From Fulvia fulva (Eukaryota > Ascomycota > Dothideomycetes > Mycosphaerellales > Mycosphaerellaceae), in the NCBI RefSeq assembly GCF_020509005.1, contig NC_063012.1, forward strand, positions 2,418,001 through 2,482,000: a stretch of 64,000 nt of DNA. The letters run 5' to 3'. A program made the translations under genes and the position numbers. Within the stretch, counting starts at the first letter, position 1; the number at the start of each line of letters is the position of its first letter. Of the stretch, positions 1 through 64,000 are shown piece after piece. Below the pieces are notes generated by a model. It worked only from the letters and a program-made list of their open reading frames with translations. It was not told where the DNA came from and ran no database searches.

Positions 1-149
1 CGTCGGCCCGGCTGAACCGCGGACCTTCTGTATCGGGTTAGCGCGGCTTGGCTTTGCTTTATAACTTCGCCGCGCCTCGCGCTCCTCTTTCGTAGCTTCG
101 TAGAACAACAACTATCTCATTCGGACCCTATAGTACGCGCGCCCTTACA
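1..149 (+). repeat. Gyp1 LTR, partial, left end outside window
   Basis: This is the distal part of the Gyp1 long terminal repeat. It matches the LTR copies at 11803-11986 (same strand) and 56388-56571 (opposite strand), and ends in the shared terminus cgcgcccttaca. The sequence tttataac near 52-60 could be a TATA-like core. It is directly followed by protease-region sequence instead of the 5' leader and gag seen next to the other LTRs, so the gag region is deleted here. Confidence 0.85.
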
Positions 150-400
150 TAATCTCTTTAATAAAGAATAGACGATTAATACTAGGAGATAGATCGGCTA
201 TAGCGCGTTAGATCATATATATAGCCCTTATAGACGTAGTTATCGGCGGTTATTACGAGTAAATGCTATACTACGTTACCGACCTCGAATACGACATCGT
301 CTTTAGACTACCGTAGCTCTCCGCGTAAAATCCGAACATCTTCTAGGAAACTAGCGAGGTAGCGTTTAGATCTAATACTACTTCGGTTACTATCTATATA
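150..400 (+). pseudogene. Gyp1 protease-region fragment, inverted copy
   Basis: This stretch is the reverse complement of 6723 to about 6975 and also matches the Gyp1 protease region near 49640-49880. It joins the LTR at about 150 within a few bases of shared sequence (cttaat-like), as expected of a deletion at short homology. On its other side it ends in tatctatata exactly where the LINE tail starts. It is non-coding now and RIP-mutated. Confidence 0.75.
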
Positions 401-479
401 AATAAATAAATAAATACATTTATAATGCCTATCTAGCTCCTAAAAGGTCTACGAGGCCGGGGGCTATTAAGGAAGAGAG

Positions 480-3400
480 AGGGGGAAACCGTCGTACGGG
501 GAAAAACCCTCTTTAGGTATTAGTAAGTTCTCTCTATTACTTATCGGTCAATCTATCGTACTAGAAGCGGTAAGTACTAGGTAGTTAGCCGCCCCGGAGT
601 ACTAATCTGCCTAGTACCTAGAAACGAGTATTAGTAGCTAGCCGACTATCGAGTAGACGACAGGTCGACTATTAGTAGAGGCGGGTTGCCTATTAAGTAG
701 GAGATAGGTCGGCCGTCGAGCGGAGAACGAGCTAGCCGTCGAGTAGACGACGAGTCGACCCTTCCGGGCCGCTATACTCTATTAGTACCCCTATCGCTAT
801 TCCTCCTATACTCGGGGTCGCTATAGGCTACGGTCTACCCGTATACGTAGTCGTCGGTACCGCCGGAGTCCTACTACGTCTATAGGTAGGGCGCCTTTAA
901 AGGCTTCCTAGAGCTCTCCCTCCTAGGCTATCTCCCCTATTCTTACTACTATCTTACCCGCTATCTAGAACTACTATAGTAGGCCGGTCTGTATTACTAT
1001 TCGTACCGCTACTCGTATCCTACGCGCTATACCTATTATATATTAGAAGTCTATAGCCCTAGTCTCGAGGCGTATTACCTATCGGGCTTCTATAAAGCGT
1101 AGGTAGAACAGTACGACGTATTTCGGCGTCTAGATACGTCTATATTTATATAGGCTACTATCTACTCCCGGTACCTTTCGGCGGTATAGATAGTCCTTAA
1201 ACCTAATATATTCTAAGCGGAGTAGTATCGCGACTATTACCTATCGGCGGGTAAGGGCTCGGAAGAGCATTACCCTATCTCGGCTAATAGGTCCTGTCTT
1301 CGCCGCTACCTCGTCTTCTCGTCGGTATACTCGTCGCCGTAGTAGTTACCCGTTTAGGTACCGTTCGCCTTTCTCCTAGCGCTCGTTCTAGATTCCCTCT
1401 ATATATCTACGGACCGCGTTCGCTATAGCCTTCCGTTCTTCGCGTCCCTATCCCGCTCCTACTACTAGTATACTACTAGCTAGGGCCTATACTCGGAGCT
1501 TTACTATCGGGGTTTATTACGTATCTAGCTACCGCTAGGCCTATAATCCTATCTTCTTTTTAGGCGCTATAGATCGAAGGCGTATCGTAATTACCTAGTA
1601 CGCCGCGCGGATATTGCTCCCTACCTTACTATTCGCCGTCTAGAGCGTATAGCCTATAGCGAGCTATTAGAGGTAGAGGTCTAGTAGCGTAATCTACGTA
1701 TCCGCTTCTAGGACCTACGTCGGTATAGTACGGTATACCCCGGACACCCTACGTAAACATTCGTTCTATACGTTTTAAATCTACTTTATCTAGCTAGTCG
1801 CGTAGGATAGATACTAGACTAGTACCTAAAAGGTGATCGCCGGTCGGACGATAGAGCTATATAGCTAGCGTACCCTTATAAAGGCTACGCCCTATATAGA
1901 GGCCGCGAGGCGTATAACTAAGGCTTTGTTCTAGTCTCCCCGCTACCGGAGCTACTTTAGGTAGGCGTACTACCGGAGTCACGTATCTACTTAGAATCCT
2001 AGGACCCGGATAGATAGCTATAGAGTAATCTAGCTTACGCCGGTCCCGGCCTCGATCGTAGCTTAGAGGTTATACTTCTTCGGGGTCCTCGTAAGGTAGA
2101 TTCTCTAGTACTTCTAAGGTATAAAGACTATCCCGTATCGCGCTACCTATTCGTTATATACCTCGAGCGCCGCTTCGAGTTAGCGGTAGTTAGTCTCGGT
2201 TAAGTCGCTATATATTAGGATATTCGTATTATCGACAAAGCCTATATAGGAGTTAGTACCGTCGGCGCTTCCCCTAAGTAGCGGGAGGAGCGTAGAGGTA
2301 AAGAAAAGGAAGAGGATTAGAGAGAGCGATAAGCCCTACGGGATTCCCGTTTCCGTAGGCCGTACCTAAGGTTTACGCTACTCCTCTAGAACGAGCTACG
2401 TAGACCGGTTACTAAGGAAGGACTTAACGAACGCGACGAGCTAGCTAGGTAGACCTTTCGCCCGGAGGTTATAGAGTAGTCGGGCGTAGGAAACTTTATC
2501 GAACGCCCCCGAGATATCGAGAGATAGTAGGGTAGCGACCTATTATCGGCGTATTACCTAGATTATATAAACCTATTCCGTAACGAGTTCTAGAGCGGTC
2601 GTCGTAGACCGCCCTAGTCGGGCTCCTATCTACTCGGCTAGGAGGAGCTAGTACTCCTCGGCTAGCTTAGAGATACGATCGGCTACGATACGCTCTAGCG
2701 CCTTACCGATTGTACTAAGTAGGGCTATCGGGCGGTAGGCTTTCCTAACGTCGTATCTAGCCTTACCCTCCTTACGGAGGACGACTATACTCGAGTACCG
2801 GAAGGGGGCCGGTACATATAACTACTAGAGGTATACCGTAAATAGCCTCGCGAGGTACGGGGCGAGCGTCTAGCGGTAGTACTTAAGGAATCCGTTAGGG
2901 ATCTTATCTAGTCCTAGGGCCTTGTCTAGTATCGCCGCTTTTAGTACTATTAGTACCTCGCCTCCGTTACTTCTTAGCTAGTCTCGAGCTCCGTTAGGTA
3001 GATAAAGCCTTCGATATCGTCGAGTCGGATAGTAACCGGAGGAGGGAAGAACGCCTCTACTAGCGCGTCGGCTCTACCTTACTAGGCTTCCTAGAGGACC
3101 CCTTACCTATTACGGATAGGTAGGAACTATAGTAGTAGTAGCGGCGTCTCCGGCTTCCTTATACGCGCCTACTTAGCGAGCTTCTAGACCTTACTTCTAT
3201 CTCCTATAACTTTACGGACGGCGTTACGCTACGTAATATTACCCTAGCGCCTAATAATCCTACCCTTCTCGTTATCTAGTCGGCGGTATCGGGCGTATAT
3301 AGCGTCCTATTTTGTCTCGTTCTACCGGCGCCGCGCCGCTACCGTTATACGGACTACGTCTACGTATTCCTACGACTAGGCTAGCGACGCGTACTTCGAG

Positions 3401-4330
3401 GGTCGGGTATAGGGAATCTTGTCCCGGATTACTCTTACTATATACTACTATAGGCTCCCTACCGCCGTATCGATTTCCGCCTCTACGCGGAGGGGTACCG
3501 GCGGTACGAGGGCCGTTATTCGTTCTTTTAGTACCTAATTAATCTCCTTCTAGTCCGCTCTCTTCTACTAAGACCGTAGTTCTAGGGCTAGTAGCGCCTA
3601 TAGGTATATTACGTCGAACGTCGTACGGATAGCTAGGTAGTCTAGATAGCCGGTATCGAGTTCTAGGTCCGTATCGTAGAAGATAGTCCGCTAGGCTATC
3701 TACTATATCGCGAAGGTTAGGTTAAGCGTCTAGGTCGTGTTTTTCTACTAATACGTAGCCGTACCTACGGGAAGTACTAGGCTAAGGCCGGATACCTCTA
3801 CTAGACCGATAAGCGCGTCTACGGCGCTATAGGCCGAGAGTACGCTATCGCCTCCCTATCTTAGGTAGTAGAGGTTAAGGTCGCCGACTAGGATATATAT
3901 ATTAGCTTCCTCTTAGAGAGCTTCTTAGAGCTAGTAGAGGGTAGCCGACTAGCTATCGTCTTCTATCGAGCCCGGTACTAAGTACGGGTTATAGGCGTTA
4001 TAGATAGCTATTGTCTTACCGTCGGTAAGGCGTAGCCGTAGAGAGGCTATGTCGCTAGAGTAGGTATAGGTCGTCTACGTTATTATCGCGATTTCTTTAC
4101 TTACGTAGAAGTAGACCCGCGCTACCGGTTAGTCGCCTTAGGGTACTATAAGGTAGTATCTCGGGTCTACGAGTGTCGTCTTTCCGTTTGTCTACTACTC
4201 TTAGATAGCGACTATATAGTACCGGCTAGGGTGTAGTAGGCTAAGGAGTAGCTTCTAGGCCTTATCCTTACTCTTATTAGCGTTATACTATACGATAGTT
4301 AGCTAGGTAAGCGTACTATTTATAGTTAGA
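480..4330 (-). pseudogene. LINE alpha ORF2 remnant (endonuclease-reverse transcriptase)
   Basis: Read on the minus strand through stops, this shows an apurinic-type endonuclease and a reverse transcriptase, the enzymes that nick target DNA and copy the element RNA there. The endonuclease motif appears as GDLNLYYLR at about 3850-3885. The catalytic reverse transcriptase motif reads GFVDNTNIL at about 2217-2255, where FVDD is expected; Asp to Asn is the change RIP would make. Blocks conserved upstream of the palm can be followed over about 2450-2950. I could not see an RNase H domain. The ORF is broken by many TAG and TAA codons, so this is a dead copy. Confidence 0.7.
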
Positions 4331-4339
4331 CTATTATAT

Positions 4340-5643
4340 TAGCTATAGTTCTCCCTTCTACCTCCGTAGGTTTACTACTATATTATCGTCCTCGTCGCCC
4401 TCGCCCTCGCCTTCGTTATCCTATCGCGGGGCCGGCGTCGCTAGCGTAGCTACCGGTAAGGGCGCGCTACCTCCGTAGGGGCGGAATATCGTCGTATCGA
4501 GGCGCGTCTATCCGAGGCCCTAAGCCCGGGGGTCGGTAAGCGCTAGTCGGCCTACTCTATATATTAAGCGTCTATTGCTATTTAGCCTCCTCTTCTTACT
4601 CCTATATATAACTGGCTAGAAGCCGTCGGCGTCGACTCTTAGACGGTATAGTACTATCGCTATTCCTCCTCTTTCCTAGCGTATACCTAGGCGCGCTCCT
4701 ACCGCCTATTCCGCTACCTACCTCTTTACTCTATATCCGCCTATCTACGCCTTATAGTCCCCGCTATAGTTAGCGTACTTACTTATCTTAGATTAGGGGC
4801 ATTCGCGGGTATTATATACCTTTACGTAGTAGCTATAGTAGGTCTCCTACCTATAATACTTTATAGTATGCCCGAATCCCTAGTACCGGAAGTACTAGGT
4901 TACTATATAGGTATAGTCGTACTTTTTGATATAGTAGTACGAGTAGGCTAGGACTAGTCCCTTCTCTATAGCCTAGATTCTCTAGCTATTATACTCGAAC
5001 GCGAGTACGAGCGACGAGTATTTCCGCTCTATTCGTTCCGGCTTCTTTAGCTAGTACGCCCGGGTGATAACGAGACCTAGGATAGTAGCCTAGTTGTCCT
5101 TTACGATAGCCTCTCCTATCGCTACCGGGCTAGTATCTACTAGGAAGGTATTAACTCGGACACCGTATATAAGGGCCTAGTATACTAGCGCGACCGGCGC
5201 TACGCTCTTCGCGTTTAGTACCTCGACCGCCTAGCCTACGCTCTATAGTAGCGTCGGTCTCCCCGCTATAGTTACGGGCGTATAGCGTACGTCTCTACTC
5301 TTTAGCTTCTAGGCTATAATAATGTCTTATTTACTAGCCTATCGCGCCTCCTCTACGAGGCGTTAGTACGATAGTACCGCTACCCGCTCTCTTTCTTTAG
5401 GGTTGTCTATATATATCGTAACCTTACGCTAAACTAGCCTAACGCGGTACGTTAGTTACTCTACGGCTACTATAGCCGCTTAGGTATATATCGCCGGCCT
5501 AGCTCTTCCTAGCGCCTAGATCTCCCGTAGGGGGTCCGCGTTCGTTACTTCCTTTACTAGCGCTAGCGCCTTTGTCGCCCGTAGTAGCTCCTAGATCGCT
5601 TTAGCTAAGCTCTCGAGGAGGCTACGGATCGCGCGTTCGTAGG
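4340..5643 (-). pseudogene. LINE alpha ORF1 remnant (zinc-knuckle nucleocapsid-like)
   Basis: The minus strand upstream of the endonuclease reads as a gag-like ORF1, which binds element RNA. Around 4845-4915 two tandem zinc knuckles are recognisable with Cys spacing preserved but Cys or His changed to Tyr: YFRY-G-FGH-TIKYY fits C-x2-C-x4-H-x4-C, and a second one follows, ending in TREC. TGY to TAY and CAY to TAY are RIP changes, so these are mutated CCHC motifs. The N-terminal part is cut off where the W module begins at 5644. Confidence 0.6.
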
Positions 5644-6722
5644 TAAGGAAGGAATCGTATTTAGTAAGCTAGCTACGAGATAAGGTAATAAGTCTTAACC
5701 GCGCTTTCCTACTTATCTAGTACTACCGTATAGCCTCGTTTCGAGAGGTTAGCCCGGAGTAAAAGCTTCCCTCTACGCCCTCCCTCCCTATTTGCTCCTT
5801 AAGCTAATATCTACCTCTATAGGCCTAAGCCCTTTAGTACTCTCTATTAACCGATATACGTATCCGTCCTCTCGGGCTATATAGATAGTATTAGCCGTCG
5901 CTACTAGTATATACTACGCCCTAGGTTTTGACGCCCTTCGCGTTACCGTAGCCTATCTCTAGAAAGCGGCCGTCTATACCTCGTAGGTTTACTCGGGGCA
6001 TACACTACGCCGGGTAGCGTACTCCTTACGTTTCTACCTACTAACTAATATAAAGTTCCTTATTACCCTACCCTCGATCCTCCCCGATTATAGAACTAAT
6101 CTACTCGTATTATACGTCTTTTCCCCTTCCTAATAGCCGTCTTTTCCTTACTTAGGCTATCGTCTTTTCCTCGTCGTAATCTACTATATTAGACTAGGTA
6201 CGTTATGTAGCGGAATAGGTAGTACCTTAGGTAAAACCCTCGTTCCTATACCGGGTACTTAATAGGCCCTTATAGGCTTCGTCGCGTGTCTACCTACCCT
6301 CCGTATTGCCCGCTAGTAAAGACTACATTTGTTTTATAGTCCGCTCGACGCCGTTATATAGTCCGCTTAGTTGTTATTCTATAGTCCGCTCGTCTAATGT
6401 TCGTCGCTCGGCCCGCTCGGTTTACGGTCTCCGGAGGTAAAAATTCTATACTTATACTAGAGGTGTCCTATCGAGCGTATAGGCCACGGTTCCGCGCCCT
6501 TCTTATACGTAGAAAGAAGAGGAACTCGCTCCCGACACGAGTATACGCTCGTCGGATAGTTTTTATACCCGTTTTACTAGTAGTCCTCTATTCGCCGCCG
6601 CTTCGCCTACGTTACGCGCCCGTCGTACCTACGACGCTCTAGCGTAAGAATACTTAGCTCTCTCGTAGTAAGACGAGAGGTTCGTAGCCGATACTACGTA
6701 TAGGTAATTCTCGTCGTCGACC
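5644..6722 (-). mobile_element. W module, copy 1 (fused to LINE alpha)
   Basis: This module of about 1.08 kb matches 14935-16007, 52901-53977 and 60608-61687 along its whole length. Its sense strand (minus) starts ggtcgacgacgagaat and ends cgattccttcctt. It contains the conserved hairpin near its 5' end and three spaced TAGTCCGCTC repeats (plus-strand reading). I find no convincing protein on its sense strand. RIP damage is heavy compared with copies 3 and 4. Confidence 0.85.
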
Positions 6723-9485
6723 TATTATATTATATAGATAGTAATCGAAGTAGTAGTTAGATCTAAACGCTACCTCGCTAGTTTCCTAGAAGATATTAGG
6801 TTTTACGCGGAGAGCTACGGTAGTCTAAAGACGATATCGTATTCGAGGTCGGTAACGTAGTATAGTATTTACTCGTAATAACCGCCGATAACTACGTCTA
6901 TAAGGGCTATATATATGATCTAACGCGCTATAGCCGATCTATCTCCTAGTATTAATCGTCTATTCTTTATTAAAGAGATTAAGAGGGTTATATATTTACG
7001 TATAAATTTCTAATTAAGAAAGAGAGAGATAGAGGTAGAATCTATAAGGCCGCGAGCCTTTTTATGTTATATTATTACGGGTAATACTATATAAGGGTAT
7101 ATAGCTAGTTATTGTTTATCTAGTATATATACCGACATCTTAAGCTCCTTACTATAGTCCGTATCTTATATTCTATATCTCTTAATCTTATACTCTTTCT
7201 GTCTTAGAAAGTTCGGTTACTAACCGCTATCTACTACGCTTAGGTAGCGGTCGTACTATTTCCCTATTGCTATAGGTCGGTAGTGAGGGAGCTAAGGTTC
7301 GGGTTAGCGTTCGCGTTATTTCGTAGACGTAGAGGGCGGTAGTCGCCGTCGTAACTATATATCGGGTATTCGGGGTTCGTTAATACGTACGAGCCTATAC
7401 GGTAGCGGTAGTACTTACCCTACTTCTTAAGGTCCTTACGCTACTTACGGTTTAATAAAGGCAGGTTCTATATATAAACCGGTAGGTCCTCCTTCTTCTT
7501 CGTACCTACGTATTATAGTAGTCGCTAGACGATTATAGCGGTCGTACTAGTAGCTACGGCACCTACGGTATTACTACCGCCCTATACGCCGTTATTATTC
7601 GAATTAGGGTTACTACGTAGGCGCTCCTTCTATAGATATAGTCGGTCGGTCTCGTAGAAGCTCTTATCTAATACCGTATATTCCTTAATAACATCCTATA
7701 TGTCGTATAAGCGTCTATCTACTTCCCTATCGCCGAAAGTCTTAATAAAGTACTTACGGTTTAGGCGGTTACGAAATAGTATTAGCTTAGTCTCGTTAGT
7801 CTACTCTATCTAAGTACGTAGCTTTAAGTAGCGAGCGTAGAAGGTAATAAAGATCTCGCCCTACTCCTACTTATAGGTAGCGATATTAACTATAGCCTTA
7901 GTTCCTTCGTTACGGGTACCGTACTAGCGCGTTATCTAATCTAGTAGTTCTTTACTAGTCTTAAACTCGTTAAATAATTGTTATCTAGGTATAGGAATCC
8001 TCGGCTTAATACTTCTCTAAGGGTCACCCTATGTCTATCTATATATAAAACGTAGGTCGTCTACCTCGGAGCGGAAAGTAGTTATAGTTAGCTTAAGAAG
8101 TACGCTACTATACTAACTATTAAAGTTAGGGTCGTTATCGTTCTTAAAGTACTTCGGGTTAGGTACGCCCTTACTAACCTCGATACCGCGTATTAGAGTA
8201 CGGTTAATAGTAAATAAGCGTTCTAAAAGTTCGGTTAGAAGAGTCTATATACGGGTATTACGCGCTCGAGAGTCGCGACCGTTATTATTATTAGGTCGTA
8301 GACAGTTTCTATTACGTCCTCGGTCGTTATTACTATTACCGTTATTATTATCGTTACTACTACCTCCTCCGCCGCCGCCTCTACTAGTAGCTTTACGATA
8401 CTTACGTATTAGCTACTCGAGTAAAGTCTCGCGCGGAGGTAAGTAGGAGGGTCGGCGACTAGAGCGGCCCCTACCTCTATTCTATATAGTGTCTTTAGTA
8501 GCTTAGAGTCGAGTCTTTAGATCGTTAACCTCCTTCTATAGAGCCTAGTTCTTAGCTTCGGCATCCTATACCTTCTTCTTCTCCTTTTTATAAATCTCGC
8601 TAAATTACTTATATAGGTTATTAGCCTCCCTATACTTCTTCTCTACCTCTTACAACTTTACTAGGTTATAATCCTTCTGACTCTTTAGGTCTACGGCTAT
8701 CTTCTATATTATAGCCTCCTCGCTTTATAGTATCTTATAGATACGGTTATACTCGGTATATAGCGTAGTATAATAGGTGTTCTAGAGGTTATTAGCTCGC
8801 TCTATTATATCGAGTTGTCTACCTTTAGTAATCGCTATATTTACTACCTATAGTACAAAGTCGTAGGTAGTCTTCGGGTACTAGGATACGAGAGTCGTAA
8901 GTTTGTCTAGTATAACATTCTAGTATTCGGATACGAGAATGTGCTCTACCTCGTCGAGTAATAGGTATACCTCGTCTAGGTCGCCGCCTAGGTTCTCTTC
9001 GAGCTTAAATTCGAACAGTTCTATAAAGTCAATCTTACTACCTTCTTCTCGCTCGAAGGCTTTCTAGTAAGCTTTATTAATTTCCTATTATAGCGCGATA
9101 CCGGTGTCTACTATAACCCGCCGGTTATCGTCCTATATCTAACTCTAAGGAAAAGAGGAGAGGTCGGGAAAAAGAGATATACGCTACTTACCTTTACTCT
9201 TAGGCTTTAGTAGTAGTAGTATACCGCCGTTCGTCTAAAAAGTTATATTATCTAGATTCGGGGGAGGCGTAACGATGCCTATTTCCTAACTATCTACGAG
9301 CGCGCGACTACCTACTAATAATATCGCCGCGTTACGTTCTCTAGGCATTTACGCGCTCTACGCCTTACCGTATTCTAAATCCTAATACGACTCTACGCGT
9401 TCTTCGAGTTCTATAGTTTTGTCTATTCCTATTATTACGCGTCCCTTACCTAGATCCGTAATCTAGGTAGGGTAGTAGAACAAAC
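6723..9485 (-). pseudogene. Gyp1 leader, gag and start of pol, remnant
   Basis: Reading leftward from the LTR at 9486, this holds the untranslated leader, a long gag region and the start of the protease region. It is collinear with 53978-56387 plus 49640-49982 on the same strand. Stretches read as charged helical gag sequence, but stops are frequent. A run of tta and gtta repeats at about 8280-8360 would encode a polar low-complexity segment. The pol part is cut at 6723, where the LINE chimera lies. It is RIPed more than the copy at 53978-56387. Confidence 0.7.
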
Positions 9486-9707
9486 TATAAGGGCGCGCGT
9501 ACCGTAGGGTCCGAATAAGAGAGTTATTACTCTACAAAGATACGAAAGATAAGCGCGAGGCGCGGCGGAGTTATAGAGTAAAGCTAAGCCGCGCTAACCC
9601 GATACGGAAGGTCCGCGGTTTACCCGGGCCGACGTAGCTATAGTAAGGGGTCGCGGGCTACCCGGGCCGACGTAGCTATAGTAAGGGGTCGCGGGCTACC
9701 CGTAATA
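9486..9707 (-). repeat. Gyp1 LTR with internal 38-bp tandem duplication
   Basis: This is an inverted Gyp1 LTR. On the minus strand it begins tattacgggtagcccgcg, the RIPed form of TGTCACGGGCAGCCCGCG. It is 222 bp, exactly 38 bp longer than the 184-bp LTRs at 11803 and 56388. The excess is the tandem duplication at 9626-9701. It abuts plus-strand Gyp1 integrase sequence at 9708, which is not a normal LTR neighbour in that orientation, so this is a rearrangement junction. Confidence 0.85.
9626..9701. repeat. 38-bp tandem duplication inside the LTR
   Basis: Two identical adjacent copies lie at 9626-9663 and 9664-9701, each beginning gggccgacgtagctatagta. The other LTR copies hold one. The two units show no mutual differences although the surroundings are RIPed, so the duplication probably arose after RIP or stayed too short to be a RIP target. 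Confidence 0.9.
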
Positions 9708-10690
9708 CTTAGAGGTATATCGCGGTAGACTTTGTAGTCGGACTTCCTAATAGTACCCTCGATAGTATAACCTATAATAACATTATAACCGTAATAGATT
9801 GGCTAACGAAGGAAGTCGAGCTAATTCTAATCGGAGCGATAACTATATAGAATACGGTAAGACTTTTCCTTAAGTATATATTCTCCCGACGCGGATTTCC
9901 TAATACTATTACTTTAGACCGCGGTAAATAATAGGTTACTACCTTCTAGAAGAAACTTTATAAGATGCTTTATATAAGTCGTAAGCTAAGTTCTTTATAC
10001 TACCTAGAAACTAATAGACAGTTAGAATATACTTACTAAGTAATAGAACAGTATCTCCGTATATTTACTAACGAGGTATAAGATAACTAGGTAGAATAGC
10101 TTTGTCTAGGTCAGTTTGCGATCAATAACTACCTTTCTAAAACTACTAGTGTGTCGCTATTCTACGCTACTTTAGGCTATAACCCTAAGTTTATAGAGCG
10201 CGTAGACCTAAGCGCTAGAAAAGAGGGAGGACTAACTACTCTCTAGCAACTAGATACGTAATCGGCTAAAGCCTTTGTACGCTAGATTTACGACCTTTAT
10301 AAGCACCTTTAAGGAAATATACGGATGTTATAAGCTCTCTAAGCTAAAGTAGTAAACCGCTACTAAAGTATCCCGCTAGACTATAAAGTAGGCGACTAGG
10401 TATACCTAAGTACTAAGAATATCTATACGACTCGACTATCTAAGAAGCTCGATAGAAGATACGCTAGTCCGTACTAGATTATAGAAATTATACTAGCTAA
10501 GCTCTTATATAAACTAAGATTATCGGACGCTATAGTAGGACTCGACAACTGCTTTTATTCCTCTTTACTTTAGCGAGCCGATCATCCCGACTTCCTACTA
10601 CTCGAAGGCTAGTATCTAGTACTACTACCGCTAATAACTATCGAGCCCAATACTACTAAAGCCGATATAGTCGCTAATATAGTCGTAACA
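9708..10690 (+). pseudogene. Gyp1 integrase core remnant
   Basis: The plus strand reads as the retroviral-type integrase core, which inserts the cDNA. Near 9720-9840 the frame reads DFVVGLPNSTLDG followed by a TVIDWLTKEVELI-like block, with the first catalytic Asp in place. The DRG block and the later LPSWDKQ-like region can be followed to about 10250. The downstream section to 10690 leads into the chromodomain, which resumes after the LINE beta insertion. Many in-frame stops are present. The upstream half of pol is missing because of the rearrangement at 9707/9708. Confidence 0.75.
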
Positions 10691-10708
10691 CCTATATATA
10701 TATATATA

Positions 10709-11342
10709 GATAGATAGATAGATTTGTCATTCCCCTATTCTAGGACCCTATCCGGCCTATATAGGTATATATCTATTATTATATACAAAGGGAAACCCGA
10801 ATAGGTGAAAACCCTTCCCGCCCCCGACTACTCCTTATCTAGTTTAGCTTTCCCTCTAAACGTACGTAGTCTATATCACTACCCCGTTAGCCCCCGCTCC
10901 TAGCCGGTCTCGTCGCGCTACGTCGTGTCCTCTCTTCCTATACTATTCCTACTAGGCGGTACTGTTCTAGCTAGCCCTTCTCTAGTATCTAGTTCGTAAT
11001 GCGCCGTAGGTCCTTAGCGTTATTAAGAAGTGCCCTAATCGTCCGGTTCCTCGCCTTTACTATCTACTCCCCCCTTCCTAGCGACTACCTCGGACAGACG
11101 AGGAGTACGTACCGTACGTTCTAGGAGCGATAGCCGTAGGGGCAGCTAGTATTCGTATATCCTAGAACCTTCCTCTATAATAGGTACCCCTAGAGGCCGA
11201 TATATTCGCTTCGTAGTTGGGTTACTATACTACTCTATACCCTCGTAAGGCGGTAGTAGATAAGCTTCGGGGGGTGCTTGACCGCGGATTTTGTAGCTAA
11301 CTATTCCTTAGGTTGTCCCGCTAGCTAAGGGCGTCTACTATG
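10709..11342 (-). mobile_element. 5'-truncated LINE beta, about 630 bp
   Basis: This short copy of the LINE beta 3' end has its gatagatagat tail at 10709 and matches 36316-36960 and (reversed) 28900-29549. It is flanked by the target-site duplication cctatatatatatatata at 10691-10708 and 11343-11360. It interrupts Gyp1 between the integrase core and the chromodomain. The C-terminal Cys/His region of beta ORF2 is included but stops abound. Confidence 0.85.
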
Positions 11343-11802
11343 CCTATATATATATATATAAGATAGAGAAGATCTTGGACATATATACCCGTAAGCGAGT
11401 AGGCAAAGTAAAGAAGGGGTAGAAGCGTAAAGTAGACACTTAGTATAAGGTAAAATAGCTTAGATATTAGAATAAGGAGGATAGTAAGACCTAGTAACCG
11501 GATAAGAATATATTTAAATACGTGGCCGCCGCTATTATAGACTTTTACTATAACCGGCTAGAGTTATCTACGCCTATAGGCTTTGTAGCTCTATCTAATT
11601 AGGTCCCCCTAAGTATTTCTCGAAGGGAGCCGGTCGCGGATAGGTTAGTTATAGATAGACTAGATGTAGATATATTACTAGACGATAATAAGGCATTAGA
11701 GGATAATTAGACTTTCGTACGGTTATAGAGTAGTACGGGTAAGTAGCCGTATAAGATAGATAACGCTTAGAGGACTAAGACGCGTTTTGAAAGGGGGAGT
11801 AC
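11343..11802 (+). pseudogene. Gyp1 chromodomain, C-terminal tail and polypurine tract
   Basis: Right after the LINE the frame reads YKIEKILDIYTRKR, then a basic KVKKG segment, then YKVKxLRYxNKEDSKT and FKYVAAAIIDFYYNR. This is the chromodomain pattern (YxVExILD, VKWxGY, W-P-x-N, I-x-x-F) with a lysine-rich insertion in the loop. Chromodomains target such elements to modified histones in heterochromatin. The matching part of the other Gyp1 lies at about 45960-46150. The purine tract aaagggggag at 11790-11799 precedes the LTR and would prime plus-strand DNA synthesis. Confidence 0.8.
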
Positions 11803-11986
11803 TATTATAGGTAGCCCGCGACCCCTTACTATAGCTACGTTAGCCCGGGTGAACCGCGGACCTTCCGTATAGGGTTAGCGCGGCTTAGCTTTACTTTATA
11901 ACTTCGCCGCGCCTCGCGCTCCTCTTTTATAGCTTCGTAGAATAATAACTCTCTTATTCGGACCCTACGGTACGCGCGCCCTTATA
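11803..11986 (+). repeat. Gyp1 3' LTR
   Basis: This is a complete 184-bp LTR, the same length as 56388-56571. It starts tattataggtagcccgcg and ends cgcgcccttata; un-RIPed ends would be TGTCAC and TTACA. The polypurine tract immediately upstream proves the orientation. It contains a ctttataact segment that could serve as a TATA-like core. Confidence 0.9.
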
Positions 11987-13170
11987 CCCGTAATCTTTAG
12001 TCCGGAGGTTATACTATATACTATAAAGACGATAGACCTTCCGCTAGAAAGCTCGTATATTATAGTAGTAGGTAAAGCGGGTAGTAAGCTAGTACGTATT
12101 CTAATAGATCCCGGTACCGAGTCGCTATTTTATAATACGAAGTTTATAAAGAAATATCTATTACGAACACGACTACCTTAGGCTTAGAAGATAGGCCTAG
12201 GAGCTAACCCTAAAGTATCTAGTCAAGCTATAGAATATATTAAGACTAAGGTCGACCTAAACGGTTATATCGAGGAAGTTAGTTACTTTGTTACTAAGCT
12301 CGACTACGACTTTGTATTTAGTATACTCTAGTTCTAGAAGTACTGCCCTATACTAGACTAGAGAGCTAATATATTTATATCTACTAAAAAGTACTATACG
12401 GATCATTACGATCCTTACCCTACGACTATCGGCGGTACGAAGGTTTGTATATAGTACGCTATCCCTTATTTATAGACTCTAGACCCTAATATCTAGGTGT
12501 CTAGTATAACAATTGGCGAAGCCTATAAAGAAAACCTAGACAAAGGTTACCTTATTTAGGAAATAGGGACTCTTAACCCTAATAAGCTAGAGCCTACGAC
12601 TAAGGAACTTCTTTACGATATTAGTATACGGCTAAGTACTATATTAGCTAAAGACAAGGCTATCTATATAAACAAGAAGCAAGCGACTATATAAGAAGTC
12701 AAATCCTTACTACCCTAATAGCTAAAGGACCTAAAGCACGGATTTAACCCCTCTATCGCTAAAGGCCTACCTCCCTATCGCCCCGAATTAGATTTAGCGA
12801 TTGAATTCGTTAAAGGCGCTAAGCTACCTTTTAAGCGTCCTTATTCTATATCGAAACTAGAGCCCGATATAACTAAAGCCTACGTCGATAAGGAAGAAGC
12901 CGCTAGTAAAATCCGACGCTCTACGTCCTAGATCGCTAGTCCTATTATTATTATTAAGAAGCTAGGTAGAGGACTCCGTATCTACGTAGAGTATAGAGCT
13001 ATTAACGCTATCACCGTTAAGAATAGGTATACGATACCTTAAGTCTATAAGATCCTAGCTCGTATAAGCGGTATATAGTAGTTTACTACCTTATACATTA
13101 TTATAGCATTTAACGAGCTACGTATCTATAAAGGCGACGAATAGAAGACAGCCTTTACTACCCGACATAG
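11987..13170 (+). pseudogene. Gyp2 protease and N-terminal reverse transcriptase
   Basis: The plus strand reads as a Gypsy pol polyprotein. The aspartic protease core appears as ILIDPGTESLFYNTKF from about 12094. The start of the reverse transcriptase follows with [14 protein letters not shown] near 12970-13015 and AFNELRIYKGDE near 13110-13140. Reading stops in KTAFTTR at 13147-13165, where the gamma-W chimera is inserted, and continues in phase after it at 16008. The gag region and 5' LTR are not in the window; the Gyp1 3' LTR abuts at 11986. Stops are frequent. Confidence 0.85.
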
Positions 13171-13190
13171 ATAGATAGATATTTCATTAA

Positions 13191-13220
13191 GCTGTTGTAG
13201 TGCCCTTTGGCCTATATAGC
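13191..13220 (-). other. LINE gamma 3' stem-loop
   Basis: In the element sense strand this 30-nt segment reads GCTA at its 5' end (GCTG before RIP) and CAGC at its 3' end, enclosing AGGCC and AGGGCACTA. The same fold with other paired bases occurs in delta and epsilon. It lies just inside the ATCT tail, where many LINE reverse transcriptases recognise their RNA. Confidence 0.65.
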
Positions 13221-13229
13221 TATACTATC

Positions 13230-14934
13230 TTGTTTTTATATATATAGAGGGGAGACCGTGTTAGTAAAAACCCCTCCTCCTTCCCGTCTGTCTTTTCCTC
13301 CTAGTTGTCGTCTTAAATTTCCCTTATTAGGGGTACGCTAGTGTTATAGGCCTGCCCTAATGACTACCCTATCTACAACCCCCCTCGCGTCCGCCTCTTG
13401 TCTATCTACTCCTCCGTCTCGCTCGCGAGGCTAAACTACTAGAGGTATCCCTACTATAGTATCTACCGAGAGATTTGGCGAATGTTGCCTTTGTCCCTAA
13501 TAATTAACTTATAGTCTCTCCTTCCCGCTCGGTACCTCTAATATCCCCTGCCTCTCGCCTACTACGGGCATCGTAGTAGTATATGTTCTAGGTTTTACGA
13601 TAGGTAGCTATACTAGTAGGCTAGGCTATAGATGTCTAGTGCGCGTCTCCTGAATAGGTAGGCCCTTAATCTAATATATTCGGACCTGATTTGGATTGCT
13701 ATACTTGCTTCGGCCCTTGTCAGGTCCCTATATAGCTAGTAATTATGTCTCTAGAAGGCTCGGAGCGCTATCGGGCCTATTGTCTTAGGGGGCTTCCTTT
13801 TCTAGTCCTGCTCCTATAGGTAGCTCGCTATCTGTTCCGCTAGGCTTTAGGTCTTAGCCTTGCTCCCGCCGGTCTAGCGAGTCCTACGCTCCTCCTCCTT
13901 TCGTGCTAGCTATTCGGTACTTGTCTATACGGCCGTAAAGGTAGTAAGGTCATCCTCTTTTTGGCTTGTCCTATGTCCTGCCCCTCTCCGGTAGCGGCTT
14001 TCTATCTTATTCTTTACCTACTAGATCGTAGTTTATACTAGGTAATCTATCGTCTTTACCGCGTATTAAATTCTTATTCCCCGGATGTACTAGCCGATTA
14101 GTAGTGTTCCTGTCTCTATTTCTACCGTGCTTATTAACGTTGTCTTATATACGCCTAGTACCCTACGTAGGTTACCTACCTATATCCTATTTAGGGGTTG
14201 CTCTATCCGTTTCGAGATCGGCTTGCCTACGCCTCCTATTCTCTAAATCTGTGCCCCGTATAACATAGCTAGTCTAACGATCGCCTTATATATTACTCTT
14301 ACCTTGTCGAATGTTACTCCCTATATAGATACCGTAAGCCTCTTTATCGAGGCTTTATTAACTTACGCTCGACTCTAGGCTTTCTTAATCTATATATTCT
14401 AGCTTAGCTTCGGGTCGAGCTAGATCCCTAGTACTCGTAGCTCCGCTAATAGCTTGGTCTCGTAGCCTTAGATTCTTACCGCCGCCTTTATATTATAGTA
14501 TGTTCTCGCTTTACTAAAGTGTATAAGTTAGTACTTTTTAGGGGCGAACCGGGCACTATGCTTCTTTACCTACTCCTCGTATTTCTTGTGCCTATCTTTA
14601 AGGAGGCGACAGTTCTCTTCTATCGAGTCTAACTAAGCTAGGATGTTTATATCGTCTACGAACCCCGATACTAAGGTTTACGGAGAGGTAAGTAGGGGGA
14701 TTAGATCCGACATAAATATTAGAAACAGGATAGGGGAGAGAGTAGATCCCTAAGGTATTCTAGTCTCTACCTTTACCGGGTCGGACGTATACCTTCCTAG
14801 GACTAGGTATGTCGTCCGTTCCTAGAGAAAGGAGTAGACGAACGTTGTTACCTACTAGGGGATGCCTTTCTACTATAGGATATATATTAGCATTTAGTAT
14901 AAGACGTTATCGAAGGCTCCTACGATATCGAGGG
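13230..14934 (-). pseudogene. LINE gamma ORF2 3' half (reverse transcriptase palm to C-terminal Cys/His)
   Basis: The minus strand begins inside reverse transcriptase motif A with LDIVGAFDNV directly at the W junction. It then passes the catalytic FVDD motif near 14655-14675 and continues through an LIHFSKARTYYNI block near 14510-14550 to a C-terminal segment reading YLSxNLEHILL near 13580-13610. All sequence upstream of motif A is missing, so this copy could not encode an active enzyme even without the stops. Confidence 0.75.
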
Positions 14935-16007
14935 TAAGGAAGGAATCGTATTTAGTAAGCTAGCTACGAGATAAGGTAACAAGTCTTAACCGCGCTTTCC
15001 TACTTATCTAGTACTACCGTATAGCCTCGTTTCGAGAGGTTAGCCCGGAGCAAAAGCTTCCCTCTACGCCCTCCCTCCCTATTTGCTCCTTAAGCTAATA
15101 TCTACTTCTATAGGCCTAAGCCCTTTAGTACTCTCTATTAACCGATATACGTATCCGTCCTCTCGGGCTATATAGATAGTATTAGCCGTCGCTACTAGTA
15201 TATACTACGCCCTAGGTTTTGACGCCCTTCGCGTTACCGTAGCCTATCTCTAGAAAGCGGCCGTCTATACCTCGTAGGTTTACTCGGGGCATACACTACG
15301 CCGGGTAGCGTACTCCTTACGTTTCTACCTACTAACTAATATAAAGTTCCTTATTACCCTACCCTCGATCCTCCCCGATTATAGAACTAATCTACTCGTA
15401 TTATACGTCTTTTCCCCGTCCTAATAGCCGTCTTCTCCTTACTTAGGCTATCGTCTTTTCCTCGTCGTAATCTACTTTATTAGACTAGGTACGTTATATA
15501 GTAGGATAGACAGTACCTTAGGCAAAACCCTCGTTCCTATACCGGGTGCTTAATAGGCCCTTATAGGCTTCGTTACGTGTCTACCTACCTACCGTATTGC
15601 CCGCTAGTAAACACTAGATTGTTTCGTAGTCCGCTCGACGCCGTCGTATAGTCCGCTTAGTTGTTATTCTATAGTCCGCTCGTCTAATGTTCGTCGCTTA
15701 GCCCGCTCGGTTTACGGTCTCCGGAGGTGAAAATTCTATACTTATACTAGAGGTGTCCTATCGAGCGTATAGGCTACGGTACCGCGCCCTTCTTATAAAA
15801 GAAGAGAGACTCGCTCCCGATACGAGTACACGCTTGTCGGATAGTTTTTATACCCGTTTTACTAGTAGTCCTCTATTCGCCGCCGCTTCGCCTACGTTAC
15901 GCGCCCGTCGCGCCTACGACGCTCTAGCGTAAGAATACTTGGCTCTCTCGTAGTAAGACGAGAGGTTCGTAGCCGATACTACGTATAGGTGATTCTCGTC
16001 GTCGACC
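14935..16007 (-). mobile_element. W module, copy 2 (fused to LINE gamma)
   Basis: This is a full-length W module of 1,073 bp with the same two ends as the other copies. It is mostly TA-converted. The hairpin near the 5' end keeps its arms ctctcgt and acgagag at about 15949-15968, with loop agtaag. Its 5' end is followed at once by the target-site duplication, so the reverse transcript ran to the very end of the W RNA. Confidence 0.9.
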
Positions 16008-18972
16008 TTACTACCCGATATAGTACCTACGAATAGCTTATAGTACTATTTAGTCTCTATAACGTACTAAGCACGTTCTAGGTATATATTAATAAAGTAT
16101 TATATAGACACCTAGACGACTTCGTGTCTATATACCTAGACAACTATATCGTATTTACGTATAGTTTATTTAGGGACATATAAAACACGTACGTACTATT
16201 ATTAAGTGTCTAACTAACGCTCGACTTCCTATAGACGTCTATAAGTACCGCTTCTTCTAGAAGAGCGTCAAGTTCTTAGGACTAATTATTACTAATAAGG
16301 GCATTTAGATAGATAAATCTAAGTTCTAGACTATTATAGATTAGGCTACTCTATAGAGCTTAAAGGATGTGCTATCCTTCCTTAGGCTAGCTAACTTCTA
16401 TAGAAGGTTCGTTAATAACTTTTCCGGTATCGTTATACCTTTTACCGACCTTATACGCGGTAACGTACTTAAGAATTGTACACCCTTTGTATAGAGCCTA
16501 GAATACTAAAGTGCGTTCGAGACCCTAAAGGTAGTATTCTATAAACGCCTAGTATTAGTACATTTTAATATTCCTAAGCCCTACGTCGTAGAAACTAATT
16601 CCTTAGATAGGTATATAGCTAGCGTATTGTCTTAGGTTAAAGAGGACGGTGAATTACATCCTATCGTATTCTACTCGATAAAGATAAACCTAGTAGAATA
16701 TAATTACGAGATTTACGATAAGGAGCTAATAGCTACTATTAGAGCGTTTAAGGAATAGAGGCCGGAGCTAATAAGCGCTCCCTCTAAGGTTCTTACCGAC
16801 TATAAGGGCTTAGAGTAGTTTATAACGACTAAGTAGCTAACCCGCCGATAAGCGCGCTAGAGCGAGTTCCTATCCGGGTTCGACTTCTAGATAGAATGTC
16901 GCCCTAGTAAGCTTAGGACAAAGCCCGATAGCCTTACGCGCCGTAGATAAGACATAGACGATAAGGATAATATAAAACATAGGTAGTAAGCTATATTAAA
17001 GCTACGTAATCTCCCTCCTAATATACGTAAGCGCTTAAAGCTATTAGCTATAACTACTCCGCGTACTACGGCCGACTAGTATTAATTAGTACTTTACGTA
17101 CTCGAAGTAAACGAGGCCTCTATCGAAGAACTTATCGAGGAAGCCTATACTAAAGACGAGCTAGCGTACGGTATTAAGAAGGCCCTAGACGACAATACTT
17201 ATACTTTACTATAAAACCTAGAAGGCTCTAGCTATATCTCGCTTAGCGACTATAAGTTAGACGGTGACCTAATTAAGATCTAAGGACGTATATATATACC
17301 GTATAAGCTTCGTCCGGAGCTAATAGCGAGGTACTACGATACTCTATTAGCTAGGTATCCTAGGCGTAAGAAGACAGTCGACCTACTTACGTATACGTAC
17401 TACTAGCCTAGTCTAGTAGTAGATATTACTAAGTACGTTAAGAATTATTACCTATATATACGATCTAAGGCTCTTTATAATACGTACTAAGGTATACTCC
17501 GATAGTTACCCGTACCCTCGGGTACCTATAAGGAGGTAGTACTTAGTTACGTAGTAGAGCTACCGGACAGTTATAGTACTAAGGGCGTGAAGTATAACGC
17601 TATCCTTACCCTAGTCTATAGACTTACTAAGAGGAAGCATCTTATACCCGTAGTAGATTTGACCCCTAAGGTAGCGGCCGACGCCGTATTAAAGTACGTA
17701 ATTAAGGATTAGGGCCTATTCGATACGGTAGTATTAGACCGTAGTAGTTAGTAGGTAAGCTAATTCTAAAAGGCTCTAATAGCGCGTCTAGCTATACGTA
17801 TAAAGATCTCGACTGCCTTTTACCCTTAGACTAATAGGTAGTTAGAACGTACGAACTAAGCTATAGAATAGTACCTACGCGCGTACGTTAACTATACGTA
17901 GGACGATTAGGTCTAGTAGTTACCTATCGTAGAGTTTGCCCTAAACAATTAATAGAGCGCTACTATAGGTATATTACCGTTCTTCGTAACGCTAGGCCGT
18001 AATCCTCGAATAGAGGTATTACCTTAGGCTACGAGCGGTAACGGTACTAAGCTTCCGAAAGTATAGGCCTTATCGAAGCGGTACGTAGAAGATTTCGCGA
18101 CTTTTATAGAGAACGTTAACGTATACTATATTATATAGCTTAGATATACCTAAGAGCGGTACGTAGACACTATAGTAAATAAGCGTAAGCCTATACTAAG
18201 ATACGCGATCGGCGATAAGGTTTAGCTAGATACTAGAAATATCCGTACTTAAAGGCCCTATAAGAAACTTAACTATAAGAATATAGGTCCCTTTACGATT
18301 ACCCGTAAGATTAACGTAGACGTATACGAGCTCGACCTTTAGGAAAGTATACGTATATACCCGAGGTTCTATACTAGTATTCTACGCCTAGTAAACGACG
18401 ACCTATTACCTAATTAAAGCTAAGGTTAACTACTTATCGAGGCCTCCGAAGGCGATAGCGAAGAGCTAGAGAAATACGCGGTTAAGGCGATTATAGATAG
18501 TAGATAGACTAGTAGAGCTAAGAAGTACGTAAAGTATACCGTCCGCTAGGAAGGTAGTACTATTATAGAAGTGCCTTATAGCAAATTAAAAGGTAGTACC
18601 GAGGAAGCGATAGTAGATTATTATTATAAGAACCCGTTAGCGGCCGGTCTACTACCTAGATAGCGTAAGCCTAAAGGTTAGATATTAGACGACCTAGATA
18701 TCGTTACCGATAGTCGACCCTACGACGTCTACGTAATATAGATACAACTTAAGGTAAGCTAAGGCTTAATATATAGTAAGCTTGTCTAAGGTATACTACT
18801 ATATAATATAGACTCTCAACTTAAGGCTTACTACGGCAATATATATAGTCTCTCTACGGTTAACCCGACGTAAGCTAGCGCTTCCTAATAGTACGGTTCT
18901 TCCTTACGGATATATCTTACGGCGATATGTTTCCCCGTAGGAGGGCGTATAGCGGTTTAAGAGGGAGGGTAG
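16008..18972 (+). pseudogene. Gyp2 reverse transcriptase, RNase H, integrase, chromodomain
   Basis: This continues the Gyp2 pol frame. The reverse transcriptase active site reads YLDNYIVFT at about 16133-16159, where YLDD is expected (Asp to Asn by RIP). RNase H is seen as [12 protein letters not shown] near 16700-16735. An H2C2-type integrase start lies near 17390-17480, with the integrase core over about 17540-18000. A chromodomain-like end reads AVKAIIDSR, KYVKYTVR and AIVDYYYKNP over about 18480-18640. The purine tract gagggagggtag at 18961-18972 ends the internal part. Stops are numerous. From about 17228 on, this is repeated in inverted orientation at 44051-45795. Confidence 0.85.
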
Positions 18973-19459
18973 TATTACGGTTCACCTCGTAAGGCTATAC
19001 TTAGTATTACGTAACCTAGTACGCTAGCGCGCCCGGACTCTAGACCCTGACCTCGACGTTTACTTTATCGCGGCTTCGCGACTTTCTTATCTTCTCTTCT
19101 TCGTAGAACTTATTCGATTCTAAGGTATTAATACGTTTACGCCCTATCTTACGCCTTGTCCGTATTATAGCGTACTTAAACTCATACCTAGCTAGAATAG
19201 TAGTATAAGAACGAGCGAGATAAGTAAGGATCTCTATACTAGCTAGGTACCCCTAACGATAGTAGGAGGGACCTACCGTATATAAGGGCTTCGAGCCGAG
19301 TAAGAGGACGAGGGTAGAAGAGACGAATAAAGGAACCTAACCTTAAACGTATCTACCTCCTAGTAGGCCTCGACACCTTAACCGGGCTACTAATAAACTA
19401 GGCTAAATACGAATCTTTAGGGCGCCCTAGCGGCTATAGGGCTAGCCGAATAGCGGGAT
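18973..19459 (+). repeat. Gyp2 3' LTR, truncated by LINE delta
   Basis: The LTR starts tattacggttcacctcg (TGTTACGG before RIP) just after the polypurine tract. It carries a promoter-like tatataagggcttcgagc at about 19279-19297. It ends at 19459, where the LINE delta tail begins. The same LTR with exactly the same LINE breakpoint is present inverted at 43563-44050, so the junction was duplicated, not formed twice. Confidence 0.85.
19279..19297 (+). promoter_or_regulatory. TATA-like core promoter in Gyp2 LTR
   Basis: The sequence tatataagggcttcgagc lies about 300 bp inside the LTR, a usual place for the transcription start region of an LTR element. It is inferred from sequence and position only. 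The same motif is kept in the inverted copy near 43725-43745. Confidence 0.45.
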
Positions 19460-19639
19460 ATAGATAGATAGATAATTCATTTACCCGTTATAGTGCCCTC
19501 CGGCCTATACGGGTTTATGTCTATATATATTGCTATATAAGGTAGAAAACCTGTTCCTAGGTAAAAACCTCCTCTCCTTCTTTAATAGCTTCCTTACTAT
19601 AAGTTCTTAGTTTTCCTTCTATTAGGGTGTACTAGTGTT

Positions 19640-22600
19640 ATAGTAGCTAGCCTCTGACTGCCTTATCTATAACCCTAGAGTTGTCCCCCTCTTCCTGCTC
19701 TCCTCCTCCTTCTTTCTCTCCTCAATCTATCTCTCTGTTTCCCTAGTAAGAGAGAACTACTCCAAAAATCCTTAGTAGATAATCTACCTTATAATTCTCT
19801 AGAGGTCTCCCTTATTACTAATTATAGCTTAGAAGTTTCTATTCCTTACCCTTGCCCTCTATTCACCTCTCCCTATACTCTATTCTTTACAAACTAGAAG
19901 TCTATATTCGACATTCTAGGATAGGTAGCCGTATAGGCAACTCTTGTCTTCGATACCTAGGACTTTTCTCTAATATAGGTATGCCCTAACTCCGATATGT
20001 TTAGAGCGGATTTGTATTGCTATACTTACTTCTGACCTAGTCAGGTCTAAGTACAGTAGGTAGTTATAGCTACTAAACTGTTAGAGTGCCTTTAGGGTTC
20101 CTAGCCTCTATAGGGTTCTTGTCTATTTAGTCTTCTAGAGTCCTACTATCCTTTTAGCTAGAGACTGTTGCTTCTTCCCTTAGCTAGCTGCTGATCCTCT
20201 CCCTTAAGCCCTTCTGTCCTGTTCCTACCGGGCTAGGTGTAGCTATTCTGTTAGTTCTTTGAACTTCTATAGGTCCTACTACTTCTATAGGGCTGGATTA
20301 GGTCTTGCTTATCTATGCCTTCTTATATACTAGCTCCTAATTTTGTTGACTGCCTTCTAGATTACTAGCTAGGCTAGGTATATAGACGTCTTTCCTATAT
20401 ACTAGTATCTCAACCCTTAAAGGTAGAGCTTAGCTAGTAGGGAGCTAGACTCCATTTCGACCACCCTTATTAGAGTTGACTTGTATGCTCTAAGCACCTT
20501 TTTTAGACAGGAGGCTTAGGCTCTACTAATAGGATCTACAATTCTCTTTAGGATCTTGTCTTAGGCTGACTAGATCTAGGCTCTATATAGCATAGCTGGC
20601 TTTATAATAGCCTTGTACATAACCTTTGCTTTCGTAAATGTGGCTCCCTATATAGAGGCTATAAGCCTGTCAATTGATTGCCTGTTATTATCTGCTCTTA
20701 CCTGTACTTTCTTAACCTGTGGTCCCTAGCTAAGCTTTGGATCTAGCCATATTCCTAGCACCCTTAATTCACTTAAGGGTTCTGTTATGTGTCCCTGAAT
20801 AGTGATTAGGGCTTGCATATTGTGTCTGTTTCTAGCTCTACTAAAGTGGATAAGTTGATACTTCTCTAGGGCAAATCTGGCCCTATATTTCCTAGCCTAT
20901 TCCTTACATTCCTTGTGTTTCTTCTGCAAGATTCTGCAGTTCTCTTCTATGCTATCTAACTAGGCTAGGATGTTTGTGTCATCTACAAACCCTAAGGCTG
21001 ATATGTTTCTAGAGTTTAGCTTTGCTAGTAGGTCTGCTATAAAGAGGAGAAACAGGATTGGAGACATTGTTGATCCCTATAGGATTCCTGTCTCTATAGG
21101 CATGCTGTTAGATTTGTATCTGCCCAGTCTTAGTCTTATAGTTCTGCCTCTAAGGAAGGACTAGATGAACTAGACTGTCTAGTTAGGGATAGCCTTCTGT
21201 TTTAGGATGTAGATCAGCCTCTAGTATAAGACATTGTCAAAGGCTCCTAATATATCTAGTAAGAGGAGTGTGGCTGCTTTGTTGTTCCCAAAGTGCTATA
21301 GGGTCTTGATCTGCTCTGTGATAAGTTCTATAGCTGTTAGTGTTGATCTTTGTTTCCTGCCTCCTATCTGTTCTTTAGGAAGGATTCTATGTTCTTTAGC
21401 TAGGTTTATTAGCCTTTCTGCTATGATCTTTTCTAGGAGTTTGCCTAGTGTGTTGAGCAAGGTAATAGGTCTGTATGCCTTTAGCTTTGTATAGTCCTCT
21501 TTCTGTGGTTTTCTCAAGACCACAGTCAGTGACTCCTTGAAGTGTTTAGGGCAGTGTCCTTAGGCTATACACTATGAAAAGATGTTTAACAGTGCAGGGG
21601 AGATCTGGTCCTTGTATGTCTTGATAAACAAGTTTGGAATCCCATCTGGTCCTAGGGCCTTGTTTCCTGAGAGTCTCTTAATGATGCTCTTGGTCTCTCC
21701 CTCTCCCACTATGTAGGATTGCTCTAGTGATGTTAGATACACACTGCCCTCTAGATCCTGCAGGTCAGCTTCTACCTGTGTGCCAAAGAAATGTTTCCCT
21801 AATGCCAGTGCCTTTCCTAGGAGAGTGTGTTAGGTTACTCCTTCCTGGTCTTTAATGTTTAGAAACTAGGGCAGCATGTTTCTGTCCTGTGTAGGTTGTC
21901 TTGCCCACTTTGCTAGTTTCTATATCTTCTCAGGATTCTGGGTAATGGATCCAACTGTTGACCTCTACTCCAGCATCTTGTCCCTCTTGATCTGGGCCTT
22001 CTTGTCTCTGGTTGCCTGGTTGTATCTGTCCTATGCTTCCTAGGAGTAACTCTGGGTAAGGGCTCTCCTGGCCTGCCTGGCTGCCTTGACCTTCTCTGAG
22101 CATTCCTTTGTCTAGAATAGCTTCTGGTACAGTGACTGTTTCTTTTTTCTAGTGTAGGCTGCTACAGTTTCCTGCATTGTTCTAACTAGTTCTGCCACTG
22201 CTTGGTCTATGTCTAAGGCTGTTTCCAGTCTCCTGGTCTCTAGTCTAGCTAGCTTCTGTTCCAGGTCTTGTCTGATCTGTTCCCAGTTGGCTGCCTTCCA
22301 GGCCAGCTGAGGTTCTAGGTCTCCTTCCTACTGTGTCTGTGTTTCAAACTCCACCTGAATTGGGAGGTGATCTGATAAGGACTCTAAGTCCTGGTTAACC
22401 CAGCATCTAGTGACCTTCTGCTGCAGGTCATGTGATGCAAAGCACAGGTCAATGGTGCTTAAGCTTGCTCTCTATGACTAGGTAGTTAGGCCCTTTAGGG
22501 TAACTAGGTGCATGTTGTTGCTTTAGGTAGTGGAGAGGAGTCTGTTAGCTAGGAAGTGATAGGCAGGTGCAAAGTCTGATCCCTATATAGGATGGTGCAA

Positions 22601-23060
22601 GTTGAAGTCTCCTAGCACGATATGTTAGGAGTCACTCTACAAGATGTCTGGCAGCTATTGTAGTGTACCTAGCTAGGTGCTGCTTCTGGAGCTAGGGGGT
22701 GGGTTGTATACACTGTGGATGTAGATGCTGCCTTGGTTAGTGTTGAGTCTGACTGAGGTGATGTCTCCCCCTTCCTATTGGATTTGTTCCTAGCTGTCTG
22801 TTGCTATCTCTTTGCTGATGTACATACATGTTCTAGGGGTGCCTTGTTTAGCTAGGAGTGTGTGATACCTTAGGTCGTTAGTAGTGGATAGTCTGTTAGA
22901 TTTGCTGTTAATCTAAGGTTCCTAGACTGCAATGACTAGGTGTTTCTTTGGGTCTAGTGCTTAGAGAAAGCTTCTCTGGACCTTGTGCTGGCTTTTGTTG
23001 ACATTGTACTAGATAGTAGTAAGATTGGGTGTCTTAATCATGACTTATCTATGCTGGTCT
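19640..23060 (-). pseudogene. LINE delta ORF2 (endonuclease and reverse transcriptase)
   Basis: Read on the minus strand, the endonuclease begins near 23050 and contains GDFNLHHP at about 22595-22620 and a region ending SLSDHLPIQVEFE near 22350-22390. The reverse transcriptase follows: an open stretch at 21296-21523 reads VLRKPQKEDYTKLK and IGGRKQRSTLTAIELI, which are fingers and palm blocks, and the FVDD motif lies at about 20965-20990. The C-terminal part carries SEHIGVRAY-like sequence and a Cys/His motif near 19880-19960. Stops are fewer than in other copies but still prevent expression. Confidence 0.8.
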
Positions 23061-23099
23061 CCTGCTAGTCTTCTCGTGCTTCCTACTGCTAGCTACTAT

Positions 23100-24301
23100 T
23101 TAGGATTATAGTAAGGTTGAGCCTACTTTGTAACGGGTCTCTTCCTGCAACCACAATTGATTTTGGTCTACCTATGGCAGGGTGGCCTTAGGCCTGTGTG
23201 GTCTCTTCTGTTCTGCCTCTTTTCAGAGGGTTGTAGACAGTCCTTAGGGGTTCTTAGGTGATTGTCCCTGTCTAGAATCTGATAGGGGTGTTGATCCTGG
23301 CTTCTCTTGCTCTCCTCTTTGCCTCAATCCTAGCTGTGCAGTCTTATGACCAGGAAGGGTGTTTCTTTCTACAGCATGCACATCTAACTTCACTCTTTGG
23401 GGCTGTGCAATTCTGTACTTTATGGCTACCAGCACAGTGGGAACAAGTGTCCTTTTGGCTTAGGCATCTAGTAGAGATATGACTATACTGTTGGCACTTA
23501 AAGCATTACAGTAGTCTGTAGGTGCTTCTATAGATTTCTGTGTCTATTCTTTCACATTCCTAGAAGATGCCCTTGTTAAGCACGGTATTTGCCTGTTCTA
23601 CAGTGCCTATCTAGAGCACTAGAGAAGACTCTCTCTTTGTGTCCTTTGTCTTTCTATTAACCTATACTGCTTTTATGATCTATAGCCCTAGGCATACAGC
23701 CTAGTTCTAGTCCTATAGCCTCTTAAGGTCTCCTTCAATATCAAACTTTGTGGTCATCCTATAGGCAATAACTATATTTTGTTAGTATAAGACCTTAGCC
23801 GTCTTGCCTAGTTTGACTATCCACTCCTTCTATGTCTCTAGCCTCTTCCTGTCTTGCTCCTATACTATAAACAGCTTAAGGACACCTCCCTTCTCTTTCC
23901 TAGCTCTAATAATGCCTTATATCCTAATCTTCTATATAATCTCCTTGCCTAACAGGCCCTCAATCTCTTTCTACTCTTACTAGTCGGAAATGTAGACCTT
24001 AATAGCTGTTTTCTAGGGGGGAGGGTTTTGGGATACAACTGCTACCTAGGTTGGTTAGCTTAGTTTCTAGCCTTCCTATGTCCTTATTTTGCTACTGCTA
24101 CTACTACTATCCTGTTAATGATCTGTCCTGTTTGGCTCCTTAGTGCCTTTAGCCCTCTAAGGAGCTCTAAAATCATCCCCTTAAGTACTCTTTCTAGGTA
24201 CTCGCTATCTCCTACTATTGCTATTGTTTCTACCTTCCTATAGACCTCCTTCTACTCGTTACTCTCCTGCTCCTAGTCGTTTCCTACGATCGCTATCATC
24301 G
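23100..24301 (-). pseudogene. LINE delta ORF1 with three CCHC zinc knuckles
   Basis: The minus strand shows three consecutive zinc knuckles at about 23355-23505. They are CFKCQQYSHISTRC, then CSHCAGSHKVQNC, then CACCRKKHPSWS ending in DC. This is the hallmark of ORF1 proteins of fungal Tad-like LINEs, which package element RNA. The N-terminus probably starts MIAIVGND near 24300. A TAA interrupts the third knuckle, and other stops lie upstream. This ORF1 is the least mutated one in the window because no second copy of it is seen here. Confidence 0.8.
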
Positions 24302-24309
24302 TGTCTTCT

Positions 24310-24539
24310 TCTATACGTCCGTAATAGCTAGATATAGGCTTAGGAGATATAGTAGGTTAGTACGGAAATAGACCTTACGGATAACGAATAATACTATACG
24401 ACGACATTACTATCGTATAGTATAACGTAAATAAAAGTAGGGACAAGGTCTAGCGCTACTTTCTATAAGAGCTAGACCCGCTACGGTACTACGTTATTAT
24501 AGTATAGGAACTATAGATCAACTCCTATATAGAACTCCT
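24310..24539 (+). pseudogene. LINE gamma endonuclease N-terminal fragment
   Basis: The plus strand reads YNVNKSRDKVQRYFLQEL, DPLRYYVIIVQEP and INSYIELL, the typical start of a LINE endonuclease including the QEPW block (Trp now a stop). The reading would continue into LATYNDRRYYTVI, but that part is found at 36195-36300 on the minus strand. The last bases here, ctatatagaactcct at 24525-24539, are the target-site copy of the LINE beta insertion that once split this gene. Confidence 0.8.
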
Positions 24540-24739
24540 ATTTATGTCTCCGAGGTCGAATTATATAACCCTACCTACTCGACGCGTCGGCTTATCGATC
24601 TCTACGCTAAAACAAGACACATTCGAAAGCTCTTATCAAGGCCATTCTAACGATATACAAAGCAGGCCACTGCCCCTAGGACTAAGGGAGTTCTACCTCA
24701 TTTAATCTAGATAGCTTAAAGCTCTCTTTACCCTGTTTC

Positions 24740-26020
24740 TTCAGCTCTAAACGCCGCGGAGGTGCCTAGCTACATTAGGCAACTCCTAGGTAATAGTAGC
24801 CTAGGCTACGGTACTAACGGCGCCTACGGCCCTATAGGCGAAGCCCCCCTAAGACAACTAGTAGCAACTTATAGAGGACGCAAAAAGTATAGAAACTAAC
24901 GATTAGCTCCCTTACCGGTCTCTATAGGTAATGATCACTTAGCTACGTACGGCGCTTATACTGTCGTATCACCAAGGGTAACAAGAAATAAGGACGACGT
25001 CCTAGGCGATTAGTAAGGCCACCCGGAATTAACACCCCTATAGCTAGGCATCGGTCGCGGTATCGATACTAGGCCCCCGCCTAACGCACGATATAGTTAC
25101 GATCCGTATTGTAGCAAAGGAAGACTAGGCCGAAGTTACGAAGCTATCGAACAAGGAGCTCGCCTAACGAATCAACTAACTAGGGGTAGTCGTAGTGAAC
25201 TAATAGTCTAACGGCACTCTATAGATCTATACTAGCTCTACTACTACTAGGAGGCACCTAGAGGTATAGCTATAGTAGGTATCTAAGGTTACGGTATTAG
25301 CGAAGGTCTTAACGAAACAATTTACGATCCTAGTCCACGACATGCCTAAGGAGTTTGACCTAACTAACTAGGGTCACCTACGCGCTCTCTAAGAGGACAA
25401 CCCGGTCACTCTTAACTCTCTAATCTAGAAGGCGACTTGGCTCTATAGGAAATGGCTAGAAGGCAAGAAGGCCTCGGCGCTAATAGTATAGCTATAAGAC
25501 GCGAAAGCGGCGGATCTAGCGATAGAACAAGGCCTAGTCTAGCAATATAGCCTTAAGACAGTAGAAAAGCACTCCTTATCCTTTCGTGTCCTCTAATGCT
25601 TCAAATGCTAACAGTATAGACACCAAACCTACACGTGTACAAACAAGTAGGCCTACTCGAACTATATAGGAGACTATATGTCTAGGGACTATATATCGAC
25701 TACGAGACGGTACGCGAACTGTCCGGGGCACTACCTATCGTATAGTACGGAATGCCTATAGCGGAAACTAGCGAAAAACAAGGCAATCACAAACAGAACC
25801 GTCGCCCTAAGATTCTACGGCGACCGTAAGGCTAGCCTATACCGGAACTAACTAGCGGCGGTCGGGTATAAGCGCCCTAGGGCCGAGAACGATATAAAGG
25901 ATACGTAACCTAGGGCGTACGGGAGGCCACGTGCTCTACTAGCTACGGCGAGGGAATCTAACTAGGCCCGGCTCCCCTTTAGTATATAGCCAATAGGCGT
26001 AGACTAGGACGTATAGGGTA
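24740..26020 (+). pseudogene. LINE beta ORF1 remnant
   Basis: A gag-like ORF1 can be read through stops. A first zinc knuckle CFKCxQYRHQTYTC is visible at about 25597-25640, and a second, partly mutated one follows, ending YSTEC at about 25750. It would bind element RNA. The region before the knuckles is rich in charged residues with no domain I recognise. Confidence 0.65.
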
Positions 26021-26059
26021 GTAGGATATAGGACGATATAGAGGAAATGATTATCGATA

Positions 26060-29000
26060 CCGATAACTAGCCTCGATACGCTAAGCATCATCTAGTATAA
26101 CGTCAACTATAGCAAGGATATAGTCTAGAACCATTTCCTATACGAGGCGGACCCGCGCGTCTACTACGTCCTTACAATCTAGGAGCTATAGATTAACCCG
26201 CACTATAAGAGACTAACGACCTATAAGTCACTAGGCTATACGATATGCCTACGAGGCGACGGTAGACCCCGTACGTGCTTCTATATTAGCAAGGATATAC
26301 TAGAATCCGACTAGGAGGTAGTGTACTACGTAGACGAAGAAGGCGGGGGCGATATTACCTCCCTCTACGTAGGTAGCACCTAGATACACAACCTATATAT
26401 ACAACCGCTAGCCTCGAGGTCTAGCCGCGACCTAGGGGTCTATAGACACCTAGACAGTGCGCTTAAGAGACAAGAGTGCCACATCGTAGTAGGAGACTTT
26501 AATATACACCACCCTTCCTAGGAAAGCCTTATGTAGCCGTACCCTATAGCCGACGAAGTACTCGACTTGATAGCGAGCAACGTAATTGCCCTTAATACCC
26601 CGAAGGACCTAGGTACCTAGAAGAGAGGGGGACTCTAAGGCACGATCGACCTCTCCTAGATCTTAGATAGCCACTACTACACGGTAACCTACTATAGGAT
26701 CGAATATAAACTCGAGGCGTCGTTAGACTACATGCTAGTCAGGACCTCTATTACGATATAGATACAATGTATACTAGCGGGAACCCCTAAGCCAAACTAG
26801 GGAAAGGCCTACTAGGCCAATATCTAGGCGTACCTCGATAACTCTAAGAGGCTAGTCTAGATCGCGTAGTAGTAATACAATAGTAAAGACGAGATAGACG
26901 AAGTAGTCTAGGGGTTGATAGACGAAATAAGAAAAGCGACCTTACTTTACGTTCCGCTTGCCTAACTAACGACATAGTCTAAACTATACTAGACGCCGGA
27001 GTACACTACGGTAGTAAGAGAAGCAAGGAGAGCCCGCCGGGTATAGACGAGTAGCTATAGCGGGGAGGCCTAGAACGTATATAGGGAGGCATACTAATAG
27101 AAGAAAGCTATAATACGAAGGGAGAAAGTAGTCGGCTAGAGGGCTATAGTAGAAGAAATCGCCGGTAAGCTAGAGAGGATGTAGAAGCTAGCGAAATGGG
27201 CCCGACAGGACCCTACATAGGGCCCCTCCTTCTCTATCCTAGCGCTACAATCGCCTAGTAGCCCGGTTAGCGACCCCGAGGCTAAGGCGCGTCTACTAGC
27301 TAGCAAGTTCTTCCCGCCCCTAGTCGAGGCTAATCTAAGTAACATAAACAGCTCTACTCCCCTAGCCCCTAGTATCGCGGTCTAATAGGAGGTGTCCGAG
27401 GGAGAAGTTGCCGCTATACTAAGGAAGTTGCCGGCGAAGAAAGCCCCGGGGCCGGATAGGATCCTAAACGAGCTACTAAAGAAGTGTAGAGATTAACTAG
27501 CCCTAGTAGTTATAGCGATCTTTAACGCCTGCCTATAGACCGGGTACTACCCGATAGCTTTTAAATAATCGACGATAGTGGTCCTACGTAAGCCGCAGAA
27601 GGAAGACTATACGTAGGTAAAGTCGTACCGCCTAATTACGCTCCTTAATACTCTTAGGAAGGCGCTTAAGAAGCTAGTTATAACGAGACTCTCCGAGGCG
27701 GTAGAGGAACACTCCCTACTCCCGGACACCTAGATAGGTACGCGCCTATAGCGATCGACGCTATCCGCGATAGAACTTATCACCTCTTAGGTAAAGGCTA
27801 TCTAGTATAAGAATAGGGACAAGGTGGCTTCCTTACTTAGCCTAGACATATCGGGAGCCTTCGACTACGTATTATACCCGCGGCTACTCTACATCCTAAG
27901 GTCGAAAGGACTCCCTAAGTGGCTTGTTAACTTCGTACGGTCCTACCTCTAAAACCGTAGTACGTCGATCCTAGTCGGCTAGTATAGAAGCCCATTTCAA
28001 GTAGTCTATACTAGAATCCCGTAAGGCTTAACGCTAGTACCTATTCTGTTCCTCTTCTTTATAGCGACGCTGCTCCTAGCCCTAGAATCCTAGAACACCG
28101 CTACGAGCGGCTTCGTAGACGATATAAACATCCTAGCGTAGTCTTCCTCGACTAAGGAGAACTATAGGCTACTAGAAGAGAAGCACAAGATCTACGAGGA
28201 CTAGGCTAGGAGGTACGGGGCTCGGTTTGCCCTAGAAAAGTACAATCTAATACACTTTACGCGCCGGCCACGGTTCTATAATATATAAGCTTCTATCTAG
28301 ATATAGGGGCATACGACTAACCCGGCAAATCAGCTTAGGATCCTCGGACTATAGGTAGACCCGGCGCTACGGTAGAGGAAGTACGTATAGGCAATATTAC
28401 GGAAAGCTAAATAGAATATAGTATTATGCTAGAGGCTCACTACGTCTATATAGGGGGCGGACTTCCGGTAGTTACGACTTCTATATATAGCTATTATACG
28501 GCCAGTCCTTACCTATAGTAGCTAAGTATAGTCCTTAGGCGAGAGGGCCTGCCTATCGAAGGGACTCGTCGCGCCGCTAGCGAAGATCTAAAACTAATGC
28601 CTAAGGAAGGTCACCGGGGTATATAAGTCGATACTAACGAGGATGCTTAAGTACGAGACCGCTATACCGCCGATCGACCTATATATCTAGGGACTACGGA
28701 CCTCCTACTTAGGCAAGTCGGCATAGTACCTAGTATAGAAGGTCATCGCTAGTATAGTCGTAAGGGCCCGCGAATCAGTACTAGCGTATAAGGGCATTCG
28801 ACCCGGAAACGAGCCGAACTACTGGGTAAGGGACGAATAGCTAGTAATATAATAGGAAGGTAAGAAATCGTTTGTAGAGCAACTATAGAAAGAGAGGTGG
28901 AATAACTAGGTTGTAGGGTATAGTAGACGCCCTTAGCTAGCGGGACAACCTAAGGAATAGTTAGCTACAAAATCCGCGGTTAAGTACCCCCCGAAGCTTA

Positions 29001-29440
29001 TCTACTACCGCCTTACGAGGGCATAGAGTAGTATAGCAACCTAACTACGAAGCGAACACATCGGCCTCTAGGGGTGCCTATTATAGAGGAAGGTTCTAGG
29101 ATACACGAATACTAGCTACCCCTACGGCTATCGCTCCTAGAACGTACGGCACGTACTCCTCGTCTATCCGAGGTGGTCGCTAGGAAGGGGGGAGTAGATA
29201 GTAAAGGCGAGGAACCGGACGATTAGGGCACTTCTTAATAACGCTAAGGACCTACGGCGTATTACGAACTAGATACTAGAGAAGGGCTAGCTAGAACAGT
29301 ACCGCCTAGTAGGAACAGTATAGGAAGAGAGGACACGACGTAGCGCGACGAGACCGGCTAGGAGCGGGGGCTAACGGGGTAGTGACATAGACTACGTACG
29401 TTCAGAGGGAAAGCTAAACTAGATAAGGAGTAGTCGGGGG
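26060..29440 (+). pseudogene. LINE beta ORF2 remnant
   Basis: The endonuclease shows YNVNYSKDIVQNHF near 26100, TIQE near 26175 and GDFNIHHPS at 26492-26518. The reverse transcriptase shows KKAPGPDRILNELL near 27445, VVLRKPQKEDYT near 27580, SLDISGAFDYV at about 27840-27870 and the catalytic GFVDDINIL at about 28109-28135. A C-terminal Cys/His segment with RSEHIGL lies near 29050-29170. I see no RNase H. The order and motifs match delta and epsilon. Trp codons are regularly stops. Confidence 0.8.
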
Positions 29441-30631
29441 CGGGAAGGGTTTTCACCTATTCGGGTTTCCCTTTGTATATAACAATAGATATATACCTAT
29501 ATAGGCCGGATAGGGTCCTAGAACAGGGGAATGACAAATCTATCTATCTATATATATAGAGAGGAAACTATGTTAGTAAAAACCCCTCCTCCTTCCCGTC
29601 TGTCTTTTCCTCCTAGTTATCGTCTTAAATTTCCCTTATTAGGGGTACGCTAGTGTTATAGGCCTGCCCTAATAACTACCCTATCTATAACCCCCCTCGC
29701 TTCCGCCTCTTATCTATCTACTCCTCCGTCTCGCTCGCGAGGCTAAACTACTAGAGGTATCCCTACTATAGTATCTACCGAGAGATTTGGCGAATGTTGC
29801 CTTTGTCCCTAATAATTAACTTATAGTCTCTCCTTCCCGCTCGGTACCTCTAATGTCCCCTGCCTCTCGCCCACTACGGGCATCGTAGTAGTATATGTTC
29901 TAGGTTTTACGATAGGTAGCTATACTAGTAGGCTAGGCTATAGATGTCTAGTACGCGTCTCCTAAATAGGTAGGCCCTTAATCTAATATATTCGGACCTG
30001 ATTTGGATTGCTATACTTGCTTCGGCCCTTGTCAGGTCCCTATATAGCTAGTAATTATGTCTCTAGAAGGCTCGGAGCGCTATTAGGCCTATTATCTTAG
30101 GGGGCTTCCTTTTCTAGTACTACTCCTATAGGTAGCTCGCTATCTGTTCCGCGAGGCTTTAGGTCTTAGCCTTGCTCCCGCCGGCCTAGCGAGTCCTACG
30201 CTCCTCCTCCTTTCGTGCTAGCTATTCGGTACTTGTCTATACGGCCGTAAAGGTAGTAAGGTCATCCTCTTTTTGGCTTGTCCTATATCCTACCCCTCTC
30301 CGGTAGCGGCTTTCTATCTTATTCTTTACCTCCTAGATCGTAGTTTGTACTAGGTAACCTGTCGTCTTTACCGCGTATTGAATTCTTATTCCCCGGATAT
30401 ACTGGCCGATTAGTAGTATTCCTGTCTCTATTTCTACCGTACTTATTAACTTTGTCTTATATACGCCTAGTACCCTACGTAGGTTACCTACCTATGTCCT
30501 ATTTAGGGGTTGCTCTATCCGTTTCGGGATCGGCTTGCCTACGCCTCCTGTTCCCTAAATCTATGCCCCGTATAATATAGCTAGTCTAACGATCGCCTTA
30601 TATATTACTCTTACCTTATCGAATGTTGCTC

Positions 30632-33600
30632 CCTATATAGATACTATAAGCCTCTTTATCGAGGCTTTATTAACTTGCGCTCGACTCTAGGCTTTCTTAA
30701 TCTATATATTCTAGCTTAGCTTCGGGTCGAGCTAGATCCCTAGTACTCGTAGCTCCGCTAATAGCTTAGTCTCGTAGCCTTGGATTCTTACCGCCGCCTT
30801 TATATTATAGTATGTTCTCGCTTTACTAAAGTGTATAAGTTAGTACTTTTTAGGGGCAAACCGGGCACTATACTTCTTTACCTACTCCTCGTATTTCTTG
30901 TGCCTATCTTTAAACTAGGCTAGGATGTTTATATCGTCTATAAACCTCGATACTAAGGTTTACGGAGAGGTAAGTAGGGGGATTAGATCCGACATAAATA
31001 TTAGAAACAGGATAGGGGAGAGAGTAGATCCCTAAGGTATTCTAGTCTCTACCTTTACCGGGTCGGACGTGTACCTTCCTAGGACTAGGTATGTCGTCCG
31101 TTCCTAGAGAAAGGAGTAGACGAACGTCGTTGCCTACTAGGGGATGCCTTTCTACTATAGGATATATATTAGCCTTTAGTATAAGACGTTCTCGAAGGCC
31201 CCTACGATGTCGAGGGATAGTAAGGACGCCGCTCGGTTCCTACCGTAGTGCTAGAGGGTCTGAATTTGCTCCGTAATTAGCTCTATTACTATTAGTATCG
31301 ATCGCTAGCTTCTTCCCCCTATCTATATTACTAGGAGTACGTAGTTGTCCTCGGTAAGCTACGTAAGTCTCTAGGCTACTATCTTTTCTAGGACCTTCCC
31401 TATCGTATTTAGAAGTGCTATTAGTCTATACGACTTGGGCTAAGTATAGTCTTCCTTCTATAGCTTACTACTCCCTATATAGACGCCGTAAGCCTCTTTA
31501 TCGAGGCTTCGTTAACTTACGCTCGACTCTAGGCTTTCTTAACCTATATATTCTAGCTTAGCTTCGGGTCGAGCTAGATCCCTAGTACTCGTAGCTCCGC
31601 TAATAGCTTTGTCTCGTAGCCTTAGATTCTTACCGCCGCCTTTATATTATAGTATGTTCTCGCTTTACTAAAGTGTATAAGTTAGTACTTTTTAGGGGCG
31701 AACCGGGCACTATACTTCTTTACCTACTCCTCGCATTTCTTATGCCTATCTTTAAGGAGGCGACAGTTCTCTTCTATCGAGTCTAACTAAGCTAGGATGT
31801 TTATATCGTCTACGAACCCCGATACTAAGGTTTACGGAGAGGTAAGTAGGGGGATTAGATCCGACATAAATATTAGAAACAGGATAGGGGAGAGAGTAGA
31901 TCCCTAAGGTATTCTAGTCTCTACCTTTACCGGGTCGGACGTATACCTTCCTAGGACTAGGTATGTCGTCCGTTCCTAGAGAAAGGAGTAGACGAACGTC
32001 GTTGCCTACTAGGGGATGCCTTTCTACTATAGGATATATATTAGCCTTTAGTATAAGACGTTCTCGAAGGCCCCTACGATGTCGAGGGATAGTAAGGACG
32101 CCGCTCGGTTCCTACCGTAGTGCTAGAGGGTCTGAATTTGCTCCGTAATTAGCTCTATTACTATTAGTATCGATCGCTAGCTTCTTCCCCCTATCTATAT
32201 TACTAGGAGTACGTAGTTGTCCTCGGTAAGCTACGTAAGTCTCTAGGCTACTATCTTTTCTAGGACCTTCCCTATCGTATTTAGAAGTGCTATTAGTCTA
32301 TACGACTTGGGCTAAGTATAGTCTTCCTTCTATAGCTTACTACTCCCTATATAGACGCCGTAAGCCTCTTTATCGAGGCTTCGTTAACTTACGCTCGACT
32401 CTAGGCTTTCTTAACCTATATATTCTAGCTTAGCTTCGGGTCGAGCTAGATCCCTAGTACTCGTAGCTCCGCTAATAGCTTTGTCTCGTAGCCTTAGATT
32501 CTTACCGCCGCCTTTATATTATAGTATGTTCTCGCTTTACTAAAGTGTATAAGTTAGTACTTTTTAGGGGCGAACCGGGCACTATACTTCTTTACCTACT
32601 CCTCGCATTTCTTATGCCTATCTTTAAGGAGGCGACAGTTCTCTTCTATCGAGTCTAACTAAGCTAGGATGTTTATATCGTCTACGAACCCCGATACTAA
32701 GGTTTACGGAGAGGTAAGTAGGGGGATTAGATCCGACATAAATATTAGAAACAGGATAGGGGAGAGAGTAGATCCCTAAGGTATTCTAGTCTCTACCTTT
32801 ACCGGGTCGGACGTATACCTTCCTAGGACTAGGTATGTCGTCCGTTCCTAGAGAAAGGAGTAGACGAACGTCGTTGCCTACTAGGGGATGCCTTTCTACT
32901 ATAGGATATATATTAGCCTTTAGTATAAGACGTTCTCGAAGGCCCCTACGATGTCGAGGGATAGTAAGGACGCCGCTCGGTTCCTACCGTAGTGCTAGAG
33001 GGTCTGAATTTGCTCCGTAATTAGCTCTATTACTATTAGTATCGATCGCTAGCTTCTTCCCCCTATCTATATTACTAGGAGTACGTAGTTGTCCTCGGTA
33101 AGCTACGTAAGTCTCTAGGCTACTATCTTTTCTAGGACCTTCCCTATCGTATTTAGAAGTACTATTAGTCTGTACGACTTGGGCTAAGTATAGTCTTCCT
33201 TCTATAGCTTACTACTCCCTATATAGACGCCGTAAGCCTCTTTATCGAGGCTTCGTTAACTTACGCTCGACTCTAGGCTTTCTTAACCTATATATTCTAG
33301 CTTAGCTTCGGGTCGAGCTAGATCCCTAGTACTCGTAGCTCCGCTAATAGCTTTGTCTCGTAGCCTTAGATTCTTACCGCCGCCTTTATATTATAGTATA
33401 TTCTCGCTTTACTAAAGTATATAAGTTAGTACTTTTTAGGGGCGAACCGGGTACTATACTTCTTTGCCTACTCCTCGTATTTCTTATACCTATCTTTAAG
33501 GAGGCGACAGTTCTCCTCTATCGAGTCTAACTAGGCTAGAATGTTTATGTCGTCTACGAATCCCGATACTAAGGTTTACGGAGAGGTAAGTAGGGGAATT

Positions 33601-34919
33601 AGATTAGACATAAATATTAGAAATAGGATAGAGGAGAGAGTAGATCCCTAAGGTATTCTAGCCTCTACCTTTACCGGGTCGGACGTATACCTCCCTAGGA
33701 CTAGGTATGTCGTCCGTTCCTAGAGAAAGGAGTAGACGAACTTCGTTACCTACTAGAGGATGCCTTTCTATTATAGAATATATATTAGCCTTTAGTATAA
33801 GATATTATCGAAGGCCCCTACGATGTCGAGGGATAGTAAGGACGCCGCTCGGTTACTACCGTAGTACTAGAGGGTCTGAATTTGCTCTATAATTAGCTCT
33901 ATTACTATTAGTATCGATCGTACCTAGTATAGAAGGTCATCGCTAGTATAGTCGTAAGGGCCCGCGAATTAGTACTAGCGTATAGGGGCATTCGACCCGG
34001 AAACAAGCCGAACTACCGGGTAAGGGACGAATAGCTAGCAATATAATAGGAAGGTAAGAAATCGTTTATAGAGCAACTATAGAAAGAGAGGTAGAACAAC
34101 TAGGTTGTAGGGCATAGTAGACGCCCTTAGCTAGCGGGACAACCTAAGGAATAGTTAGCTACAAAATCCGCGGTTAAGCACCCCCCGAAGCTTATCTACT
34201 ACCGCCTTACGAGGGCATAGAGTAGTATAGTAACCTAACTACGAAGCGAACACATCGGCCTCTAGGGGTACCTATTATAGAGGAAGGTTCTAGGATACAC
34301 GAATACTAGCTGCCCCTACGGCTATCGCTCCTAGAACGTACGGCACGCACTCCTCGTCTATCCGAGGTAGTCGCTAGGAAGGGGGGAGTAGATAGCAAAG
34401 GCGAGGAACCGGACGATTAGGGCACTTCTTAACAACGCTAAGGACCTACGGCGTATTACGAACTAGATACTAGAGAAGGGCTAGCTAGAACAGTACCGCC
34501 TAGTAGGAATAGTATAGGAAGAGAGGACACGACGTAGCGCGACGAGACCGGCTAGGAGCGGGGGCTAACGGGGTAGTGACATAGACTACGTACGTTTAGA
34601 GGGAAAGCTAAACTAGATAAGGAGTAGTTAGGGGCGGGAAGGGTTTTCACCTATTCGGGTTTCCCTTTATATATAATAATAGATATATACCTATATAGGC
34701 CGGATAGGGTCCTAGAATAGGGGAATGACAAATCTATCTATCTATTAGTGTCGATCGCTAGCTTCTTCCCCCTATCTATATTACTAGGAGTACGTAGTTG
34801 TTCTCGGCTAGCTACGTACGTCTCTAGGCTACTATCTTCTCTAAAACCTTCCCTATCGTATTTAGAAGTACGATTAGCCTATACGATTTAGGCTAAGTAT
34901 AGTCCTCCTTCTATAGCTT
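30632..34919 (-). repeat. 872-bp tandem array of the LINE gamma reverse transcriptase core, about four units
   Basis: Units lie at about 30632-31467 (with a 35-bp deletion near 30911), 31468-32339, 32340-33211, and 33212-33920 continued at 34741-34919. The period is exactly 872 bp. Each unit runs from the region after the FVDD motif back to the LRKPQKEDY block, so it includes the catalytic palm. Units 2 and 3 are almost identical and differ from unit 4 mainly by C-to-T type changes. The junction joins tagcttac to tactccctatat. Confidence 0.9.
33921..34741 (+). mobile_element. 5'-truncated LINE beta in array unit 4
   Basis: This 3' fragment of LINE beta of about 820 bp matches 28725-29549. 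It is bounded by the target-site duplication ctattagtatcgatcg at 33905-33920 and ctattagtgtcgatcg at 34742-34757, which differ by one RIP-type base. It interrupts array unit 4 and so entered after the array formed. Confidence 0.9.
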
Positions 34920-35879
34920 ACGTAGCACTACTATTATAGACTCTCTATACGGCTTCGGGTGATACCCTAGCCGTAGGTACGCGATAAATAGGTTTATAAG
35001 GCTCGGCGCGATCTCTTCTCTATACTCTTTTAGTATTAGGTTTAGTATTCTATCTAGGCCTTAGGCTTTTCGTCCTTTTAGCTTACTTATAACTCCTATT
35101 ACTATATTAGAGCTAACCGCCTAATCTATATCTAGGGGTTTAGGGTATATACTCGGGTCGATATCCGTAACGTCTACCTCTACTTATATTAAAAAGAAAT
35201 AGTCGGCTAATACTTTTGCCTTACCCCGAGGCGTAGTCTAGGCAATCCCTTCGCGGTCTACGATTAGAGGGAAGTAAGGGGTTCGTTACTCTTTAGGTAG
35301 TCGTACCTATTTAGCTAGTCTCTATATCTATTCCGGGTTTTCTATAACGAGCCCGATCGTCGCTCTCTAGTCCTATAGCTTATCGCGTCTTATCTATACC
35401 TTCTTCTCCTTTGTCGCGCGATAGTATTGCTCCTACGTCTCTTAGGTATACTCCTTCGTCTACTATCGCCTTACCCTTCTAGCCTCCTTTATCTTTCTAG
35501 AGCATTTAGGGGTCTAGAAGGCCTTCTACTACGTTAAGGGCCGGAGTAATAGCGTATATTGTTCCGCTACCTACTATATAGCCGAGGTAATCTGTTCTGC
35601 TACTTGATCTAGCTAAGCTATCGTCTCGAGTTCCCTATACTACGGTAGGTTCGCTATTAGGAAGTCTCTTATATCGTCCTAGCGTACCTTCTTCTAGTTA
35701 CGGCGTAGTTCGCTTACTAGCTCCTCTATTATCTTTACCCCTAGCGACGTTTAAATAGGGATATAGTCTTAGGAGGCCTCTAGCGCGTAGTTCGGTCGGT
35801 ATTAGACTAGTCTCTCTTTAAGTTCTCGTAATAGAAAGTATAGGTCAATTATACTTATACTTATACGGGCCTTCTACGT

Positions 35880-36300
35880 CTCTATTCCCTTTAGGGTTAC
35901 TAAGGCCATTCCGTAGCGTACGGTTATATCTAGTAGCTTTCCCTCTAAAAACGCGTACGGGAGAGTAAAGTCGAATCCCTACTATAGGTAGTAGAGGTTA
36001 AAGTCGCCGAGGAGTACTTACTTCGTATCTTAGCTTAGGCTCCGCTCTAGGTAGGCGAGGGTTCCTAGTTCCCTACTCGTCCGACCCCGCGGTAGCGGGT
36101 TATAAACGTTATAGATCTAGATAGAGCCTTATGTCGTATCGATCTAGATTAATATTATGTCTCCTAGGTTACCCTACTACGGTAGTATAACCTTCTACGA
36201 CTTAAGGTCTATAGTCTTACTTACGTATATATATGTCCGCGGGATAACGCCTCGTTCGCCCGCGATTACGGTATAGTATCTCCGGTCATTATAAGTAGCT
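35880..36300 (-). pseudogene. LINE gamma endonuclease C-terminal part
   Basis: On the minus strand from 36300 the reading is ELLATYNDRRYYTVIAG, then PRTYIYVSKTIDLKS, then LGDFNLYYL near 35985 and FDFTLPYAFLEGKLLDI near 35940. It completes the endonuclease whose N-terminal part is at 24310-24539. The gene was first split by LINE beta insertion and then separated by the inversion. Confidence 0.75.
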
Positions 36301-36315
36301 AGGAGTTCTATATAG

Positions 36316-39300
36316 AGATAGATAGATTTGTTATTCCCCTGTTCTAGGACCCTATCCGGCCTATATAGGTATATATCTATTGTTATATATAAAGGGAAAC
36401 CCGAATAGGTGAAAACCCTTCCCACCCCCGACTACTCCTTATCTAGTTTAGCTTTCCCTCTAAACGTACGTAGTCTATGTTACTACCCCGTTAGCCCCCG
36501 CTCCTAGCCGGTCTCGTCGCGCTACGTCGTGTCCTCTCTTCCTATACTGTTCCTACTAGGCGGTACTATTCTAGCCAGCCCTTCTCTAGTATCTAGTTCG
36601 TAATGCGCCGTAGGTCCTTAGCGTTGTTAAGAAGTGCCCTAATCGTCCGGTTCCTCGCCTTTACTATCTACTCCCCCCTTCCTAGCGACTACCTCGGACA
36701 GACGAGGAGTGCGTACCGTACGTTCTAGGAGCGATAGCCGTAGGGGCAGCTAGTATTCGTGTATCCTAGAACCTTCCTCTATAATAGGTACCCCTAGAGG
36801 CCGATATGTTCGCTTCGTAGTTAGGTTACTATACTACTCTATACCCTCGTAAGGCGGTAGTAGATAAGCTTCGGGGGGTGCTTAACCGCGGATTTTGTAG
36901 CTGACTATTCCTTAGGTTGTCCCGCTAGCTAAGGGCGTCTACTATGCCCTACAACCTAGTTGTTCCACCTCTCTTTCTATAGTTACTCTACAAACGATTT
37001 CTTACCTTCCTATTATATTACTAGCTATTCGTCCCTTACCCGGTAGTTCGGCTTGTTTCCGGGTCGAATGCCCCTATACGCTAGTACTAATTCGCGGGCC
37101 CTTACGACTACACTAGCGATGACCTTCTATACTAGGTACTATGCCGACTTGCCTAAGTAGGAGGTCCGTAGTCCCTAGATATATAGGTCGATCGGCGGTA
37201 TAGCGGTCTCGTACTTAAGCATCCTCGTTAGTATCGACTTATATGCCCCGGTGACCTTCCTTAGGCATTGGTTTTAGATCTTCGCTAGCGGCGCGACGAG
37301 TCCCTTCGATAGGTAGGCCCTCTCGCCTAAGGACTACACTTAGCTACTATAGGTAAGGACTAGCCGTATAATAGCCGTATATAGAAGTCGTAACTACCGA
37401 AAGTCCGCCCCCTATATAGACGTAGTGAGCCTCTAGCATAATGCTATATTCTATTTAGCTTTCCGTAATATTACCTATACGTACTTCCTCTACCGTAGCG
37501 CCGGGTCCACCTATAGTCCGAGGATCCTAAGCTGATTTGCCGGGTTAGTCGTATGCCCCTATATCTAGATAGAAGCTTATATATTATAGAACCGTAGCCG
37601 GCGCGTAAAGTGTATCAGATTGTACTTTTCTAGGGCAAACCGAGCCCCGTGCCTCCTAGCCTAGTCCTCGTAGATCTTGTGCTTCTCTTCTAGTAGCCTA
37701 TAGTTCTCCTTAGTCGAGGAAGACTACGCTAGGATGTTTGTGTCGTCTACGAAGCCGCTCGTAGCGGTGTTCTAGGATTCTAGGGCTAGGAGCAGCGTCG
37801 CTATAAAGAAGAGGAACAGAATAGGTACTAGCGTTAAGCCTTACGGGATTCTAGTATAGACTACTTGAAATGGGCTTCTATACTAGCCGACTAGGATCGA
37901 CGTACTACGGTTTTAGAGGTAGGACCGTACGAAGTTAACAAGCCACTTAGGGAGTCCTTTCGACCTTAGGATGTAGAGTAGCCGCGGGTATAATACGTAG
38001 TCGAAGGCTCCCGATATGTCTAGGCTAAGTAAGGAAGCCACCTTGTCCCTATTCTTATACTAGATAGCCTTTACCTAAGAGGTGATAAGTTCTATCGCGG
38101 ATAGCGTCGATCGCTATAGGCGCGCACCTATCTAGGTGTCCGGGAGTAGGGAGTGTTCCTCTACCGCCTCGGAGAGTCTCGTTATAACCAGCTTCTTAAG
38201 CGCCTTCCTAAGAGTATTAAGGAGCGTAATTAGGCGGTACGACTTTACCTACGTATAGTCTTCCTTCTACGGCTTACGTAGGACCACTATCGTCGATTGT
38301 TTAAAAGCTATCGGGTAGTACCCGGTCTATAGGTAGGCGTTAAAGATCGCTATAACTACTAGGGCTAGTTGATCTCTACACTTCTTTAGTAGCTCGTTTA
38401 GGATCCTATCCGGCCTCGGGGCTTTCTTCGCCGGCAACTTCCTTAGTATAGCGGTAACTTCTCCCTCGGACACCTCCTATTAGACCGCGATACTAGGGGC
38501 TAGGGGAGTAGAGCTATTTATATCGCTTAGATTAGCCTCGACTAGGGGCGGGAAGAACTTGCTAGCTAGTAGACGCGCCTTAGCCTCGGGGTCGCTAACC
38601 GGGCTACTAGGCGATTGTAGCGCTAGGATAGAGAAGGAGGGGCCCTATATAGGGTCCTGTCGGGCCCATTTCGCTAGCTTCTACATCCTCTCTAGCTTGC
38701 CGGCGATTTCTTCTACTATAGCCCTCTAGCCGACTGCTTTCTCCCTTCGTATCATAGCTTTCTTCTATTAGTATGCCTCCCTATATACGTTCTAGGCCTC
38801 CTCGCTATAGCTGCTCGTCTATACCCGGCGGGCTCTCCTTACTTCTCTTACTACCGTAGTGCACTCCGGCGTCTAGTATAGTTTAGACTATGTCGTTAGT
38901 TAGGTAAGCGGAACGTGAAGTAAGGTCGCTTTTCTTATTTCGTCTATTAACCCCTAGACTGCTTCGTCTATCTCGTCTTTACTATTGTATTGCTACTACG
39001 CGATCTAGACTAGCCTCTTAGAGTCATCGAGGTACGCCTAGATGTTAGCCTAGTAGGCCTTTCCCTAGTTTGGCTTAGGGGTTCCCGCTAGTATACGTTA
39101 TATCTATATCGTAATAGAGGTCCTAACTAGTATATAGTCTAACGACGCCTCGAGTTTATGTTCGATCCTATAGTAGGTTACCGTATAGTAGTAGCTATCT
39201 AAGATCTAGGAGAGGTCGATCGTGCCTTAGAGTCCCCCTCTCTTCTAGGTGCCTAGGTCCTTCGGGGTATTAAGGGCAATTACGTTACTCGCTATCAAGT

Positions 39301-41147
39301 CGAGTACTTCGTCGGCTATAGGGTGCGGCTACATAAGGCTTTCCTAGGAAGGGTAGTATATATTGAAGTCTCCTACTACGATGTGGCACCCTTGTCTCTT
39401 AAGCGTACTGTCTAGGTGTCTATAGACCCCTAGGTCGCGGCTAGACCTCGAGGCTAGCGGTTATATATATAGGTTGTGTATCTAGGTACTACCTACGTAG
39501 AGGGAGGTAATATCGCCCCCGCCTTCTTCGTCTACGTAGTACACTACCTCCTAGTCGGATTCTAGTATGTCCTTACTGATATAGAAGCACGTACGGGGTC
39601 TACCGTCGCCTCGTAGGCATATCGTATAGCCTAGTGACTTATAGGTCGTTAGTCTCTTATAGTACGGGTTAATCTATAGCTCCTAGATTGTAAGGACGTA
39701 GTAGACGCGCGGGTCCGCCTCGTATAGGAAATGGTTCTAGACTATATCCTTGCTATAGTTGACGTTATACTAGATGATACTAAGCGTATCGAGGCTAGTT
39801 ATCGGCATCGATAATTATTTCCTCTATATCGTCCTATGTCCTACTACCCTATACGTCCTAGTCTACGCCTATCGGCTATATACTAAAGGGGAGCCGGGCC
39901 TAGTTAGATTCCCTCGCCGTAGCTAGTAGAGCACGTGGCCTCCCGTACGCCCTAGGTTACGTATCCTTTATATCGTTCTCGGCCCTAGAGCGCTTATACC
40001 CGACCGCCGCTAGTTAGTTCCGGTGTAGGCTAGCCTTACGGTCGCCGTAGAATCTTAGGGCGACGGTTCTGTTTGTGATTGCCTTGTTTTTCGCTAGTTT
40101 CCGCTATAGGCATTCCGTACTATACGATAGGTAGTGCCCCGGACAGTTCGCGTACCGTCTCGTAGTCGATATATAGTCCCTAGATATATAGTCTCCTATA
40201 TAGTTCGAGTAGGCCTACTTGTTTATACACGTATAGGTTTGGTGTCTATACTATTAGCATTTGAAGCATTGGAGGACACGAAAGGATAAGGAGTGCTTTT
40301 CTACTGTCTTAAGGCTATATTGCTAGACTAGGCCTTATTCTATCGCTAGATCCGCCGCTTTCGCGTCTTATAGCTATACTATTAGCGCCGAGGCCTTCTT
40401 GCCTTCTAGCCATTTCCTATAGAGCCAAGTCGCCTTCTAGATTAGAGAGTTAAGAGTGACCGGGTTGTCCTCTTAGAGAGCGCGTAGGTGACCCTAGTTA
40501 GTTAGGTCAAACTCCTTAGGCATATCGTGGACTAGGATCGTAAATTATTTCGTTAAGACCTTCGCTAATACCGTAACCTTAGATGCCTACTGTAGCTATA
40601 CCTCTAGGTGCCTCCTAGTAGTAGTAGAGCTAGTATAGATCTATAGAGTGCCGTTAGACTATTAGTTCACTACGACTACCCCTAGTTAGTTGATTCGTTA
40701 GGCGAGCTCCTTGTTCGATAGCTTCGTAACTTCGGCCTAGTCTTCCTTTGCTACAATACGGATCGTAACTATATCGTACGTTAGGCGGGGGCCTAGTATC
40801 GATGCCGCGACCGATGCCTAGCTATAGGGGTGTTAATTCCGGGTGGCCTTACTAATCGCCTAGGACGTCGTCCTTATTTCTTATTGCCCTCGGTAATACG
40901 ATAGTATAAGCGCCGTACGTAGCTAAGTAATCATTACCTATAGAGACCGGTAAGGGAGCTAATCGTTAGTTTCTATACTTTTTGCGTCCTCTATAAGTTG
41001 CTGCTAGTTGTCTTAGGGGGGCTTCGCCTATAGGGCCGTAGGCGCCGTTAGTGCCGTAGCCTAGGCCACTATTACCTAGGAGTTGCCTAATGTAGCTAGG
41101 CACCTCCGCGGCGTTTAGAGCTAAAGAAACAGGGTGAAGAGAGCTTC
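36316..41147 (-). mobile_element. LINE beta, near full length, copy beta-2
   Basis: This is 4.8 kb, collinear with and nearly identical to the reverse complement of 24725-29549. Tail atag repeats lie at 36316-36327, and the 5' side ends at about 41147. Reverse transcriptase FVDD is at about 37745-37765, endonuclease GDFN at about 39360-39380, and an ORF1 knuckle at about 40240-40285. Flanks are aggagttctatatag at 36301-36315 (the reverse complement of 24525-24539) and ctctctatatatata at about 41149-41163 (the counterpart of 29550-29563). Confidence 0.85.
36338..36369 (-). other. LINE beta 3' stem-loop
   Basis: On the sense strand this reads CCTA (CCTG before RIP) at the 5' side and CAGG at the 3' side, around TAGGCCGGATAGGG. 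It occupies the same place before the ATCT tail as in gamma, delta and epsilon. Confidence 0.6.
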
Positions 41148-41423
41148 CCTCTCTATATATATAAAAACAAGATAGTATAGCTATATATACTAAAGGGCAC
41201 TACAACAGCTTAATGAAATATCTATCTATCTATATAGGGAGTAATATTCGATAAGGTAAGGGTAATATATAAGGCGATTATTAGACTAGCTATATTATAT
41301 AGGGTATAGATTTAGGGTATAGGAGGCGTAGGTAAGCCGATCCCGAGACGGATAGAGTAACCTCTAAATAGGACTTAGGTAGGTAACCTACGTAGAATAC
41401 TAGGGGTATATAAGACAACGTTA
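41148..41423 (+). mobile_element. LINE gamma 3' tip and a second short gamma fragment
   Basis: The segment 41148-41235 is the last 85 bp of LINE gamma on the plus strand, ending in atctatctatctata, and matches the reverse complement of 13171-13260. The segment 41236-41423 is another gamma piece. It is the reverse complement of about 14136-14330 and reads through the region after the reverse transcriptase palm. The second piece lacks a tail of its own and is cut by a LINE beta tail at 41424. Confidence 0.75.
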
Positions 41424-41523
41424 ATAGATAGATAGATTTATTATTCCCCTATTCTAGGACCCTATTCGGCCTATATAGGTATATATCTATTGTTATATAT
41501 AAAGGAAAACCTAAATAGGTAAA
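41424..41523 (-). mobile_element. LINE beta 3' end, about 100 bp
   Basis: This is only the gatagatagat tail, stem-loop and about 60 further bases of LINE beta, matching 36316-36415. It joins LINE delta at about 41522 through the shared bases aaaag. It may be an extremely 5'-truncated insertion or a rearrangement scar. Confidence 0.75.
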
Positions 41524-43562
41524 AGAGGAGTATATAAAGCTAAAGGTATATAGACCTATTACCTTGCTTAATACACTAGGCAAACTCCTAGAAAAGATTA
41601 TAGCAGAAAGGCTAATAAACCTAGCTAAAGAACATAGAATCCTTCCTAAAGAATAGATAGGAGGTAGGAAACAAAGATCAACACTAACAGCTATAGAACT
41701 TATCACAGAGCAGATCAAGACCCTATAGCACTTTAGGAATAACAAAGCAGCCACACTCCTCTTACTAGATATATTAGGAGCCTTTAACAATGTCTTATAC
41801 TAGAGGCTGATCTACATCCTAAAACAGAAGGCTATCCCTAACTAGACAGTCTAGTTTATCTAGTCCTTCCTTAGAGGCAGAACTATAAGACTAAGACTAG
41901 GTAGATACAAATCTAATAGCATACCTATAGAGATAGGAATCCTATAGGGATTAATAATGTCCCTAATCCTGTTTCTCCTCTTTATAGTAGACCTACTAGT
42001 AAAGCTAAACTCTAGAAATATATTAGCCTTAGGGTTTATAGATGACATAAATATCCTAGCCTAGTTAGATAGTATAGAAGAGAACTGTAGAATCTTGTAG
42101 AAGAAACACAAGGAATGTAAGGAATGGGCTAGGAAATATAGGGCCAGATTTGCCCTAGAGAAGTATCAACTTATCTACTTTAGTAGAGCTAGAAACAGAC
42201 ACAAAATATAAGCCCTAATCACTAATTAGGGACACATAACAGACCCCTTAAGTAAATTAAGGGTGCTAGGAATATGGCTGGATCTAAAGCTTAGCTAGGG
42301 ACTATAGGTCAAGAAAGTATAGGTAAGAGCAGACAATAACAGGCAATCAATTAATAGGCTTAAGCCTCTATATAGGGAGCTACATTCGCGAAAGTAAAGG
42401 TTATATATAAGGCTATTATAAAGCCAGCTATACTATATAGAGCCTAGATCTAGTTAGCCTAAGACAAGATCCCAAAGAGAATTATAGATCCTATTAGTAG
42501 AGCCTAAGCCTCCTGTCTAAAAAAGGTGCTTAGAGCATATAAGTCAACTCTAATAAGGGTGGTCGAAATGGAGTCTAGCTCCCTACTAGCTAAGCTCTAC
42601 CTTTAAGGGTTGAGATACTAGTATATAGGAAAGACGTCTATATACCTAGCCTAGCTAGTAATCTAGAAGGCAGTCAACAAAATTAGGAGCTAGTATATAA
42701 GAAGGCATAGATAAGCAAGACCTAATCCAGCCCTATAGAAGTAGTAGGACCTATAGAAGTTCAAAGAACTAACAGAATAGCTACACCTAGCCCGGTAGGA
42801 ACAGGACAGAAGGGCTTAAGGGAGAGGATCAGCAGCTAGCTAAGGGAAGAAGCAACAGTCTCTAGCTAAAAGGATAGTAGGACTCTAGAAGACTAAATAG
42901 ACAAGAACCCTATAGAGGCTAGGAACCCTAAAGGCACTCTAACAGTTTAGTAGCTATAACTACCTACTGTACTTAGACCTGACTAGGTCAGAAGTAAGTA
43001 TAGCAATACAAATCCGCTCTAAACATATCGGAGTTAGGGCATACCTACATTAGAGAAAAGTCCTAGGTATCGAAGACAAGAGTTGCCTATACGGCTACCT
43101 GTCCTAGAATGTCGAATATAGACTTCTAGTTTGTAAAGAATAGAGTATAGGGAGAGGTGAATAGAGGGCAAGGGTAAGGAATAGAAACTTCTAAGCTATA
43201 ATTAGTAATAAGGGAGACCTCTAGAGAATTATAAGGTAGATTATCTACTAAGGATTTTTGGAGTAGTTCTCTCTTACTAGGGAAACAGAGAGATAGATTG
43301 AGGAGAGAAAGAAGGAGGAGGAGAGCAGGAAGAGGGGGACAACTCTAGGGTTATAGATAAGGCAGTTAGAGGCTAGCTACTATAACACTAGTACACCCTA
43401 ATAGAAGGAAAACTAAGAACTTATAGTAAGGAAGCTATTAAAGAAGGAGAGGAGGTTTTTACCTAGGAACAGGTTTTCTACCTTATATAGCAATATATAT
43501 AGACATAAACCCGTATAGGCCGGAGGGCACTATAACGGGTAAATGAATTATCTATCTATCTA
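41524..43562 (+). mobile_element. LINE delta 3' part, inverted copy
   Basis: This is the reverse complement of 19460-21517, from reverse transcriptase block KEDYTKLK to the tail at about 43548-43562. It carries more RIP changes than the left copy over 41524-42300, for example atagatgacat against the left copy's gtgtcatct read in reverse. It ends in the same Gyp2 LTR position as the left copy. Stops break all domains. Confidence 0.85.
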
Positions 43563-44050
43563 TATCCCGCTATTCGGCTAGCCCTATAGCCGCTAGGGCG
43601 CCCTAAAGATTCGTATTTAGCCTAGTTTATTAGTAGCCCGGTTAAGGTGTCGAGGCCTACTAGGAGGTAGATACGTTTAAGGTTAGGTTCCTTTATTCGT
43701 CTCTTCTACCCTCGTCCTCTTACTCGGCTCGAAGCCCTTATATACGGTAGGTCCCTCCTACTATCGTTAGGGGTACCTAGCTAGTATAGAGATCCTTACT
43801 TATCTCGCTCGTTCTTATACTACTATTCTAGCTAGGTATGAGTTTAAGTACGCTATAATACGGACAAGGCGTAAGATAGGGCGTAAACGTATTAATACCT
43901 TAGAATCGAATAAGTTCTACGAAGAAGAGAAGATAAGAAAGTCGCGAAGCCGCGATAAAGTAAACGTCGAGGTCAGGGTCTAGAGTCCGGGCGCGCTAGC
44001 GTACTAGGTTACGTAATACTAAGTATAGCCTTACGAGGTGAACCGTAATA
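43563..44050 (-). repeat. Gyp2 LTR, inverted copy
   Basis: This is the reverse complement of 18973-19459, including the LINE breakpoint at 43562/43563 and the polypurine tract ctaccctccctc at 44051-44062. Because breakpoints are identical, it is the second arm of an inverted segmental duplication. Confidence 0.85.
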
Positions 44051-45795
44051 CTACCCTCCCTCTTAAACCGCTATACGCCCTCCTACGGGGAAACATATCG
44101 CCGTAAGATATATCCGTAAGGAAGAACCGTACTATTAGGAAGCGCTAGCTTACGTCGGGTTAACCGTAGAGAGACTATATATATTGCCGTAGTAAGCCTT
44201 AAGTTGAGAGTCTATATTATATAGTAGTATACCTTAGACAAGCTTACTATATATTAAGCCTTAGCTTACCTTAAGTTGTATCTATATTACGTAGACGTCG
44301 TAGGGTCGACTATCGGTAACGATATCTAGGTCGTCTAATATCTAACCTTTAGGCTTACGCTATCTAGGTAGTAGACCGGCCGCTAACGGGTTCTTATAAT
44401 AATAATCTACTATCGCTTCCTCGGTACTACCTTTTAATTTGCTATAAGGCACTTCTATAATAGTACTACCTTCCTAGCGGACGGTATACTTTACGTACTT
44501 CTTAGCTCTACTAGTCTATCTACTATCTATAATCGCCTTAACCGCGTATTTCTCTAGCTCTTCGCTATCGCCTTCGGAGGCCTCGATAAGTAGTTAACCT
44601 TAGCTTTAATTAGGTAATAGGTCGTCGTTTACTAGGCGTAGAATACTAGTATAGAACCTCGGGTATATACGTATACTTTCCTAAAGGTCGAGCTCGTATA
44701 CGTCTACGTTAATCTTACGGGTAATCGTAAAGGGACCTATATTCTTATAGTTAAGTTTCTTATAGGGCCTTTAAGTACGGATATTTCTAGTATCTAGCTA
44801 AACCTTATCGCCGATCGCGTATCTTAGTATAGGCTTACGCTTATTTACTATAGTGTCTACGTACCGCTCTTAGGTATATCTAAGCTATATAATATAGTAT
44901 ACGTTAACGTTCTCTATAAAAGTCGCGAAATCTTCTACGTACCGCTTCGATAAGGCCTATACTTTCGGAAGCTTAGTACCGTTACCGCTCGTAGCCTAAG
45001 GTAATACCTCTATTCGAGGATTACGGCCTAGCGTTACGAAGAACGGTAATATACCTATAGTAGCGCTCTATTAATTGTTTAGGGCAAACTCTACGATAGG
45101 TAACTACTAGACCTAATCGTCCTACGTATAGTTAACGTACGCGCGTAGGTACTATTCTATAGCTTAGTTCGTACGTTCTAACTACCTATTAGTCTAAGGG
45201 TAAAAGGCAGTCGAGATCTTTATACGTATAGCTAGACGCGCTATTAGAGCCTTTTAGAATTAGCTTACCTACTAACTACTACGGTCTAATACTACCGTAT
45301 CGAATAGGCCCTAATCCTTAATTACGTACTTTAATACGGCGTCGGCCGCTACCTTAGGGGTCAAATCTACTACGGGTATAAGATGCTTCCTCTTAGTAAG
45401 TCTATAGACTAGGGTAAGGATAGCGTTATACTTCACGCCCTTAGTACTATAACTGTCCGGTAGCTCTACTACGTAACTAAGTACTACCTCCTTATAGGTA
45501 CCCGAGGGTACGGGTAACTATCGGAGTATACCTTAGTACGTATTATAAAGAGCCTTAGATCGTATATATAGGTAATAATTCTTAACGTACTTAGTAATAT
45601 CTACTACTAGACTAGGCTAGTAGTACGTATACGTAAGTAGGTCGACTGTCTTCTTACGCCTAGGATACCTAGCTAATAGAGTATCGTAGTACCTCGCTAT
45701 TAGCTCCGGACGAAGCTTATACGGTATATATATACGTCCTTAGATCTTAATTAGGTCACCGTCTAACTTATAGTCGCTAAGCGAGATATAGCTTC
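44051..45795 (-). pseudogene. Gyp2 integrase and chromodomain, inverted copy
   Basis: This is the reverse complement of about 17228-18972. It covers the Gyp2 integrase and chromodomain-like end. It stops abruptly at about 45795, where Gyp1 sequence of the same orientation starts. The corresponding left position, 17228, lies inside continuous Gyp2, so 45795 is the end of the duplicated segment or a later deletion. All frames are interrupted. Confidence 0.8.
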
Positions 45796-48700
45796 TATAG
45801 GCTCTACTCGAGTATCGAATATATACGGAGCAGATTCTATTAGAGGTAAGGCTCGAGGCGACTTATTTGTAACGGTGTCTTTTAGAATAACCCTAATTAT
45901 ATTAAGCCCGAGCACCTTAGTAGCTAGTAGGGACTAGTTAGATAGAGCTACGAAGCCTATAGGCGTAGACAACTCCGGCCGGTTATAGTGAAAGTCTATA
46001 ATAGCGGCGGCCGCGTGTTTAAGTATATCCTCTATAGGTTACTAGGTCTTACTATCCTCCTCGTTCTAATATCTAGCCCATTTCACCTTATACTATATAT
46101 CTACCTTACGCTTATGCCCCTTCTTCACCTTGCCTACCCGCTTACGGGTATATATATTAAGGATCTTTCCTACCTCGTGTATATACGTAGGTGCTACTAC
46201 TATATCGGCTACTATATTAGCCTCGGTAGTATTAGGTTCGATAGTTATTAGTAGTAGCGGCGCTAGATACTACCCTTTAAGTAGTAGGAAATCGGGGTGG
46301 TCGGCTCGTTATAGTAGTGAGGTATAGAAGCAGTTATTAAGTCCTACTAGAGCGTCTGATAGTTTCAGTCGATAAGAGAGTCTAGCCGGTATAACTTCCG
46401 TAATCTAGTAAGGGCCGGCATATTTCCTATCTAGCTTCTTAGATAGTCGAGTCGTGCGGATGTTCTTAGTACTAAGATATACCTAATTACCTACCTTATA
46501 GTCTAGAGGAATACTTCGGTAGCGATTTGCTACTTCTACTTAGAGAGCTTATAACATTCGTATATTCTCTTAAAGGTACTTATAAAGCTCGTAAATTCGA
46601 CGTACAAAGGTTTCTACTAATCGCGTATCTAGTCGCTAGAGAGTAGTTAGTCCTCCCTCCTTTCTAGCGTTTAGGTTAACTCGCTCTATAAACTTAGGGT
46701 TATAGCCTAAGGTAGCGTAGAACGGCGACACACTAGTAGTCTCGGATAGGTGATTGTTGATCGCGAACTAAGTAAGGCATAGCTATTCTGCCTAGTCATC
46801 CTATGCCTTATTAGTGAATATACGAAGATACTGTTCTATCGCCTAGTTAGTACGTTCTAACTATCTATTAGTTTCTAGGTAATATAAAGAACTTAGCTTA
46901 CGATTTATACGGAGCATCTTATAGTGTTTCTTCTAGAAGGTAGCAACCTACTACTTGCTACGGTCTGATATAATAGTGTTAGGAAACCCGCGCCGACAGA
47001 ACATATGTTTAAGGAAAAGCCTTGCCGTATTCTGTGCTGTTATTACGCTAATAGGGATCAGCTCGACTTCCTTAGTAAGCCTATTAGTAACGGTCATAAT
47101 GTTGTTATAGACTATGCCGTCAAGAGTACTATCTAGGAGTCTGATAACGAAGTCGACTACAATATATTTCTAAGGCCGATCTAGAACAGGAAGTGGCTAT
47201 AATAATCCTAGTGGCTAGGAGTATAGAGATTTTATTATACGGTAGGTACGGCAATTCGCGGTATATCTACGTACGGATCTCGCTAATCTAGGCTAGTAGA
47301 ATTTACGTACTACGAGTTTATAAGTACGAGCTCGTCCTAGATAGCCTACTACTAGAGCGTTATAGTTTATCTTAATTATCCTGGTCTATAAGGCTTAGTC
47401 ATTTAGTACCTATAAGCTCTAGCCGTCGTATTAATTTCGAACATATAGTAGGTCGCTATCCGCTTTATAGTATGCTAGGTGAATCTTCGCTCTCTATAGT
47501 AGTATAGGAGTACGGTCTTTCTATAGGTCCTTAATCGCGGTCTTAAGCTCGTTATCGGTTACGTACGCCGTCGACATTTAATACTCGAGTTCGGCTTCCC
47601 GTTAACTTTTACGCGTCGCCGGTTATTTAGTAGGCGTATCTCGTTCTATAGGTATAAACTCTTTAGCTTTAGGGTCTAGCTATACTAGTTCCTCTTCTTC
47701 CGGCGCATCTTCTACTATTACCTATAGTAAGGCGATCTTAAGGAATCGCTTAGGAGGTAGCAATGTCTGATACTAATACTAGTTCCGAGGGTCGTTCACC
47801 CCCTACGGAAGGTCCTAGCTACGTCTCGTTAGGCTGTCTAGCTTTGTACCTTGAAGTCCTAGACGGTATATTATCTTGAAGTTGAACTATAACAAGAACT
47901 TAGCCTAACGCGCTTGTCGCCAATTTAGCTACTTTGTCTTTATAAAGTATTCTAGGTTCTTATAGTCGGTATAAATCTTGACTAGCTATAAGTCCTTATT
48001 ATCTACTTCGTAGGCGAGCTCGGGTCTCTATTCCTTAAAAGCCTTAATAATAGCTAATAGTTCCTTGTTATAGATTTTATAATTGCACTCCTATAGACTT
48101 AACTTCTTCGAGTAGAAGGCTATAGGATGTAGTACACCCTTCTCGTTATACTACGAAAGTACGCCGGCGTTTATAAAATCTAGAGAATCTGTCTCTACTA
48201 CCGTTTCCCTACCTAGTACATAATGTACGAGCATACCGGCTTTGCTAAACGCAGCTTTCAAATTGTCAAAGGCTCGTTAGCAATCTAGTGACTATTGAAT
48301 CCTTCTATTCTTGTGATTGCTTAGTCCGTCCGACTTGGTCAGGTTTGTAAGAGGAGCAGCTATACGCGAAAATGCTTCGATGAACCGCCTATAGAAGTTG
48401 GCAAATCTAAGGAAGGCCTAGACATCCTTCAGGTTCTTAGGAGCTTCCTATGTCTAAATACATTCGAGTTTCTCGGGGTCTATCTCGATGCCGTTAGGGG
48501 TTATAATTAGCCTAAGATACCTCACCTTCTATTAGTAGAATTCGCTTTTGACCTTCTATTAGTAGAATTCGCTTTTGTCGATGTCTACTATAAGTCCTAT
48601 ATCGCGTAGCTTAGTAAGAACCTTCCGCACGTATTCAATATACTCCTCTAAGGTGTTACTAAAGATAAGTACGTTATCTAGGTAGGCCGATATAAAGCCG

Positions 48701-49982
48701 TCTAGGTGTTCTTATAAGACATTGTTAATGTATAATTAGAACGATGCTAGTCCGTTATATAAGCCGAATGGCAGTACTAGATACTCGTAGATGCCGTATC
48801 GTGTCGTAAACGCCGTTAACTACTCGTGCCCTTTAGCTATCCGTAACTTATTAAAGGCTGCTATAATGTCTAGCTTCGTGAAGTACTTCTTACCGTATAT
48901 ACGGTTAAGCGTCTCTTATATTAAGGGAATCGGATACCGGTTCTTAATAGTGATCGCATTCAATCCTCTATAGTCGATACAAACACGTAGCCTACCTCTA
49001 GGCTTACGTACTACTAGTACTAGTGTAGGAGACTAGCTCGTCTTTTGCCCTACTTTCCGTACCTTCCCTTTAGATGTTTGCTCGTCTAGCTATTTCTTAA
49101 CTACCTCGTTCTCCTTCTTAGCTAGGTCGTAGGGCTTACGGTATAGTAGCTCTTATAGACTATTAGGCTTAATATAAATCTTATGATCTACGCCTAGTCG
49201 GTAAGGTAGGAGTCCTTTATAATCCTTAGCTAAGAAAGCGTCCGTAATATCGTAGTATATCGGCGGCAACTTCTCCTTCGGGTTGTGATTGAACTGCTTG
49301 TTTAAGAATTGGTCTAGATTATTAGTAGCTATTACACTTAGCTTAAGCTCTCCGTCGTCGCTCTTACGCCTAGTAGGCATAATATAGAAGTACTTAGCCC
49401 TAGGCCGGTACGCGTACATTCCCTACGCGCGTTAAGAAACGCCCTAGTAGTCCACTTCTTCATCGTCTATGTCTTCTAGGTCATATAATAAGACGTTCAG
49501 CTCCGCCCCTCCTGCTATAAAGCTCGCTACTTCTCTAGTAAAGGGCTCTAGTCCGTACCGTACTAGTGCCTACTTCTTCTTCTCGCGATAGTTTAGGAAT
49601 TATACTATTATCGATGTCTTATTCTATAGACAGTGACTAAAGCAGTAATCCGATCTAAATGCCACCTCGCCTATCTCCTAGAAGATGTTTAGGTTGTACG
49701 CTATAAGCTACGGTAGGCTAAAGACGATATTATATTCGAGGTCGGTAACGTAGTATAACATTTGCTCGTAATAATCGCCGATAACTACGTCTATAAGGGC
49801 CGCGTATATAATCTACCGTATAGTGGCCGTTCTATCTCCTAGTATTAGTCGTCGGCTTTACGTCAAAGGGATCAGGGGTATTGTGTATTTACGTATAAAT
49901 TTCTAGTTAAGAAAGAGAGAGGTAGAAGTAGAATCTATAACGCCTCGAGCCTTTCTATATTATATCATTACGGGTAATAATA
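45796..49982 (-). pseudogene. Gyp1 pol (protease to chromodomain), remnant
   Basis: Read leftward from 49982, the protease region lies at about 49640-49900. A readable stretch (49153-49419) has KLPPIYYDITDAFLAKD, which precedes the reverse transcriptase. Reverse transcriptase blocks [14 protein letters not shown] and YLVLPFGLYN lie over about 48700-49010, with YLDNVLIFS near 48690. RNase H lies near 47950-48150, the integrase over about 46550-47400 and a chromodomain with KVKKGHKRK insertion at about 45960-46150. The 3' LTR is missing; the end at 45796 abuts Gyp2. RIP is strong but stops are fewer around 48700-49420. Confidence 0.85.
48524..48577. repeat. 27-bp tandem duplication in Gyp1 reverse transcriptase
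   Basis: Two identical adjacent units at 48524-48550 and 48551-48577 start accttctattagtagaatt. The duplication keeps the frame (nine codons) in the reverse transcriptase thumb region. It is a local slippage event. Confidence 0.85.
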
Positions 49983-50017
49983 TGTCAGGGTATATAGATA
50001 GATAGATTATTCATTCG

Positions 50018-50047
50018 CCTGTTTTAGTGCCCTATGGCCTATGCAGG
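50018..50047 (-). other. LINE epsilon 3' stem-loop
   Basis: The sense strand reads CCTG, then CATAGGCC, ATA, GGGCACTA, then AAA and CAGG. CCTG pairs with CAGG, and TAGGCC can pair with GGC-A-CTA leaving a bulged A. This un-RIPed copy gives the clearest view of the shared fold. Confidence 0.7.
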
Positions 50048-50196
50048 TCTCTCGCTATTTAGGTCTATTTGTGTAGGTAGGAAACCCGATTAACGGATGA
50101 AAACCTCCTCGTCTTTGCCCTCCTCGTTCTTTCCTGTCTTGTCCTTTCGTTCTCCTTCCTTCAGGGTACGCTAGTGTCATGGTTGTTACCCTATGA

Positions 50197-52900
50197 CTAC
50201 CTTGCCCGTAACCCTGGTGATGTTCTCCTCTCGATTCCCTTTCTCCCTTCTGTTTCCCCGGCTCTTCTCTCTCTCTCCCTCCTCTCTATCCACCTTTCCG
50301 TTTCTACTGCTAGGGAGAATTGCTCTAGGTAGTCCTCGTTAAGGATCCATCTTGTCACTCTCCTTATATCTTGTCTGTCCTGGATGATGGCCTGGTATTG
50401 CCTGTCTCTTGCCTTCGCCCTCCACTGGCTTCTCCCTTTTACCCACTTAGTACAGTTCAGCACCATGTGCTCCGGGTTTTGGGATAGGTAGCCACAGGGG
50501 CAACGTTTGGAATCGTATCCTGGGACTCTTCTTTGGTGCAAGTATGCTCTCAGCCCAATGTGCTCAGAGCGAATCTGGATAGCTATGCTTGCTTCCGCCC
50601 TCTTCAGGTCTTTATAGATAAGGTAGTTATACCTCCCGAAGGTCCTGGCCGCTGGTGGGGCTCCTGGCCTCACCGGTTTTTGGTTCCAACGCGTTTCCCA
50701 TAGGTGACCTGCGATCCTTTCTGCTTGGCTTTGCTTCTTTTTCCCTTTGTCCCCTGTGTTAGCTTGCTCCCTCAGAGCTTCTCTCTGTTCAAGGGCTGCT
50801 AGGATTTCCTGTGATGTTTTTAGGTCTGCTTCCTTCTGTGGGATCATGTGTGGCCGGTTGGGTCTTCTCCTCCTCTCCCACTGGGTTCTTATCCTTTGAG
50901 TAGCTGCTTGGATGGTTCCCTGGGCTGGGTATGCTGATGTCTTCTCTGCGTATTGACACCTCATGCCCTGGAGGTACTCCCTGATGGGGGCTGTACCTGA
51001 TTCCATTTCCATTGTCCTGTGAGGGGTTGACTTGTATGCCCCTAGTACTCTCTTTAGGCAGGCTGCCTGCGCTCTGTTGAGGGGGTCCTCAATTCTCTTC
51101 GGGATGTGTTTTTCCGCTGCCCAAATTGCTGCTCCATATAGCATTGCGGGCTTGACAATGGCCTTGTACATGGTCTGGGCCTTTGTGAAGGTCGCCCCCC
51201 AGGTTGACGCAGTGAGTCTCTCGATTGATTGTCTGTTGGTGTCCGCTCTCGCTTGCGCCTTCTTCACTTGTGGTCCCCAGCTGAGTTTCGGGTCTAGCCA
51301 TATCCCAAGGACTCTGAGTTCCCTTGTAGGATGGGTCTCGAACCCTGGATTTTTACTGGTGCTGCCAAGTTGTGTTTTGTCTTTGCCTTGCTAAAATGGA
51401 TAAGTTGGTACTTGTCCGGTGCGAATTTTGCCCCATGCTCTCTTGCCCACTTTTCGCATTGTCTATGTCTCTCCTCTAGGAGCGCGCAGTTTTCCTCTGT
51501 GGACCCCGACCACGCTAGGATATTTGTGTCATCCACGAACCCCGATGCTGAGGTGTTTGCTGTTTCTAGGAGTGGGGTCAGGTCGGCCATAAAGAGGAGG
51601 AACAGAATTGGGGAGAGTGTAGAGCCCTGTGGGATGCCCGTGTTCGCAATTGGGGTCTGCGGGGCTTTGAAGGACCCTAGGAGGATCTGGGTTGTTCTGT
51701 CCTTAAGGAATGACTGCACAAAGTGTACTATCCAGGCTGGGATGCTTTTCATTCTGAGGATGTGTAGGAGCCTTGCGTGGGACACATTGTCGAAAGCCCC
51801 TGATATGTCTAGTGAAAGCAGTGAGGCTACCTTGTTGTTGCCATAGTGCCAGATGTGTCTGATTTGCTCTGTGATCAGTTCGACTGCTGTGAGGGTAGAT
51901 CTCTTTTGTCTCCCCCCCATTTGCGTTGCCGGGAGGAGGTTGTGTTCTTCTACTATTCCGGTGAGCCTTGTAGCCACGACCTTCTCTAGGAGCTTCCCTA
52001 GTGTGTTCAGCAACGCAATTGGTCTGTATGACTTCAACTTGGTATAGTCTTCCTTTTGGGGTTTCCTTAGGACGCAAGTCAGTGATTGCCTAAAGGCCTT
52101 TGGGCAATACCCCTGCTTCATGCACTGGGTAAAGATTGGCGCAAGCACTGGAGTGATAAGGCTGCTGCTAGCTTTTAGGTAACAGTTAGGGATCTTGTCT
52201 GGGCCTAGGGCTTTGTTGCCCTTCAGTTTCTTGATAATGTTTCCGATCTCTATAGCAGACACTTGCCAGTTAGCCTCCCTTGGCGGAGGAATGTGTGTTC
52301 CTGGGATGTTGCTTAGGTCTGCCTCTACCTGAGTCCCGAAGAAGTGGTCTGCGAATGCTTTCGCTTTCCCTATCGGAGTGGTTTGCGTTTCCCCGTCTTG
52401 GTCCTGTATTGAGGGAAACTGGGGCGGGGAGTTTCGTTCCTCGTCTGGTTTCCTGGCCCATTCTGCTAGTCTCCAGATTTGTTCCGGGTGTTCTGTGATC
52501 ATCCCTACAGTTGACCTCCACTCCTGCGTCTTGTCTCTTCTGATCTGCGCCTTCTTTGCTTTGCACGCGTTGTTATAGGCTTTTCAGTTTGCTTGGGTGC
52601 GTCGTTGCTCCCATCTCCTTCTTGCTCTCCTTGCCTCCTTGACTTTGGCTGTGCACTCTGGTGTCCAGTATGGCTTCTGGTATAGCGACCATCTCTTCTC
52701 AGGTATATGGGCCTGGGCTGCCCTTTGCATAGCTTCTATCAGCTGCTCCACTGCTTGGTCAATCCCCTCCGTTGTGTGTATGTTGTCAATGTTCACCTGT
52801 TCTAGTTCGCCTTCTAGCCGCTGCTGTACTAGTGTCCACTCGGCCTGCTTCCAGCAGAGCCTCCTCTCAGGTTCCCTCTCCTCCTCAACTGTGAGTTGGC
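50197..52900 (-). pseudogene. LINE epsilon ORF2, nearly intact (reverse transcriptase)
   Basis: This is the best preserved LINE coding region. It begins, after the W junction, between endonuclease and reverse transcriptase. Reverse transcriptase blocks are NKALGPDKIPN, VLRKPQKEDYTKLKSYRP, SLDISGAFDNVSH, GIPQGSTLSPILF and the catalytic GFVDDTNILAW. The C-terminal region has SEHIGLRAYLHQR and the Cys/His motif CPCGYLSQNPEHMVLNC. Only two lesions are seen: an in-frame TGA at 52581-52583 and a frameshift near 51325-51340, after which the frame continues as RVLGIWLDPKLSWGP. Endonuclease and ORF1 are absent, so the copy could act only in trans. No RNase H is seen. Confidence 0.85.
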
Positions 52901-53591
52901 AAGGAAGGAATCGTATTTAGCAAGCTAGCTACGAGATAAGGTGACAAGTCTTAACCGCGCTTTCCCACTCATCTAGCACCACCGTGTAGCCTCGTTTCGA
53001 GAGGTTAGCCCGGAGCAAAAGCTTCCCTCTACGCCCTCCCTCCCTGTTTGCTCCTTAAGCCAATATCCACCTCCATAGGCCTAAGCCCTTTAGTGCTCTC
53101 TATTGACCGACATGCGCATCCGTCCTCTCGGGCTGTACAGACAGTGTCAGCCGTCGCTGCCAGTGTACACCACGCCCCAGGTTTTGACGCCCTTCGCGTT
53201 ACCGCAGCCTATCTCTAGAAAGCGGCCGTCCATGCCTCGCAGGTTTGCTCGGGGCACACACCACGCCGGGCAGCGTACTCCTTGCGTTTCCACCTACTAA
53301 CCAATATGAAGTTCCTTATCACCCTGCCCTCGATCCTCCCCGATCACAGAACTAATCCACTTGCATTGTACGTCTTTTCCCCGTCCTAACAGCCGTCTTT
53401 TCCTTGCTCAGGCTATCGTCTTTTCCTCGTCGCAATCTACCATGTCAGACTAGGTGCGTTGTGTAGCGGGACAGGCAGTGCCTCAGGCAAAACCCTCGTT
53501 CCCATACCGGGTGTTCAACAGGCCCTTACAGGCTTCGTCGCGTGTCCACCTACCCACCGCATTGCCCGCTGGCAAACACCAGATTGTTTCG

Positions 53592-53646
53592 TAGTCCGCT
53601 CGACGCCGTTACATAGTCCGCTCAGTTGTTGTTCTGTAGTCCGCTC
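53592..53646. repeat. Three spaced 10-nt repeats in the W module
   Basis: TAGTCCGCTC occurs at 53592-53601, 53614-53623 and 53637-53646, a spacing of 22-23 nt, close to two helical turns. The triplet is kept in the other three W copies. It could be a protein-binding array or an RNA motif; the function is unknown. Confidence 0.7.
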
Positions 53647-53914
53647 GTCCAATGTTCGTCGCTCAGCCCGCTCGGTTTGCGGTCTCCGGAGGTGAAAATT
53701 CTGCACTCATACCAGAGGTGTCCTGTCGAGCGTATAGGCCACGGTTCCGCGCCCTTCTTACACGTAGAAAGAAGAGGGACTCGCTCCCGACACGAGTACA
53801 CGCTCGTCGGATGGTTTTCATACCCGTTTTGCTGGTAGTCCTCTGTTCGCCGCGGCTTCGCCTACGTTGCGCGCCCGTCGCGCCCACGACGCTCCAGCGT
53901 GAGAATACTTGGCT

Positions 53915-53934
53915 CTCTCGTAGCTAGACGAGAG
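53915..53934. other. W module hairpin near its 5' end
   Basis: Arms ctctcgt (53915-53921) and acgagag (53928-53934) form a perfect 7-bp stem with a six-base loop. Flanking ggct and agcc could add an outer stem. It lies about 45 nt from the W 5' end and is kept in all copies with loop changes only (agctag or agtaag), which suggests that the structure mattered. Confidence 0.7.
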
Positions 53935-53977
53935 GTTCGTAGCCGACACCACGTACAGGTGATTCTCGTCGTCGACC

Positions 53978-56387
53978 TGTCAGGGTATATAGCTAGCTAT
54001 TATTTATCTAGTACGTATGCCAATATCTTAAGCTCCTTACTATAGTCTATTACCGTCTCTTACATTCCGTGTCTCTTAATCTTATACTCTTTCTGTCCTA
54101 GGAAGTTCGGGTAACCGCTATCTACTACGCTTAGGTAGCGGTCGTACCATTTCCCTACTACGGATCGGCGGCTAGGGAACTGAGGTTCGCGTTCGGATTC
54201 GGCGTAGTATTACGTAGACGCGGTAGGCGATAGTCGCTATCGTACCTATATATTAGGTATTTAGGGTTAGTCGATATATAAGAACCTATACGGTAGCGGT
54301 AGTACTTACCCTACTTCTTAAGGTCTTCGCGCTACTTACGGTTAAGCGTAGGTAGGTTCTATAGATATAACGGTAGATCCTCCTTCTTCTTAGTACTAGC
54401 GTACTATAGTAGGCGCTATACTAAGGTACCTACTATACCGGTAGCGGTACTAGTAACTACGTTACCGTTGTTCTAGTTATTCTAGCCGCTATTACCGTTC
54501 GAGTTACTATTACTACGGGGGCGCTCCTTCTACGGGTATAGTCGATCTGTCTCGTAGAAGCTCTCGTCTAGTACGGTATACTCCTCGATAACGTCTTATA
54601 TACTATCTAGGCGGCGGTCGACTTCGCGGTCGCCGAAGGTCTTAATAAAGTACTTACGGTTCAGTCGGTTACGGAATAGTATAAGCTCGGTCTTATCGGT
54701 CTATAATATCTAGGCGCGTAACTTCGAGTAGCGTATATAGAAGGCTATAAAGGTTTCGCCTTGTTCTTGCTTATAGGTAGTAATATTAACTATAGCCTTA
54801 GTTCCTTTATTACGTATACTATATTAGCGTGTTATCTAATCTAACAACTCTTCTCTAGTCTTAAACTCGTTAAAGGACTACTATCTAGGCATAGGGATCC
54901 TCGGCTTAATGCTTCGCTAAGGATCAACTTACGTCTACCTATACACGAAGCGTAGACTATCTGCCTTAGTACGGAAGGTTACTATAGTTAGCTTTAGGAG
55001 AACACTACTATACTAGCTATCGAAATTAGGGTCATTATCGTTCTTGAAGTACTTAGAGTTAGGCACACCCTTACCGATCTCTATACCGCGAGTAAGGGTG
55101 CGGTTAATAGTAAAGAGACGTTCTAGAAGGTCAACTAGTAGTGTCTAGGTACGGGTATTACGTATTCTCGAGTCACGACTATTGTTAGGTCCTAGTCGCG
55201 GACGGTCGTTATTACGTCCTCGGCTATTGTTACTATAGTTATAGTCGTCTCTATCGTTATTACTACCACCGCTACCGCCACCTCTACTAGTAGCTTCGCG
55301 ATACCTATATAATAGCTACTCGAGTAAGGTCTCGCGTAGGCGGGAACGAGAGGGTCGGCGGCCTAAGCGGCCCCTACCTCCGTTCTATATAGTGTCTCCT
55401 ACCTTAAGCCGAGCCTTTAGGTTATCGACTTCTTGTTATAGGGCCTAGTTCTTCACCTTAGTATCTTGTACCTTCTTCTTCTCCTTCTCGTAGATCTCGC
55501 TAAACTACTTATATAGGTTGTTAGCTTCCTTATATTTCTTCTCTAGCTCTTATAACTTAGCTAGGTCGTAATCCTTCTTACTCTTAAGATCTACTACTAT
55601 TTTCTATATAATAAGCTCTTCACTTCGTAGTATCTTATAGATACGGTCGTATTCGGTATATAGCGTAGTGTACTAGGTGTTCTAGAGGTCGTTAGCTCGC
55701 TCTATTATATCGAGTTATCTGCCCTTAGTAATCGCCGTATTAACTACTTATAGCACGAAGTCGTAGGTAGTCTTCGGGTGTTAGGATGTAAGGGTCGTAA
55801 GGTTGTCTAGGGTAACATTCTAGTATTCGGATACGAGAATGTGTTCTACCTCGTCGAGTAATAGATACACCTCGTCTAGGTCGCCGCCTAGGTTCTCTTC
55901 GAGCTTGAACTCGAACAGTTCTATAAAGTCAATCTTACTACCTTCTTCTCGCTCGAAGGCCTTCTAGTAAGCTTTATTAATCTCTTGTTATAGCGCGACA
56001 CCGGTGTCTACTATAACCCGCCGGTTGTCGTCCTATATCTAACTCTAAGGAAAAGAGGAGAGGTCGGGGAAAAGAGATATACGCTACTTGCTTTTGCCCT
56101 TAGGCTTAGGTAGCGGTAGTATACCGCCGTTCGCTATTTATAAAGTTATATTATCTAGGTTCGGGAGAGGCGTAACGGTGCCTATATCTTGACTGTCTAC
56201 GAGCGCGCGACCACCTACTAATAATGTCGCTACGTTACGTTCTCTAGGTATCTACGCGCTATACGCCTTACCGTATTCTGTGTTCTAATACGACTCTACG
56301 CGTTCTCGAGTTCTACGGTTCTGTCTGTTCCTATTGTTACGCGTCCCTTACCTAGATCCGCGATCTAGGTAGGGTAGTAGAACAAAC
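53978..56387 (-). pseudogene. Gyp1 leader and gag remnant
   Basis: Reading leftward from the 5' LTR, this holds the leader starting gtttgttctactaccc next to the LTR, then gag. It is collinear with 6990-9485. Gag reads as long charged, partly helical segments, with a polar repeat rich in gtta at about 55190-55290. It is continuous with pol at 49982 once the LINE is ignored. No tRNA-complementary primer site is evident after the LTR. Confidence 0.7.
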
Positions 56388-56571
56388 TGTAAGGGCGCGC
56401 GTATTATAGGGTCCGAACGAGATAGTTGTTATTCTACGAAGCTACGAAAGAGGAGCGCGAGGCGCGGCGAAGTTATAAAGCAAAGCCAAGCCGCGCTAAC
56501 CCGATACGGAAGGTCCGCGGTTCAGCCGGGCCGACGTAGCTATAGTAGGGGGTCGCGGGCTGCCCGTGATA
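56388..56571 (-). repeat. Gyp1 5' LTR
   Basis: This is a complete 184-bp LTR on the minus strand, starting tatcacgggcagcccgcg and ending cgcgcccttaca. It is less RIPed than the copy at 11803-11986 and shows the likely original sequence at many C/T positions. LINE delta sequence follows it at 56572. Confidence 0.9.
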
Positions 56572-57046
56572 TAGTTAATAAAATTAGGAGCTAGTATATA
56601 AGAAGGCATAGACAAGCAAGACCTAATCTAGCCCTATAGAAGTAGTAGGACCTATAGAAGTTCAAAGAACTAATAGAATAGCTACACCTAGCCTAGTAGG
56701 AACAGGATAGAAGGGCTTAAGGGAGAGGATTAGTAGCTAGCTAAGGGAAGAAGTAACAGTCTCTAGCTAAAAGGATAGTAGGACTCCTCTAGAATACTAA
56801 ATAGATAAGAACCCTATAGAGGCTAGGAACCCTAAAGGCACTCTAACAGTTTAGTAGCTATAACTACCTACTATACTCAGACCTGACTAGGTTAGAAGCA
56901 AGCATAGTAATATAAATCCGCTCTAAATATATCGGAGTTAGGGCATACCTATATTAGAGAAAAGTCCTAGGTATTAAAGATAAGAGTTACCTATACGGCT
57001 ACCTATCCTAGAATGTCGAACATAGACTTCTAGTTTATAAAGAATA
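56572..57046 (+). mobile_element. LINE delta internal fragment
   Basis: This matches 42670-43141, the region after the reverse transcriptase, ending in the C-terminal Cys/His segment. It has no tail. It is bounded by the Gyp1 LTR on the left and the Cop1 LTR on the right, so two LTR elements probably inserted into one LINE delta. The Cop1 entry point is aaagaata followed in the intact LINE by gagta. Confidence 0.85.
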
Positions 57047-57280
57047 TGTTAAGAACATATAGGCCGTAGGACAAGTATATAGGTATAGGTATGTTATATA
57101 ACTAGATCACGTAACTAGGGTTTACTAGCCTATAGGCTAGTAAATATCCGGACACCTAATATCTACCTATACTAATACTAGTAATACTATATATAGATAT
57201 ACGCTATCCTATTAGGTCCTTCTTCGTCTTTTGTGTAATCCGCCGTCTTCTACTACTACGCAACTCGTACCTATTTAATA
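57047..57280 (+). repeat. Cop1 5' LTR
   Basis: This starts tgttaagaacat at the exact point where LINE delta breaks and ends acctatttaata, just before a recognisable primer-binding site. Length is about 234 bp. The TG start is intact, and the CA end is RIPed to TA. No second copy lies in the window, so the call rests on the boundary, the primer site and the following Copia genes. Confidence 0.75.
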
Positions 57281-57293
57281 GGTTATAAGCCCG
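57281..57293 (+). promoter_or_regulatory. Cop1 primer-binding site, initiator tRNA-Met anticodon type
   Basis: ggttataagcccg is the RIPed form of GGTTATGAGCCCG, whose complement CGGGCTCATAACC matches the anticodon stem-loop of initiator tRNA-Met. Copia-like elements of the Ty5 and copia type use such an internal, half-tRNA primer. It lies directly after the LTR. Confidence 0.65.
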
Positions 57294-57780
57294 GGTTAGT
57301 AACTCGGTATTTTACCCTCGACAAAGTCGTATTAGAGTTATTTCTCTTTAGAACAAAAGGAAGGTAGACTGGAGGCCGTACCCGCATTATATAGGAAGCT
57401 ATAGCCGTGCTATAGGTGTATATAAGACGTAAAAGAGCCTAGTAAGGCACTGTTAGACTCTAAGTTAGGGAGCCTATACTAATACCTTAGACAAGTAGGC
57501 GAGCTTACTAAGAAGAGTCGCTCTCCGGACATCGCGTTCGTATCGACTAACTGTTCATTCTAAGAGAGCCGTAGTGTCTTAGAAACCCCCTCTACTAAGA
57601 GAGTTACGCTATAGTGTCTTAGTACTAATACGATCCTTCGACTTTCCTCCCCTTCCCGGCGGATAGCTATCCTCTCCGCTATTAACCTCGCGTTCGTTTT
57701 ATCCTATTTCGATCCGATCGCGTACGACCGAATACATCCTTTTACCTAAGGGTAGCTAACCTGTCCCTTAACTTACAAAA
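57294..57780 (+). other. Cop1 leader, no gene seen
   Basis: This is RIPed sequence between the primer site and gag. I see no clear ORF or known motif; it is most simply the untranslated leader and the beginning of gag. Confidence 0.5.
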
Positions 57781-58805
57781 AATAGAGAACGAGACTAGGT
57801 TTATAAGAAAGAGAGCAGTACCTGTTCTAATAAGAGAGAACCACGAAATATAGTTCAAGCTAATAAGAATATACCTGGTATCAAAGTAGGTTAACTAGGT
57901 CCTCGAAGACATTATTACGGACATTCCCGCTATAACCCTATCTATAGCGACACCCTCTATATCATCGGAGTCATCCCTTCCTTTAGATTAAGCGATAAGA
58001 AAGGCATCGTATAGACGGCATAATGTAACGGCCCTATATAAGATATATATCTGTCTGTCGACAGATAACTAAGAGATAATATACGAGATCCGGTATACGA
58101 AGGAGTTATAGGAATGGGCTGAAGCCAAATATAAGAGAAGACTTCTCGCTACTAGAAGAAGTTTGCTTTAGTAATACACTAATTTCGTAATGACAGAGGA
58201 CTAGTCAAAAGATAACGCCTAGTAGGAGCTTAGCTCAATTATAAGGAGGGTTGTTTCAATCTCGGCTTAGTTCTAAGACATTAAGACTAAGGACAGAAAG
58301 ATCTAGCAACTCTTAGTAGCTCTACTAGACTCATTTGGCTCAATTCGCGATGTAATTGATGCCTAGGTGAATCTCTTACTATAAGACATTCTTGTAATTC
58401 TTAGGGAGAAGCAAGAATCAATAATTTATTAAGAGATAGCTATGTTCGCTAAGAAGGGTTTCTAGGGCAAGCTTACGTGTTATCTCTACGGTAGTGACCA
58501 TTTTATAAGCAAGTGCCCACACCTTTCTATAGCTTAGTAGGCTATTAGGAACAAGGACAAACTAGCTAGGGTTACCTACCCTACTAAGAGACAACCGTTA
58601 CTACCTCGTAGGAGGTCATTATTACTAAACCTTCGTGATATCCTTAAGGTGATAACGGACCTTACAAAGTAGATAAAGGAGAGCCGTAAGCCAAAGGCCT
58701 CCTCTAGTAAGCCTATAAGGGCCTATATAACCTAGGAAGACGTATTAGACTCTGAGATACTATCAGAAGATAATAATGTTAATAAGGTTATCTATTCTAC
58801 TATAG
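57781..58805 (+). pseudogene. Cop1 gag remnant with zinc knuckle
   Basis: The plus strand reads ENETRFIRKRAVPVLIREN at the start, a conserved helical gag part with LLVALLDSFGSIRDVID near 58310-58360, and near 58475-58535 CYLYGSDHFISKCPH, which is C-x2-C-x4-H-x4-C with the second Cys changed to Tyr by RIP. It would form the capsid and bind RNA. It is interrupted at 58806 by the delta-W chimera and continues at 61688. Confidence 0.8.
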
Positions 58806-58825
58806 ATAGATAGATGATTCATTTA

Positions 58826-58855
58826 CCCGTTGTGGTGCCCTCCGGCCTATGCGGG
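58826..58855 (-). other. LINE delta 3' stem-loop
   Basis: The sense strand reads CCCG, CATAGGCC, GGA, GGGCACCA, CAA and CGGG. CCCG pairs with CGGG where epsilon has CCTG with CAGG, a compensating change. The ATCT tail follows. Confidence 0.7.
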
Positions 58856-58999
58856 TTTATGTCTATATATGTTGCTACATAAGGTAGGAAACCTGTTCCT
58901 AGGTAAAAACCTCCTCTCCTTCTCTAATAGCTTCCTTGCCATGAGTTCTCAGTTTTCCTTCCATTAGGGTGCACTAGTGTCATGGTGGTTAGCCTCTGA

Positions 59000-60607
59000 C
59001 TACCTTGTCTGCAACCCTGGAGTTGTCCCCCTCTTCCTGCTCTCCTCCTCCTTCTTTCTCTCCTCAATCCATCTCTCTGTTTCCCTAGTAAGAGAGAACT
59101 GCTCCAAAAATCCTTGGTAGATGATCCACCTTGTAATTCTCTGGAGGTCTCCCTTATTGCTGATCATGGCTTGGAAGTTTCTGTTCCTTGCCCTTGCCCT
59201 CCATTCACCTCTCCCTGTACTCCATTCTTTGCAAACCAGAAGTCTATGTTCGACATTCTGGGACAGGTAGCCGCATGGGCAACTCTTGTCTTCGATACCT
59301 GGGACTTTTCTCTGATGCAGGTATGCCCTGACTCCGATGTGTTCAGAGCGGATTTGTATTGCTATGCTTGCTTCTGACCTAGTCAGGTCTGAGTACAGTA
59401 GGTAGTTGTGGCTACCAAACTGTTGGAGTGCCTTTGGGGTTCCTGGCCTCTGTGGGGTTCTTGTCCATTCAGTCTTCCAGAGGAGTCCTGCCATCCTTTC
59501 AGCTAGAGACTGTTGCTTCTTCCCTTGGCTGGCTGCTGATTCTCTCCCCTGAGCCCCTCTGTCCTGTTCCTGCTGGGCTAGGTGCAGCTGTTCTGTTAGT
59601 TCTTTGAACTTCTGCAGGTCCTGCTGCTTCTGTGGGGCTGGATTGGGTCTTGCTTGTCTGTGCCTTCTTGTGCACTGGCTCCTGATTTTGTTGACTGCCT
59701 TCTGGATTACTAGCTGGGCTAGGTATGCAGACGTCTTTCTTGCATACTGGTATCTCAACCCTTGAAGGTAGAGCTTGGCTGGTGGGGAGCCAGACTCCAT
59801 TTCGACCACCCTTGTTGGAGTTGACTTGTATGCTCCAAGCACCTTTTTCAGACAGGAGGCTTGGGCTCTGCTGATAGGATCTGCAATTCTCTTTGGGATC
59901 TTGTCTTAGGCTGACCAGATCTGGGCTCCATATAGCATAGCTGGCTTCACAATGGCCTTGTACATAACCTTTGCTTTCGCAAATGTGGCTCCCTATGTAG
60001 AGGCTGTAAGCCTGTCAATTGATTGCCTGTTGTTGTCTGCTCTTGCCTGTGCTTTCTTGACCTGTGGTCCCCAGCTGAGCTTTGGATCCATCCATATTCC
60101 TAGCACCCTTAATTCACTTGAGGGTTCTGTTGTGTGTCCCTGAATAGTGATTGGGGCTTGTATATTGTGTCTGTTTCTGGCTCTACTGAAGTGGATGAGT
60201 TGATACTTCTCTGGGGCAAATCTGGCTCCATGTTTCCTGGCCCATTCCTCACATTCCTCGTGTTTCTTCTGCAAGATTCTACAGTTCTCTTCTGTGCTGT
60301 CTGACCAGGCTAGGATGTTTGTGTCATCCACAAACCCTGAGGCTGATGTGTTTCTAGAGTTTAGCTTTGCTGGCAGGTCTGCCATAAAGAGGAGAAACAG
60401 GATTGGAGACATTGTTGATCCCTGTGGGATTCCTGTCTCTGTAGGCATGCTGTCAGATTTGTATCTGCCCAGTCTTAGTCTTGTGGTTCTGCCTCTGAGG
60501 AAGGACTGGATGAACTGGACTGTCCAGTTGGGGATAGCCTTCTGTTTTAGGATGTGGATCAGCCTCTGGTGTGAGACATTGTCAAAGGCTCCTGATATGT
60601 CCAGTGA
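59000..60607 (-). pseudogene. LINE delta ORF2 3' half, two stops only
   Basis: One frame runs from the W junction to 59000 with two stops. It begins with SLDISGAFDNVSHQRL (motif A), then GIPQGSTMSPILF, GFVDDTNILAW, LIHFSRARNRHNIQ, SEHIGVRAYLHQRK and CPCGYLSQNVEHRLLVC. The stop at 59993-59995 is TAG where epsilon has TGG, and the one at 59906-59908 is TAA where CAA is likely. Both are RIP changes. Everything before motif A is missing, so the enzyme could not work. Confidence 0.85.
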
Positions 60608-61687
60608 CAAGGAAGGAATCGTATTTAGCAAGCTAGCTACGAGATAAGGTGACAAGTCTTAACCGCGCTTTCCCACTCATCTAGCACCACCGTGTAGCCT
60701 CGTTTCGAGAGGTTAGCCCGGAGCAAAAGCTTCCCTCTACGCCCTCCCTCCCTGTTTGCTCCTTAAGCCAATATCCACCTCTATAGGCCTAAGCCCTTTA
60801 GTGCTCTCTATTGACCGACATGCGCATCCGTCCTCTCGGGCTATACAGACAGTGTCAGCCGTCGCTACTAGTGTACACCACGCCCTAGGTTTTGACGCCC
60901 TTCGCGTTACCGTAGCCTATCTCTAGAAAGCGGCCGTCTATACCTCGTAGGTTTGCTCGGGGCACACACCACGCCGGGCAGCGTACTCCTTGCGTTTCTA
61001 CCTACTAACCAATATGAAGTTCCTTATCACCCTGCCCTCGATCCTCCCCGATCATAGAACTAATCCACTTATATTATACGTCTTTTCCCCGTCCTAACAG
61101 CCGTCTTTTCCTTACTTAGGCTATCGTCTTTTCCTCGTCGCAATCTACTATATTAGACTAGGTACGTTGTGTAGCGGGACAGGCAGTGCCTTAGGCAAAA
61201 CCCTCGTTCCTATACCGGGTGTTTAATAGGCCCTTATAGGCTTCGTCGCGTGTCTACCTACCTACCGCATTGCCCGCTAGTAAACACTAGATTGTTTCGT
61301 AGTCCGCTCGACGCCGTCGTATAGTCCGCTCAGTTGTTATTCTATAGTCCGCTCGTCTAATATTCGTCGCTTAGCCCGCTCGGTTTACGGTCTCCGGAGG
61401 TGAAAATTCTACACTTATACTAGAGGTGTCCTGTCGAGCGTATAGGCCACGGTTCCGCGCCCTTCTTACACGTAGAAAGAAGAGGGACTCGCTCCCGACA
61501 CGAGTACACGCTCGTCGGATAGTTTTCATACCCGTTTTACTAGTAGTCCTCTGTTCGCCGCGGCTTCGCCTACGTTACGCGCCCGTCGCGCCTACGACGC
61601 TCTCTAGCGTAAGAATACTTGGCTCTCTCGTAGTAAGACGAGAGGTTCGTAGCCGACACTACGTATAGGTAATTCTCGTCGTCGACC
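60608..61687 (-). mobile_element. W module, copy 4 (fused to LINE delta)
   Basis: This is 1,080 bp with the same ends as the others. Its 3' 250 bp are almost identical to copy 3. The 5' two thirds carry more C-to-T changes, an uneven RIP load along one module. Hairpin and triple repeat are kept. Confidence 0.9.
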
Positions 61688-63776
61688 TCTATTCTACTAT
61701 AGAAGCTAAAGGTAAGTACCCCTCGTCCGAGTAGTTACTTAACTCTTATACATCATTATATATAACTAAGATTCACTATTTAGGACACTAAAGCCTCTTT
61801 AAAAGAGGAAGTGGATCAAGGTAAGGGGTGGCTATCTACAAGCTATATATATAGGAAGTGTAGTAATAGGTAGTCCTTCTAGAAAGCAAATTGTCTTAGA
61901 AAATGTCCTATTTGTTCCTAGCCTTAGAGTTAGTCTTGTTTCGTAGAATTAGTTTAGCTAATAGTTTACTATCTAACTACCTAGTTTCACCCTAAAATCC
62001 TTGTCTAGTAAACCCGTTGTCTAGACTAAACTTCGAGGAGGAGTACCGTTTATCTACTCGATCTCGGAAATTCTTAAGCTATAGTATACTAGTATACTCT
62101 CTTAAGAACGTGACGGTACCGCTATAGCTAATACTAAGTCCAAAGATCAGTAGGAGCTATAGTATAGAAGATATGTACACCTTAGTAAGGGACTACTAAG
62201 AAACCTATATAGAGTCACTAATAAGAAAGATCCTATTCCTATTCCTTCTAAACACTAGAATTGTAAGGTCTGCTCCCTTATAAACATAAGGAAGTTCAAA
62301 GGACCTACTATAGAGAGGAAAGGGGAGAGGCTAGCCCTCATCTCTATTAATATCTATAGGCCTTTTCAGGGCGTAGTCTCTAGGCTAGGATATAAATATT
62401 AGCTTAAGATTGTAGACAACTTCTCTAGGAAGAAGTAGGTAATCCCTTTGAAGGCTAGGAGCGACGCTCCTATAGCCCTATAGGATTAGAAGGTCTAGGT
62501 AGAACGGTAGTCAAGGTGCTTTCTATCTACGATCCGTAGTAATAGTACAAAGGAAATTCTCGCCTTACTAAAAGAGTAGGAGAAGGAGTTTAGCACTTAG
62601 ATAGACATAACTAATGCCTACAACTCTCTTCAAAATGGACCTATAGAAAGGTCAATTCAAGCCTCTAAGAATATAGTCCGGGCTATACTTAAAGACTCTA
62701 GTATACTAGTTGAGTTCTAGCCAGAAGCTTTATAAGTATAGACTATGATTAGAAACAGACTACCTAATAGTCCGATCATTAATAGTATTGCTCTTTTACT
62801 AGAAGAAGCCTTTACTAGCTAAGTACCGTTAGTCGACTATTTCCGCGTCTAGGGATGTAAAGCTATAGTCTATATAGACCTAAGAGCCTAACCTTAAGGC
62901 TTAAGGAGAGATAAGGTAATAAACCGAGGAAAAGAAGCCGTGTTTATAGGCTACTTAGAAAACACTATAAAACAATAGCTATTCTAGGATCCCGACATAA
63001 AAGCTATAAAAGCGTATAGTCACGTCGACTAGTTTAAGAATAAGAAGGGGGGAGATATAGATCTTAGTATCACCTTTACTAACTAGCCGAGTCGAGCGCT
63101 ATAGCGCAGTCCTATTAGGAGGAAGCCCTTTAGGGCGAAATTTTCCGATAGGGGATTATTAGAGACACCGTTACGAAAGCTAGGAGAAAATATTAAGGCG
63201 GTTTTAACACTATCGAAGGCCGATAACGGTGGATCTATACAGAACCTACCTAAGTCATTAATACTATAGCAACCGCTGTTTATATAACTTCCCCCTCCCC
63301 TAAAGGACATTAGGGAATACTAGAAGTTTAGAGATCAGGGTACTCTAATAAAAGAAAAAGAAGATGTCGTTCAGTTCGACCTATCCGAACACCTAGCGCC
63401 ACCTTAGGTTATAGGTAATAAGAGGTCAAGGGGGGACGGAGATAATGACTCTAAAGAGTATAAGGCTAAACACTATAAGGCTCTTATCGCCTAGATGTTC
63501 TGTCTAGACCCTATAATAAGCTAGGTAGAGGAGATTCTAAACGACGTAGAAGAATATACATTTGCTACTATTAGGCAGGCTATAGCCTATTAGTAGGAAG
63601 TGCTAATCCTAAAGTCCTATAAGGTAGCCGTAGGAGACCCCAAATAGGGACATATATAGAGAGAGGCAATCGAGAACGAACTTATTACCTTAGTAAGTAA
63701 CAATCCCTAGGAAGCAGTTGTACCGCTAAAGGGTACGAATCTAATTACTTCTAGGTGGGTCTTTAATATAAAAAGT
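61688..63776 (+). pseudogene. Cop1 pol: protease, integrase, start of reverse transcriptase
   Basis: The typical Copia order is visible. After the LINE the protease ends with VVIGSPSRKQIVLENVLF and VPSLRVSLV at about 61860-61945. A GAG-pre-integrase block with CKVCSLINIRKFKG lies near 62260-62300, then the integrase core with YKYxLKIVDNFSRKK near 62390-62440, NGPIERSIQASKNI near 62635-62680 and the conserved AVFIGYLENT near 62935-62970. The reverse transcriptase opens with NNPWEAVVPLKGTNLITSRW at about 63695-63760. Trp codons are often stops. It breaks off at 63776. Confidence 0.85.
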
Positions 63777-64000
63777 GTTGAACAGGTACGGGTGGATGGC
63801 AGCGGAGTGGAGTAAGAGATCAATCTTTAACTGACTAATAGCACGAGCATGCAGCAATATATCAGGAACCAATATGTTGATTGTGTTAGATGTCTATCTA
63901 AGCTAAAGGGGAGAGAAGGTATCTCCCTACAAGCTGAGTCATTGTGGATGCCTCAGGCTGCCAGATCACTTCCTGATTGTTGACTCCCTTTGAGATGCTA
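63777..64000 (+). mobile_element. Un-RIPed insert, possible LTR of a younger element
   Basis: At 63777 Copia coding sequence stops and sequence rich in CA and TG begins with tgttgaacaggtacgg. A TGTTGA start is typical of fungal Copia-type LTRs. No tail repeat or LINE motif is visible and the right end is outside the window. It could also be another kind of recent insert. Confidence 0.45.

What the first reader, a model, noticed from the sequence alone, without database searches (positions are those of the whole stretch)
5644..61687. One 1.08-kb module (W) is fused to the 5' side of four different truncated LINE families
Copies at 5644-6722, 14935-16007, 52901-53977 and 60608-61687 share both ends exactly but are joined to LINE alpha, gamma, epsilon and delta. 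Three of the four chimeras are bounded by clear target-site duplications as single units (13155/16008, 49983/53978, 58791/61688). This fits template jumping: the LINE enzyme copies part of its own RNA from the 3' end, then switches to the 3' end of a W RNA and copies it to its 5' end. MINE elements in Magnaporthe (WEIRD plus MGL LINE) are the known parallel; I recall one LINE family there. Here W is taken up by four, which suggests that W RNA itself is a favoured acceptor, perhaps a structured non-coding parasite of LINEs.
Basis: partly seen in the sequence, partly recalled or inferred. Interest (0 to 1): 0.88.

Follow-up and report, generated by a model that had tools for sequence, protein, structure and literature searches.

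The report
Ribozyme-tipped RNA hitchhiker on LINEs
In a probably fungal genome, a 1.1-kb non-coding sequence is present about 600 times and, in the 49 copies read, sits in front of mostly broken copies of at least four kinds of jumping gene (LINEs); it begins with a predicted self-cutting RNA and likely spreads by being joined to broken LINE RNA, much like a smaller case known from the rice blast fungus.

Summary
W (about 1,078 nt, non-coding, minus strand) has 611 3' ends and 577 5' ends in the 67-Mb genome. Of 49 W 3' ends read, 46 run into LINE sequence by alignment, 2 by eye, and 1 into a truncated second W. Partners are at least four LINE families (46-67% ORF2 identity) plus two probable ones, at about 32 positions in 44 copies. 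One target-site duplication encloses W plus LINE in 18 of 20 loci. W is not the usual 5'UTR of LINE A or B: none of 20 such 5' ends read carries it.

New here: (1) W's first nucleotide is the predicted cleavage site of an HDV-like ribozyme; a descriptor written after seeing W hits only W starts in 524 kb and once in 163 Mb of random sequence, though Rfam's score is far below threshold. (2) LINE RNA is left at R-Y|C: 20 of 25 donors against 6% expected, close to the rule published for Magnaporthe MINEs.

Closest known: MINE (WEIRD+MGL). Template jump versus RNA ligation is unresolved; the origin of W's 3' end is unknown.

The parts
52900..53977 (-). W, best-preserved window copy, RNA sense on the minus strand; nt 1 = 53977, terminal G = 52900
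   Evidence: 20 fetched genome copies are 99.7-99.9% identical over nt 1-1077
53901..53977 (-). predicted HDV-like ribozyme, W nt 1-77: P1 1-7/31-37, P2 11-16/72-77, P3 18-20/28-30, L3 21-27, P1.1 22-39 and 23-38, P4 45-50/57-62, J4/2 with C66-C-A-A
   Evidence: (RF02682, 13.1 bits, model 1-74 from 53977, gathering score 44 not reached)
49998..52899 (-). 5'-truncated LINE family D (epsilon) joined to W
   Evidence: 99.7% to L019 LINE D; donor site a-T|CC
49983..49997 (.). target-site duplication, LINE side
   Evidence: 15 bp
53978..53992 (.). target-site duplication, W side
60608..61687 (-). W copy joined to LINE C (delta)
   Evidence: RIP-type changes; ribozyme descriptor not met
58807..60607 (-). 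5'-truncated LINE C (delta)
   Evidence: 98.5% to L027
58791..58806 (.). target-site duplication, LINE side
   Evidence: 16 bp
61688..61703 (.). target-site duplication, W side
14935..16007 (-). W copy joined to a LINE A relative (gamma)
   Evidence: descriptor not met
13166..14934 (-). 5'-truncated LINE A relative (gamma), joined at the A3088 hot spot
   Evidence: 91% to LINE A; same junction, up to 2 mismatches, at 28 genome places
13155..13165 (.). target-site duplication, LINE side
   Evidence: 11 bp
16008..16018 (.). target-site duplication, W side
5644..6722 (-). W copy joined to LINE alpha; no target-site duplication found
   Evidence: descriptor not met
4144..5643 (-). LINE alpha as far as read; stop-ridden, with a stretch like the start of ORF2 of A and B (by eye)
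   Evidence: translation; no nucleotide match to A-D

Best explanation
W is most likely a non-coding RNA hitchhiker that starts with a predicted HDV-like self-cleaving ribozyme and is added to the 5' end of LINE copies when the LINE reverse transcriptase, having copied a LINE RNA that ends or is broken at R-Y|C, would go on to copy a W RNA from its 3' end to its 5' end. Shown by sequence: about 600 W ends; W directly before LINE in 48 of 49 read (46 by alignment, 2 by eye; in L012 and probably L019 a few non-LINE bases lie between); about 32 joining positions among 44 copies in at least four LINE families; no extra bases at the joint where the donor could be read; one target-site duplication around the whole; W nt 1 flush with that duplication in 16 of 17. 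Inferred: the ribozyme trims W out of read-through transcripts, as published for R2, and so sets the exact 5' end; target-primed synthesis starts on the LINE tail, so that W needs no LINE 3' end and gets a new tail at each move; LINE RNA is broken, or left by the enzyme, at R-Y|C. Unknown: what makes the exact W 3' end ...CCUUG, and where a source W gene lies.
For: Counts with 0 in reversed controls. For 56 of 62 exact W 3' ends (the stretch covered by both capped lists) an exact 5' end lies at about one W length. Families among 44 copies (20 of the 40 near-full matches listed, 20 of the 100 exact 3' ends listed, 4 in the window): 16 A, 10 B, 12 C, 4 D, 1 that is 77% to D, 1 alpha. Joining points 3 nt apart in LINE A (1460/1463), and 3, 5 and 6 nt before the same GACAT of the reverse transcriptase motif in B, A and C, speak for repeated independent joining. 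Donor rule after dropping 5 donors read on decayed relatives: Y|C 22 of 25 (background 0.118), R-Y|C 20 of 25 (0.063), purine at the replaced base 1 of 25 (0.577); with all 30: 25, 23, 2. W itself as donor follows it in W-G-W(297-1077)-LINE B. Ribozyme: RF02682 aligns end to end from W nt 1; descriptor hits 20 of 20 loci and one window copy, all at W nt 1, and nothing else in 524 kb, 1 site in 163 Mb random, 10 of 24 known places in bacterial loci. 16 of 17 flush 5' ends. Full-length LINE A and B have other 5' ends.
Against: No RNA data: W RNA, its ends and ribozyme activity are untested. RF02682 scores 13.1 bits against a gathering score of 44, an unrelated SRP model scored higher in the same scan (17.5 bits), and RF02682 is not listed when all of W is searched. 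The nested fold of W 1-78 is no stronger than shuffles (z -0.49; pseudoknots are not modelled). The descriptor was written after seeing W. The likeness to the R2 catalytic primer (14 of 19) is reached somewhere in 4 of 200 shuffled W sequences. The sharp base rule at the joint looks more like RNA cutting than like enzyme pausing, which fits ligation as well. No solo W or source gene was seen among the 49 read; no head-to-tail W pair. Most read copies were picked as near-perfect or exact matches, so old copies are under-sampled.
Confidence: 0.55

Rival explanations
1. RNA ligation first: LINE RNA cut at Y|C would be sealed to the 3' end of W RNA by an RNA ligase, and the joined RNA then copied in one piece.
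For: Joints without added bases and a strict donor rule with purine nearly excluded at the replaced base. PMC13174262 (passages) names RNA ligation and template switching as two routes for U6/LINE-1; PMC8857657 (passages) says that chimeras in human LINE-1 assays come from preligation.
Against: Nothing here shows ligated RNA. R2 enzyme jumps best when its 1-2 overhanging bases pair with the acceptor end, which would leave no extra base either.
Confidence: 0.3
2. A few W-LINE chimeras arose long ago and are copied as units; shared junctions are copies, not hot spots.
For: The A3088 junction is at 28 places, some of them parts of larger duplications (L022/L023 are 99.96% alike over 7 kb).
Against: About 32 positions among 44 copies; points 3 nt apart; copies with the same junction have different duplications (L011, L022, window 14935).
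Confidence: 0.1
3. W is the normal 5'UTR of a LINE and the rest are internal deletions.
For: HDV-like ribozymes are found at LINE 5' ends (PMC3774820, passages); L012 is W, 30 nt, then a whole LINE B, and L019 is W, about 6 nt, then LINE D with its ORF1 start.
Against: 10 LINE-A and 10 LINE-B 5' ends read have no W. No exact W end lies directly upstream of 34 listed A and 29 listed B 5' ends on parts of contigs 1-2 (W ends with mismatches would be missed). LINE D has two such 5' ends in the genome, L019 with W and L071 without. Not tested for C, the D-like family and alpha.
Confidence: 0.04
4. Trans- or cis-splicing of W to LINE RNA.
For: Constant 3' edge of W, changing partner.
Against: The LINE base just before the retained part is C or T in 28 of 30 donors, so there is no AG acceptor.
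Confidence: 0.01

Closest known systems
MINE (WEIRD + MGL LINE) of Magnaporthe (PMC2104539; text parts 1-3 of 5 read)
   Same: Full-length non-coding 1.1-kb RNA copy before 5'-truncated LINE, varied joining points with repeats, duplications around the whole, no solo copy found there, one three-part chimera, and a similar donor rule (mostly GCC, also GTC, GCT, once AGC, in the 18 rows of its Table 3; R-Y|C here).
   Different: There 31 WEIRD-MGL elements plus one each with Mg-SINE and Mg-SINE-MGL; here about 600 W ends and at least four LINE families. No likeness to WEIRD seen, but only two published WEIRD primers could be compared. No ribozyme is mentioned in the parts read.
R2/R1 hybrid SIDEs of Drosophila (PMC3414825, abstract and passages)
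   Same: An HDV-like ribozyme module before the 3' end of a foreign LINE.
   Different: Those are short families that the authors derive from internal deletion or recombination; W is 1.1 kb and joined at many points to several families.
U6/LINE-1 chimeras of mammals (PMC13174262, passages)
   Same: Full-length small RNA, sense, before LINE sequence, with duplications.
   Different: U6 is a host RNA; W is a repeat without known host role.
HDV-like ribozymes, RF02682 and R2
   Same: Helix order, L3, P1.1 and a CNAA in J4/2 (my reading); R2 catalytic primer fits 14 of 19 at W 15-33.
   Different: No activity test; low Rfam score; P1.1 has G-C where I read C-G in RF02682.

Membership tests
MINE-type chimera | full-length non-coding RNA copy 5' of truncated LINE, one duplication around both | tested here: met
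   18 of 20 loci have the duplication; 48 of 49 W 3' ends read go into LINE; L012 and probably L019 carry an untruncated LINE
MINE-type chimera | 5' part is WEIRD | tested here: inconclusive
MINE-type chimera | published joining rule GCC*A/U | tested here: inconclusive
   the R-Y-C core agrees (against Table 3 of PMC2104539); the A/U after it was not tested
HDV-like ribozyme | nested double pseudoknot with P1.1, L3 and a catalytic C in J4/2 | tested here: met
   by sequence descriptor only, written after seeing W
HDV-like ribozyme | Rfam gathering score | tested here: not met
   13.1 of 44 bits; nothing at gathering in the window
HDV-like ribozyme | self-cleavage | not testable with these tools
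   needs bench
SINE | internal Pol III promoter boxes | tested here: not met
   no B box by simple consensus, one A-box-like match
LINE 5'UTR | present on full-length copies | tested here: not met
   0 of 10 A and 0 of 10 B ends read; other families not tested

The most novel reading that the evidence does not exclude
W is a new kind of non-autonomous retroelement, a 5' hitchhiker: a self-cleaving RNA with neither enzyme nor LINE 3' end, which enters the genome by being joined onto whatever LINE RNA is broken at R-Y|C, takes a fresh LINE tail at each move, serves several LINE families at once, and thereby caps truncated LINEs.
Probability: 0.4. Interest if true: 0.86.

Novelty: new variant of a known kind. 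Interest (0 to 1): 0.74.

Why it matters
If true, it turns a curiosity of one fungus into a likely class of parasite with a testable life cycle, adds a probable ribozyme that would explain the exact 5' end, and gives a sharp sequence rule seen in two systems, so that the open question of template jump versus RNA ligation in LINE chimeras can be tested.

Tried and rejected
Head-to-tail W (tandem or circular source): pattern with 0-12 nt between W end and W start, exact flanks, 0 places. W as coding gene: longest ATG frame 52 codons on the sense strand, 91 on the other. W as SINE: no B box. Another known RNA in W: only a weak lncRNA match inside it; the last 100 nt fold less well than shuffles (z +1.96) and the last 150 no better (z -0.46). 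A first ribozyme pairing by eye without P4 was replaced by one with P4. Splicing: no AG at the donors. Plain truncated LINEs as control for the R-Y|C rule: held DNA gave too few clear cases, so whether W-less truncations follow it is open. Share of LINE insertions that carry W: the searches for LINE-A and LINE-B 3' ends did not complete. The pair B 295/297 is not used as evidence because it lies in a run of C. Literature: in the listings, WEIRD as the element showed only in Magnaporthe papers; one other paper listed with that word was not opened. HDV-like ribozyme with Magnaporthe and retrotransposon gave one R2 paper; one wider search found nothing.
Full report
Observation. All four W copies are present with common ends. 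W is read on the minus strand; nt 1 is 53977, the terminal G is 52900. The genome (67.2 Mb, 14 contigs) holds 611 W 3' ends and 577 W 5' ends at up to 2 mismatches, none for the reversed patterns. Of 62 exact 3' ends in the stretch covered by both capped lists, 56 have an exact 5' end at about one W length; the 5' side of the six others was not read.

Anatomy. I fetched 20 of the 40 near-full-length matches listed, then 571-bp pieces (one of 561) at 20 of the 100 exact 3' ends listed, all on contig 1. With the four window copies that makes 44. Five more W 3' ends were met on the way (an old copy in L017, two in the W-W insertion, L072, L073), 49 in all. Of these, 46 run into LINE sequence by alignment (L012, L019, L027 and the window copies partly match library pieces cut from themselves, but coding parts of L012, L019 and L027 were checked, and epsilon, gamma and delta match other copies; alpha rests on its translation alone), L072 by eye in 550 bp and L073 by eye in 19 nt, and one runs into a truncated W. 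Families among the 44: 16 A, 10 B, 12 C, 4 D, 1 that is 77% to D, 1 alpha. L029, L031 and L047 are put to C because they align to one window copy, 19460-24300, whose continuity is assumed. ORF2 proteins of A-D are 46-67% identical, C being a partial one; A, B and D have endonuclease and reverse transcriptase domains, the piece of C reverse transcriptase. One duplication encloses W plus LINE in 18 of 20 loci, 12-16 bp in 17 and 19 bp in L015, where it runs into the tail repeat; L022 and L023 are one insertion within a larger duplication; L010 gave none, and for L019 only a longer repeat was found. Targets are TATATA-like and LINE tails (CTAT)n-like.

Not a 5'UTR. Ten LINE-B and ten LINE-A 5' ends were read; none has W. 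In the capped lists no exact W end lies directly upstream of 29 B and 34 A 5' ends. L012 has W, 30 nt that are not LINE B, then the whole LINE B: the RNA had probably started upstream of the LINE. L019 has W, about 6 nt not shared with L071, then LINE D with its ORF1 start.

The donor rule. For 40 of 44 copies an uninterrupted relative could be read, giving 30 contexts at 28 sites. The LINE base lying where W's G stands is C or T in 28 of 30, the next is C in 27, the one after C in 21, the one before a purine in 25. Dropping five donors read on decayed relatives, two of them repeats of a site, leaves 25: Y|C 22 (background 0.118), R-Y|C 20 (0.063), purine 1 (0.577); background from LINE A, B and D; P below 1e-15 for the first two if sites are independent. 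W itself, left at nt 297, follows the rule in the W-G-W(297-1077)-LINE B insertion. In PMC2104539 (Table 3) most MGL sites read GCC, others GTC, GCT and AGC; its authors propose a pause of the enzyme and found no microhomology. The A3088 joint is at 28 places.

The ribozyme. W 1-77 can be drawn as an HDV-like nested double pseudoknot with P1 starting at nt 1. RF02682 aligns over 1-74 of its 74 positions from exactly 53977 without a broken pair, but at 13.1 bits against 44, below an SRP model in the same scan; it is not listed when all of W is searched, and nothing passes gathering in the window. A descriptor (7-bp P1 from G, 3-bp P3, L3 with Y1 and G6, P1.1, P4, CNRA, P2) finds 21 sites in 523,820 bases, 20 in 20 loci and one in the window, each at W nt 1, and 1 in 163 Mb of first-order random sequence. 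It was written after seeing W, so this is partly circular; on 23 bacterial loci chosen by an RF02682 pattern it finds 10 of 24 places, misses 14, and finds 3 more of the same look. By my reading P1.1 is G-C/U-A in W and C-G/U-A in RF02682. The R2 primer likeness, 14 of 19, is reached in 4 of 200 shuffles. The nested fold alone is not unusual. Of the four window copies only 52900-53977 meets the descriptor; the others carry changes in P3 and P1.1.

Mechanism. A ribozyme would set a precise 5' end from read-through RNA, as published for R2 (PMC3774820, passages). LINE tails and duplications point to LINE machinery. Whether W is copied after a jump or after ligation is open; PMC8857657 (passages) favours ligation for human LINE-1, PMC13174262 (passages) leaves both open. 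I prefer the jump slightly because three-part insertions are natural as double jumps; the cut-like donor rule leans the other way. The source of W RNA and of its 3' end is the main gap.

Organism. Not named by the tools; RIP-type decay and LINE relatives in fungi (nearest named hit Podosphaera aphanis, 44% identity) suggest a filamentous ascomycete; this is inference.

Noticed in passing
L049/L050, G000:C3:1271400-1274097: W joined by G to a second W lacking nt 1-296, which is joined to LINE B: a three-part insertion. Only parts of it were fetched.
   Followed up: partly
L012, G000:C6:1192834-1193981: W joined to a LINE B RNA that seems to have carried 30 nt of upstream flank: a 5' transduction plus W.
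   Followed up: yes
L051-L070: The ten LINE A and ten LINE B 5' ends read are ragged, with several alternative starts.
   Followed up: partly
window 52900-53977, W nt 304-390 and 554-606: W holds spaced short repeats, GAGCGG (4 times, 22-27 nt apart) and AAAGACG (3 times, 23 nt apart); Tandem Repeats Finder reports none.
   Followed up: partly
window 30913-33920: Array of about 872-bp units made of LINE A relatives.
   Followed up: no
G000:C6:4797372, 4805946, 4814520: Three W-LINE A joints 8,574 bp apart, probably a tandem duplication containing the chimera.
   Followed up: no
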